Source: a virus. From it: a stretch of DNA of 44,441 nucleotides. Both the position numbers and the translations under genes were made by a program. The notes under the pieces were generated by a model. It did no database searches. It worked only from the letters and a program-made list of their open reading frames with translations, and was not told where the DNA came from. Positions 1 to 44,441 of this stretch are shown here, piece after piece (position 1 is the stretch's first letter; each line of letters opens with the position of its first letter). The stretch lies in IMG/VR virus record IMGVR_UViG_3300010430_000115, positions 1 through 44,441 of that record, one strand, 5' to 3'.

Positions 1-24
1 GTTAAAAGGGGATCCCTGATAGAG

Positions 25-522
25 ATGCTCAGCTATTATCGTAGGGAGCTTCTACCAAAAGATGTGCTGGTAACTCGACAGCCTCACATTATCATTTCAG
101 CAAAAAAACAATATACAGATAAGTTGGAGGAGCTTAAGCGTCTGGATGATCTGTATGACGCTTTGAAGTTTCGGTTTGACGTGATCAACGCAGATTTTCA
201 GATGACTGGGTATGCGGATCCTGAGTTTCTGAAGAATGCAACGGCGATCATGAACCTGATTCATAAGATGCACTCCATAAAGATGGATCTTGGTATCAAT
301 GGGTCTAGGGATCTAGGCACGTTGAGTGTGACGGCTGAGAGGTTAGCTGAGATTGGCGACAAATACGGTGATGGGGCACAGAGGGCTATGTCTAATCCGG
401 TGAGCAGGGCAAGGGTCCTGGCGTGCCTGCAGAGGGCTCAGGACGTGGCTATGTTGAGGGGTAAGACGGAGAGCCAAGAAGGTCAGGTGATAGATGTACA
501 GGCAGAGGTGCCTGTTGAATAG
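25..522 (+). CDS. Hypothetical protein, possible small terminase subunit
   Basis: A 165-residue, mostly helical, charged protein with no motif I can name with certainty. The reading frame is open back to base 1, so the true start may lie upstream of the window; the ATG used has only a weak purine stretch before it. The middle and C-terminal half (around residues 75-145) looks like the helical part of small terminase-type proteins, and the large terminase lies 2.5 kb downstream in the same operon. The small-terminase call is inference from position and helical character, not from a recognised signature. The C-terminus is acidic and probably disordered. Confidence 0.5.
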   Translation: MLSYYRRELLPKDVLVTRQPHIIISAKKQYTDKLEELKRLDDLYDALKFRFDVINADFQMTGYADPEFLKNATAIMNLIHKMHSIKMDLGINGSRDLGTLSVTAERLAEIGDKYGDGAQRAMSNPVSRARVLACLQRAQDVAMLRGKTESQEGQVIDVQAEVPVE

Positions 523-539
523 TTGAGAGGTGGTAAGAA

Positions 540-1070
540 ATGTCGATGGCTAGTTGTCCAAAATGTTGGGAAGTGTTGTGTGAGTGTGGGTATGTGTACA
601 AGCATATAGGCAAAGAGGATATGAAGGGACTTATTGCTGATATTGTTGTTGGAAGGAATAAGGCAGAGGCCGAGGAGATACTTGTTGGTGCACTGAAGCT
701 TGTCAGGAAGAGGCCTACAGTAAGAATTGTGTCGCTTATTAAGGCGTGTTCTATGGTTATGTCAAGTTGTGCCTTGATAGGGAGGGTTGAGTCGAAATAC
801 AGTTTGACTGTCGATCAAATGGATGACGTTCCATGGTATTCTGGTTTTTGCAATGAAGATCTTGAGTTGATTCTTGAAATTGAGCCTAGGGTGAAAAAGC
901 TTTTTGGTGATGTTGGTCTTAATTTGAGACGGTTAGGTGACGAGCTTGTAGTGTATATCCAGACTGAGTTTAGTGTTGCTGAAACGTTAGAGAGGCTTGA
1001 GTCACTAGATGAGTGGTTTGCTGAGAGGTCTCGTGGTTTGAATATTACTATAGATACGGAGTACGTATGA
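540..1070 (+). CDS. Hypothetical protein with N-terminal Cys cluster
   Basis: A 176-residue protein. A GAGAGGTGG ribosome site about 7 nt upstream supports this ATG. The N-terminus carries CPKCWEVLCECG, a CxxC pair followed by CxC that could bind zinc. The rest is a mixed helical sequence without recognisable domains. Its stop overlaps the next ATG (ATGA at 1067-1070), so the two genes are probably translationally coupled. Function unknown. Confidence 0.6.
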   Translation: MSMASCPKCWEVLCECGYVYKHIGKEDMKGLIADIVVGRNKAEAEEILVGALKLVRKRPTVRIVSLIKACSMVMSSCALIGRVESKYSLTVDQMDDVPWYSGFCNEDLELILEIEPRVKKLFGDVGLNLRRLGDELVVYIQTEFSVAETLERLESLDEWFAERSRGLNITIDTEYV

Positions 1071-1243
1071 AGATTGACACGGAAAAGTTGGCAAAGATTT
1101 CTAAGGAGATTGATTCTAAGGGGCCTGGGCCAAGTTGGTTTTTGGTTGATTCAGAGGATGAGATTGCTGGTTTTGGTGAGTTTCTTGATGAGCTTGATCG
1201 GTTCGAGGAGGAATCTCGTAAGGTGTCAATAAGGATAAAGTAG
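1067..1243 (+). CDS. Small acidic hypothetical protein (58 aa)
   Basis: A 58-codon frame starting in the ATGA overlap with the preceding gene, with GGAG 5 nt upstream of the ATG. The sequence is acidic in the middle (a DEIAGFGEFLDELD stretch) and ends in a basic strand-like tail. It sits exactly between two genes with no spare bases, which is the main reason to accept such a short frame. No family recognised. Confidence 0.55.
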   Translation: MKIDTEKLAKISKEIDSKGPGPSWFLVDSEDEIAGFGEFLDELDRFEEESRKVSIRIK

Positions 1244-1252
1244 GAGGTTGGT

Positions 1253-1489
1253 TTGTTGGTGAATGTAGGAAAGAGAATAAGAGTTGAGACTGATAGTTAT
1301 AATTTTGAAAGAGACGCCAGTACGCCAGGAAGGGCCATTGTTCAGGCCAAGGGGACGAGGGAGGGACGGATAGAGCTTCCAGGGAACAAGGTCGATGCAA
1401 GACGGTTTGTCGAGGCTTATTTGCGATGTGTAGACGAGGATATTGAGTATCAAACGTTTGAGTGTGAGGTTGCCAGGAAAGATGACTGA
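1253..1489 (+). CDS. Small hypothetical protein
   Basis: A 78-residue frame with a TAGGAGG ribosome site overlapping the previous stop. The start is a TTG at 1253 or, less likely by spacing, a GTG at 1259; there is no ATG. The protein is basic and beta-like, with no recognised domain. It overlaps the next gene by 8 nt. Confidence 0.5.
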   Translation: MLVNVGKRIRVETDSYNFERDASTPGRAIVQAKGTREGRIELPGNKVDARRFVEAYLRCVDEDIEYQTFECEVARKDD

Positions 1490-1667
1490 GTTTGTAGAGA
1501 TCAAGATGGTGGTGAGCAATTGCTGTAGCTGTCCATTGTGCGTGGTCTCTAAATGGAGCTGTTGGTGTACTGTGTTGGCAAGGGATGTAGTTGAGAGTGG
1601 TATAGACAAAGATTGTCCATATGAGAGAACTGAAATGGCGAACTCAAGTTCGCAGAAGCGGGGATAA
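1482..1667 (+). CDS. Cys-rich small protein ending in a palindrome-encoded tail
   Basis: A 61-residue protein; I chose ATG 1482, with AGGAAAG just upstream, over an upstream TTG in the same frame. Cysteines cluster in two groups (CCSC followed by C, then CWC, with a late C), suggesting metal binding. The last codons (ANSSSQKRG) are largely written by the dispersed palindrome at 1638-1653. The same ANxSSQ tail occurs at the ends of three other unrelated genes here. Confidence 0.55.
   Translation: MTEFVEIKMVVSNCCSCPLCVVSKWSCWCTVLARDVVESGIDKDCPYERTEMANSSSQKRG
1638..1653. repeat. Dispersed palindrome copy 1
   Basis: Perfect GCGAACTCAAGTTCGC: 7-base arms around a CA centre. It lies in the last codons of the small Cys-rich gene, 11 bases before its stop. 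Confidence 0.9.
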
Positions 1668-1808
1668 ATGGCTGAGTGGTATGAGAAATGTTGCTGTGGA
1701 GGCAATGGCGTTTTGACAGAGTCTGAGGTTGTTATTGAGGCGGGAGAGTTGACATGTGTTTATGCTGAATTGAAGTGCAAGAATATTTCGTACGTATGCG
1801 ATAGGTGA
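1668..1808 (+). CDS. Zinc-ribbon-like small protein, interrupted by in-frame TGA
   Basis: A 46-codon frame starts immediately after the previous stop with a GGGG purine run upstream. It encodes a CCC triplet near the N-terminus, two single cysteines, then YVCDR followed by TGA. The same frame stays open after TGA as GDEWDTAEMLDANLDGI and onward to a TAA at 1893-1895. The context CDR-stop-GDEW looks like the second CxxCG knuckle of a zinc ribbon, with TGA where TGC or TGT would be expected. The gene could be broken, mis-sequenced or recoded. Confidence 0.5.
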   Translation: MAEWYEKCCCGGNGVLTESEVVIEAGELTCVYAELKCKNISYVCDR

Positions 1809-1895
1809 GGTGATGAGTGGGATACGGCTGAGATGTTGGATGCAAATCTGGACGGGATTCGTTTGGAGATATCTGGAATTAAGGTCGGTGAATAA
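1809..1895 (+). pseudogene. In-frame continuation of the zinc-ribbon gene after TGA
   Basis: These 28 sense codons continue the frame of the preceding gene and read like ordinary protein (an acidic WDTAEMLDANLD stretch, then a strand-like IRLEISGIKVGE). An independent start is possible only at ATG 1833, giving 20 residues without a ribosome site. I infer the segment is the C-terminal part of the same protein, reached by readthrough or recoding or stranded by a nonsense mutation. Confidence 0.4.
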
Positions 1896-1897
1896 AG

Positions 1898-2146
1898 ATG
1901 GATGCTATAAAGCCTAGACTGGTGACCCCATATGAAATGGCCAAGTTGAATGGTTACATGATGGATTATGCAGAGAAGCACGGGTATCATATCGGCAGTA
2001 TGAAGCTCATAATGGAAGATTGTGAAATGGAGCATACTCTGTACAAGGATGGTGCTAAGGCTGGAAGCTTTACTCATGGGTATCTTGGTGACCCAGTGGA
2101 TGATCTTGAGTGTTTCAAGGCAGCTTTTAACGAGGTGTTTGGATGA
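1898..2146 (+). CDS. Hypothetical protein (82 aa)
   Basis: An 82-residue protein with a helical N-terminal half and an acidic C-terminus. The ATG lies 3 nt after the preceding stop, and the gene ends in an ATGA overlap with the next. The ribosome site is weak, so translation is probably coupled. No recognised family. Confidence 0.55.
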   Translation: MDAIKPRLVTPYEMAKLNGYMMDYAEKHGYHIGSMKLIMEDCEMEHTLYKDGAKAGSFTHGYLGDPVDDLECFKAAFNEVFG

Positions 2147-2364
2147 AGGTTGAATTCGACAATGGACTTATTCTGGTTGGAGATGATCTGTATGAGATGA
2201 TTGAAGAGAGAGGGCGGTCTATTGTTCATAGGGAGCCTTTTGACTGTTCATCTTGTGGAGAGAGGACAATGGCAGGTAGGTGTAAGAATCAAGGTTGTGA
2301 TAGGTATGGAAGGATTGTTGAAGCGAACTTGAGTTCGCAAGTCAGTGATAAGGGGTCAGGTTAG
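2143..2364 (+). CDS. Small zinc-ribbon-like protein
   Basis: A 73-residue protein starting in an ATGA overlap. The middle holds CSSCGERT followed by CKNQGC, a four-cysteine set typical of a small zinc ribbon. Near the C-terminus the codons EANLSSQ are written by the dispersed palindrome at 2323-2338. Target unknown; the nearby run of small Cys-rich genes suggests a cluster of small accessory proteins. Confidence 0.55.
   Translation: MKVEFDNGLILVGDDLYEMIEERGRSIVHREPFDCSSCGERTMAGRCKNQGCDRYGRIVEANLSSQVSDKGSG
2323..2338. repeat. Dispersed palindrome copy 2
   Basis: Perfect GCGAACTTGAGTTCGC, the TG-centred orientation, in the last codons of the zinc-ribbon-like gene. Confidence 0.9.
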
Positions 2365-2398
2365 ATGGACAAGGATAGGCAAAAATATTGGGTATTTG

Positions 2399-2968
2399 AT
2401 GATGTTTGATATTGAGGTCACCAATGAGAACAGGGCTAGCATTGAAGAATCGCTATGTAGCTTGAAGAAGAATTATGATATGTTGTGTTCCATAGTTGAT
2501 TACTATCCGGTGATTGGTATTGTTGATGGAAGGAAATTTGTATACAAGAGTAGAGATGACATAGGGCTTATGATACATGAGATCGAAGATGCATTGGGAG
2601 TTGGATGTGAATATTGGGTTGTTTTGAGGGGTGGGGAGTTTGGTGAGGTAATTTGTGAGGATGGCCCTTATGATTGTTTTGCAACGGCTATGAATGTAGC
2701 CAATGTTGAGGCGGTGGTAGAGCAGCGAGATTGTGCTTCACCAACAGTGAAGAATGACGTTGGCTGTGTGTATGTAGTGTCTGCTCTTAGGTGGGGAGAT
2801 TCTGAGAACCATTCTTACGTTTTTTTTGTAGGGCAGGATAAGGCAATGGCAATTGAGAGGGCGGAAAAGGAGTGTACTGATAGGGCTGGGAAATACGATT
2901 GTATAGTGGAGAGGTTTATTCTTGGTGAGAGTTGTGTACGTGAAGAGGTGTATAGAGCTAAGAAGTGA
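2399..2968 (+). CDS. Hypothetical protein (about 190 aa)
   Basis: The frame is open from a GTG at 2345, but that start would overlap the previous gene and has no ribosome site. I favour ATG 2399 or 2402, where protein-like sequence begins (MMFDIEVTNENRASIEESL). The product has alternating strands and helices, including a YWVVLRGGEFGEVI segment and a YVVSALRWGD segment that look like two related beta-hairpin units. No named family. It lies immediately upstream of the terminase gene. Confidence 0.5.
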   Translation: MMFDIEVTNENRASIEESLCSLKKNYDMLCSIVDYYPVIGIVDGRKFVYKSRDDIGLMIHEIEDALGVGCEYWVVLRGGEFGEVICEDGPYDCFATAMNVANVEAVVEQRDCASPTVKNDVGCVYVVSALRWGDSENHSYVFFVGQDKAMAIERAEKECTDRAGKYDCIVERFILGESCVREEVYRAKK

Positions 2969-2982
2969 ATGGAGTGTGATGG

Positions 2983-5589
2983 TTGATAGTAACAGGTAAG
3001 AATGGACGTAGGGGTTCAGTACTAACTGTAGAAGAAGTACAGTCGAAGTTCGATAAGTCACTAGTAAATCTTACAGATGATGAGATGCAGTTGATGTCCG
3101 CTTTGAGCAAGGAGCTTGGAGAGGATGAGAGTGAAGTACATGATGCGTTGTATGATCACACCTATCGTACAAGGCCAGTGAATATGCAGGAGTTCATAGA
3201 GAATCCTTACTATCTTGGAGAGGGTTGTGCTTCGATATATCCTCAGCTTAAAAGTGACCTGATACGGTTGTTCGATTCTACATACAGGGAGTTCCTTACA
3301 ACAGGCTCGATTGGTGTTGGAAAGAGCTACGGGGCCTCTATTGTGATATGTAGGTTGCTATATGAGTATTCTTGTATGATATCGCCTCAGAGGTCTCTTG
3401 GACTTTCTCCTGCGTCTACGTTGGTTATACCTCTGATCTCGAAGAACTTGGCATTGTCTCGTGATGTTTTGAAGGCTGCGGTTGATGAGAAGATAAAGAT
3501 GAGTCCTTATTTCATGAGGAAGTGTTCTCCTGATATAAGGAAAGATTACACCTTGTTTCCGAATGGGGTTCGTGTTAATGTCGGATCATACATATCTGAT
3601 AGAGTATTGGGTACCGATGTAATTGCTTGCATTTTTGACGAGTGCCTTACTAAGAAAAGCGTTGTAACGTTTGATAATGATGGTGTATTATATCACTTAT
3701 CGGTTGCTGATCTGGTTGGAATGGTTGAGTCAGAGAGATGTAACCATAAAATAATGTGTCTTGATCATGGTAATGGCAAATTAAGAAGTGGAAGTTGGAG
3801 AATAAAAGAGTCAACTGTTCAGCCATTGGTGTCTATTGGGACGCAATCATCGGAGCTGACTCTTTCGCATGATCACCCTGTTCTAGTTAAACGAGGTGAG
3901 TGGTTTGTGTATTGTCATGCGAGGGATATCTGCTTAGGTGACACTGTTTTAGTTGAGGATGGATATGCCAAGAGAGTTTGTGGATCTTGTAATAGCTGGA
4001 AAGGTGCGTACCAGGCTAATGGCGACGAATTCAAGTTCGCAGGTGTCAGGAGAGAGCGACTAGGAACATTAAGTGTTCCTAGTGGGCTTCATGAAGAATG
4101 TGTTGATAGCGTTGAATTCCTTTCGCCAGAGCAGACATATTCTATATGCACAGAGTATGATACTTTTATAGCTGATGGCGTAGTTGTTCATAATACAAAT
4201 TTCCCACCTAAGCGACATGGGCAGCAAATAGCAACTGGATTTGGTCAGAGGATAAAGGCTGCTCATTACGATATAGTTGAGAAGATGTATAGGGGGATGG
4301 TTAGAAGGATCAAGTCTCGTTTTCAGAAGGCTGGTGGTGGGTTTCCAGGGATGGTTATCCTAGCGTCGTCTGCTGCGACTACAGAGTCATTTACAGAGCG
4401 AAAGATGAGGGAGAGCAGGGAGGATCCTGAGTTTTTCGTACTGGATCACACACAGTGGACTGTTAAGCCAGATGAGAAGTTTTGTGGTGATAAGTTCTAT
4501 GTGTTGTGTTCAACGTCGGCGACTAAGTCGAGGATCATATCTGATGATGAGTATTATACGATAACAGACGAATATCTGGATGCTAATGATGCATTCATAA
4601 TGGACATCCCTATTGAGTTCAAAGATGACTTTGAAGCCAACATGGAAGATTCTCTTAGAGATATTGCTGGTTTTTCGACAGAGGCAATCTCTCAGTTTAT
4701 ACAGCGTCCGAAGAAGATAGTTGATTGCACCAATGAGGATAGAGAGCACCCGTTTGATAGGGAGGAGTGGGTTTCTGGAGGGCCAGGGAAAATTGACTGG
4801 GAAAAACTGGTCAGGAAGTATGAGCGTAGGCTCCCTGGGGGGTACACTGAGGATGCCTACAAGCCGATTATAAACCCAAATGCTATGAGGTGGTGCCATA
4901 TAGATACGTCGGTTTCAGGGGATGCTACGGGGTTTTGCATAGGCCATATAGATAGGTGGATTGAGGTTGTAAGAACTGATATTGAGGGTGGAAAGTATGC
5001 CGATATGGAGCCATTTTATATAATGGATTTTATGTTGAGGATACTTCCTCCACCTGCTGAGCAGATCTATATGCCTGATATACGAGTGTTGATGTATAAA
5101 TTCATGGACATGGGGTTTCAGTTTTCCGGGATGTCAACTGATACATATCAATATGTTGAGATGCACCAACAGATAAAGAGGCGTGGAGTTAAGCCGTATA
5201 TCATATCAATGGATACGTCTGTTGATCCGTATGAGGAGTTGAAATCGGCATTTTACGAGAACAGAATAGAGATATATCATTATGATCCGTTCATTACAGA
5301 GTTTAAGCAATTGGAGTATGATCGGCTGGTGGGGAAGATTGACAAACCATTAGCTGGATCAGACGATGTATCTGACGGAGTTGCAGGCTGTGTCTGGGGG
5401 CTTAAGCAGTTCGGATCTAGGGTGCCAATGACTCGTGAGGCGAGTGTAAAAAGTGGCGTTTCACACGATCATTCTTGGGTTTCTCCACTGGTACCTGCGG
5501 ATAAAATTGACAATGATACCATAATTGCGGCAAAAGAGAGTGTGGGTCGTAATCGATATGTGCCAATTTTATTTGGTGATGAGGATTGA
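2983..5589 (+). CDS. Terminase large subunit, intein-containing
   Basis: DNA-packaging motor and headful nuclease. The 868-residue precursor has Walker A GSIGVGKS (about residues 108-115) and Walker B VIACIFDE (about 213-220). The C-terminal RNase H-like nuclease shows HIDTSVSGDATG (Asp about 641) and a DDVSD cluster (Asp 794, 795, 798). The frame is interrupted right after Walker B by a 184-residue intein; splicing would leave a 684-residue enzyme reading FDE-TNFPP. The start is TTG 2983 with GGAG about 8 nt upstream, since an in-frame TGA blocks anything earlier. The portal follows after 3 nt, as usual in myovirus head operons. Confidence 0.95.
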   Translation: MIVTGKNGRRGSVLTVEEVQSKFDKSLVNLTDDEMQLMSALSKELGEDESEVHDALYDHTYRTRPVNMQEFIENPYYLGEGCASIYPQLKSDLIRLFDSTYREFLTTGSIGVGKSYGASIVICRLLYEYSCMISPQRSLGLSPASTLVIPLISKNLALSRDVLKAAVDEKIKMSPYFMRKCSPDIRKDYTLFPNGVRVNVGSYISDRVLGTDVIACIFDECLTKKSVVTFDNDGVLYHLSVADLVGMVESERCNHKIMCLDHGNGKLRSGSWRIKESTVQPLVSIGTQSSELTLSHDHPVLVKRGEWFVYCHARDICLGDTVLVEDGYAKRVCGSCNSWKGAYQANGDEFKFAGVRRERLGTLSVPSGLHEECVDSVEFLSPEQTYSICTEYDTFIADGVVVHNTNFPPKRHGQQIATGFGQRIKAAHYDIVEKMYRGMVRRIKSRFQKAGGGFPGMVILASSAATTESFTERKMRESREDPEFFVLDHTQWTVKPDEKFCGDKFYVLCSTSATKSRIISDDEYYTITDEYLDANDAFIMDIPIEFKDDFEANMEDSLRDIAGFSTEAISQFIQRPKKIVDCTNEDREHPFDREEWVSGGPGKIDWEKLVRKYERRLPGGYTEDAYKPIINPNAMRWCHIDTSVSGDATGFCIGHIDRWIEVVRTDIEGGKYADMEPFYIMDFMLRILPPPAEQIYMPDIRVLMYKFMDMGFQFSGMSTDTYQYVEMHQQIKRRGVKPYIISMDTSVDPYEELKSAFYENRIEIYHYDPFITEFKQLEYDRLVGKIDKPLAGSDDVSDGVAGCVWGLKQFGSRVPMTREASVKSGVSHDHSWVSPLVPADKIDNDTIIAAKESVGRNRYVPILFGDED
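3643..4194 (+). other. Mini-intein inside the terminase Walker B motif
   Basis: Codes for terminase residues 221-404. It begins with Cys (CLTKKSVVTF, splicing block A), has a TLSHDHP block B with the TxxH arrangement, and ends VVVHN with the penultimate His and terminal Asn. The +1 residue is Thr. At 184 residues it has no room for a LAGLIDADG or HNH homing nuclease and I see no such motif, so it should be a self-splicing mini-intein unable to home by itself. It carries a degenerate copy of the dispersed palindrome. Confidence 0.93.
4025..4040. repeat. Dispersed palindrome copy 3 (degenerate)
   Basis: ACGAATTCAAGTTCGC: the right arm is intact, the left arm differs at two positions. It lies inside the intein coding sequence and encodes DEFKFA, a different reading frame from the gene-end copies. 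Confidence 0.7.
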
Positions 5590-5592
5590 CAA

Positions 5593-7272
5593 ATGGCATT
5601 TAGGGATAGAATAGTTAAGTTCTTTAAACGCGATAACAATGAACAAATCACCAATAAGGGTAAAGGTCATTCTCTGGATGATCCGTCTGGGAATCCTGTA
5701 GATGTTTCGGTGTCCAATGCTAGGGTAAATGGTGTAAGGGCTGCACTGACCTTAGATCAGGAACTCATGATGCGATATGCTGACTATGAGCATATGGACG
5801 ATTATCCTGAGCTTACTAGTTCTTTGGACATTATAAGTGATGACACAACAATAACTGACACGTTGAGAAATAGGACAATATGGGCTGAATCGAAGGATAA
5901 GATCCTTCGTGATATTCTTGATGATTGTCTTCATCGTAGGTTGAGGATTGAAGAAGACATTTGGTTGTATGTTAGAACTTTATGCAAATACGGGAATCTC
6001 TTCTCAGAATTGATTATTACAGAGGCTGGTGTTGTTGGGATGAATGCTTTGCCTGTTCCGACAATGAGGCGCTTGGTTGATGAGAAGGGGAATTTGATAG
6101 GGTTCATTCAGGATCTTAATGGTAGATTCAATATAGATAAAATCACCTATAACGATAAAACTAGGATGATTAAAGACCTGGAAGAGAAGGGGATGATTTT
6201 CTTTGAGCCATGGGAGATTGTTCACTGGCGTCTCAGGTCTAAATATGTTCGTTCGTTGTATGGTATATCTACTATGGATCCAGCAAGGTGGGTGTGGAAG
6301 CGCCTGGCGATGTTGGAGGATACGGCGCTTTTATACAAACTCACGAGGAGCCCGGGGCGGTACGCATTTTATGTTGACACTGGTGACCTGCCACCTTCTG
6401 AGGCAAGGGCTTTAATCAGGGATACTAGGAGATCTTACAAGAAGAAGACGTTCGTAAATGCCAGTGGAGAGCTTGAGTTTAGGAATAACAATCTGTCGCC
6501 AGAAGATGACATGTGGATACCGACGAGAGGTAAGGATACCACTCGTGTTGAGGTGTTGTCTGGCCCTGATTGGAATGTTATTGAGGATATTGAGTATTTC
6601 AGGGATAAGATGTTTACTGCTCTGAAAATCCCTCGAAGCTATTATGGTGGAGATGCTGAGGCTGACAACGGGCTTGCTCAGAAGGATGTGCGTTTTGCTA
6701 GGATGTGTTTGAGGGTTCAGCGTGAGTTTAGAAATGGCATTAGGCAGGTGTTGAGAACGCATCTGGCGGCTATCAATATCGATCCTGATACGGTTGAGTG
6801 GAATACCAGGATGACTGCACCTAGTAGCATATTTGAGTTACAACAGATTGAGGTTATGAATGCGCAGGCCGGTCTAATTGAGACGCTTGCTGAGTACTTC
6901 CCGAAAGAGTGGTTGTTGCAGCGAATATTCAACCTTAGTAAAGATGATGCAACGATGGTTGTCAGGAGTAAGACATCTGAAAATGAGTCGGATGCGTTTG
7001 AGGCAGCTCGTGTAGCGGCTGTTATACAGGATAAATATCCAGAGGTTGATCCTGGTCAACTTGGGATGGGTGGTGGTGACGAAGGTGCACCTGCGAATGA
7101 GAGTGTAAACGAGGCACTTGGAAATAATATTAAAGAATTGTTAAAAGAAACTAGGAAAACAAATTCCAGAATGCTAAAAAAAGTAGAAGGTGTTGGGCCA
7201 GCTGTAAAGAAAGTTGTCAAGAGGGAGCTGGCGAATAAAGATACTGGTGAGAAAAGAAGGAGGGAAGAGTGA
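5593..7272 (+). CDS. Portal protein, T4 gp20-like
   Basis: A 559-residue head-tail connector subunit, expected as a dodecamer at one capsid vertex where terminase and neck dock. Support comes from the N-terminal YADYEHMDDYPELTSSLDII segment, the central SPGRYAFYVDTGDLP segment followed by a basic stretch, and the SYYGGDAEADNG segment, all arranged as in the T4 gp20 family. The length fits. The C-terminal 70 residues are low-complexity and charged. It follows the terminase after 3 nt and its stop overlaps the GTG of the next gene. Confidence 0.93.
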   Translation: MAFRDRIVKFFKRDNNEQITNKGKGHSLDDPSGNPVDVSVSNARVNGVRAALTLDQELMMRYADYEHMDDYPELTSSLDIISDDTTITDTLRNRTIWAESKDKILRDILDDCLHRRLRIEEDIWLYVRTLCKYGNLFSELIITEAGVVGMNALPVPTMRRLVDEKGNLIGFIQDLNGRFNIDKITYNDKTRMIKDLEEKGMIFFEPWEIVHWRLRSKYVRSLYGISTMDPARWVWKRLAMLEDTALLYKLTRSPGRYAFYVDTGDLPPSEARALIRDTRRSYKKKTFVNASGELEFRNNNLSPEDDMWIPTRGKDTTRVEVLSGPDWNVIEDIEYFRDKMFTALKIPRSYYGGDAEADNGLAQKDVRFARMCLRVQREFRNGIRQVLRTHLAAINIDPDTVEWNTRMTAPSSIFELQQIEVMNAQAGLIETLAEYFPKEWLLQRIFNLSKDDATMVVRSKTSENESDAFEAARVAAVIQDKYPEVDPGQLGMGGGDEGAPANESVNEALGNNIKELLKETRKTNSRMLKKVEGVGPAVKKVVKRELANKDTGEKRRREE

Positions 7273-7505
7273 GTTTTTCTGGTGCGTTGGTTGCTGTTAA
7301 GCGAGGCAAGTCTATTCAGCGAGAAGGTTGGAACGGTAAGGGTTTAGTGGTTAGGGCTAAGTTTCCTGATGAAAATTCAAGCATGACTCTTCCTTATCTT
7401 TACATCGAGTATCCTGGCGATTCGAAGAATACACCTGGTGCCAGATGTCCTTGGCTTGCTAGTCAGACGGATATTATGGCTGAGGACTGGTCTGTAGTAG
7501 ACTAG
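7269..7505 (+). CDS. tad2: Tad2-like anti-Thoeris protein (DUF2829 family)
   Basis: A 78-residue protein matching the DUF2829 layout: MSFSGALVAVKRGKSIQREGW at the start with the family NGKG, a central loop, then PWLASQTDIMAEDW near the end. Known family members (Tad2) sequester gcADPR-type signalling nucleotides made by bacterial Thoeris TIR proteins and so block Thoeris defence. The start is a GTG overlapping the portal stop, with an AAGGAGGG ribosome site 4 nt upstream. Its place inside a head operon is odd for a protein expected early. Family call is firm; inhibitory activity of this member is inference. Confidence 0.88.
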   Translation: MSFSGALVAVKRGKSIQREGWNGKGLVVRAKFPDENSSMTLPYLYIEYPGDSKNTPGARCPWLASQTDIMAEDWSVVD

Positions 7506-7521
7506 GGAGAGAGACAAGAGC

Positions 7522-8379
7522 ATGGGTTATATACTTGGAGCGTCAGTTGAGAAGGCATCTCGTGACAGCATGGAAGAGCTGGTTTCTAGTGTTGCTGATG
7601 CTGTGAGTGAAAAATACGGTGATACGATGGCTATAGTGGCTACGAAAGAAGACCACGTGATTGCTATTAACGAGGACGGCAAGGGGCGAAAGATTGGATT
7701 TGCTGTTTCTAGGAAATCGTCTAGTGATGTAGCATCCGTGTCTTTGACTGGTGACCGTGCTTACAATGGAATAGCGTCTATTGACGAGTCGGATGTTTCG
7801 TCGTTTGTGGCTGGTGCCCTTAAAGATGTAGCTGGCAAGATCGCAGGTGGTAAGTCTGTGTCGCGAACTCAAGTTCGCGAGATGATGAGTCTCCTAAATG
7901 GGGATGAGATTTACTGGGTGTCTGATATTGTTTCCCGTATAGACGAATCTTCTGATTCTGGGTGGATTGACACCTATAGCGCAAATGCTGATAGGATAAG
8001 GACGTCTCTTCATGGGAAGATTCGCGCTGTAGAGGGGCGTGTACCTAAGACAAGATTTTCAAAATTGCCAAAGTCTAGGCTATCGGAGTTCAAGCAGGAG
8101 CTTGGTGATTCTATGTCTATACTTGGTGGTGTGTATAGTGATGTCGCAGGCAAGTGCGACGGTATGAGTTTTAGTGAAGATGATTTTCATAGTGGCGTCT
8201 GCAATTCGTTGTTTGCTGAGGCGCAGGCCAATGGTGGCTTGCTAGGTAAGGCCGATAGGTTGATGAGGGATGACAATTTATCCCATGTAGCAGAGGCGCA
8301 CGATAAATTGGCCGACCGAGCAAGGACCATGGTTTTGATGTCCGAGTATTTGGCGTCAAAATCTAGCAACAAGGAGTAA
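7522..8379 (+). CDS. Hypothetical head-module protein
   Basis: A 285-residue protein rich in Ser, Asp and Lys with long predicted helices and no motif I recognise. It lies between the portal and the protease, where T4-type phages encode prohead core or accessory proteins, so a head-assembly role is likely by position only. The start has AGGGAGAG upstream. The codons SRTQVRE are written by a 20-base copy of the dispersed palindrome, in a different frame from the gene-end copies. Confidence 0.6.
   Translation: MGYILGASVEKASRDSMEELVSSVADAVSEKYGDTMAIVATKEDHVIAINEDGKGRKIGFAVSRKSSSDVASVSLTGDRAYNGIASIDESDVSSFVAGALKDVAGKIAGGKSVSRTQVREMMSLLNGDEIYWVSDIVSRIDESSDSGWIDTYSANADRIRTSLHGKIRAVEGRVPKTRFSKLPKSRLSEFKQELGDSMSILGGVYSDVAGKCDGMSFSEDDFHSGVCNSLFAEAQANGGLLGKADRLMRDDNLSHVAEAHDKLADRARTMVLMSEYLASKSSNKE
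7861..7880. repeat. Dispersed palindrome copy 4 (extended)
   Basis: TCGCGAACTCAAGTTCGCGA: here the palindrome extends to 9-base arms around CA. It is internal to the hypothetical head gene. Confidence 0.9.
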
Positions 8380-8383
8380 GAGA

Positions 8384-9379
8384 ATGGTACAGGTGAAGAC
8401 TACTCTGCAGGAAGATTTTGAGAAGATTGGGCTTCCTGTTAGTGAGGGCACAATGACAAGGTTGTCTGGTGTTCTTTCTGAGGATGTTGATGAAGGTGAA
8501 GGGGAGTATGACGACTCTTGGCTTGATGAGCCCAAAGAGGTTGTTTCTGAGGATAATGGTGAAGAAGGTGGCGGCGAAGATGGGGCAGTGACAGAGGGTG
8601 AAGCGGATGCACTTGATGGGCCAGTAGTCACCAATGAGCTTTTCGACAGGATTGAAGCTCTTCCGTTTGATACTCTTGAGGCTGAGGATTTTGAGGCGCT
8701 GCTGGGTCAGCTTTCTGAGAAAGAGGTTCCTGATGATGACGAGGCGCTAGTCTCTCGTGCTGGTGAGATCGTCAAGAAGTTAAAAGAGGGTGTTGCAGCT
8801 AGGCAGAGAAGGTTTAAGTCTGGATCTACTGCTAGGAAGGTTTCGTTCCAGTGTCCAAGTGGGCAGCGTGCTGTGGATACTGGCGCTTCAGGAGGGAAAC
8901 CTCAATGTCGTCCGTCTCATATCGTGGCTGGTGGAATGGGCAAGCTCAATAAGGAGAGCCGAAAGAAGACTAAGTGGGCACGTGGCGGAAAAGGTCGAAT
9001 GTCGGCTATGCGATCTGGTAGGGTTGAGAAGCGTCGTAAGGGCATGAGGCGTGAGAGTGAGATGAGCCCGTTTGCCATGGAGCTTATGCAGGTTACTGAG
9101 GGCGTGAACAGCTTTGAGGCTGGTAGCGGTCTTAGGGACGAAGTCGTTGGGCGTATGGTGTCTATCATAGAGTTCCTGAATGAGGAGTTCTGTGATGAGT
9201 CCGTAGCTCAGATTTATGATGATGCTGTTGAGGGTCTGATTGAGTCATATGAGCATGGTCGTCTTGATGAGGACGTTATTAATGATGCTGATTTTATCAA
9301 AGAGCTGAATCCTGTGATTGAGCTTATTGTTAAGTCGTTTGCAAAGGTTGAATCTGAGGATGGCTTGGGAAACGAATAG
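8384..9379 (+). CDS. Prohead-core-like protein, zero-frame product
   Basis: A 331-residue protein with an AAGGAG site 9 nt before ATG. Residues 1-90 are strongly acidic. The middle (about 140-225) is very basic and holds a CPSGQRAVDTGASGGKPQC unit followed by Lys/Arg-rich sequence. The last 100 residues are helical and acidic. Position between portal and protease, plus opposite-charge blocks, suggests a prohead core or capsid-internal protein; this is inference. The last codons TTG GGA AAC GAA TAG contain a perfectly phased G GGA AAC slippery heptamer, so a fraction of product is probably extended by 77 residues. Confidence 0.7.
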   Translation: MVQVKTTLQEDFEKIGLPVSEGTMTRLSGVLSEDVDEGEGEYDDSWLDEPKEVVSEDNGEEGGGEDGAVTEGEADALDGPVVTNELFDRIEALPFDTLEAEDFEALLGQLSEKEVPDDDEALVSRAGEIVKKLKEGVAARQRRFKSGSTARKVSFQCPSGQRAVDTGASGGKPQCRPSHIVAGGMGKLNKESRKKTKWARGGKGRMSAMRSGRVEKRRKGMRRESEMSPFAMELMQVTEGVNSFEAGSGLRDEVVGRMVSIIEFLNEEFCDESVAQIYDDAVEGLIESYEHGRLDEDVINDADFIKELNPVIELIVKSFAKVESEDGLGNE

Positions 9380-9420
9380 GCCGCTTATCTGAGAAGTCCA
9401 AGGGGACTGGTGGTAAGCGG
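9367..9420 (+). promoter_or_regulatory. Programmed -1 ribosomal frameshift signal
   Basis: The slippery heptamer GGGAAAC (9367-9373) is in the correct phase (G GGA AAC), followed by the zero-frame stop TAG at 9377-9379. After a 7-nt spacer, CCGCTTATC (9381-9389) pairs with GGTAAGCGG (9412-9420), nine pairs including one G-U. An inner hairpin AGTCC/GGACT has an AAGG loop. The heptamer differs by one base from GGGAAAG used by the lambda G/GT genes. The -1 frame stays open to 9606. Confidence 0.85.
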
Positions 9421-9606
9421 AAAAGGAGAACGGCGTATACGTCAGGGAGGTTGGAGTTGATCGGTTTTGAGTCACAGCTCAAGCATGCTCGTATAGATGG
9501 AAAGAAGACGAGTAGAAAGATCAGCCCAGAAGCCAAGCGAAAGCTTGATAGGAATCCATTGGCAAGAAAACGCGGGCTTCGTTTTAAGAGCTGGAGAAAA
9601 TGGTGA
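9373..9606 (+). CDS. Basic C-terminal extension reached by -1 frameshift
   Basis: The -1 frame after the slippery site is open for 77 codons and encodes a Lys/Arg-rich chain with GKRKRR and KTSRKISPEAKRK segments, ending 4 nt before the protease ATG. It contains no ATG or GTG. The only conventional alternative is TTG 9457, preceded at good spacing by GGGAGG, which would make a separate 49-residue protein. The open frame upstream of that TTG and the complete frameshift signal favour a 407-residue fusion. Basic sequence suggests DNA or scaffold contact (inference). Confidence 0.7.
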   Translation, partial: RIGRLSEKSKGTGGKRKRRTAYTSGRLELIGFESQLKHARIDGKKTSRKISPEAKRKLDRNPLARKRGLRFKSWRKW

Positions 9607-9610
9607 TAAA

Positions 9611-11263
9611 ATGACAGCAACAAGAAAAACGTTAACTGAGGATTTTCAGTCTCAGCTGCAGATAGTAGAGAACAAGGGCGGTAGGTTTATTGCTCGTGGA
9701 GAGTTTGGTCGCTGCGATGTTCCTACTAAAAATGGTCGGATATACCCTCGAAAGATTATGGAGAGGGAGATTGAGAAGCTTCGTCCTTCGTTTAAGGTAG
9801 GTGGAGTTGCTGGGCATCTTGACCACCCGACGTCTGGGAGCGGGCTAACTAACGCAAGCCATGTCATTACGAATCTTCATATTAATGATGATGGTGTTGT
9901 GATTGGTGAAGCGCTCGTTCTCGGTAATGATAGGGGTAAAACCATTCGAGAGCTTATCGAGCTTGGATACAAGGTTGGTGTTAGCTCTCGTGGTCGTGGA
10001 AGCACCATGCCATCTTCTACTCAGGAGGGTGAAGAGGTCCAGGAGGACTTTGATCTTGTTACTTGGGATTTTGTTGAGAATCCCGCTGTGACTACGGCTT
10101 TGCCAAAGTTTTATACGGAGGACGTTGATGAAGAGCCAGAGGCGGAGTCCATGGCTGTTGCTGATATGTTTATGAGGGAGTTCCCGTCTCTTGTTGAGTC
10201 CATTCGTGGCGAGTCAGCTGTCGATTCATCTGGTACACTTACTGAGGGTAAAGATGAAGACGCTGATAGTTCTGAGCTATTTGAGCGTAAGTTGAGGGAT
10301 GCTCTTGTTGGTATCAAAGAGGATGTCAAGAGAGAGGTAATGGAAGAGGCCGAGTCTGATCCTGATATTGCTGGTGCCAAGGGTGTTCTTGCTGCTGTAG
10401 CAGAGATGGTTTCAGCGTACATGAGTGAGCCTGATGAGGACACTGTAAGGGACGCGATAAAGGCGTCTGAGCTTGCTGTGTCTGAGTCTGAGTATAAGAT
10501 TGAGAAGCTTGAGAAAGAGCTATTGGAGGCCAGGTGTTCAACTGAGATCGAGAGCAAGATTTCTGGCCATCCAATGAGTAAGACTATCAGGAAGCTTATT
10601 GAAGACAAGACGTTTGAGTCTGTTGATGCAGCTACTGAGATGGTTGAGACTATCTTGAGTGATCTTCCTGATGATATTGTCACCAATGAAGAGGTTGGCA
10701 TTCGAGAAGAGAATGTAGAATTAAAAGGTAAGATAACCCTGTTAGAAACAAGGGTTGATGATCTGAGTGGTAGATTGCAGAAGGCTGCTAAGTTGGGAGA
10801 GCGTATAGACGAGCAGCGGATTGAAGAGCTTGGCGAGGTCAATGATAAGTTGGCTGAGCTTGAGTCTTTGCTTGAAAGAACCAAGGCTAAACATGATAAG
10901 GCCATGGGAGATAAAGAGCTGGAGATTCTTGAAGTCAAGAAGAGTAGATCCGAATTGGACGCCTATAAGCTTGAGAAGGTTGCTGGGTTGGTTAATGGTA
11001 GAAAAGTGTTTGGCTTGCTTGAGTCTGTAACGGACAAGGCCGAGGTTGATAAGTTGGTGGAAGAAGAGGGGTCGGTTGGAGTTGGTGATCCAATGCTTGA
11101 GAGTATGCGTAAGTCTGTATCCGGAAAGGGTAAGACCGGAACTAAGGCGCGTCTTGAGGAAGAGGTTGCTGACAATAAATCGTCCAATCAGTCAATGTAT
11201 CCTGATGTGATGGATATGGGATCCATGATGTCGCTGGCTGGTTATGAGGACACGGATAACTGA
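9611..11263 (+). CDS. Prohead protease fused to scaffold-like coiled coil
   Basis: A 550-residue protein. The N-terminal domain (residues about 15-160) is a T4 gp21-type prohead protease: NGRIYPRKIM, then GHLDHP with the catalytic-type His (69/72), then VGVSSRGRGS with the nucleophile Ser (125/126). The remainder is acidic and helical with coiled-coil heptads around residues 270-480, like gp22 scaffolds. I infer a self-digesting protease-scaffold that shapes and then clears the prohead. I start at ATG 9611; the longer frame to 9497 reads through another gene. Only frameshifted ribosomes end close to this start. Confidence 0.9.
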   Translation: MTATRKTLTEDFQSQLQIVENKGGRFIARGEFGRCDVPTKNGRIYPRKIMEREIEKLRPSFKVGGVAGHLDHPTSGSGLTNASHVITNLHINDDGVVIGEALVLGNDRGKTIRELIELGYKVGVSSRGRGSTMPSSTQEGEEVQEDFDLVTWDFVENPAVTTALPKFYTEDVDEEPEAESMAVADMFMREFPSLVESIRGESAVDSSGTLTEGKDEDADSSELFERKLRDALVGIKEDVKREVMEEAESDPDIAGAKGVLAAVAEMVSAYMSEPDEDTVRDAIKASELAVSESEYKIEKLEKELLEARCSTEIESKISGHPMSKTIRKLIEDKTFESVDAATEMVETILSDLPDDIVTNEEVGIREENVELKGKITLLETRVDDLSGRLQKAAKLGERIDEQRIEELGEVNDKLAELESLLERTKAKHDKAMGDKELEILEVKKSRSELDAYKLEKVAGLVNGRKVFGLLESVTDKAEVDKLVEEEGSVGVGDPMLESMRKSVSGKGKTGTKARLEEEVADNKSSNQSMYPDVMDMGSMMSLAGYEDTDN

Positions 11264-11285
11264 AGGCTTTGCCAAGGAGAGAAAA

Positions 11286-12899
11286 ATGACAGAAGCAAGA
11301 AATTTGCTAGAGCAGGCTGGTAAGAATACCATCCATGACACTGGATTTGCGAATCAGTGTATGCAGAAGTGGGACCCCTTTCTTAAACCGCAGAACAAGA
11401 TGGATCCCATTCAGCAACCTTATGTGAAGAAGGTTACGGCTGTTCTGCTTGAGAACCAGATGGAGCATTCTCGGAATCTCAATGAGGATACTCTGTCTAC
11501 GAACACTGGGTACTTCACCAAGTATACATTCCCCGTGTTGCGTAGAGTATGGCCGAATCTGATTGCGAATCAAATCGTTTCAGTTCAGCCGATGACCGCG
11601 CCAGTTGGTGGAATTTTCTTCTATGAGAAGAAGTATACTGATGAGAAGGGTACGAAGATTCCTCAGAACGGTATCACTGATGATCCGACTGACATGAACT
11701 ACGATGGTAAGCTGCTTGCTGGTGACAACATGCAGCAGAACTTTGGTAAGTACTACAGTTCTGAGTTTATCGATTATGATGCTGCTTGTACTGACACTGG
11801 TTCTACTACGACTGGTGCTTTGACTCAGGCGTCTACGAATTGTAATACGACTAGTTGGTCTCCAATTCGCGACAATGGAACGCTTGGGCAGCGCACGTTT
11901 ACGGTTAAGGCGTTTTATCGGATGTTGGACGCTGATGCTGCGAGTGCTGACACTGAAGTTATCGCAACTATGGATGGTTCTGGAAACCTGATTGACGATA
12001 CTGCGAATACCAACACTGTCGGTACGTTTGATATCACCAATGGTAATTGGAGCATTAATGCGGCTGGTTCTGGTGGTACTAACAGTCAGTTCACCGACAA
12101 TACTGTTATCTACTTCCAGTATTACATTAATTCTGAGCTTATCTATCAGACTTCTGGAGCTGCGATCCCGAGTATTAGCTTGGATATTACGCTTCAGACT
12201 GTACAGGCTGAGTCTAGGAAGCTGAAAGCTCGCTGGACGGTGGAAGCCGTTGAGGACATGCGAGCCCTTCATGGTATGGATGCAGAGGCAGAGATTGTCT
12301 CTACGTTCGCCAACGAAGTGATGCTTGAGATTGACCGTGAGATCATCGGCGATCTGGTTGCTGGTGCTAGTCACTCTTCTACTTACGCCTATTCTTCGAC
12401 TGTTCCTGGAGAAATCGAGAGCATTCGTGAGATGATTACTGCGATTGGTGCGATGTCTGCACGGATCCATAAGACCTCTGGTCGTGCGCCTGCAAACTTC
12501 ATCGTGTGCGGTCCTGCCGTGGCGGCTCTTCTTGACCAGCTGTCTACCCATGGTGACTATGCCTCTATCGAGCAGAACATTCAGACCACCACGTATGGTC
12601 CGAATACTGCTGATTACGGTATTGCACGGGTTGGTACGCTTCTGCGCAAGTGGGCTGTCTATCTGGATCCGTTCATGGATGAGACTAAGGTTCTTGTCGG
12701 TCTTAACGGTCGTAGCTTCCTGGACAGCGGGTTTGTGTACAGTCCTTATGTGCCGCTGCAGATGACTCCGACGTTCCTGGATCCGAATGACCTTACCAAT
12801 CGTAAGGGCATCTGGACACGTTATGCGACGAAGATGCTTCGACCTGAGTACTATGGTGTGATCACTGTTAGTGGTCTTCCGACTGTTGTTACTTCGTAG
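11286..12899 (+). CDS. Major capsid protein, T4 gp23-like
   Basis: A 537-residue shell protein of the HK97 fold. The family hallmark is LKARWTVEAVEDMRALHGMD around residue 312, followed by EVMLEIDREI, closely patterned on T4 gp23. Residues about 165-290 form a Thr/Asn/Gly-rich inserted beta domain. ATG 11286 is chosen because AAGGAG lies 8 nt before it. Codons ending in C are more frequent than in neighbouring genes, as expected for the most highly expressed protein. An intrinsic terminator follows directly. N-terminal processing by the upstream protease is likely but no site is proven. Confidence 0.95.
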   Translation: MTEARNLLEQAGKNTIHDTGFANQCMQKWDPFLKPQNKMDPIQQPYVKKVTAVLLENQMEHSRNLNEDTLSTNTGYFTKYTFPVLRRVWPNLIANQIVSVQPMTAPVGGIFFYEKKYTDEKGTKIPQNGITDDPTDMNYDGKLLAGDNMQQNFGKYYSSEFIDYDAACTDTGSTTTGALTQASTNCNTTSWSPIRDNGTLGQRTFTVKAFYRMLDADAASADTEVIATMDGSGNLIDDTANTNTVGTFDITNGNWSINAAGSGGTNSQFTDNTVIYFQYYINSELIYQTSGAAIPSISLDITLQTVQAESRKLKARWTVEAVEDMRALHGMDAEAEIVSTFANEVMLEIDREIIGDLVAGASHSSTYAYSSTVPGEIESIREMITAIGAMSARIHKTSGRAPANFIVCGPAVAALLDQLSTHGDYASIEQNIQTTTYGPNTADYGIARVGTLLRKWAVYLDPFMDETKVLVGLNGRSFLDSGFVYSPYVPLQMTPTFLDPNDLTNRKGIWTRYATKMLRPEYYGVITVSGLPTVVTS

Positions 12900-12933
12900 T
12901 AGTTAGTGTCATTTGGTTTTGGGCCGAGTTTTT

Positions 12934-12967
12934 GGGTCGGGTCGGTATCGGCCCGGCCCTTTTTTTT
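12934..12967 (+). terminator. Intrinsic terminator after the capsid gene
   Basis: GGGTCGGGTCG pairs with CGGCCCGGCCC through 11 pairs (two G-U) around a GTAT loop and is followed by eight T residues. It is the strongest terminator in the window and should separate very abundant capsid mRNA from the genes below, or attenuate readthrough. Confidence 0.93.
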
Positions 12968-12978
12968 AGGAGAATGTT

Positions 12979-13539
12979 ATGCCAAAATATATGCTGACGA
13001 GAGGTCAGAAGAAGCAGCCACTGTGTACAAGGGTTGATGATGTTACTGATAGTGGTATTAGGGTTAAGCGAAAAGCAGAGTGGGTGTTTGAGCCAATGAA
13101 GGTCCAGGACACTGGTGATGTGAGCATGCAGGATTGGGTTGATACAGGGTACTTGGTAGAGGTTTTTGATAGGAACAAGGAATTAGATGGCATGATAAAT
13201 GATGCTTCTATTTTGGGTTCTGATGTCATTGGTGCTGCTGAGTTGGATGTAAGTTCTGAGACGACTGTCATTGGCGATGGTACACTGGATGATGCTTACA
13301 ATGTCGGAACTGAAATGACGGTTGATGTAAGCAATAGCGTTCAGGTTGAAGAGCCTGGCGGTGGTATTGATGAAGCATCTGTTATGTGGAAAGAAGCTGA
13401 TGAAGGCACAGGTGTCGACGTAGATGAAGATACTATGAAGTATAAAAAGTCAGATGATGGTAAATTTGTTTGTTTGATATGTGGAAAGAAGCTAAAACTT
13501 GAAGTGAGAATGATTTCTCATGTAGAATCTAAGCACTAG
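12979..13539 (+). CDS. C2H2 zinc-finger head-neck region protein
   Basis: A 186-residue protein with TAGGAG before its ATG, just after the terminator. The N-terminal 70 residues are basic and beta-like; the middle (about 75-150) is acidic, low-complexity and probably disordered. The last 24 residues form a classic C2H2 finger: CLICGKKLKLEVRMISHVESKH (CxxC, 12 residues, HxxxxH). Single C-terminal C2H2 fingers of this kind occur in phage proteins, but its target here is unknown. Confidence 0.65.
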   Translation: MPKYMLTRGQKKQPLCTRVDDVTDSGIRVKRKAEWVFEPMKVQDTGDVSMQDWVDTGYLVEVFDRNKELDGMINDASILGSDVIGAAELDVSSETTVIGDGTLDDAYNVGTEMTVDVSNSVQVEEPGGGIDEASVMWKEADEGTGVDVDEDTMKYKKSDDGKFVCLICGKKLKLEVRMISHVESKH

Positions 13540-13550
13540 GAGCTGATGCC

Positions 13551-14246
13551 ATGGGAAAAAAATGTGAGGCTACCATGATAACAAAGGGAACAGATGAGTT
13601 GTGCAGACATCAGATGGTAGAAGTCTGTACAAAAATGGGAAATCCAGTTGTTAATGGCGAGGTCTCAATGGTGACTTCTAATGGCATTGTTGTGAATGAA
13701 GGCTTTTATCCTAGTCATTTGTATTTGTTTTCTGTGGATGAGCCAGAACGTGTTGATGTTCCATATCAGGATTTGACGTGTTCATCAGATCGTAGTGTAG
13801 CTGAGAAGCTGTCTCGTCTTGGTGAGAGCGATCTTGTTTTTGAGGTTGAGAAACTAGACAAGAGTGCCAATCCGGACAAGGAAAAGAACCCTGATGATGA
13901 GTCGGATGATGAAAAAGATGACGACGAACAGGATGATGACAAGGATGACAGCAAGGAAAAAAAGAAGTCCAAGAAAAAAAAGGATGACGAAAAAATACCT
14001 GTTGCGAATCCTGATTCATCAGTTGATGTTGATTCGCTCCCTGAGGATATAAAGAAGTCTGTTATATCTACGATTCAAATGGACGAAGACCAGCTTAATA
14101 GCGTCCTTTCTGAGATGGGTGATGCTCTCATGAAGGGCTTGAAAAGGGTCAATGTTAGAGAGCCTGACGTATATTCTGTAGTCAGTGATGTTCAGAAAGC
14201 TGCGTATGACATTATGACGACTAAACCAGCCAAGAAGAAGGGGTAG
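13551..14246 (+). CDS. Hypothetical protein with Asp/Lys-rich linker
   Basis: A 231-residue protein with three parts: a beta-rich N-terminal domain with four cysteines (residues 1-85), a highly charged Asp/Lys/Glu linker (about 100-145), and a helical C-terminal domain (about 155-225). AGGAG precedes the start. The linker contains two A AAA AAG runs, probably a by-product of lysine codons. Head or neck role inferred only from position. Confidence 0.55.
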   Translation: MGKKCEATMITKGTDELCRHQMVEVCTKMGNPVVNGEVSMVTSNGIVVNEGFYPSHLYLFSVDEPERVDVPYQDLTCSSDRSVAEKLSRLGESDLVFEVEKLDKSANPDKEKNPDDESDDEKDDDEQDDDKDDSKEKKKSKKKKDDEKIPVANPDSSVDVDSLPEDIKKSVISTIQMDEDQLNSVLSEMGDALMKGLKRVNVREPDVYSVVSDVQKAAYDIMTTKPAKKKG

Positions 14247-14249
14247 TCC

Positions 14250-14993
14250 ATGGTTGATTGTCATTCAGATTGGTCAGACGATAGGGCGGATAGTGCTATT
14301 GGTGCATGGATCAAGAGGAAGCTTGGTTGTGATATAATCGGTGTTGAGCTGTCGGAGGAGCAGCTTGCTGACGCAATTTCTGACTCTAGGGAATACTGGA
14401 TGATGTGGGTAGGAAGGGTTCGTATGGTGAACCTTTCGTTGACATCGTCAAGGGAGTATCCGGCTGATGCTATTGGTCCTGATGTTGATAGTGTTGTAGA
14501 CGTGTTTTTTGACGTAAAGAACGAGGGATGGACGGACATTTATGGATGGGCTGATGTTGAGCTGAATCCTTTTCAATACACCTATGAGGGTAGAGGTGGG
14601 TATTCCGGGCTTGCCCAGTACATGATGTACAGGGATGATGTAAGGAAGATTACTTCTGCTGATAGGGATTGGCAATGGGATAGGGCTAGACGAACACTGA
14701 TCTTGTCTCCTGTTCATGCGGATTTGACGAATGTCATGGTTTCGTATCTTTCGAGATGTTTTGACTACGGTGTCTTGAGTACTTACGAGTGGAAGTTGTT
14801 TAAGGATTATGCCTTGATGAGTGCGATGAAGACATTGGCTACGATAAGAATGAAATTTCCTGAGAAGCCTTCTGCTACTGGAACGTTCACTATGGATGGC
14901 AGTGAGATGTGGGCAAATGCAGAGGCCATGGAGATGAGGATAGAAGAAAAAATGGAGAGAATGTCGCGTCCGATTGCGATAATAACGGATTGA
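14250..14993 (+). CDS. Putative neck or head-completion protein
   Basis: A 247-residue protein with AAGGGG ahead of its ATG. The N-terminal AIGAWIKRKLGCDIIGVELSEEQL and later YALMSAMKTLATIRMKF helix resemble connector or neck proteins of large myoviruses (the T4 gp13 position), where a C-terminal helix packs onto the portal ring. The aromatic-rich middle (WTDIYGWADVELNPFQYTY) is likely beta structure. Neck assignment rests on this pattern plus synteny after capsid, and remains moderate. Confidence 0.55.
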   Translation: MVDCHSDWSDDRADSAIGAWIKRKLGCDIIGVELSEEQLADAISDSREYWMMWVGRVRMVNLSLTSSREYPADAIGPDVDSVVDVFFDVKNEGWTDIYGWADVELNPFQYTYEGRGGYSGLAQYMMYRDDVRKITSADRDWQWDRARRTLILSPVHADLTNVMVSYLSRCFDYGVLSTYEWKLFKDYALMSAMKTLATIRMKFPEKPSATGTFTMDGSEMWANAEAMEMRIEEKMERMSRPIAIITD

Positions 14994-15001
14994 CGCGTGC
15001 T

Positions 15002-15017
15002 GCGAACTCAAGTTCGC
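15002..15017. repeat. Dispersed palindrome copy 5, intergenic
   Basis: Perfect GCGAACTCAAGTTCGC in the 31-base gap between two genes, immediately before the ribosome site of the next gene. This is the only copy entirely outside coding sequence. No T-run follows, so it is not a terminator. Confidence 0.9.
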
Positions 15018-15024
15018 GTGGAGA

Positions 15025-15888
15025 ATGAAAATGAATGATATTGCAAAATTTAGGGAAATCGCCATGGGTATTCTTGATGAGTCTGACAGGAAGAGCATCG
15101 GGATCGGGGAGATCAGTGGGGAGCTTGAGGAAAGCATGGGGATTAGTGAGACGATGATAACGTCTTACAATAATACTCGTCGTGGGAATCCTCTTGAGCC
15201 GATCCAGGGTAAGGATAGTGATGGAGAGCTGGTTTTTATCTTTGAGGATAAAGAGGATGCTTATGATATGTATGATTTCGTGATTGAGTCAGGGCTTGTC
15301 GTGGCTGGAGAGGTTGTCTATAGGGACATTGAGGAGCAGTACTCTGTTGCGTTTATGCCGAGCGTGGTAGTGAATAAGCCTGAAGTAATTCATGCAGCAT
15401 TGCTGGCTTACGAGGAGCAGCTGTATACAGAATCCGAGGAGGATGACGAGCAGTTTGAGTCGTTCATTTCTGGATTTACGGATCTGTTGCTGGAAGCGCC
15501 TACGAAGACGTCTGGTGCGCCTAAGAGAAAAGCGAAGATGGGCAACCCGTTTCACAATAAGCACACTGGGAAATTCTCCGGGGCTGGTGATCATGTAATT
15601 TCTGACGGTGGATCATGGGCAATAAAGAAAACCAAACTGAAGCTTACAGGTAAGGGCAAGACCAAGGAGGGTGGTTTATTGGCCAAGTATGGATCAACGA
15701 AGCATCCATGTGGCCGTGCAGCTCGTGCCCAGGGAAAGAATATTCGTTGCTGGGATGGGAAGACTGGTGCTGGAGCAAGGCTTGCAAAGATTATGAAGAA
15801 GAAGAAAGCCAAGAAGGAAAGTATTGACGCTGCGGACATGAGCCTTCTTATGGAGATGCGTGCAATGTATGGAGCTGAGGTGATGTAG
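15025..15888 (+). CDS. Hypothetical protein with basic Cys-containing module
   Basis: A 287-residue protein. ATG 15025 or the in-frame ATG 15031 could be used; GTGGAG spacing favours 15031. Residues 1-160 are acidic and mixed alpha/beta. Residues about 165-270 are strongly basic, with PCGRAARAQGKNIRCWDGK followed by KIMKKKKAKKE. That resembles the basic Cys-pair region of the frameshifted head gene at 8384 (CPSGQR...QC then Lys/Arg-rich), hinting at a shared capsid-internal module. Function unknown. Confidence 0.55.
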   Translation: MKMNDIAKFREIAMGILDESDRKSIGIGEISGELEESMGISETMITSYNNTRRGNPLEPIQGKDSDGELVFIFEDKEDAYDMYDFVIESGLVVAGEVVYRDIEEQYSVAFMPSVVVNKPEVIHAALLAYEEQLYTESEEDDEQFESFISGFTDLLLEAPTKTSGAPKRKAKMGNPFHNKHTGKFSGAGDHVISDGGSWAIKKTKLKLTGKGKTKEGGLLAKYGSTKHPCGRAARAQGKNIRCWDGKTGAGARLAKIMKKKKAKKESIDAADMSLLMEMRAMYGAEVM

Positions 15889-15892
15889 GAGA

Positions 15893-16480
15893 ATGGGGTG
15901 CGTTGGCCAAAGAGGTGTATGGGCGGGTCAGGATGCTGCTTATCTTGCGGCTATGGATGCTGAGAGGCTTGGGCAGTCGTTTGGGGACTGTGAGTACTAT
16001 TCTTTGAACAGGGGAGTCAACGTAGACCCACTGTATAATGAGCCTGACAATGACCCATTGTATGGTGGCAGTGGTTCGATTGGTACTGACCAGATAGATG
16101 AGGAGTCGTGGAACTTCTGTCCTGATGTGGCAGGTGGGGATGATCCTTTCATGGTTGCGTGCGCTGTAGAGTATGTAGAGTTTGATGACCGAAATCCGAT
16201 GGTTAGGCCAGAAGGTAAGGTTGTTGAATATGATGCTTTGGCATCTATTGCGAAGGTTCATTGGGAGTGTGGCATTGAGGAGGGGAGTGATGTTCCAGTT
16301 TGCTTGGCTGGTAGGGAGCCCAAGGAGGGTGATGTTCTGTATGCCGCTGGTGAATGGTGGGATGTTGTAAAGACTGGTGGGCTTGGGACTGTTCCGGGTT
16401 CGTATTATAATGTTGGTTATAGGTTGCAGTTGAAGAAAAGAAGTATGTTTACGCCTGATAGAAAGGTGGATCAGGGATGA
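15893..16480 (+). CDS. Putative head-closure or neck protein
   Basis: A 195-residue protein. The last 55 residues (a GDVLYAAGEWWDVV segment, then YYNVGYRLQLKKRSMFTPDR) have the strand-rich pattern of small head-closure adaptors, and the gene lies between neck-type and appendage genes. The N-terminal half has an acidic low-complexity loop. The stop overlaps the next ATG. Assignment is by pattern and position, not a firm family match. Confidence 0.5.
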   Translation: MGCVGQRGVWAGQDAAYLAAMDAERLGQSFGDCEYYSLNRGVNVDPLYNEPDNDPLYGGSGSIGTDQIDEESWNFCPDVAGGDDPFMVACAVEYVEFDDRNPMVRPEGKVVEYDALASIAKVHWECGIEEGSDVPVCLAGREPKEGDVLYAAGEWWDVVKTGGLGTVPGSYYNVGYRLQLKKRSMFTPDRKVDQG

Positions 16481-16854
16481 TTAGTGATGATGATGCAAAG
16501 AGAATGAGAGATTGTGGGTTGAATTTTGTATGTTCTTGGTGTGAGCATTTGCATAATGCAGTTGATAGATCAAGTGGCGAGAATATATCTGTTTGCGGAG
16601 AGAAGTGTGGTGGTCCATTAGCTGGGAAGGCTTTCCCAGAGTATAAAGGTCCGCTTGGTGGGAATTTGAGTGGTGCGTGCTTTTTGTGTGGTGGTGAGCC
16701 GACTGCGAGCGTTTCTATCGGTGGTGGGATGCTTGGTATTTGCGAGTCAATGGGGCCGTATGGTGAGAAGTGCATCGACAAATTGAAGAAGATACTCGAA
16801 AAGAAAATGGTGATAGTGAAAGAGCACGTTGTCCCATTACTCGACAACGGATAG
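16477..16854 (+). CDS. Cys-rich putative zinc protein
   Basis: A 125-residue protein with CSWCEH, CGEKCGG and CFLCGG pairs in the first 80 residues and two further cysteines, enough for two zinc sites. The C-terminal 30 residues form a lysine-rich helix. It starts inside the previous stop with GGATCAGGG as ribosome site. No family recognised. Confidence 0.55.
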   Translation: MISDDDAKRMRDCGLNFVCSWCEHLHNAVDRSSGENISVCGEKCGGPLAGKAFPEYKGPLGGNLSGACFLCGGEPTASVSIGGGMLGICESMGPYGEKCIDKLKKILEKKMVIVKEHVVPLLDNG

Positions 16855-16870
16855 GTATTAGGAGGATACG

Positions 16871-18544
16871 ATGGCTATAGCTGATGACATCTCTGTCGCA
16901 ACAAATGGAGATATCAGGTATACTGGGTCGGCTCATGGCGTAGCTGGAGCTGGATATTATACGGTTTTGGAATTTCACAGGTTCTTGCAGGACTTGGCAG
17001 ATGATGCAGAGGCATCTGGTGATGATCTGCTTTATATTGCGAGTGATACGCCATCTGACAAGGCGTTTGATCAGTTGGTTACGCTGTTGTCTCCTTACAA
17101 TATTGACGATACGTTGTCAGAGCATTTCTATGATGGTTCTATTGTTCAGGATGATGGTGATACGATATATGATGGTATCGTCAACTATGGTACTGAGGGG
17201 ATCCATGTTGAGTTGATGCAGAACGGTGCTTTGATCGCGAATGACTTTTGGAACACTGTTCCTAGTGGTGAGAGTACTCCTGGTTTGAACCGTGACGTTG
17301 CTGGTGGTATATCAACTAGATTCCTGGTGAATACCAGAACAGCTGGGTCAGATATTGATGGTCGTCGGCTTATAGGGTTGAGTAGGGAGTTCAATTATAC
17401 CTATGTTGAGTTTTCAATTAATGGAACGTCTCGTGGTAATAACGTTTTGGCGTTGTCGAATGCTTCAGACCTGAACAACCAGACGGCTTCGGGAACTGTT
17501 GCTACATGGACGACAATAACGAATACCACTGAGGGGTACGCTGGGATCGATGTGACTGGCGATGGTTCTGACGAGTACTACTATAGTGAGTGGAACCGTG
17601 ATACGTACACTATCAATCAGTTCTATGAGCGGATGAAGTATTTGACTCGTAGGGGTGCCACTGGGACGCTGTATGGCATAGATCCACAAATTCTGCGTGG
17701 TATTACACATGATATAACGGTAGATAACCCTGCTGGTACTTTTGCTGCTGTTGAGGCGGTATCTTGGACTGGTGGAACTGGGCAGATGTTTGCTATTAAC
17801 AGCACAACTGCACCAACAAGAATGTGGATACAGCTGCTTACTGGAGTAGCGCCAACAGACGGTCAAACTATAACTGGTGTGTCAACTGCAACGTGTGATG
17901 TAGATACAACGGTTGTGACTAGGACAATTAGTGGAAGCCTTCCATTCTGCGGTGCATCTACTGGTTCGGCTCTTATAGGCGCTTATGGGTTTGGTGTTGA
18001 GGCCGCTGATTTGTCTTCAGATGATCAGATGACGGATTTGGATGATACGGTTAGGGTGCCGCCTAACAATGTGACATTTACTGTGTTTGGTCTTGTGTCT
18101 GGTGAGGACCGTGTTCTTGTTGGTCCTGAGAGTGGTGGAGGAATTGAGACTGATCAGCTTTCTGCAAGTGGTACATATACTGGTGGAGAGGCAACGTTTA
18201 CTGTTCAAGAGGCCATTCCTGGTGATACGCCAACGTCTGGAACGATTAGGGTTTGGAACAGTACAACGTTCTCTCGGGTGACGTATACTGGTTGGAGTGG
18301 ATCTGACTTTACTGGTTGCACGGGTGTTCCAGCCGCTAGTAATGGAGATGATGTTTGGATTGCGTATATTGATGAGCTGGCTTCTGGAACTTCTGCTTCG
18401 TTTACTGGTGTGTATCAGTCTGATAGGTCGATATTTATTCGGGTAAGGGATGGCGGTGTTACTCCGATTAAGACATTTGAGACTACTGGTACGTTGGGAG
18501 TGTCTGGTGGTTCGGCGACGGCGATTCGAACTTCAGACGCATAG
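16871..18544 (+). CDS. Structural appendage protein with repeated module
   Basis: A 557-residue beta-rich, Thr/Gly/Asp-rich protein with TAGGAGGA before ATG. Residues about 280-350 carry the shared module (SWTGGTG, LLTGVAPTDGQTITG, ATCDVD) also found in the next gene and in the sheath-associated gene at 30546. The rest looks like stacked beta-sandwich domains. Likely a fibre, decoration or capsid-surface protein; which one cannot be told from sequence. Confidence 0.6.
   Translation: MAIADDISVATNGDIRYTGSAHGVAGAGYYTVLEFHRFLQDLADDAEASGDDLLYIASDTPSDKAFDQLVTLLSPYNIDDTLSEHFYDGSIVQDDGDTIYDGIVNYGTEGIHVELMQNGALIANDFWNTVPSGESTPGLNRDVAGGISTRFLVNTRTAGSDIDGRRLIGLSREFNYTYVEFSINGTSRGNNVLALSNASDLNNQTASGTVATWTTITNTTEGYAGIDVTGDGSDEYYYSEWNRDTYTINQFYERMKYLTRRGATGTLYGIDPQILRGITHDITVDNPAGTFAAVEAVSWTGGTGQMFAINSTTAPTRMWIQLLTGVAPTDGQTITGVSTATCDVDTTVVTRTISGSLPFCGASTGSALIGAYGFGVEAADLSSDDQMTDLDDTVRVPPNNVTFTVFGLVSGEDRVLVGPESGGGIETDQLSASGTYTGGEATFTVQEAIPGDTPTSGTIRVWNSTTFSRVTYTGWSGSDFTGCTGVPAASNGDDVWIAYIDELASGTSASFTGVYQSDRSIFIRVRDGGVTPIKTFETTGTLGVSGGSATAIRTSDA
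17711..17917 (+). repeat. Shared GGTG/ATCDVD module, copy A
   Basis: Protein-level repeat of about 69 residues: VDNPAGTF, SWTGGTG, TGVAPTDGQTITG and ATCDVD in order. Related copies lie in two other structural genes. Confidence 0.75.
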
Positions 18545-18558
18545 GCTAGGGGGTACGT

Positions 18559-21500
18559 GTGGCGAATTACACTGCGACTAGATCTATGAATATTGAGGCG
18601 TGCATAAATGGCACGCATCAATTCGATTATGATAATGAGTCAGGTGGTCCGTTTGATTATTCTTCATCGGATCCGGATGGGGGAGAGTCACTGTCCTGGT
18701 CTGGTGGTACAGGCAAGCTATGGCATTTGGAGGATGACGGAGCAACTGGATATATGATCATAGGGTTGTTGACAGGTGTAGCTCCTACGGATGGGCAGAC
18801 GATTACTGGAGGGACTTCTGGCGCAACGTGTGATGTTGATGGGTCTGTTACGGCTACTGGGCCAATGTTAGATGGAGAGAATCTTACAATAAATAGTAGT
18901 GCAATTATCACGTGTACGCAGACGCCGTCTATATTGATTGGAGATGTGACTGGTAACAATGGCCAATTGTTTATAGACGGTCAAAATATATCTTTAGGAA
19001 ACATGATAAATTTTGTTGGTGAGTATCAAGAGAGTATACGATTAAATGCTGGGTTTACTTTGGTTACAGATGGTGACTGGTTTAATGTTGGTACAACAGA
19101 CGGGACCAATTCTCAGGTTATAGACATATCTTCTACTGGGTCAGATTATTGGGATAGTGATTTTTGTATAGATGCGGTACCTATGATCCAGGTGGAGACT
19201 GGTCGACGAATTGATTTTGATAACGCTTCAGGTGATACTCCTGTGGTTGGAGATTATGTATATCAAACTGCCGATGACACGATCATGGGGAGAATAGTAC
19301 AGGTTGAGTCAGCGTATATAGTTGTTAGATTTTTGACGGGTTCACTTTCTAACGATGACGCCATTGAGGTGAGATCGTTGGCTGATGATAACGGCCCTAA
19401 TTATAGAGTTACATGGACAGCAGATGTCAATAATGTGAGTGGGGATATAAAAGAGGCAGGTATATATCAGGAATTTGGAAATTGCAGAACAAACGGAACA
19501 AGCTATATAAGTGGTTTCCACTCTGGTATGGGTGGTTTTATTTTTGAGTATACTTATCAGGGATCGTCTTTGACATTTGGAAGTGCTACTGGAGGTGGAT
19601 TTGTACCTCCAACTGGTTGTGCAGTAAGAATACCAAATATACATTTTAGTACTAGCAATACGACTCAATATGCACTAGGTAATACATATCATGATGGTTC
19701 TAGCACAGAGGGGACTTGGTACGGTGTAAATGCTATTGGAATTGGTGAGTTAGAACTAAGTGTTACAAATGTAGGAATTACATATTTTAGCTGTCTTAAT
19801 ATATTTTCAATCGATCTGCAATATGTTGGGTTTTGTATGAATCCAAATTTTTCAAATATCCCTGGAGATTTGAGTATTGTTCATTGTGTTCTGACACAGG
19901 ATCCAGTAGCACTTGCTAGAGCGAGTGCTACTGCTTTTGGTGTTGAGTATAATCCTACTGGTGGACAAATTCTTGATTCGATGATAATTACTCCATTGCC
20001 ACAATATGATCGTCTTGGTTCGCAGAATTGTCAGGGATTAACCATGCGAAGATGTATTGCTAGTGTTGGTAATAATTCCGCTGGTGGAACAACTTATTTG
20101 TTTAATTGCAATTATAATTTAGATTGTTTGTATGATGATATTGTAATTTTAGGTCCATCTATTTCGTCGATAAATAATTCTCTTAATATTAATGGTAATA
20201 ATAACATTATAATGAAAAACTTTAAGATCGGAACGCAGGATGGAGTAGTATCAGTTGATACTGATAGATTATTTTTCTTAATAAGTAATATAAATCTATA
20301 TATATCTGGTGTTGATATATTAAATGCAATTACAAGTAGGGGAACATTCATATATCTTAGTCGTTGTTCTGATTCTAAAATCAGGTGTATCGGTAGGTTT
20401 AATGACAAAATAAATGTTGGTAATGTCGTAAGTGTATGTATACGGGTTACTAATGGGTGTTCTGGAATTGATATTGCTAGAGTTTGGTTTGATAATCATC
20501 CAAGTAACAATCCGATTGATTTAGGAACTAATAATACTAATATTCTATTACAAAATGTAGGAACTGAGTATGCATCGGAGTATGAGCCAGCGTCAGGAGA
20601 CGAGGTTAATTACAGAGGAGTCCATGCTGCTTCTGGCAGTATAGGGTCCTCAACAGGGATTGTAACTAGTTTGTCGGCACATTATGGCCACCAAATGCAT
20701 GATGGTTTTAGGAGTGATGTTCTAGGATTTCAAGCTTGTATAAATTATGCGCCATCAAGTAGTGTGACAGATGTTACGATCACATCAGGTACACCTGTAT
20801 TCCAAAGAGATGGAACTATAGATGTCTCATCAGGAGACGTTTGGGAGGCAGAACAGTCATATATTATGTTGGGACATTTAGCGTTCACTGGTGATTATAC
20901 ATCAACGATAGGAAGTGGGGCGTGGTATTCAGATGAATGGACAAATATTACTGTTGACTTTCAATATGACTTAGGTTCTGGATATAATGGATCTTGGTTG
21001 AATGCTAGAACTGCAACAAATTTGGTATCTATTTCAGGTACGCATGAGTTTGATATTGATAATGTATCAGGGACATTTAATGTTGGAGACGACTTATCCT
21101 GGGGAACAGGCGGAACAGCTGGAACAGGTATCCTGAGCTCTGTTACTGGTAGTCATATGGATTTGATTTTGACAAGCGGAGTGCCTCCTATTGATGATTT
21201 ACAGATAACGGATGATGATACTTCAGCAACGTGTGATGTGAATGGAGCAGTGACTGATAGTAGCGTGATAGTTGATGGCGTAAAGATAAAGTACAGGTTT
21301 ACTGCTACGGCTGACCAGAATGGGTTGAGCACTTTTATTGTTGATACGGTAACAACATTAGATGATCAGCAGGACAATCTGTATCCTATAGATCAGGATT
21401 ATGTGACAGTGAAGGTTGAGGCTAAGGACGCAACAGATGCGAGTGATATTCAGGGTGCTAGGGTATATTTATTGGCTGGAGCTGGTGGTGATCTGACAGA

Positions 21501-21696
21501 GGGTACTGTAATTTTTAACGATTTAACAAATGCATCAGGATATGTTCAGGATACTGAGTTTTTATATACGAATGATCAGCCTGTAGCTGGTTGGATAAGG
21601 AGGGGAACTACACCAACGTACTATAAGACTTCAAATATAGCTGGAACGATTAACGATACAGGTTTGACAATAACTAGTTTCATGGTGAGGGATTGA
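18559..21696 (+). CDS. Large tail fibre or tailspike-like protein
   Basis: A 1045-residue protein starting at GTG with AGGGGG 7 nt upstream. It has a shared module near the N-terminus (residues about 20-99), a degenerate copy around 215-272, a long Asn/Ile/Ser-rich middle (about 350-670) that looks like a right-handed beta-helix, and another shared module near residue 830-900. The C-terminus has a carboxypeptidase-like beta unit (VKVEAKDATDASDIQGARVYL). These traits suit a receptor-binding fibre or spike. The middle is clearly more AT-rich than its surroundings, a sign of domain exchange. Confidence 0.75.
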   Translation: MANYTATRSMNIEACINGTHQFDYDNESGGPFDYSSSDPDGGESLSWSGGTGKLWHLEDDGATGYMIIGLLTGVAPTDGQTITGGTSGATCDVDGSVTATGPMLDGENLTINSSAIITCTQTPSILIGDVTGNNGQLFIDGQNISLGNMINFVGEYQESIRLNAGFTLVTDGDWFNVGTTDGTNSQVIDISSTGSDYWDSDFCIDAVPMIQVETGRRIDFDNASGDTPVVGDYVYQTADDTIMGRIVQVESAYIVVRFLTGSLSNDDAIEVRSLADDNGPNYRVTWTADVNNVSGDIKEAGIYQEFGNCRTNGTSYISGFHSGMGGFIFEYTYQGSSLTFGSATGGGFVPPTGCAVRIPNIHFSTSNTTQYALGNTYHDGSSTEGTWYGVNAIGIGELELSVTNVGITYFSCLNIFSIDLQYVGFCMNPNFSNIPGDLSIVHCVLTQDPVALARASATAFGVEYNPTGGQILDSMIITPLPQYDRLGSQNCQGLTMRRCIASVGNNSAGGTTYLFNCNYNLDCLYDDIVILGPSISSINNSLNINGNNNIIMKNFKIGTQDGVVSVDTDRLFFLISNINLYISGVDILNAITSRGTFIYLSRCSDSKIRCIGRFNDKINVGNVVSVCIRVTNGCSGIDIARVWFDNHPSNNPIDLGTNNTNILLQNVGTEYASEYEPASGDEVNYRGVHAASGSIGSSTGIVTSLSAHYGHQMHDGFRSDVLGFQACINYAPSSSVTDVTITSGTPVFQRDGTIDVSSGDVWEAEQSYIMLGHLAFTGDYTSTIGSGAWYSDEWTNITVDFQYDLGSGYNGSWLNARTATNLVSISGTHEFDIDNVSGTFNVGDDLSWGTGGTAGTGILSSVTGSHMDLILTSGVPPIDDLQITDDDTSATCDVNGAVTDSSVIVDGVKIKYRFTATADQNGLSTFIVDTVTTLDDQQDNLYPIDQDYVTVKVEAKDATDASDIQGARVYLLAGAGGDLTEGTVIFNDLTNASGYVQDTEFLYTNDQPVAGWIRRGTTPTYYKTSNIAGTINDTGLTITSFMVRD
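18616..18855 (+). repeat. Shared GGTG/ATCDVD module, copy B
   Basis: FDYDNESGGPF, LSWSGGTG, DDGATGYMI, TGVAPTDGQTITGG and ATCDVDG in order; closest to copy D at 30640. Confidence 0.8.
19904..19933. repeat. 13-bp perfect-type hairpin inside the fibre gene
   Basis: CAGTAGCACTTGC pairs with GCGAGTGCTACTG through 13 pairs (one G-U) around a TAGA loop, wholly within coding sequence encoding PVALARASATA. It lies in the AT-rich middle of the fibre gene. Confidence 0.8.
21043..21258 (+). repeat. Shared GGTG/ATCDVD module, copy C (diverged)
   Basis: FDIDNVSGTF, LSWGTGGTAGTG, TSGVPPIDDLQIT and ATCDVNG in order near the C-terminal third of the fibre gene. Confidence 0.7.
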
Positions 21697-21923
21697 TGAG
21701 TGAAAAAAGCATAGAGGATAGGTTGGTAAAGCTGGAGAGTGGCCCTACTCCGAAGAATCTTAATGCGTTGTTTGATGCGTTGAAAAGAGTTGAGGCGTCA
21801 CAGTCTGAACAAGCACAAAAGATAAACGTTCTTGAGAACAAGGTTATGCTTCTTGAGCAGGCGTTAAACCAGAGATTTGGAACGCTTATGAGCTTGGTGA
21901 AGGTTGGGAGGACTAGCGAATAG
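21696..21923 (+). CDS. Small coiled-coil protein
   Basis: A 75-residue protein; ATG 21696 shares its A with the fibre-gene stop, and GGTGAGGG precedes it. Heptads run through residues 30-65 (VEASQSEQAQKINVLENKVMLL). Between two fibre-type genes it may be a fibre-attachment or trimerising accessory protein, by inference. Confidence 0.6.
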   Translation: MSEKSIEDRLVKLESGPTPKNLNALFDALKRVEASQSEQAQKINVLENKVMLLEQALNQRFGTLMSLVKVGRTSE

Positions 21924-23912
21924 ATGGCTATTTCTATAAACTGGCTTACTAGGGTAATTTCGATTCCGAGAGCTGACTTGACCTTGGTTCAGTCTACGCC
22001 AACTGAGATTAGGGAGTTGAACCTGAACGATTTTAGGCTTGAGCTGAAGGATCTTGAGGATAGTGAGCTTGGGATGGTGAACCCGGATACGCATAGGCAT
22101 AACACTGAGGTTACGCTTGGCGGTATCATATTTGCTAGGGTTATAGAGATTATAAATGGTTACACAATTACATTTGAGGATGGACAGTATGCTGTGAATC
22201 TTGTTGGAGCTAACAGTAATGTCGGTGATGTTGTGAACGTAAATCAAGTGTCTGTTCGTTCTCAGAATTCAGCAGGGCTGATTTCGTCGTCTGCTATTGA
22301 GCATTCTTCATTCAATGGTGGTGTATATATAGATGTTGTAAACGGAACGACTGGAACTGTATTCCCTAGGGGTACACTTGAGTTGCCAGTTGATAATTTG
22401 GCGGATGCTAAGTTGATAGCTGAGTTCAGAGGGCTTTCAAAACTTTTCATTCTTGGCGATATAACGTTTTTAGCAACTGATGATATCGATGGTTTTACAG
22501 TTGTTGGGCAGAATCCGATTAAGACTTCGATTGTGCTTACGCCAGGGTTGTCTTCGTCTGGGTGCGAATTTTTGGCTGCCACTGTTAATGGTACACTTGA
22601 TGGCAATTCTTTGATCATGAACTGTAATATAGACGACTTGACATATGTAGAGGGGATCATCAAGTCGTGTATTTTGCGTGGAACTATAACGCTATCTGGT
22701 AGTACGACTACAAATATTCTGGATTGCCATGATGGAATAGCAGGTGATGATAAGCCTGTTATTGATATGGGTGGTGGAGGTCAGGCTTTGACTGTTGGTG
22801 GGTACAATGGGGAGCTTGAGCTTGTTAATAAAAATGGGCCTGATAACGTGTCTATTGATCTTGTAGCTGGTGAAGTTGTTCTGAATTCATCGGTTACAAA
22901 TGGAGAGATAGATGTTCGTGGTGTAGGTCGACTGATAGACAATACGACTGGTACGGCAAGTGTTAACTGGACTGCGCTGATTTCTAGGGATGAGTATGAT
23001 AATTCTGTGTATGTTGACACCAGTAGTATTGTGTCTGGAACGAATTATCCTGCTGGAACGAACAAGGTTCCGGTCAACAACATAGCTGATGCGATACTTA
23101 TAGCTGGTATAGTTGGCGTCAATGTCATAAATTTGAAGGGGGATGTGACGTTGACAGGGGCGCTTGTTGGGTTTGTTGTGAAGTCTAGCTCATACAATTA
23201 TGCAAGTGTAAATCTGAATGGTCAGGATGTTCAAAATACTGTATTTGAGGGTGTGACTCTTACTGGCGATGGAGTTAATTTCTTTACGGCAAGGAATTGC
23301 TTGGTAGAGTCAGGAATGACTAATATTTGGGCAGATTTTGATGATAGTATTATATCTGGAACGTTCACCGTGATGCCTGGTGAGGCGTTTCGTTGTAAAC
23401 GATGCAATATGCCAGGCATGAGCACGGTTTTGAATCTGAATGCTTCTGGAAGTATAGCCTTTTATGATTGTGCAGGAATATGTCAGGTGACAAATCTGGC
23501 TAATCCTACATCTACTGCTGTATTGACTGGAGCGTTGATTGTTACAGCGCTTCCGACATGTACATCTGGAACCATGATGGTAACTGGTACTGGAATATTC
23601 ACAGACCTTTCTGCTGGTGCAACAGTTACTGACAAGATGTTGCCACAGTCAACATGGGCAGAGAATGATATATATGATCTTGTAGTTAGAGATCTTGGAT
23701 TGTCGCAGGAGAACATATTTATCGACAACACTGTGTATGATGGCGACGGTCAGCTTACAGGTTCGAGGGTTAGAATCTTCGACTCTAAGGCTAATTGTGA
23801 TGCTGCTACAGACGGAGGAAGTGAGACTACAGGTTTGATTGCCACGTATACTCAGGGTTCAGTATGGGAGGCGCTGAGTAGATTTGGGACATATAGGCAG
23901 ACGAGGGAGTAA
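21924..23912 (+). CDS. Tail appendage protein with duplicated beta-helix unit
   Basis: A 662-residue protein. The first 120 residues (a WLTRVISIPRADLTLV start, then LNLNDFRLELKDLEDSE and PDTHRHNTEV) match a widespread phage N-terminal domain that anchors fibres or spikes. Two related units follow: VYIDVVNGTTGTVFPRGT with PVDNLADA (from about residue 133), and VYVDTSSIVSGTNYPAGT with PVNNIADA (about 355), each leading into a repetitive beta-helix-like stretch. Likely a fibre or spike, or a structural adaptor for one. Exact receptor unknown. Confidence 0.7.
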   Translation: MAISINWLTRVISIPRADLTLVQSTPTEIRELNLNDFRLELKDLEDSELGMVNPDTHRHNTEVTLGGIIFARVIEIINGYTITFEDGQYAVNLVGANSNVGDVVNVNQVSVRSQNSAGLISSSAIEHSSFNGGVYIDVVNGTTGTVFPRGTLELPVDNLADAKLIAEFRGLSKLFILGDITFLATDDIDGFTVVGQNPIKTSIVLTPGLSSSGCEFLAATVNGTLDGNSLIMNCNIDDLTYVEGIIKSCILRGTITLSGSTTTNILDCHDGIAGDDKPVIDMGGGGQALTVGGYNGELELVNKNGPDNVSIDLVAGEVVLNSSVTNGEIDVRGVGRLIDNTTGTASVNWTALISRDEYDNSVYVDTSSIVSGTNYPAGTNKVPVNNIADAILIAGIVGVNVINLKGDVTLTGALVGFVVKSSSYNYASVNLNGQDVQNTVFEGVTLTGDGVNFFTARNCLVESGMTNIWADFDDSIISGTFTVMPGEAFRCKRCNMPGMSTVLNLNASGSIAFYDCAGICQVTNLANPTSTAVLTGALIVTALPTCTSGTMMVTGTGIFTDLSAGATVTDKMLPQSTWAENDIYDLVVRDLGLSQENIFIDNTVYDGDGQLTGSRVRIFDSKANCDAATDGGSETTGLIATYTQGSVWEALSRFGTYRQTRE

Positions 23913-24163
23913 TGACTATAGCATTGGTGACAAAAGGTAGGTTGGATGCTGGAGGTTCTGGTGGTGGAACTATTCAGGAACAATATATAGACATAAGTGC
24001 AGTAATAGACGAATATGTACACGTGAGTTCTGTTTTGAGTGAGGATGATGTGATAGTTTCGTCTGTAAATATAGATGATGAGGTTTCAGCAGAGGTAAGA
24101 ATTGAAGAGAATGTATCTTCTGGTGTGTCTGTTGAGATCGATATAGACTCTGATGTGGAGTGA
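23912..24163 (+). CDS. Small acidic beta-repeat protein
   Basis: An 83-residue protein starting in a TAATG overlap. After a Gly-rich turn, residues 22-83 are a run of short acidic strands (VSSVLSEDDVIVSSVNIDDEV and similar) with heavy Val/Asp/Glu content. Probably an accessory to the flanking appendage genes. No family recognised. Confidence 0.55.
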   Translation: MTIALVTKGRLDAGGSGGGTIQEQYIDISAVIDEYVHVSSVLSEDDVIVSSVNIDDEVSAEVRIEENVSSGVSVEIDIDSDVE

Positions 24164-24165
24164 TT

Positions 24166-24570
24166 ATGGCAGTATGTAGCCCATGTTCTGGTGGAACTTC
24201 AATAACGGTGTTTGCCGGCAGGGATTACACCGCATCGTTTACTCTTACAGTTTCAACATCATCTGGAAATGTCCCATATGATCTTACTGGAGCATCGGTA
24301 TGGTTTCACGTTAAGAATTCACAAGATGATGCAGATACGGATGCGTTGATACAGAAGCGGAATACTGCGGCTGGTGGTGGCGATACAGAGGTGCTTGTAA
24401 CGGATGCCACTGGAGGAGTGTTGGAGGTGTATATTTTACCAACTGACACCGAAGAAATGAGTGGTGAGTATGTTTACGATCTGGTCGTTGAGAATTCATC
24501 TGGAAAGATAAGTCAGGCTATAGAGCCATCTACGTTCAAAGTCAGAGGTACGGTTACTAATTTCGACTAG
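24166..24570 (+). CDS. Ig-like baseplate/appendage protein (BppU-type)
   Basis: A 134-residue protein. I use ATG 24166, with GGAG 5 nt upstream, instead of the GTG two codons earlier. The pattern is an Ig-like beta-sandwich as in BppU N-terminal domains: FAGRDYTASFTLTV, PYDLTGASVWFHVK, a GGVLEVYILPTDTEEM segment and GEYVYDLVVEN. Such domains link appendages to the baseplate in other phages. Role here inferred from that pattern and its neighbours. Confidence 0.65.
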   Translation: MAVCSPCSGGTSITVFAGRDYTASFTLTVSTSSGNVPYDLTGASVWFHVKNSQDDADTDALIQKRNTAAGGGDTEVLVTDATGGVLEVYILPTDTEEMSGEYVYDLVVENSSGKISQAIEPSTFKVRGTVTNFD

Positions 24571-24579
24571 GAGGATGAA

Positions 24580-24921
24580 ATGGGAGATATTGTAGGGCAA
24601 GATGTCAGTGTGTTTTTGATGGTCGCTGTTGTTTTGGTTCTGGTGGCAACTGGGGTTGCCACATTGGCGATAACTGCAAAATTGTATCAAATGCATAACG
24701 TAAAAAACCAAGATGGTGAGTATGCATGGATGATTCCCAAAGACTTTCTGAAGATGCAAGCGCAGATCACTAAAAGCCAGGAAATGATTGGCGAGGAGAT
24801 TGCAGAATCGTCACGAAATCAAAAACAGGTCTCTAAACTATTGGAGACGTTAGTGAATGCTACACTATCGCTTCACCAGGCTGTAAAAACGGACGGGGTA
24901 AACGATGGTGGAGAAAAATAA
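24580..24921 (+). CDS. Membrane-anchored coiled-coil protein
   Basis: A 113-residue protein with TAGGAGG before ATG. Residues about 10-33 form one strong hydrophobic segment (VFLMVAVVLVLVATGVATLAI); the rest is a polar helix with heptads. One N-terminal anchor and a soluble coil could suit an inner-membrane spanin-like or holin-accessory protein, but no endolysin gene is in this window to support lysis. It overlaps the next gene by 17 nt. Confidence 0.6.
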   Translation: MGDIVGQDVSVFLMVAVVLVLVATGVATLAITAKLYQMHNVKNQDGEYAWMIPKDFLKMQAQITKSQEMIGEEIAESSRNQKQVSKLLETLVNATLSLHQAVKTDGVNDGGEK

Positions 24922-25480
24922 TGATTTTGATCTGTTCTATCTCAAGAGTCTTTGCGACAATTTGGTGGCAAGTAATACTAGTTTGGTGGCAGCCAATAAC
25001 AAGCAAACCGAACAGATAGGTAAGCTGACGGAGATTGCGGCTGGCACGAAGGCTATTCTTGAGGGACACAGTGAGAAGCACCGTGAGCATAGTGAGCGTG
25101 TCAGTGATCATGATATAAGAATCAGGGATGTCGAGAGAGTTCAGGATTCTTGCAGGGCAGGCACTGAGATATCCTTGATTAAGAAGCAGATGAATCGGCT
25201 GATAGCTTTCAAGGATATGATTCTAAGTAAAAACAATGAGGACAGCAGTGTTATCGATGTTCATGCTCAGAGGATGAAGGCTGCTGTGGAATCAGCCATG
25301 GGTAATCAGATACCATGGAAGATATTGTTATGGAAGATGCTGCCATGGCTTTTGTTGGTTTTTGCATTCGGAATAGCTTTGGCGACAATTATTGTTACAA
25401 AATCATTGTCTGGCGAGAAGGTTGTTATAGCCCCACCTGATATAGGCATCCCTGCGAACTTGAGTTCGCAGAAGAAGTAA
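24905..25480 (+). CDS. Coiled-coil protein with C-terminal membrane segment
   Basis: A 191-residue protein. Residues 15-120 are helical with heptads; residues about 146-168 (LPWLLLVFAFGIALATIIV) form a membrane segment near the C-terminus. Together with the preceding N-anchored protein it forms an overlapping pair of membrane coiled-coil proteins, possibly partners. The C-terminal codons PANLSSQKK are largely written by the dispersed palindrome. Confidence 0.6.
   Translation: MVEKNNDFDLFYLKSLCDNLVASNTSLVAANNKQTEQIGKLTEIAAGTKAILEGHSEKHREHSERVSDHDIRIRDVERVQDSCRAGTEISLIKKQMNRLIAFKDMILSKNNEDSSVIDVHAQRMKAAVESAMGNQIPWKILLWKMLPWLLLVFAFGIALATIIVTKSLSGEKVVIAPPDIGIPANLSSQKK
25452..25471. repeat. Dispersed palindrome copy 6 (extended)
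   Basis: CTGCGAACTTGAGTTCGCAG, 9-base arms around TG. It ends 6 bases before the stop codon of the membrane coiled-coil gene. Confidence 0.9.
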
Positions 25481-25482
25481 TT

Positions 25483-26328
25483 ATGGCTAGCAAGAGGACC
25501 ACGAAGGCTTCCACGACAATTGGTTTGTATCTGAATATCGATACAAAGAAGATGATGAAAGAGGCTGCTGATACTTGGGTGAGGCGCACAGAGGATGTAA
25601 GGGGATTGTTTATACTTGATGTTGCTAAGTTCATGAGAGATGAGGTTCAGAAGTCCCAGGTAGAAATAAACATTGCAGGTGAAGAGAAAAAGTATGCAGA
25701 TGATCTTGGTATTGCCATAATAGATAGTGATTATGATAAGGATGTTGTGGCAATATATCTTGATGGAACTGACTCGGTGATCAGCCAGGAGTATGCTGAG
25801 AAAAATGTTTTGTATTTTGTACCACATGATGGATCTCCTAGGTGGGTTTCTGTGTTGGCGAAGTATGGGCCTTGGCCTGGTGGTATGGTTCCGGTAGATG
25901 TGTCCTCTACAAGATCAAAGATAATATCTAGGCGTGCAAGAAAAGATGAGATTGTCGCTATTTCTGACCGGATAATGGGTAGCAGTAGTGATATAGAGCA
26001 GGAGCTTGCTAGAGCTGGTGCTGATAATCCAAGGATTGGAAATACTGAACATGGTATAGGTTTAACAGTGCATGAGGATATTGGCTATAATGTTCTCAGA
26101 AGAGAGTTCGGTATGGATGGCCAGCGTGAAGAGGCGCACTGGAGACCAGCGATAAAGAATACAAAAGAGTATGCTGGGACTATAGGAATGGCTAAGGTTG
26201 TAAAATATATAGAGACTGGTGACAAAAAAATATTCGATTTGCCAGAAAAAACTGATAAGATAAGTGCGTCTGTGTTGAAAAAAGGTTCTGGTTTTGAAAA
26301 GGAGCTTGAGCCATTTACAAGGAGTTGA
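25483..26328 (+). CDS. Hypothetical tail/neck-region protein
   Basis: A 281-residue protein without a family I can name. The ribosome site is weak. It has an N-terminal helical part (KKMMKEAADTWVRR), an aromatic loop (PRWVSVLAKYGPWPGG) and charged helices. Small tail-completion proteins with an N-terminal helix and a central aromatic loop occur next to tail-terminator genes, which is the position here; this is only suggestive. Confidence 0.5.
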   Translation: MASKRTTKASTTIGLYLNIDTKKMMKEAADTWVRRTEDVRGLFILDVAKFMRDEVQKSQVEINIAGEEKKYADDLGIAIIDSDYDKDVVAIYLDGTDSVISQEYAEKNVLYFVPHDGSPRWVSVLAKYGPWPGGMVPVDVSSTRSKIISRRARKDEIVAISDRIMGSSSDIEQELARAGADNPRIGNTEHGIGLTVHEDIGYNVLRREFGMDGQREEAHWRPAIKNTKEYAGTIGMAKVVKYIETGDKKIFDLPEKTDKISASVLKKGSGFEKELEPFTRS

Positions 26329-26334
26329 GTATAG

Positions 26335-26565
26335 ATGGGAACTGATAAAGGTGTTGATAAGGATAATAGCAGTTTGGCTGATATGAATGTTACGCTGATG
26401 GGCATTGAGGGCGAGCTTGCGCTTAGGGCATTGACTAGGAGTCGTGATGAACTTGAGGGGGCGTATGATTTCATTAATGATGCTGCAGATGCTGGTGTGA
26501 TTGATATTGATTGTGATGGTTGTGAAGGAGAAGGTGGAGAGGGCGCTGAGGTTTCAGAAGAATAG
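26335..26565 (+). CDS. Small acidic protein
   Basis: A 76-residue protein with AAGGAG about 10 nt upstream. The C-terminus is a Gly/Glu/Asp-rich tail with CDGC. Highly acidic small proteins next to tail genes may act as chaperones or fillers; no family recognised. Confidence 0.5.
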   Translation: MGTDKGVDKDNSSLADMNVTLMGIEGELALRALTRSRDELEGAYDFINDAADAGVIDIDCDGCEGEGGEGAEVSEE

Positions 26566-26568
26566 TAT

Positions 26569-27252
26569 ATGACAATTATAGGTACAGTTGATATTAGAGA
26601 TATAGACATGGGTTGCATGACAACCATAGGTGCAACTGTGCTTACATATACGATTGATGGTAGTGTTAGGGGGCAGTATGCCGTTGATGTTGGTGGATTG
26701 GATAGTGGGATAGAGCGGTTGAATGGACAGGTTCCAGTGTATTTCGATTCTGCTGAGGATACTCATCAGGACTTCATTTTGCCATGTTTTGTCTTCAAGA
26801 GAACGAGTATGAATCCTGCTTTTGATAGGCATCCGTATGGTGGAACTGTTGCAAGGGCACCTGCTAGGGATGCTACGCCTCATTACGATGACGATGGTAA
26901 CATTGTTGGATACAGTGCATACAGGGATCAGGTAAGGGCAGATCAGTACGATGTTGCGTTTGATCTGAATATATATGCACGAAGGGGCATGAGTTCGAAT
27001 ATTTTAGTAGGTTATATAATGGAGAGGCTTAGGCCTCCGTGGTTTCCATTTAAGATTGTGGATAGTCTTGGAGATGTGAGAGAGTACGATGCTGGAGAGC
27101 TGGTGTACTCGAACATGTCAGAGTTGGCTGATATAGCTGACAGGTCTGTGTCGTGGACGACATCGTTTACCGCAAGGCTTGAGATAGACACGTATGATGA
27201 TATTTGTTCGCCAGCTATGTGGGATCCACGAGTTGGCATGGAGAGTATTTAG
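26569..27252 (+). CDS. Putative tail terminator or completion protein
   Basis: A 227-residue alpha/beta protein. Segments such as YDVAFDLNIYARRGMSSN, then a helix, PPWFPFKIVDSLGDVREYD and a closing SWTTSFTARLEID strand fit the fold order of myovirus tail-terminator or neck proteins encoded just before the sheath. The call rests on that order and synteny. AAGGTGGAG lies upstream, though not at ideal distance. Confidence 0.5.
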   Translation: MTIIGTVDIRDIDMGCMTTIGATVLTYTIDGSVRGQYAVDVGGLDSGIERLNGQVPVYFDSAEDTHQDFILPCFVFKRTSMNPAFDRHPYGGTVARAPARDATPHYDDDGNIVGYSAYRDQVRADQYDVAFDLNIYARRGMSSNILVGYIMERLRPPWFPFKIVDSLGDVREYDAGELVYSNMSELADIADRSVSWTTSFTARLEIDTYDDICSPAMWDPRVGMESI

Positions 27253-27261
27253 GAGGGTTTC

Positions 27262-27711
27262 ATGCCTTGGTTTTATTACACTGGAAAGACGATTAGGCCG
27301 ATACAGATTAAAAAAGGTGTCTCTGTTGCTGTGAGACCGAATTCCCATGTGGAGGTCGAAGAGGTTACGAGGGAGACACGGGCTTTAATCGGAAAGGTTC
27401 TAAAGAGAAAGGGACGCCCCAATGGTATGCGTTCGTTTGTCGATATAGACCCGCCTCAAGAGAAGATGGTGGAGGTACTTCCTAAGCCTGAGATTGCTAA
27501 GTTTGTGGCTGAGAAGGGGTTCACGAAGAGCAAGGACGAGCCTCCTGTGTCTAATAATGTAGAAATGGTTGAATCAGAAATTGCAATTGCTAACAGTGTT
27601 GGTGTAGAAGAAAAGATGGAGTCTGAAGTTGATAATGTTGTCAGTGGTGATGGGCTGCCTGTTGAGAGTAAAAAAACAAGAAAAAGGAAGTCCAAGAAAG
27701 ACGCCGAGTGA
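27262..27711 (+). CDS. Small pre-sheath protein with basic tail
   Basis: A 149-residue protein with TAGGAGG before ATG. Residues 1-65 form a compact beta domain (MPWFYYTGKTIRPIQIKKGV). The rest is disordered and acidic, ending in a KKTRKRKSKKDAE tail. Small proteins with a similar N-terminal domain sit before sheath genes in several myoviruses. Function unknown. Confidence 0.55.
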   Translation: MPWFYYTGKTIRPIQIKKGVSVAVRPNSHVEVEEVTRETRALIGKVLKRKGRPNGMRSFVDIDPPQEKMVEVLPKPEIAKFVAEKGFTKSKDEPPVSNNVEMVESEIAIANSVGVEEKMESEVDNVVSGDGLPVESKKTRKRKSKKDAE

Positions 27712-27737
27712 TCGGTTTTGGCAACATGGAGTAAGCA

Positions 27738-30533
27738 ATGACAGATTACAAACATCCTGGTGTGTATATTCAGGAGGTGCCGAGTGGGCCTGGGCCGATT
27801 GCGGGCGTCTCTACTAGTGCTCTTGGGCTTATTGGTTTTTCCACCAAGGGCCCTGTGAACGATCCGATCATATCGACCAGCTTTGCTGAGTATGCGTCCA
27901 GGTTCGGTACTTTTACGGACCAGAGCCTTTCGGCTCATGAGGCGTATGCTTATTTTGCAAATGGTGGTAGCGTACTGTATTTTGTGCGCGTTATGCCTGA
28001 TGATGCAACTGATGCGTCATGGAATCTTTTGACCAGTGTGACTGGAGAGCTTGTTAGTAATACGGCGCAGGGTTCAGGCGTGTATGACTTGCAGCTTGAT
28101 CAAGCACCTATTAGTGGAACTACTCTGTCGATTACGTTCGCAAATGCTGGTACGGCTGCAAATGTTAACGTTTTTGACAGCGATGCTAGTGGTGTTCTTA
28201 CTTTGAATGCTACAGCTTCTGGTGGATCTGCGGCTGGTGGTACAGGGTCTGTGGATCTTGAAACTGGAGAGGTTCATGTAGAGTTGAATGATCCTTCTCA
28301 GTTTACGGGTTCTACTGATTATATCACGGCAACGTATGATTATGTTCTGTTTCAGTTCAAGATGGCATGGCCTGGTGCAGCTGGGAACTTCTACAGGATC
28401 CGTATTGTTCCTGGTAGCGATGATTATCTGGTGCAGGCTGAGGCTAGATGGACTAGGTTTACTGTAATAGTGGAAGAGGATGTAAATCAGGATTCGACAG
28501 ATCGGTCATGGGTTGCTGTTGAGACATGGGCGGACCTCGTGTTTGACGATGCAGATGATCCTAGTTTCATAGCAACTGTGATAAATGCAGACGGATCTGG
28601 ATCTGACGTTATTGAGATTGTGGATTATGGTAACGGTGCGAATCCTGACGCTTTGCAGGGAACTCAGGTTTCGGCTGAGAGTTTGTCGGATGTACAGAGG
28701 CCGAGTGGTAGTACAGCTACTCCTCCGGTTGACTACGATGGCACTACGAAGGCGTGGGAGTACACTCTTGCGAATGCTCCATTTCAGAGAACGCTTGATA
28801 TGTCGTTTCAGATGGCTGATGGGCTTGTTTCGGCGACAGGTGCTGCTACTTCGGCAGCAGCTGTGCTTACCGATGCTGATGCTGATTTTACTGGTGGTGG
28901 TGCTTCTGACAATCTGGTTGGTAAGGTTGTCGTTAATGTTACTCAAGGTGCATCTGCCATAATCACTGCGAATGATGCGACTACGATTACTGGTGTTCTT
29001 ACTGGTGGTGCTACGACTTGGCTGGTTGGAGAGGTGTATGCTGTTATTGAGCCATCTTCAAAGATCGGAACGGCATCTGGGGATGCTGGTGGTGTCGAGG
29101 CGGTTGTATCTCCAGGAAATGCGACAACTCCGGCGCAAATTGTACCAGGTACTGTCGTGATGGAGATAACGCTTGGTACAGCTGGTGTGGTTACAGTAAT
29201 TGATGACGGATCAGGAAACTTGTGGGATGGAGTAGCTGGTTCGCTTGCGACGATCAACTATGTAACGGGTCAGATTACAGGTATTACTGGTACTACTAAC
29301 GATCAGATTACAATTAGAGACGTTACGGCTTGGGCTGCTGATGCGGCAACGGTTGGGACGGATATTTCGTTTGGTTGCGTGTATACTGTTCCTATTGCGA
29401 TGGAGGATGATGCTAACGGAAACGTTGAGTTGTCTGATACTCAGGCGACTGGATATCCTCAGAAGTTCTCATTGAATACGTCTAGTACGAATACGGTGAG
29501 TTATTCAACTGGTGTCGTTACGCTGACTTGGCGGATTGAGGGGAATCCGGCTGCTGCCCCATATGGGGCGTATGCTCAGACGGCGGATTATTATACGAAT
29601 CCTGATGAAGAAATTGCTGAGGTTATGACTGGTGGATCTGATGGATCTGCTATTACGAGCGCTGACATTGTTTCGCCTACATTGGCTGTAACTCAGGAAG
29701 GTCTATATGCGTTTGGAAAAGTGGATGCGTTGATGCAGCTTGTTGCATCGGACTTCCAGACTGACGTTACTGTTTCTACTGCGTTGATTACATATGCAGA
29801 GCTGATGAAGGACAAGTTTGTTATTCTTACGGTTCCTAATGGTCTTGATTATCAAGAGGCAATTAACTGGAAGAAGTTTACGTTGAATACGTTTACAAAT
29901 TATGCTGCGGTATACTATCCGCACATTAAGATTTTGGATCCTGTATCAAATGTGAATGTTGATATACCTGTTGGTGGTCATGTTGCTGGCGTATATGCGA
30001 GGACGGATACTATCAGGAATGTTGGTGAGGCTCCTGCTGGTATGGAGAAGGGCAAGCTGGCATGGTCGTCTGGTCTTGAGGCAGAGCTGACTGAGACACA
30101 GGTCGGTCTTGTTTATGAAAATAAGATCAATGCGTTGGTGGATTGGCCGCATACATCTAGGGTTGTCTGGGGTGCGAGGACTTTGGATGCAGCTGGTGGA
30201 CAGTGGCCATACATTCAGATGAGACGTCTATTTATGTATGTTGAGAAGAGCGTATTTAACTCTACTCATGTGCATGTGTTTGAGAACAATGGTCCTGATC
30301 TTTGGAGTCGAATTAGAACTCAGGTGTCTACGTTCTTGACTGGCTTGTTCCAGAGTGGATATTTGGCTGGCACTAGTGCTGATGAGGCGTTCTTCGTGAT
30401 TTGCGATTCTACAAACAATCCTCAGAATACTGTGGACCAGGGTATTGTGTATTGTGATGTTGGCCTTGCTGCGAATAAGCCTGCTGAGTTCATTGTGTTT
30501 AGGTTCCAGCAGATAAGTAACTCTTCTGAGTAG
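27738..30533 (+). CDS. Tail sheath protein
   Basis: The contractile sheath subunit, 931 residues. The N-terminus YKHPGVYIQEVPSGPGPIAG with a following FSTKGP segment is the classic sheath start; the C-terminus has WGARTLDAAGGQWPYIQMRRLFMYVEKSV and ends in a strand that would extend into neighbouring subunits. Residues about 95-600 hold large Thr/Gly-rich inserted beta domains, making this longer than minimal sheaths. GGAG lies 6 nt before ATG. It is followed by an associated module gene and two tube genes. Confidence 0.95.
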   Translation: MTDYKHPGVYIQEVPSGPGPIAGVSTSALGLIGFSTKGPVNDPIISTSFAEYASRFGTFTDQSLSAHEAYAYFANGGSVLYFVRVMPDDATDASWNLLTSVTGELVSNTAQGSGVYDLQLDQAPISGTTLSITFANAGTAANVNVFDSDASGVLTLNATASGGSAAGGTGSVDLETGEVHVELNDPSQFTGSTDYITATYDYVLFQFKMAWPGAAGNFYRIRIVPGSDDYLVQAEARWTRFTVIVEEDVNQDSTDRSWVAVETWADLVFDDADDPSFIATVINADGSGSDVIEIVDYGNGANPDALQGTQVSAESLSDVQRPSGSTATPPVDYDGTTKAWEYTLANAPFQRTLDMSFQMADGLVSATGAATSAAAVLTDADADFTGGGASDNLVGKVVVNVTQGASAIITANDATTITGVLTGGATTWLVGEVYAVIEPSSKIGTASGDAGGVEAVVSPGNATTPAQIVPGTVVMEITLGTAGVVTVIDDGSGNLWDGVAGSLATINYVTGQITGITGTTNDQITIRDVTAWAADAATVGTDISFGCVYTVPIAMEDDANGNVELSDTQATGYPQKFSLNTSSTNTVSYSTGVVTLTWRIEGNPAAAPYGAYAQTADYYTNPDEEIAEVMTGGSDGSAITSADIVSPTLAVTQEGLYAFGKVDALMQLVASDFQTDVTVSTALITYAELMKDKFVILTVPNGLDYQEAINWKKFTLNTFTNYAAVYYPHIKILDPVSNVNVDIPVGGHVAGVYARTDTIRNVGEAPAGMEKGKLAWSSGLEAELTETQVGLVYENKINALVDWPHTSRVVWGARTLDAAGGQWPYIQMRRLFMYVEKSVFNSTHVHVFENNGPDLWSRIRTQVSTFLTGLFQSGYLAGTSADEAFFVICDSTNNPQNTVDQGIVYCDVGLAANKPAEFIVFRFQQISNSSE

Positions 30534-30545
30534 TGGGGATAGCCG

Positions 30546-31292
30546 ATGGCTGATATCAAGAGAATCCCGAATGTTCTTGTCCATGAGTTCCTGTCTGGTG
30601 CCAGCATTTCTGGCGTGACACCAGAGGGGGATTCGTATTCGTTTGATTACGATAATGAGGCTGGTGGTCCATTCACTCTCGGAGAGGCGTTGTCATGGAC
30701 TGGTGGCACAGGGTTATTGGCTGAGTTGGTTGATGATGGTGCGACTGGGAGCATGGTTATTGTTGTGGATAGTGGTGTTGCACCATCTGATGGTTTAGAA
30801 ATTACAGGTGGGGATTCAAGTGCAACATGTGATGTCGATGGTGTTGTGACTAGCGGCGGATTGCTTGATTCGAACGAGAGTGTGAGGCGTGGTAGGTATA
30901 GGCGATACCACCATCTGATAGATGGTGGCCTTGTTGATATTGATGACATCAATGCGTCAGGAGATCCTGTTGCCTGGAACGGACATACAGTGCGTAATGT
31001 GCTTGTTAGCGCTCCAGGTATTACGGCTGTGAATTTTTTCATTGTTGATAGAGATGGGAATGATGTGTTTGCTGGTACTGCTTCAGTGGCATCTGGGAAT
31101 GCTTATTATGAGTGGAGAAATAAGGGTATCTTGGTTGCGCCTGGATGCAAATTCAAGATTGTTGGTACGGGAACCTTGAGTGACACTGGCAGGGTGATGT
31201 TTGTCATAGATAAAGGGTGGGCGGCATCTACGTTTGATGACGATCCGCAGCTTGGTAAGAGCAACCGGCCTGCTGGCATGGTTAGGCCATAA
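30546..31292 (+). CDS. Sheath-adjacent structural protein with shared module
   Basis: A 248-residue protein with GGGGAT before its ATG. After a short start (KRIPNVLVHEFLSG) comes the shared module (residues about 32-103), then a beta-sandwich-like domain with RRGRYRRYHHLIDGG. The same module occurs in two fibre-type genes, so the product is probably exposed on the tail or attached to it. Function otherwise unknown. Confidence 0.6.
   Translation: MADIKRIPNVLVHEFLSGASISGVTPEGDSYSFDYDNEAGGPFTLGEALSWTGGTGLLAELVDDGATGSMVIVVDSGVAPSDGLEITGGDSSATCDVDGVVTSGGLLDSNESVRRGRYRRYHHLIDGGLVDIDDINASGDPVAWNGHTVRNVLVSAPGITAVNFFIVDRDGNDVFAGTASVASGNAYYEWRNKGILVAPGCKFKIVGTGTLSDTGRVMFVIDKGWAASTFDDDPQLGKSNRPAGMVRP
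30640..30855 (+). repeat. Shared GGTG/ATCDVD module, copy D
   Basis: FDYDNEAGGPF, LSWTGGTG, DDGATGSMV, SGVAPSDGLEITGG and ATCDVDG in order; very close to copy B over its full length at the protein level. Confidence 0.8.
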
Positions 31293-31304
31293 GGAGATAG
31301 TTAA

Positions 31305-31835
31305 ATGCGAGCAGCAAATACAGATTTCATGCAGGGTTTTCGATATCATGTCGTTGCCAATGATGGTACGGGTCCGGATCCGTTGCAGCCTGATGTTCAG
31401 GCTGACAGGGATGGACATGGCACCAATGGGCAGGCTGGTTTCCAGTCTGTAACGATTCCGGAAATCTCTGTTGAGGTTGCGGAGTACAGGGAGGGTATCT
31501 TTAAGCATACGCAGAAATACCCTGGTCCGCCAACGGTGTCTGATTTGACGTTGATGCGTGGTATTACTAAACGAGACACTGCGTTCTATGACATGGTTAT
31601 GGCGTCTGTGGAGGGTTCTGAATATAGGTCTGATGTTACCATTTATCATTATCAGAGAGCCGAGATGGATGAGGCGACTTCTGCTAGTGTAAGCGATGCG
31701 ATTCGTCGGATTGAGTGCGGTGAGTGTTTTGCTACTCGTGCGAAGCCTGCTGGGGATCTTGATTCGATGTCTGGTGATGTGAGCCTTGCAGAGGTTGACA
31801 TTGCTGTAGAGAAGTTTGATATTAAGTACGAGTAG
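31305..31835 (+). CDS. Tail tube protein 1 (gp19-like)
   Basis: A 176-residue protein with AAGGAG before ATG. The layout is that of gp19/gpFII-type tube subunits: an N-terminal NTDFMQGFRYHVVAND, a VTIPEISVEVAEYREG strand pair, LTLMRGITKRDTAFYDMV, and a closing SGDVSLAEVDIAVEKFD. It directly follows the sheath block, the usual place. A second tube-like gene follows, so one may form the tube and the other the tip or terminus. Confidence 0.88.
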   Translation: MRAANTDFMQGFRYHVVANDGTGPDPLQPDVQADRDGHGTNGQAGFQSVTIPEISVEVAEYREGIFKHTQKYPGPPTVSDLTLMRGITKRDTAFYDMVMASVEGSEYRSDVTIYHYQRAEMDEATSASVSDAIRRIECGECFATRAKPAGDLDSMSGDVSLAEVDIAVEKFDIKYE

Positions 31836-31854
31836 GATTTGAGGGGACGATGGA

Positions 31855-32421
31855 ATGGCTAGAAGTCGGCTTACAGATTTTATGCAGACACATCGGTTTT
31901 GGCTGTTCGATGTCGTCCCGTCTCTTACACCTCCTTTCTATGTGTTAGGAACGCCATTTCTTGGATTTTCTAGTATAACGGTGCCAGAGTATACTGCTGA
32001 GGTCGATGAGATTAAGCAGATGAATTCTATGTTCAAGAATTATGCGTACTCTGGTGGAGCTGTTAGCTCAATAACATTGACGCGTGGTGTTAGGGGATTT
32101 GACGATACCATGTGGGAGTGGATGTACAGGGCTATGACAGGGTTGGAGGTTACTCAGAGGCATCTGTTGTTGCTTCACTTTACCAATATTAGGCCGTTTG
32201 AGCCGTTTGGTGTTGATAGTCCAGACGTACTTGAGGGATTAACAATCCCTGGTGAGGCTGGCGTGTTTTTGCCTGGGAAGGCTTGGCTATTGTGGTCATG
32301 TCTGCCGATTAGGTATAAGGGAGCGTCTGATTTTGATGCAAAGAGTGGGGATGTGAGCTTGTCAGAGCTTGAGGTGCAGCCAGCCAGCATGAGTGAATTC
32401 ACTTTGCTAGACCCTGTGTAA
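31855..32421 (+). CDS. Tail tube protein 2 (gp19-like paralogue)
   Basis: A 188-residue paralogue of the preceding gene: TDFMQTHRFWLFDV start, ITVPEYTAEVDEIKQ, ITLTRGVRGFDDTMWEWM, and SGDVSLSELEVQPA close. The motif order is the same but the aromatic content and the middle loop differ. Tube paralogues often form baseplate-proximal rings (as T4 gp48/gp54 do relative to gp19); that role here is inference. GAGGGGAC precedes the ATG. Confidence 0.82.
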   Translation: MARSRLTDFMQTHRFWLFDVVPSLTPPFYVLGTPFLGFSSITVPEYTAEVDEIKQMNSMFKNYAYSGGAVSSITLTRGVRGFDDTMWEWMYRAMTGLEVTQRHLLLLHFTNIRPFEPFGVDSPDVLEGLTIPGEAGVFLPGKAWLLWSCLPIRYKGASDFDAKSGDVSLSELEVQPASMSEFTLLDPV

Positions 32422-32431
32422 GGAGATATGA

Positions 32432-33049
32432 ATGTCTGAAGAAAATATGAAAGAGTCTCTATCTGGTCTTATATCGAGGCTTGAAGAGAAGGCGAGCGAC
32501 AGTGATAAGATGATCAAGGCTGTTTATCGGAAGTTCCCCAAAGATAGCAAGATGAAGACTGGCGGAAAGCTGAAGGTTATGTTGACGGGGCCTGTTGCTG
32601 ATGTGCTTGGTAAGAAGCAACATGACAGTGTAATATTGCAAGATCTTTCTGATGGGGATCTGGGTAAGTTATACAATCGTGTGATGGGCATAAAAGAGTC
32701 GGATGAAGAGATCTTGGAGGCTGTTGCTGACACTACACTTAAGCAGTTGGGTGGTAGGGGACGATTGACATCTATGATTGGTGCGAAAGACATCATGTCA
32801 GATGATGGTGGAAAGTCGTTGGTTTTTAAGTTCTCGAATCGTGGGGCAAAGAAGCCGAACTATGTGAAGATTACTCTGAATGCTAGGGATTATTATGACA
32901 TTGAGTTTGGCAGGATTACGATGAAGAAGGATCCTGTTTTACCGATTAAGATGCCTGAGTATAATAAGCTTAAAACTGTGAAGGATGTGGACGTAGAGAG
33001 CTTGGCCAATACGTTTGAGAAGAACACTGGGCTATATTTGAGGTTATGA
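32432..33049 (+). CDS. Hypothetical protein (205 aa)
   Basis: A 205-residue protein with AAGGAG before ATG. Mixed alpha/beta, lysine-rich, with a VKITLNARDYYDIEF strand region near the C-terminus. The N-terminal LSGLISRLEEKA helix resembles the DLLNRLEEKT start of the next gene, suggesting a shared short N-terminal signal. Function unknown. Confidence 0.55.
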   Translation: MSEENMKESLSGLISRLEEKASDSDKMIKAVYRKFPKDSKMKTGGKLKVMLTGPVADVLGKKQHDSVILQDLSDGDLGKLYNRVMGIKESDEEILEAVADTTLKQLGGRGRLTSMIGAKDIMSDDGGKSLVFKFSNRGAKKPNYVKITLNARDYYDIEFGRITMKKDPVLPIKMPEYNKLKTVKDVDVESLANTFEKNTGLYLRL

Positions 33050-33333
33050 TGAAAGATCTTCTGAATCGTCTTGAAGAGAAGACAACTGGGAGATTTGTAG
33101 CTACAAAGATGCATCCAAGTAAGGGTGTAGAATATATTGTGGTAAGCAAGGATGATGCGACAAAGATAAAGAAGCACAAGGGCGGTATGCCTCATCCTGA
33201 TGGGTGGATGTCATTGTATTTTGTGTCTGAGCCATCAGGAAAGAGTGATAGCTTGGCCATAAAAGAGGTCAAGCGTGGGCTGGTAGATCCTGTTTGGGAC
33301 TGGGGAAGTGGCGTTATAAGGAAGGGTCATTAG
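33049..33333 (+). CDS. Small hypothetical protein sharing an N-terminal LEEK motif
   Basis: A 94-residue protein; ATG 33046 and 33049 are both possible in the TGA overlap. It begins KDLLNRLEEKTTGR, like the preceding gene, and has a PHPDGWMSLYF loop. Repeated N-terminal helices in neighbouring phage proteins may be encapsidation or docking tags; here that is speculative. Confidence 0.5.
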   Translation: MKDLLNRLEEKTTGRFVATKMHPSKGVEYIVVSKDDATKIKKHKGGMPHPDGWMSLYFVSEPSGKSDSLAIKEVKRGLVDPVWDWGSGVIRKGH

Positions 33334-33335
33334 AA

Positions 33336-33644
33336 ATGAGAATGTCAGAACTAATAGAAGAGATAGGCAGTATCCATGGTGATATTAAAAAGTTCAGGAA
33401 AGCTCTTGTAGGTGCTAGTCATGCTTTAATTGCTATTGAGGGAAAGATGCATCGTGCCTTGAGTTCATCTGGGACTGGTAGACCGATACGGGACAAGAAA
33501 GCCAAGGCTAATTTAAAGGGTGATTACGATTTTGTAAAAGAACTGGAGTCAAGTCTAGATGATCTTCAGAAAAAAGGAAGATTTATTGAAAAGAGGGTTG
33601 ATGTTGCTGATGCAAGAATAGCGTTGGCTAGTGGTGGCAAATAA
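33336..33644 (+). CDS. Small helical coiled-coil protein
   Basis: A 102-residue protein with GGAAGG upstream. Two long helices separated by a basic loop (GRPIRDKKAKANLKG), with coiled-coil character throughout. No family recognised. Confidence 0.55.
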   Translation: MRMSELIEEIGSIHGDIKKFRKALVGASHALIAIEGKMHRALSSSGTGRPIRDKKAKANLKGDYDFVKELESSLDDLQKKGRFIEKRVDVADARIALASGGK

Positions 33645-33645
33645 G

Positions 33646-33882
33646 ATGGTCAAGCTGAAATCTAGAAAGTTAATAGTAACTGTTGTTACTGCTATTGCGA
33701 TTGGGTTGAATGATAAGTTCGAAATCGGGCTTTCACAGGACACTATAACAATGATTGTTGGTCTTGTTGCTGCTTATGTGTTGGGTCAGGGAGTGGCTGA
33801 TGTATTGAAGAATAAAGAGTCAGGAAATATGGATCCAGTTCAGGAGGATCCAATTGAGGTAAAGAGAGACCTAGTGGAATAG
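33646..33882 (+). CDS. Holin-like small membrane protein
   Basis: A 78-residue protein from ATG 33646 (a GTG at 33631 is also open). It has a basic start (KLKSRK), a hydrophobic segment (LIVTVVTAIAIGLN), a short polar turn with a LSQDTITMIVGLVAAYVLGQGVAD segment, and a polar acidic tail. The pattern of two short membrane segments with GQG-type end occurs in phage holin-like proteins. No endolysin is adjacent, so lysis function is not established. Confidence 0.6.
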   Translation: MVKLKSRKLIVTVVTAIAIGLNDKFEIGLSQDTITMIVGLVAAYVLGQGVADVLKNKESGNMDPVQEDPIEVKRDLVE

Positions 33883-33884
33883 AT

Positions 33885-34328
33885 ATGGTTTCATCGCCAG
33901 AAATAAGTGTTCATTCTGTAGTGAAGAGCATTATAGGGAATGCTAGAAATATCAAGAATGCTAGTGTTTTGTCGCCTGGAAGTATACCTGGTGGCAAGGT
34001 GTACAGGCTAACAGCAGACATGACTGGTAAAGGCGGTGACATCGTTGGCTTGGTTAGGTGCTTTGTCTATGTGCCCTCAGATGAAAGCTTGGGAAGCCTT
34101 GTTAGGGTTGAATGGACAAGGCATGCGTTTGGGTTCTGGTATAGGGTGGACTTTTACGTGAACGATGGTGATTCAGAGCTTGATATTGCAGGGAGATTGA
34201 GAGAGATTGCTAGGTGGATTAAGGTGACGGCTACTGGAAGTGTGAATGTTGGATCGATGAATCGGATGTTTCGTAGGGTAAAAAAGAATCCAGTAATGGA
34301 TAGGGTCAACAGATTTTCGGCAATTTGA
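33885..34328 (+). CDS. Hypothetical protein (147 aa)
   Basis: A 147-residue beta-rich protein (VYRLTADMTG, GLVRCFVYVPS, FGFWYRVDFYVND) with a basic C-terminus. The ATG follows the preceding stop by 2 nt. No family recognised. Confidence 0.5.
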   Translation: MVSSPEISVHSVVKSIIGNARNIKNASVLSPGSIPGGKVYRLTADMTGKGGDIVGLVRCFVYVPSDESLGSLVRVEWTRHAFGFWYRVDFYVNDGDSELDIAGRLREIARWIKVTATGSVNVGSMNRMFRRVKKNPVMDRVNRFSAI

Positions 34329-34341
34329 ATGGAATAGCCAA

Positions 34342-34683
34342 ATGAAAAAGCTTTCTACAAGATTATCAGAGTTCATAGTAAGTGGTGAGCCTGCAAAATA
34401 TGAGGACGTGCTTGGATATGATGAGCGCAAGATCTTCCGGTCTTTAAAGAGCATGGGTGAGAGGTCTACCAAGGGCCGAGAGGTAGATGGGTGCATGTTT
34501 GAGGCTATAAACAGGGGTGGATCTACTATGCTGAACATGGTGCTAGAGGGTCGTCATTCGATGTCTGTATGCAATCAGGTGGCTAAGAGGTTTGAGTCAC
34601 TTGACGAACTTGAGTTCGCGAAGATTGTGAAGACGAAGAAGGGTGCCAAACTTGTTTTGAAGGTAAAAGAGGATCAGGGATGA
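34342..34683 (+). CDS. Hypothetical basic protein (113 aa)
   Basis: A 113-residue helical, basic protein. The codons DELEFAK are written by a near-perfect copy of the dispersed palindrome, in the third reading frame seen for this element. Its stop overlaps the next ATG. Confidence 0.5.
   Translation: MKKLSTRLSEFIVSGEPAKYEDVLGYDERKIFRSLKSMGERSTKGREVDGCMFEAINRGGSTMLNMVLEGRHSMSVCNQVAKRFESLDELEFAKIVKTKKGAKLVLKVKEDQG
34604..34619. repeat. Dispersed palindrome copy 7
   Basis: ACGAACTTGAGTTCGC: one mismatch at the outer left base; the 14-base core CGAACTTGAGTTCG is perfect. Internal to the basic hypothetical gene, 62 bases before its stop. Confidence 0.85.
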
Positions 34684-34973
34684 CAACAATATCTGGAAAC
34701 ATAGCTGGTACTATAAGGCCATTTGGTGTTCTGAAACGTGGGGAAGTTGTTGATGTTTCGGATATCTTCAAGAAGAAGAAAAAGAAGCGTAAGAAGAAGA
34801 AATCTTCTGTGTATGAGATGGTTTCGGTTGGGGGTGTAGCGATTCTTTGCGAGAAGAAAGAGAAGAAGTACACGGTAGATGGGAAACAGGGAGTTTGGCG
34901 AACTATAAGGGGTAGGCACTATTTTTTTCCGGATGATAAGTCTGGGCCTATACCACCGTTTAAAGGAGAGTAG
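34680..34973 (+). CDS. Lysine-rich small protein
   Basis: A 97-residue protein with an extraordinary run of Lys/Arg near residue 30-42 (KKKKKKRKKKK). It is flanked by a short beta N-terminus and a C-terminal domain with GVWRTIRGRHYFFPDDKSG, which resembles small domains found in phage internal proteins. Basic charge suggests nucleic-acid contact. It starts in an ATGA overlap. Confidence 0.5.
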   Translation: MTTISGNIAGTIRPFGVLKRGEVVDVSDIFKKKKKKRKKKKSSVYEMVSVGGVAILCEKKEKKYTVDGKQGVWRTIRGRHYFFPDDKSGPIPPFKGE

Positions 34974-34975
34974 AT

Positions 34976-35317
34976 ATGGGAACGTTATCTGGAGAACTTG
35001 GGAAGTTCATTTGTGAGGACATTCCTGAGGAAAAAGAGCTTGATGAGGCATATGTTAATCTTGAAAAGGAGATGGCTAAGGTTGCCAGGGCTACAAAGCT
35101 TAACCAGCATACTTTGGCTGTGAAGATTGCTGCCGATGTTCTTGGTGTAAAAAAGGTATCAAAGATTGCTGAGCACATCAAAGAGATCGAGAAGCTTGAG
35201 GGGCATTTGCCTGCTCCACTGGCAGAGTATCGTTCGTATTTGTCTGATGGTCTGAGGAAATACGCGAAGCAAGAGCTGTCCGGTGAGGCTCTTGAGATGT
35301 TCAAGTCTGGGTTTTGA
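34976..35317 (+). CDS. Helical hypothetical protein (113 aa)
   Basis: A 113-residue all-helical protein with GGAGAG upstream. No motif recognised. The last base of its stop is the A of the next ATG. Confidence 0.5.
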   Translation: MGTLSGELGKFICEDIPEEKELDEAYVNLEKEMAKVARATKLNQHTLAVKIAADVLGVKKVSKIAEHIKEIEKLEGHLPAPLAEYRSYLSDGLRKYAKQELSGEALEMFKSGF

Positions 35318-35496
35318 TGTGTGAGCATTATCCTAATCCGTTTCCTTGGATAGGTGGAGATGTGATATGCAATCGAGATGATTGTAAAGAGTGTGCAGAG
35401 AAGAGTGGTAAAGTTGTTGATCTGCAGGAGTACAAAGATAATGGTAGGCGGGATCTGCTTCTAAGAAAGCTGAGGAGAGACGGGTTTACTGATTAG
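35317..35496 (+). CDS. Small Cys-rich protein (59 aa)
   Basis: A 59-residue protein with MCEH, then CNRDDCKEC, a plausible single zinc site, and a basic helical tail. ATG 35317 is preferred over TTG 35314. Its 3' end overlaps the stop of the convergent response-regulator gene by 11 bases, with no terminator between them. Confidence 0.55.
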   Translation: MCEHYPNPFPWIGGDVICNRDDCKECAEKSGKVVDLQEYKDNGRRDLLLRKLRRDGFTD

Positions 35497-35839
35497 CCTT
35501 TGTATGGTAGGCGTCAATCAGTGCTTGGCATATGACATGGGTGTCTGATGGCTTGCTGAGAACTTTGAATTTTGAGTTTGATCGGATCTCTGAGTTTCCA
35601 GTATAGACAACAACTGGAAGTGATGATTCTAGGGTGATTCTGTTGCCTCCACCGTTTGGGCAATCCCAGTCGCTTAGTACGACGTCATAGTTGCCAGTGT
35701 TGATTTCGTCTATTCCTGATTGTGCATCAGGAACTATGGTTATAGATTTGAAGTGTTTTGTGAGTGTCCGCTTCTCCATTCTGGCTACAAATTCGTCATC
35801 TTCTACTATGAGAAGGTTTAGGTCGGCTGTCTTTTTCAT
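35486..35839 (-). CDS. Single-domain response regulator (REC)
   Basis: A 117-residue CheY-like receiver domain on the minus strand. Hallmarks are all present: acidic pair VEDDE (Asp 14/15), phospho-acceptor Asp 57 in LSDWDCPNGGG, Thr 80 in VVVYTG, and Lys 96-Pro in LSKPSD. There is no output domain. The Asp-to-Thr distance is 23 residues, shorter than the usual 30 or so, so helix 3 is reduced. I start at the second ATG (35839), which has GAGG 6 nt upstream; ATG 35851 is possible. In a phage it could tap a host phosphorelay, but its kinase is unknown. Confidence 0.88.
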   Translation of the reverse strand: MKKTADLNLLIVEDDEFVARMEKRTLTKHFKSITIVPDAQSGIDEINTGNYDVVLSDWDCPNGGGNRITLESSLPVVVYTGNSEIRSNSKFKVLSKPSDTHVICQALIDAYHTKANQ

Positions 35840-35852
35840 TAGTGGCCTCATT

Positions 35853-36677
35853 TCATCCGACGAAAATTGTGTGTTCGTTGACTTGGCCTTCGTCGGTGAT
35901 TTTTACTTTTTGATTATTGATCGGTGTGATTGAGATTTTTGAGAATTTGCACAGGCCGAAGCTCATGTGGCTATTATTAGAATGGAGTTCATTCCCGTCC
36001 CACGTCCATAGTCCGCCGTGGATGTCTTTCAGAAGACCGACATTCGGGGTTAGAGTTTCAAGTATTGCTTCGCGTCCAATATTAGAAAATTCATTTAGTC
36101 TGTCGAATGCGTAGCTACTCTTTGAGAATACTTGTTCAAGGAGATCCGGCATGCATTCGGATAGATGTTTTAGGAAAAGTGGAGGAACATCTTTCTGGTA
36201 TGATCTGATTTCTCCGCCAAGTAAAGCAGTTGGATGAAATGAGATTAGTTGAATAACGGTTTCAGTGTTGAAGGACTCAAGTGGGAGGAATTTTCCTTTC
36301 CATGGAAGAGACTTGCATCGTTCCATGTGTGCATATGGCAAAAAGACATGGTCTCCGACAATTCCGATAGACTTTGGGATATTTAGAAATCCAATTCCAT
36401 CATATTTGTTTTTTTGTTCGTTACACCATGCGGTATATTTTCTGGCTCTTCGGGTATACCCATTGGCTCTGCTGATACGTCCATATGGGCAATAACTGCC
36501 GAATAGGTCATGTCGACAGGCACATTCGTTACGATTGTATAGTTGGCAGTTATTGCTATTGTCGCATGTGATTATTTGAATTTTAGCAGGTTCGTTTGCC
36601 GGACTCTTGAATAGTGATTTTTCAGGTCGAAATAGGTTGAAATGCACTACTTTACTTTTTGGCATCTTCGATTCCAT
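35853..36677 (-). CDS. Cys-cluster protein of unknown function
   Basis: A 274-residue minus-strand protein with TAGGAGAAG before ATG. Residues 38-67 hold CDNSNNCQLYNRNECAC and then CPYGR: five cysteines (38, 44, 52, 54, 63), a likely metal site. After a basic stretch (ISRANGYTRRARKY) come VVGDHV-like and LPYAHMERC segments. The layout reminds me of a conserved hypothetical found in other large phages, but I cannot name a family. It is the middle gene of a three-gene cassette with the response regulator. Confidence 0.65.
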   Translation of the reverse strand: MESKMPKSKVVHFNLFRPEKSLFKSPANEPAKIQIITCDNSNNCQLYNRNECACRHDLFGSYCPYGRISRANGYTRRARKYTAWCNEQKNKYDGIGFLNIPKSIGIVGDHVFLPYAHMERCKSLPWKGKFLPLESFNTETVIQLISFHPTALLGGEIRSYQKDVPPLFLKHLSECMPDLLEQVFSKSSYAFDRLNEFSNIGREAILETLTPNVGLLKDIHGGLWTWDGNELHSNNSHMSFGLCKFSKISITPINNQKVKITDEGQVNEHTIFVG

Positions 36678-36825
36678 TTTCTACTTCTCCTATGAAGTTG
36701 CCGATGTCTTTGCCTACGGTATCGCCTGTTACGTAGCTTGTGATTGATGATACTAAGAGGACATTTAGGACGATGATTAGGATGAATACAGTGGCAATGG
36801 CTATAATGAGGATATTTGTTTTCAT
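36652..36825 (-). CDS. Small membrane peptide (57 aa)
   Basis: A 57-residue minus-strand protein starting at ATG 36825 with AAGGAAC upstream. Residues 3-30 are a single strong membrane segment (ILIIAIATVFILIIVLNVLLV), followed by an acidic soluble tail. It is first in the cassette and overlaps the next gene by 26 bases. Too short for easy detection, but position, start signal and composition support it. Confidence 0.72.
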   Translation of the reverse strand: MKTNILIIAIATVFILIIVLNVLLVSSITSYVTGDTVGKDIGNFIGEVENGIEDAKK

Positions 36826-36840
36826 GATGGTTCCTTTCTG

Positions 36841-36855
36841 TCGGCATCTTGCCGA
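36841..36855. promoter_or_regulatory. Palindrome in leader of minus-strand cassette
   Basis: TCGGCA-TCT-TGCCGA, 6-base arms, lying between the minus-strand promoter and the first cassette gene. It could be an operator for the divergently encoded ribbon-helix-helix protein or a leader hairpin. Confidence 0.5.
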
Positions 36856-36869
36856 TTGCTTATATGGAA

Positions 36870-36898
36870 AGCATATGTCGCAGGCATTAAATTGTCAA
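36870..36898 (-). promoter_or_regulatory. Sigma70-type promoter for the minus-strand cassette
   Basis: Read on the minus strand: TTGACA, 17-base spacer, TATGCT. The -35 is perfect, the spacing ideal, and the -10 matches 4 of 6. It would start transcription about 38 bases before ATG 36825. It is the best host-type promoter I found in the window. Confidence 0.75.
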
Positions 36899-37015
36899 CA
36901 GTGTGTGGTCGTTTTTTTGAGAAAGAATTACGTGAAAGGGCAAAATGTTAGTAGAATCGACATGCATAGTGATGGAATGTGTGATGAAAATGTGTTGATT
37001 TCTGATGGAGATGGC

Positions 37016-37198
37016 ATGGCTAGGCTGAATATAGAGATAAAAGAGGCGGTGCATAAGAGGTTTTTGAACCAGTGCGAGGATGACGGTAGGAGTGTTACTG
37101 ATGTGGTTAGGGAGCTGATACTGTCGTTTACAGAGAGGCGTGTTCGAGAGAAGCAGAGGCTGTTGGAGCAGCAAGGAGAAGACAATGAAAGAAGTTGA
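37016..37198 (+). CDS. Ribbon-helix-helix (Arc/CopG-like) regulator
   Basis: A 60-residue protein from ATG 37016, with GGAG 5 nt upstream; longer in-frame starts exist at 36962 and 36977. MARLNIEIKEAVHKRF forms the strand and helix 1, GRSVTDVVRELILSF the second helix, as in RHH dimers that bind short inverted repeats. It diverges from the minus-strand cassette across a 190-base gap holding a promoter and palindrome, so it may repress that cassette. It overlaps the next gene by 14 bases. Confidence 0.75.
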   Translation: MARLNIEIKEAVHKRFLNQCEDDGRSVTDVVRELILSFTERRVREKQRLLEQQGEDNERS

Positions 37199-38027
37199 GA
37201 ATAGTGAAGTTGATGGAAATGTGGAGGCTGAGGTAGAGCCGATTAAGCAGGATGCTACAAAGGGGCATGTTCTTGATATTGGGCCTGGCAGCATAGCTGT
37301 AGAGCTGCCATGTGGGTATATAGACGGAGAGGCAGTTCATGCATCTGCTGTAGTTAGGGAGATGAGAGGGCATGAGGAGGATATCCTGGCTGGATCGGGT
37401 CCTGTTTCTGCAAGAATGAACGCTATTATAGGAAATTGTCTTATTGGTGTTGGGAGTATTAGTGAGCCGTCTAAGTTGAGAGGCATTGTTGAGAGGTTGA
37501 TGGCGCCTGATAGGATGGCTTTGCTGATTGCTATTCGTAGAGCGTCTCTTGGTGACAAATTTGATGCGCATGTGGTGTGTCCCCTTTGCAAGGGCGAGCA
37601 GCATGTAACGCTGGATTTGAAAGAGGTCGAGACTGTTCCTATGCCTGATAGGATGACTAGGGAGAAGACATCTGCGTTGCCGAGTGGAATCGAGATCGTC
37701 TGGCATGTCCTCACCAATGACGATGAGGAGTGGTTAACCGAGAAGAGAAAGAAGAAGGTTGACTTGCTGACGCTTGGGCTGTTGGCTAGGATTGATATGG
37801 TCAATGGTGATGATATTGACAGGTCGCAGGGGTATAGAAGGGCTGTGTCTGCGGTGAAGGATCTGTCTATGCGTGATAGAACAGCACTTAGGGCTATTTT
37901 TGAAAAGGAAGAGGGAAAGGTGGACACCAATGTTACTTTTGAGTGCTCTAATCCTGATTGTGGTCATGAGTGGAGTGGGAAGATGGATATTGGGCAGAGA
38001 GGTTTTTTCTTCCCATCGGCTCCATAA
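37185..38027 (+). CDS. Tail assembly chaperone, zero-frame product (gp26-like)
   Basis: A 280-residue protein with AAGGAG before ATG 37185. The C-terminal half has a zinc ribbon: CPLCKGE and CSNPDCGHEW, ending GQRGFFFPSAP. This pattern, just upstream of a tape measure gene, matches the T4 gp26/baseplate-chaperone type found in large myoviruses. The codons GGT TTT TTC near the end form a phased T TTT TTC slippery site leading into the next frame, as in G/GT chaperone pairs of many phages. Confidence 0.75.
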   Translation: MKEVENSEVDGNVEAEVEPIKQDATKGHVLDIGPGSIAVELPCGYIDGEAVHASAVVREMRGHEEDILAGSGPVSARMNAIIGNCLIGVGSISEPSKLRGIVERLMAPDRMALLIAIRRASLGDKFDAHVVCPLCKGEQHVTLDLKEVETVPMPDRMTREKTSALPSGIEIVWHVLTNDDEEWLTEKRKKKVDLLTLGLLARIDMVNGDDIDRSQGYRRAVSAVKDLSMRDRTALRAIFEKEEGKVDTNVTFECSNPDCGHEWSGKMDIGQRGFFFPSAP

Positions 38028-38039
38028 AAAATTTGGAGC
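38003..38039 (+). promoter_or_regulatory. Second programmed -1 frameshift signal (tail chaperone)
   Basis: Slippery heptamer T TTT TTC at 38003-38009 in correct phase. After a 9-nt spacer, GCTCCA (38019-38024) pairs with TGGAGC (38034-38039), with the zero-frame TAA in the loop. The -1 frame continues for 65 codons to 38206. Confidence 0.7.
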
Positions 38040-38206
38040 AAGAGGTTTATATTTTGATGCAGCATATGGATCAAGGGTATAACTCTATTATGGATATGCC
38101 TTATTCCAGGCGTCAGAGGATTTTTGAGAAAAGGGTTACTGAGTTGCAACAGGCCAAGAATAAGAATAACAGCACAGCTGGGATGAGGACAAAGAGGGCT
38201 AGGTGA
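38009..38206 (+). CDS. gp51-like chaperone extension reached by -1 frameshift
   Basis: After slippage the frame reads LPIGSIKNLEQEVYILMQHMDQ and then MPYSRRQRIFEKRV, the pattern of small T4 gp51-type tail/hub assembly proteins, ending in a basic tail. Protein-like sequence begins before any good start: TTG 38033 has no ribosome site and ATG 38057 would cut the conserved-looking helix. The fused product would be 340 residues. A frame open to GTG 37970 inside the upstream gene is an artefact of overlap. Confidence 0.68.
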   Translation, partial: LPIGSIKNLEQEVYILMQHMDQGYNSIMDMPYSRRQRIFEKRVTELQQAKNKNNSTAGMRTKRAR

Positions 38207-38517
38207 TGGAGAGAAGGTTCGTGGATAATGGATGTGGGTTTCCAGTGATCCTTAATGACGTTAAGATGAAGTATGTACGTGGCGTCAATACTCCTGATAT
38301 AAATTACGACGATTTGCATCGCATTGTTTTTCTAGCTCTGGCTAACAAGCCGATGGGGCTAAATATGGAGCAGGTTAGGTTTCTTAGGCATTTCTCAATG
38401 ACGGATGATGACGTTAGTGAATGTTATGATGGGCTGTTGAGTTTTGAGTGGGAGAGTTCTGGGGACGATTTGAATCTGGTAATATCTGGCTGGCACGCGA
38501 ACTCAAGTTCGCAGTAG
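38206..38517 (+). CDS. Small protein before the tape measure
   Basis: A 103-residue protein; ATG 38206 shares its A with the preceding stop, and AGAGGG lies upstream. It is a compact alpha/beta sequence with a helix LNMEQVRFLRHFSM. It ends HANSSSQ, written by the dispersed palindrome just before the stop. Located between chaperone and tape measure; role unknown. Confidence 0.6.
   Translation: MERRFVDNGCGFPVILNDVKMKYVRGVNTPDINYDDLHRIVFLALANKPMGLNMEQVRFLRHFSMTDDDVSECYDGLLSFEWESSGDDLNLVISGWHANSSSQ
38497..38512. repeat. Dispersed palindrome copy 8
   Basis: Perfect GCGAACTCAAGTTCGC, 2 bases before the stop codon of the small pre-tape-measure gene and just before the ribosome site of the tape measure. 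Confidence 0.92.
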
Positions 38518-38526
38518 GAGATTGAA

Positions 38527-41500
38527 TTGAGCTTTCTTGGTATAGCATTTGAGATGGCAGCCATTGACGATGGCATGGAGCAAGGTATCAAGAAAGCTCT
38601 TGGTCTTTTGGACGATGTGAATGATGGATTGGAAGAGCAGAATGAGACCCAGGAGAAGATAAAGAAGAATCGGTTCTTTGACACGATGGCTAAGGGAGCG
38701 GAGAAGGCCAGTAAAGCTTGGGGACGCATGATGGATGGCGTGACCAGGTTCAATATAGCGGATATATCTAGCCAGATGCGCAATCTCACTGGCGAGACTG
38801 GGAACCTGTCTAACAGCCTTGAGTCTACGATGGTAGGTATGATTCAGTCGACTAAGCCAATTGCTGCGACGTTGGACTTGTCTAGCGAGGAGATGAAGAA
38901 GTTTGCATCTAGGGCAGCTGGTATGGCGTATGGGATGAATACGTCTGCTGATGCGGTTGCTGAGACGATGAAGTCTATTCACGTTGCCAATGCAGGTGCA
39001 AAAGAGGCGATGGACTCCTTGGGAATGTCTACCAAAGATTGGGTCAAGGTTGTTCAGACGACGAATGTTCCCATGTCTGAGTACACTGCTATTCTTGGTG
39101 ACATGACGACGAGCTGGCAGGCTTCTCCTGAGGATGCGGCTAAGATGCTCGATAATCTTGTGGCTATTGGAAAGGTTGCTGGGACAGGCACTGGTGCGCT
39201 AAAGAATGCCAAGGTACAGCTTGATGAGCTGGGTGAGGTCTTCAAGACGTTGCCTCCATCTATGGCTAGGACATCAGATGAGATCATGGGTCTCATGGAG
39301 TCGTCTGCTAGGATGTCTGGTGTATTTAGGGAAATGGGGGATACGCAGGACGAGGCGATCTCAAAGGCCAACACTGTTGCTAGGATGTTTGCTGAACAGG
39401 ATGTGGCTATACGAAAGGCTCTTGAGATAGGCGACGATAAGGCCATCACTGAGAATCCGTTGATGAGATATTTGATGCGTCTTGGTGTTGGGTTTGATCA
39501 GGCTAGGGATATTGTTGCAACTGGTAGCCGTGATTCTGTCAAGGGAATGCAGATGATAAATGAGGTGTATGCTCAGTTTGGAAGTGATGCATCACCGCAG
39601 GTTCAGAGGGCGTTGTCTGGTTTGAGTGGAGCGCTTGGTGAGGGAGCGGCTGGGCTATCGTATCTTGCTCAGAATACGACACAGGGTACAGAGGCGCTGG
39701 CTAAGATGGCTGCAATGGCTGTCAAGGGCGATGGTGCACTTAAGAAGTTTGGCAAGGATGCTTATAGTTCAGGGCTTACGCTTCAAGATTCATATGATAG
39801 GGCTAAAGAGGCGTTTGATACAACGATAAGGAGTATAGCTAGGCAGAATGTAAAGGGGCTGGTTAAGAAGCAGATTGCTGGGATGAGGGAGGCTGGAGAG
39901 GAGCTTAATGCTTTGGGTTCTGATAAAAAGTGGGGGCCATGGATTAATGCAATTTCGCAGTTTAGGCAGATGGGGATAGGTGGTGTGTTTGCTTCTTTTG
40001 CGGAAAGCACAGGCGTAGGTGCTAAAAATGCCGCAAAGATGGGATCAAAGATTCATCTGGTCTTGGACACGGTTAAGCAGTTTGGCAGTGAGTTTTCGTC
40101 GACAATGCAGATGTTTGGGATGCTTGGTCCGCTTGGCCCTCTTTTGGCTGCTGGTGGAATTGGTGCACTTTTGATGGTTGATGATTCGGCGGCTAAGAGT
40201 ATACTAGGACCTCTTTATAAGTCTTTTGATAAACTAAAGAAAAAAGCGTTGAGTCTTTGGGATGAGTATTATCCAAGGTTTAAAGCTGTATGGGATAATC
40301 AGATAGAACCGAAGATCGCTGGTTTTTGGAAAGAGACAATGAAGCCTGCAATGGTGAAGTTCTGGAATCAGGATTTTGTACCATTTCTTAAGGACTCTGC
40401 ACCAAAGATAGGCGGTGCAATATGGGATGGGATAAAGTGGGCATGGAGTAAACTTGGTGAGGTTACTGGGGTCACTGGGCAGGCTGGCGTAGTAGGTGGG
40501 GCGATGGTGGCTACTATGGGTCCAGGGATGGTTGGAGCTGGTGCTGAGGCTGGAGCTGCTTTTCTAAAGGCGGTTGCGAGTAATCCTACAATGGGTGGAG
40601 CCGTTGGACTTGTTGGATTGGCAGCGTATGCTGGGTATAAGATGACAGAAGCAATGATGGGGCCACAGTCTGTAAAGAACGCTATAGCTGAAGCTGGAGT
40701 AATAGCAGCTGGTGGTGACAAAGTTGGTATGTACATGATGGAGTTTGAGAAGGATCCAAAGGGTATGGCCAAGCAGTTGAAGGGGTTGAGATCTGCACTT
40801 AAGACGGAGAAGGATAGTTGGTTCCCTGATAGTGGTGATGTTAAGACGCTTGAAAAGGCGATTTCGGTGTTGGCTCAGGCGCAAAGTATGCTTGCTCTAG
40901 AAAAGACAGAGGGCAATGTGGAGGCGTATGGTCTTGGTGGCAGAACTACAGCAGATCAGTTTGTAGAAGGGTTATCATCTGGACTTAAAGATGGAAGACA
41001 GACCGTTGATGATAGTCTTAATTTTGTGACTGATGGTATGCAGGCACATTCTCCGATACAATCAGGGCCGCTTGCTGGTGAGGGTGAATCGAATTCTGCT
41101 TATCGTGGTGGATATTTTACGATGGAGCAGTTTGGACTTGGTATTACCAGCGGAATAGACATGGTTAAGCTTGCTGTAGAGGCTGCCTTGAATGAGTCTG
41201 TGATAACAACCATGGATGAGTATGCCGTAAAGATGAAGGAACTAGCAGAGCAGAAGACGTTCCTTGCATCCGTTGCTAAGTCGATGATCCGAGATATGGG
41301 TGCGAGCATTGAGGCACCTGATCCTGAGGCGAATGTTAATGTGAAGAGGAGCTTTGAGGCTGCTATGAATCTTCCTGGTTTGGCCTCTGTTGTTCTGGCT
41401 GTTACCAATGAGGGTGCAGCAACAAGGAAGGTTTTGAAGCGGATCTTGGACGAGAATGTAAAGCAGACTTCGTATATGAGGCCTGCTGCGTCACCTGGTG

Positions 41501-41532
41501 GTGGAGCTACTAGGGTTCCACCTGCTGCTTAG
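38527..41532 (+). CDS. Tape measure protein
   Basis: A 1001-residue, mainly helical protein that sets tail length and is ejected with the DNA. It starts at TTG 38527 with TAGGAG about 7 nt upstream. It has long Ala/Gly/Met-rich helices with repeated NTxxA-like patterns, hydrophobic stretches (MLGPLGPLLAAGGIGALLM around residue 540, and VVGGAMVATMGPGMVGAG around 655) and a C-terminal HSPIQSGPLAGEGE motif typical of tape measures. Position after the frameshifted chaperone and before baseplate genes is diagnostic. Confidence 0.92.
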   Translation: MSFLGIAFEMAAIDDGMEQGIKKALGLLDDVNDGLEEQNETQEKIKKNRFFDTMAKGAEKASKAWGRMMDGVTRFNIADISSQMRNLTGETGNLSNSLESTMVGMIQSTKPIAATLDLSSEEMKKFASRAAGMAYGMNTSADAVAETMKSIHVANAGAKEAMDSLGMSTKDWVKVVQTTNVPMSEYTAILGDMTTSWQASPEDAAKMLDNLVAIGKVAGTGTGALKNAKVQLDELGEVFKTLPPSMARTSDEIMGLMESSARMSGVFREMGDTQDEAISKANTVARMFAEQDVAIRKALEIGDDKAITENPLMRYLMRLGVGFDQARDIVATGSRDSVKGMQMINEVYAQFGSDASPQVQRALSGLSGALGEGAAGLSYLAQNTTQGTEALAKMAAMAVKGDGALKKFGKDAYSSGLTLQDSYDRAKEAFDTTIRSIARQNVKGLVKKQIAGMREAGEELNALGSDKKWGPWINAISQFRQMGIGGVFASFAESTGVGAKNAAKMGSKIHLVLDTVKQFGSEFSSTMQMFGMLGPLGPLLAAGGIGALLMVDDSAAKSILGPLYKSFDKLKKKALSLWDEYYPRFKAVWDNQIEPKIAGFWKETMKPAMVKFWNQDFVPFLKDSAPKIGGAIWDGIKWAWSKLGEVTGVTGQAGVVGGAMVATMGPGMVGAGAEAGAAFLKAVASNPTMGGAVGLVGLAAYAGYKMTEAMMGPQSVKNAIAEAGVIAAGGDKVGMYMMEFEKDPKGMAKQLKGLRSALKTEKDSWFPDSGDVKTLEKAISVLAQAQSMLALEKTEGNVEAYGLGGRTTADQFVEGLSSGLKDGRQTVDDSLNFVTDGMQAHSPIQSGPLAGEGESNSAYRGGYFTMEQFGLGITSGIDMVKLAVEAALNESVITTMDEYAVKMKELAEQKTFLASVAKSMIRDMGASIEAPDPEANVNVKRSFEAAMNLPGLASVVLAVTNEGAATRKVLKRILDENVKQTSYMRPAASPGGGATRVPPAA

Positions 41533-41540
41533 GAGATGAG

Positions 41541-41789
41541 ATGCGTTGGATAATTGCAAAGTTGGTTTGTTATTTTAAGGGTCATGCGGTTCCAGATGGA
41601 ACGTGTGTCTTGACTGATGGTTATACGTGTAGTCGGTGTGGATATGTTCATGAGAAGGTTGAGTGGCAAAGGACAGACATGGAGAAGCAGCGAAGAAGTT
41701 TTGCCTATGGCAATGTTAATTTGTCCAATGAGTATGTGACGAGACATGATATTGATATTGCAGATGACAGTATGAAGGATGGTGAATAA
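41541..41789 (+). CDS. Small zinc protein (DUF1660-like)
   Basis: An 82-residue protein with AGGAG upstream. LVCYFKGH with a later CSRCGYVHE gives the C-GH-CxxCG pattern of small DUF1660-type phage proteins. It sits between tape measure and baseplate genes; role unknown. Confidence 0.65.
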   Translation: MRWIIAKLVCYFKGHAVPDGTCVLTDGYTCSRCGYVHEKVEWQRTDMEKQRRSFAYGNVNLSNEYVTRHDIDIADDSMKDGE

Positions 41790-42179
41790 ATGCCTACTGG
41801 AGTAGAGCCGAATCCAAGGAGAAATATTCTGAAGGCAGGTCCATTGTCTTTTATGAATTTCATGCCAGAGCAACTTGTTTATGACAAGGGCGAGGATGGG
41901 TTGGTTAGGTTTAGATCCATGTTTGAGATGCCGAATTGGGATGGGGTTGAGGAAGACGAGATCACCTATGTTGTTGATTCTGGAAATGATCGTCTTGACA
42001 AGATAGCTGCTGCGTTTTGGGGTGTAGATAGACAGGAGATGTATTGGATAATAGCTGCCAGGAACAACTTGGATCTTCCAGATTCTCAGTTGTACAAGGG
42101 TAGGAAGCTGAAGGTGCCGTCAAGGGGGTGGATTGATAACCGTTTCTTGCCTCAGTCGCAGGAGTACCTTGAGCGATGA
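41790..42179 (+). CDS. Baseplate wedge/hub protein with LysM-like domain (gp53-type)
   Basis: A 129-residue protein. The C-terminal 60 residues (NDRLDKIAAAFWGVDRQEMYWIIA, then LYKGRKLKVPS) form the LysM-like domain shared by T4 gp53 and gpX-type baseplate proteins. Its ATG follows the preceding stop directly and its own stop overlaps the next ATG. It would join the baseplate hub region. Confidence 0.8.
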   Translation: MPTGVEPNPRRNILKAGPLSFMNFMPEQLVYDKGEDGLVRFRSMFEMPNWDGVEEDEITYVVDSGNDRLDKIAAAFWGVDRQEMYWIIAARNNLDLPDSQLYKGRKLKVPSRGWIDNRFLPQSQEYLER

Positions 42180-43516
42180 CTAGGCGTTTTTCAGATCCGG
42201 TTGCTCAGGTTGTTATTAGGGATCGAGATACTGGTGATCAGTGGCATTTGGGATCGCCTGGGTTTCCTTTTTTGACTTTGTTGACTATGACTTTTGATGC
42301 CAATATGACATCATCAGTTATCAGTATAGGTGTGGATATACCGTATGAATACGCTATTGATATGCTTGATACGCAGACGACGGCGTTTGGGCATAATAAC
42401 CAAGTTAAGGCTCGGCTTGGGTATGCTACTGGAGGTTGGACTGATTGGGTGTATGGAACTATGAGTGGCGGAGGTAAGGGGCTTTCTATGAGTCCTGATG
42501 GGCTGTCTGGAACGTTTGAGGCGGATGTCGTGCCGATAAAAGCGGCTGGGTATGTTGTTCCTAAGGATATTGTATTTGAGTCTGGTGGAGATTTAGAGAA
42601 GTTTCTTACGTTAACTTGTAAAAGTATGGGGTATGAGGCTGTGTTTTCGTCTGATGTAGAGGGTAAAATTGAAGAGGTTTCTGGTGAGGTAATTAAAGCT
42701 CAGTCTACAGAAGATGACTCTGACGCTATAGGTGGGATAGCGGATAAAAATTCATGGGATGCGATGAAATATATTTGTAATGAGTATTTGGATTGCAAGT
42801 ATATGACAACGATCAAGGGTGCGAAGGAGTATATAGTTTTCTATTCAGATAGAGAGAAGATGGTTGGTGTCCTAAGTGATTACAATGGAAGTGCAAGTGA
42901 TGATGTTAATAGGTATGTGATAAGGGGGGTTCTTGATCCGAGTAGGAATCAGTATCCGTGTATTTCGTTCACGCCAACAGATGATGCGGGAACATGGATA
43001 GCTGGAACGTCTGCTGGAAGTGGGGTGAATGCAGCTGGGATAGACACTGAAACGGGTGAAGATGTTTCTGTAGATGTGGCGCCAGAGGATCAGGAGGAGG
43101 CAATAGTGGGCAAAATTGAGAGTACGTCTCCTCAGGATATTAGAACTACTGATAATACAGGTTCTCATGTGGCAGATATGTTCAAGAATGATGAGCGACT
43201 TGGTGCTAATATGAGTGCGCCGATATTGCCTGGAGGGTCCAGGATATTTGAGAATCAGGCTAGAAGGTTTCAGCGTCAGGGGAATCCAGGTTTAAAAATG
43301 GACATAACGACAATAGGGGTTCCTGAGGAGAGGACGGGCAATATATGTGAGTTGTTTGGGGCTGGGAGGCTGTATAACGATCAGTACTACATAGATCGAA
43401 TCACTCATAGTTGGGCTCCTGGTAGTTGGGATATGGTACTTGGTGTTCACAGGTGGGGGTATAAGGATGTTTCTGGAGAGCAGAAGGAAACTGCAGGGGG
43501 GCAGATGCCGAAATGA
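42176..43516 (+). CDS. Baseplate hub protein (gp27/gpD-like)
   Basis: A 446-residue protein. The N-terminal part has paired beta-barrel features of gp27/late-control-D hubs (VDIPYEYAIDMLDTQ, a WTDWVYGTMSGGGKGLS loop), a central acidic disordered loop (about 285-310), and a C-terminal LKMDITTIGVPEERTGNICELFGAG with YYIDRITHSWAPGSWDMVLGV, typical of hub domains. Genes for the LysM protein and spike flank it in the expected order. Confidence 0.82.
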   Translation: MTRRFSDPVAQVVIRDRDTGDQWHLGSPGFPFLTLLTMTFDANMTSSVISIGVDIPYEYAIDMLDTQTTAFGHNNQVKARLGYATGGWTDWVYGTMSGGGKGLSMSPDGLSGTFEADVVPIKAAGYVVPKDIVFESGGDLEKFLTLTCKSMGYEAVFSSDVEGKIEEVSGEVIKAQSTEDDSDAIGGIADKNSWDAMKYICNEYLDCKYMTTIKGAKEYIVFYSDREKMVGVLSDYNGSASDDVNRYVIRGVLDPSRNQYPCISFTPTDDAGTWIAGTSAGSGVNAAGIDTETGEDVSVDVAPEDQEEAIVGKIESTSPQDIRTTDNTGSHVADMFKNDERLGANMSAPILPGGSRIFENQARRFQRQGNPGLKMDITTIGVPEERTGNICELFGAGRLYNDQYYIDRITHSWAPGSWDMVLGVHRWGYKDVSGEQKETAGGQMPK

Positions 43517-44441
43517 TATCTCGTGTTGTAAATTATTTGAGAGATTATCTAGGTGATGTCACTCGTGGTCTGGAAAAGTTTTGCAATAGATACTATGGAG
43601 TGTATTCTGCAAGGGTGATTGATAATTCGGATCCAGATAATAGGTATAGGATTCGATGCACATGTCCGGCTATAAACATGTCAAGAACAGAGGATGTGCC
43701 TGGGACGTTTTGGGCTTTGCCGTGCATGAGTGGCATGGGTGATGATGGCAGTGGTCAGATTAGTGGTATTTTTCATCCTCCTGAGGTTGGTTCGATTGTT
43801 TGGTATCAGTTTGAGGCAGGGGATCCTAGGAAGCCTATATATATGGGTGGCCTGGTTACGAGTAGGCAGTCTGCTGATACATTTGAATCCGATGATATGG
43901 AGAATGTTGGTCCGAGCAAGAGGGGGATCAGGACTAAGGCGGGTCATTTCATAAGGTTCAATGACGATCCTGATAATATGGAGGTGTCTATGGTTATGGG
44001 CGATGGGGATGGCAATCCGACATCTCAAATGGTAAGCATGACTAAAGAGGGGCACACATATATAACGAACAAGAACGGGTCGATGGTGTATCTTAACGGA
44101 GAGGACAACGAGACGACAGTTCAGAGTTTGGATTCGAACGGAAACGTGTTGTCCATGTTATTTCTTGGAGATGATAAGGTTACGTTGACGACTAAGTCAG
44201 GTGGGACACTAGGTATTGATGGTAAGGATATTGTATTAACTGGTGACAATGTGATTGCGGATGCGAACAAGCAGTTTAGTGCAAATGCTGGAGCTGTGAA
44301 GCTTGGAAAGGGCGCGTCAGAGCCAGCGATGAGAGGAACGTCATTCCAGACAGGATGGGCTATTCTTCATAATCATGCATGTGGGCCTCCTGGTGCTATT
44401 ACTGGGCCAGGACCATATCCACCGCCGATTCTGAAAAAGGA
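43513..44441 (+). CDS. Baseplate spike protein (gp5/gpV-like), cut by window end
   Basis: At least 309 residues from an ATGA overlap; the frame is open to the last base. An N-terminal OB-fold (VYSARVIDNSDPDNRYRIRC, GIFHPPEVGSIVWYQFEAGDP, IYMGG) is followed by a beta-rich stem-like region (GHTYITNKNGSMVYLNG, KVTLTTKSGGTLGIDG, IVLTGDNVI). This is the central tail spike that punctures the envelope. No lysozyme domain is visible in the part present. C-terminus is outside the window. Confidence 0.85.
   Translation, partial: MISRVVNYLRDYLGDVTRGLEKFCNRYYGVYSARVIDNSDPDNRYRIRCTCPAINMSRTEDVPGTFWALPCMSGMGDDGSGQISGIFHPPEVGSIVWYQFEAGDPRKPIYMGGLVTSRQSADTFESDDMENVGPSKRGIRTKAGHFIRFNDDPDNMEVSMVMGDGDGNPTSQMVSMTKEGHTYITNKNGSMVYLNGEDNETTVQSLDSNGNVLSMLFLGDDKVTLTTKSGGTLGIDGKDIVLTGDNVIADANKQFSANAGAVKLGKGASEPAMRGTSFQTGWAILHNHACGPPGAITGPGPYPPPILKK

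Follow-up and report, generated by a model that had tools for sequence, protein, structure and literature searches.

Short palindromes that are spread over a whole replicon, are read by one protein and are not tied to promoters are familiar from matS-MatP, Noc, SlmA and dispersed parS-like sites. Phages with plasmid prophages also carry dispersed sites, such as the C1 operators of phage P1 and the dispersed SopB centromere sites of N15. Cluster A mycobacteriophages such as L5 and Bxb1 have stoperators, many short repressor sites per genome whose motif drifts coherently and in line with relatedness (PMC6550527), and the SPbeta repeated element (SPBRE) is a dispersed, phage-wide motif bound by MrpR (PMC10516654). 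A regular whole-genome array of putative binding sites like the one analysed here appears not to have been described before in public cultured phages. The strings of five representative motif sequences gave no match in the open literature, and 'palindrom' was not found within the DLP3 paper.

Our window (the whole stretch of DNA analysed, 44,441 nt, IMGVR_UViG_3300010430_000115) carries a 16-base palindrome in six perfect copies, at 1638, 2323, 7863, 15002, 25454 and 38497, and in two near copies, with one mismatch at 34604 and two at 4025. On recount, the coordinates given for these eight copies in the original prediction were all correct. With up to three mismatches (<=3) allowed, the window holds 15 strand-matches against 0.16 expected, and none of the 100 dinucleotide shuffles used as the null for this count reaches 15, in agreement with the earlier claim that the copies exceed chance. 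The predicted 20-base extension at 7863 and 25454 was borne out (TCGCGAACTCAAGTTCGCGA and CTGCGAACTTGAGTTCGCAG), as was the placing of four copies at gene ends, in a frame read as ANSSSQ or ANLSSQ, and of one copy between genes.

The four gene-end sites have their centres 14-34 nt from the point where their ORFs end. The first (1638-1653, TCAA centre) stands near the 3' end of a short plus-strand ORF and is also present in the near-identical fragment G011; the second (2323-2338, TTGA centre) stands near the 3' end of ORF 2143-2364, directly upstream of the next gene's start. The third (25454-25469) occupies the 3' end of ORF 24905-25480, with gene 25483 following 13 nt downstream, and the fourth (38497-38512) lies 14 nt upstream of a tape-measure-like gene (38527-41532). 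The intergenic site (15002-15017) precedes gene 15031-15888 by about 13 nt. Three sites are intragenic. One (7863-7878) forms the codons CGA ACT CAA GTT CGC (RTQVR) of the plus-strand gene 7522-8379, which follows the portal gene, has no PHROG match and holds the most conserved intragenic site; the one-mismatch copy (34604-34619) lies inside ORF 34342-34683, and the two-mismatch copy (4025-4040) within an intein-like insert of the terminase gene (3643-4176, plus strand, protein residues about 221-398). The insert was placed by alignment to the relative G009, whose homologue lacks it; its splicing motifs were judged by eye only, and a Pfam search of it gave no match.

The palindromes of the window are a fragment of a larger genome-wide array. 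Related uncultivated phages (75-195 kb) have 20-30 copies each, one per about 3-7 kb, against about 0.5 for scrambled palindromes, the comparison of relatives with controls that the original prediction had proposed. Spacing is more even than random in G009 (p=0.001) and in G001, G005, G006 and G028 (p=0.01-0.03). Among cultured phages, 0 of 2000 simulations were as evenly spaced as the real sites of DLP5, RcTiptonus and HJ05, and even spacing was also found in SIO-2 and L338C (p=0.02-0.03); for the window, G004, G016, KarBoss, TM16 and RcZahn the test fell short of significance. The arrays of VHS1 and G041 are weak. Based on this survey, we tentatively regard the array as widespread: its carriers infect Vibrio, Aeromonas, Stenotrophomonas, Rhizobium and Rhodobacter, and uncultivated phages are among them.

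Within these genomes, where nearly all genes lie on one strand, the sites run along the whole length and are not clustered, and in several genomes their evenness exceeds a gene-start null. Most are intragenic in DLP5 (25 of 35) and SIO-2 (19 of 24). In the large phages about half of the sites precede a start codon by 0-30 nt, frequently at 9-20 nt, a position that would also suit control of transcription or translation. The palindrome was rejected as part of a promoter, there being no flanking promoter signal; separate GTTGACAAAC promoters are present, mostly far from sites, and the majority of predicted sigma70 promoters lie a long way from any palindrome.

Individual positions are conserved to considerable depth. 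In gene 7522-8379 hardly any class-A relative departs from the codons CGA-ACT-CAA-GTT-CGC, and 20 full-length copies of the gene have a palindrome at the same codon position. Remoter relatives keep a palindrome in this homologue with its sequence switched genome-wide (GCGCATGCGCATGCGC, CCGCACGCGTGCGG, CTGCAATCGATTGCAG) and the protein altered, and even in the far relative G050 the site lies inside the homologue, the protein there reading SCNRLQ. The position of site 15002 is occupied in 12 class-A-type genomes and that of site 38497 in 7 of 7 genomes with the tape-measure-like gene, and both also, as the switched motif, in G028; instead of the window's 25454 position, it is the one before gene group 16 (window 26569) that carries a site in several relatives. 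Half-sites in relatives, at equivalent positions or density, are CGYAY, CGCAC, TGCAA or GAGCTC, with motif classes that track phage relatedness; for G051 an early guess of CGCACG was replaced by GAGCTCnnnGAGCTC. To judge from these alignments, the array sequence is switched in step across the whole genome while some positions persist for very long. Sites kept together with their codons are the opposite of the pattern that the original prediction had named as speaking against it, namely absent sites and freely differing codons.

We propose that a protein encoded by the phage would bind the palindromes as a dimer; the most likely one is the uncharacterised HTH-like protein group 62 (PHROG 17202), whose members include DLP05_067, RcTiptonus gp82 and RcZahn gp66. 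Nine cultured phages were chosen solely for encoding a group 62 homologue; the array is present in all nine lineages, whereas none was clear in five unrelated phages. Gene 62 is part of a conserved helicase-RecA-resolvase module in all nine, and in DLP5 a single gene separates it from the preceding RuvC gene. A site lies <=200 nt upstream of gene 62 in six of the nine (P=0.00025), against 1, 1, 0 and 0 of nine for other module genes, and from this arrangement group 62 appears to be autoregulatory, acting through one site. The group-62 gene is absent from the 44,441-nt window. A gene next to gene 62 encodes a methyltransferase with a fused ParB_N domain.

No significant Pfam domain was identified in group 62, nor any ParB, RHH or TetR match. 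One distant member matched DUF3102 at E=0.0007, below the cut-off, and one member gave a weak match to a Borrelia partition family (E=0.0065). The predicted structure is weak (pLDDT 60), and a PDB fold search with this model returned no solved fold; a ParB-like fold read by eye found no support from Pfam or the fold search. An RHH protein (group 27) was rejected as the binding protein: the strand with which it is predicted to contact DNA (MRLNVEI) is unchanged in G028 though the motif has switched, and its profile finds nothing in the cultured array phages. So was a MerR-like protein with a clear MerR fold (group 55), not detected in the array phages RcZahn and RcTiptonus and lacking an upstream site at 6 of 6 genes. 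A recognition code at group-62 residue 100 (Q or E with CG half-sites, H with TG) was dropped because DLP5 and RcZahn have K and M where H was predicted, and G051 uses GAGCTC.

On balance we favour, with slightly less than even confidence, an array that organises the DNA or serves partition; silencing of the stoperator type is its close rival. The sites, at their fairly regular intervals, would organise, mark or hold the phage DNA rather than control particular genes, in the manner of matS, Noc and dispersed centromere sites, and group 62 would bind the array as well as its own upstream site. The fuller proposal is offered a shade more cautiously: an undescribed phage genome-organising system in which the PHROG 17202 protein would bind an evenly spaced whole-genome palindrome array, rewritten in concert as the protein evolves, with key positions kept even in coding regions. 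A ParA ATPase (PF13614) was found in 0 of 10 array phages, against 14 of 14 controls, and the array lacks the clustering of classical parS; both observations speak against an organising or partition-type role. The 'operator or segregation site' of the original prediction is supported, as a candidate DNA-protein site.

It is possible, if somewhat doubtful, that the same phage protein instead blocks or ends transcription at dispersed sites along the one strand that carries the genes, and in this way keeps a plasmid-like prophage silent or holds back sets of genes. The density of sites, their positions at gene boundaries and the coherent drift of the motif within each genome resemble the mycobacteriophage stoperators (PMC6550527), DLP5 is temperate with a prophage that replicates as a phagemid (PMC5834331), and the one-strand gene order and the autoregulatory-looking site upstream of gene 62 would also fit. 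However, the sites are palindromic and orientation-free, are mostly intragenic in DLP5 and SIO-2 and in several genomes are spaced more evenly than gene starts would dictate; moreover, gene 62 sits among replication and recombination genes, and no tyrosine integrase was found.

That same gene neighbourhood would suit sites for control of replication or recombination, such as points for loading or resolution in which the phage RecA and resolvase take part. Nothing ties single sites to origins or junctions, however, and a centre that is near-perfect yet asymmetric (CA/TG) is nothing that cruciforms require, making this reading unlikely. A host-encoded binder, for instance LexA or a nucleoid factor, seems more improbable still. 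The original prediction of a LexA box holds for the window's class, which contains the Gram-positive core CGAAC-N4-GTTCG, but fails in relatives: at homologous sites the core is confined to class A, with CGCAT, CGCAC or TGCAA half-sites elsewhere. Motif classes follow the relationships of the phages, a phage gene has its own upstream site, and exact 16-mer matches in bacterial genomes are, among the matches listed, single, chance-like and from unrelated taxa. Alignment of the major capsid against 85,000 bacterial genomes gave no match.

RNA hairpins upstream of ribosome sites, acting in processing, stability or translation control, would account for the frequent location just before start codons and for G028, where symmetric half-site pairs number 19 against 9 expected under independence (p=5e-5), an excess that simple independent recognition does not explain. 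Against this, the outer base pair of class A has no pairing preference (A..T 17 observed, 18.0 expected; G..T 34 against A..C 33), and compensatory changes at the outer pair were found in none of class A, DLP5, RcTiptonus and L338C. TCAA and TTGA centres are about equally common (CA 50 and TG 55 in coding orientation), and the stem is near-invariant over about 140 sites. Since the outer base pairs vary independently, DNA and not RNA is recognised, and the mRNA-processing hairpin suggested originally is very improbable. The spreading mini-element also suggested there fits the coherence of the sequence within one genome and the site carried by several intein-like terminase inserts, but with homologous positions and in-frame codons kept for so long, no insertion boundary or length and no shared flanks, it can practically be dismissed.

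The array points to a function for a conserved protein encoded near the phage RecA, and presents a case in which 20-50 sites would need to evolve jointly with the protein that binds DNA there. It also makes the silencing, packing or segregation of large unidirectional phage genomes testable in laboratory strains. Compared with known systems, the sites differ from ParABS, where parS clusters near the origin, in being spread along the whole genome, and they are more numerous than the P1 C1 and N15 SopB sites, which go with promoters or partition. MrpR is built on a tyrosine recombinase fold and peaks in about ten promoter regions, whereas here no phage-integrase domain was found and the majority of sites stand away from predicted sigma70 promoters. 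A stoperator is a 13-bp site without symmetry that in most cases faces one way relative to transcription, in contrast to the orientation-free and often evenly spaced 14-17 bp palindromes seen here; what the two have in common is numerous genome-wide sites with a motif that is coherent within each genome. MatP and Noc are bacterial proteins, and group 62 has no fold or family match, but the palindromes resemble matS and Noc sites in being dispersed and not bound to promoters.

The original prediction placed eight copies of a 16-base palindrome in the window (at 1638, 2323, 4025, 7863, 15002, 25454, 34604 and 38497), and a re-scan of the sequence confirmed every coordinate. Shuffling of the window predicts 0.16 matches at ≤3 mismatches, and none of 100 shuffles came near the observed count. 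This 44 kb virus record carries T4-like head and tail genes, nearly all on the same strand. A response-regulator receiver domain gene (35486-35851, minus strand; Pfam E=7e-8) lies among the tail genes and adjoins an unknown gene (35853-36677, minus strand), both being minus-strand in an otherwise one-strand region.

An IMG/VR scan recovered several large contigs with many copies of the 16-mer. Related uncultivated phage genomes, including G001 (176 kb), G005 (157 kb), G006 (125 kb), G009 (195 kb) and G016 (75 kb) among others, hold 20-30 copies per record, against ~0.5 for scrambled palindromes in whole-record counts. These phages form one group, with structural genes in common at ~43-70% identity; genes in the uncultivated genomes were called with a simple purpose-written caller. 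Over ~140 distinct sites gathered at ≤1 core mismatch, the core CGAACT-NN-AGTTCG is nearly invariant, the outer position is purine/pyrimidine, and the flanks are not conserved except for a ribosome site downstream. We consider it very probable that the palindromes form an array of protein-binding DNA sites.

Individual sites are conserved in position. A counterpart of the 15002 site directly precedes the same gene in 12 genomes; for the 38497 site this holds in 7/7. The 7863 site is intragenic, and 16 copies of its gene read CGA ACT CAA/CGA GTT CGC/T at that codon position (the G032 copy was unmatched). The encoded proteins are only 36-45% identical to that of the window, yet the palindrome's synonymous positions do not vary among these copies. 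The equivalent codons are CGC ACG CGY GTG CGG in G029, G030 and G033, changing RTQVR to RTRVR, and CGC ATG CGC ATG CGC in G028, giving RMRMR. The far relative G050 has the class TGCAATCGATTGCA in the same gene at a matching distance, where the protein reads SCNRLQ. What is preserved here is the DNA site rather than the protein sequence.

Palindromes agree inside each genome and differ between genomes. Centres are CA/TG in most, CC/GG in G009, and CG in G035 and others; GCGYAYGCGCRTRCGC occurs at 28 places in G028, to which G042 is a near-identical phage, and GAGCTCnnnGAGCTC at 28 places in G051. An RNA hairpin, also raised in the original prediction, is disfavoured. In class A, the palindromes of the window and its closest relatives, the outer pair A..T was observed 17 times against 18.0 expected (Fisher p=0.85), G..T and A..C occur 34 and 33 times, and the coding strand shows TCAA and TTGA centres in roughly equal numbers. 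The outer bases of the cultured phages DLP5, RcTiptonus and L338C behave likewise. Contrary to this independence, half-sites in G028 (loci L229-L237; variants CAT, TAC, CAC and TAT) are symmetric in 19/28 cases against 9 expected (p=5e-5). Since outer bases vary independently and both centres are about equally used, recognition is at the level of DNA, not RNA.

The binder was sought by comparing conserved genes without known function. Group 62 (PHROG 17202, a family without assigned function) adjoins a RuvC-like gene and lies near RecA. Its cultured relatives were picked by protein search alone, and nine lineages were scored by a motif-free palindrome count, four having earlier been probed with the DLP5 motif. 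The top dispersed palindrome exceeded Markov controls (4-8) in 9/9: DLP5 35, RcZahn 19, RcTiptonus 48, RHph_TM16 22, KarBoss 25, Vibrio phage 1 (VHS1) 14, SIO-2 24, L338C 54 and HJ05 24, with TM16 and VHS1 not standing out when cut into 50 kb pieces. Counts for T4 (10 vs 6-9), N4 (7 vs 4), 9g, a Maribacter phage and an unrelated contig were close to their own controls. In each of the cultured phages with strong arrays (MG189906, MW677527, KF614509, OQ594355 and HQ316604), one strand carries nearly every gene.

Co-occurrence by itself cannot distinguish group 62, because these phages have the whole replication module in common. What mostly does so is a palindrome 64-180 nt upstream of its gene in 6/9 lineages (expected 1.2, P=0.00025; helicase 1/9, RecA 1/9, resolvase 0/9, DnaB 0/9, MerR-like gene 0/6), together with the MerR-like gene going undetected in two array phages. 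Group 62 is probably the binder of the array; the window, being a fragment, lacks its gene. Against Pfam, group 62 yields no significant match; one distant member resembles DUF3102 below cut-off (E=0.0007) and another weakly resembles a Borrelia partition family (E=0.0065). An AlphaFold model, confident only at residues 40-166, gives an all-helical domain matching no solved fold. Next to the candidate gene in G009 lies a ParB_N domain fused to an N6/N4 DNA methyltransferase (L126:2910-4268), with a palindrome between the two genes; the ParB_N-like gene that occurs in G029 lacks this long fusion. A cysteine-rich lipoprotein-like gene of G009 (L123:1329-1655) and its homologues recall, by eye, Myxococcota-type proteins and may hint at the host.

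In the large phages, a start codon follows within 0-30 nt of the end of about half the sites, against 4% at random. Sites are more evenly spaced than expected by chance in G009 (p=0.001) and in G001, G005, G006 and G028 (p=0.01-0.03), and this holds against a gene-start null too; the effect is not significant in the shorter G004 and G016 or in the window. Regularity is striking in DLP5 (CV 0.46), RcTiptonus (0.46) and HJ05 (0.37), reached in 0/2000 simulations each, and only 10/35 DLP5 sites are intergenic. Separate sigma70-type promoters (consensus GTTGACAAAC) occupy larger intergenic gaps of G001, G005, G006 and G009 (L120-L156); most lie far from any palindrome, and in four cases a palindrome precedes the predicted start by ~57-60 nt. 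The terminase gene of the window (2983-5589) has an intein-like insert (residues ~221-398) that is missing in G009. Its relatives carry such inserts at several places, five with one palindrome each; all 5/5 terminase-gene sites lie in inserts, and the conserved protein part is free of them.

Even spacing, frequent intragenic sites, and the lack of orientation or of a promoter tie lead us to favour, tentatively, a DNA-organising or partition-like role. Searches of ten array phages detected neither ParA nor a tyrosine integrase. Five representative motif strings had no match in the open PMC literature, though description elsewhere is possible, and 'palindrom' is absent from the DLP3 paper. Dispersed operator arrays and organising arrays are both kinds already known. 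The close rival, which we rate only a little lower, is a stoperator-like silencing array. In its favour, DLP5 is a temperate phage whose prophage replicates as a phagemid (PMC5834331), and the likeness to stoperators is real in site density and in the coherent drift of the motif (PMC6550527).
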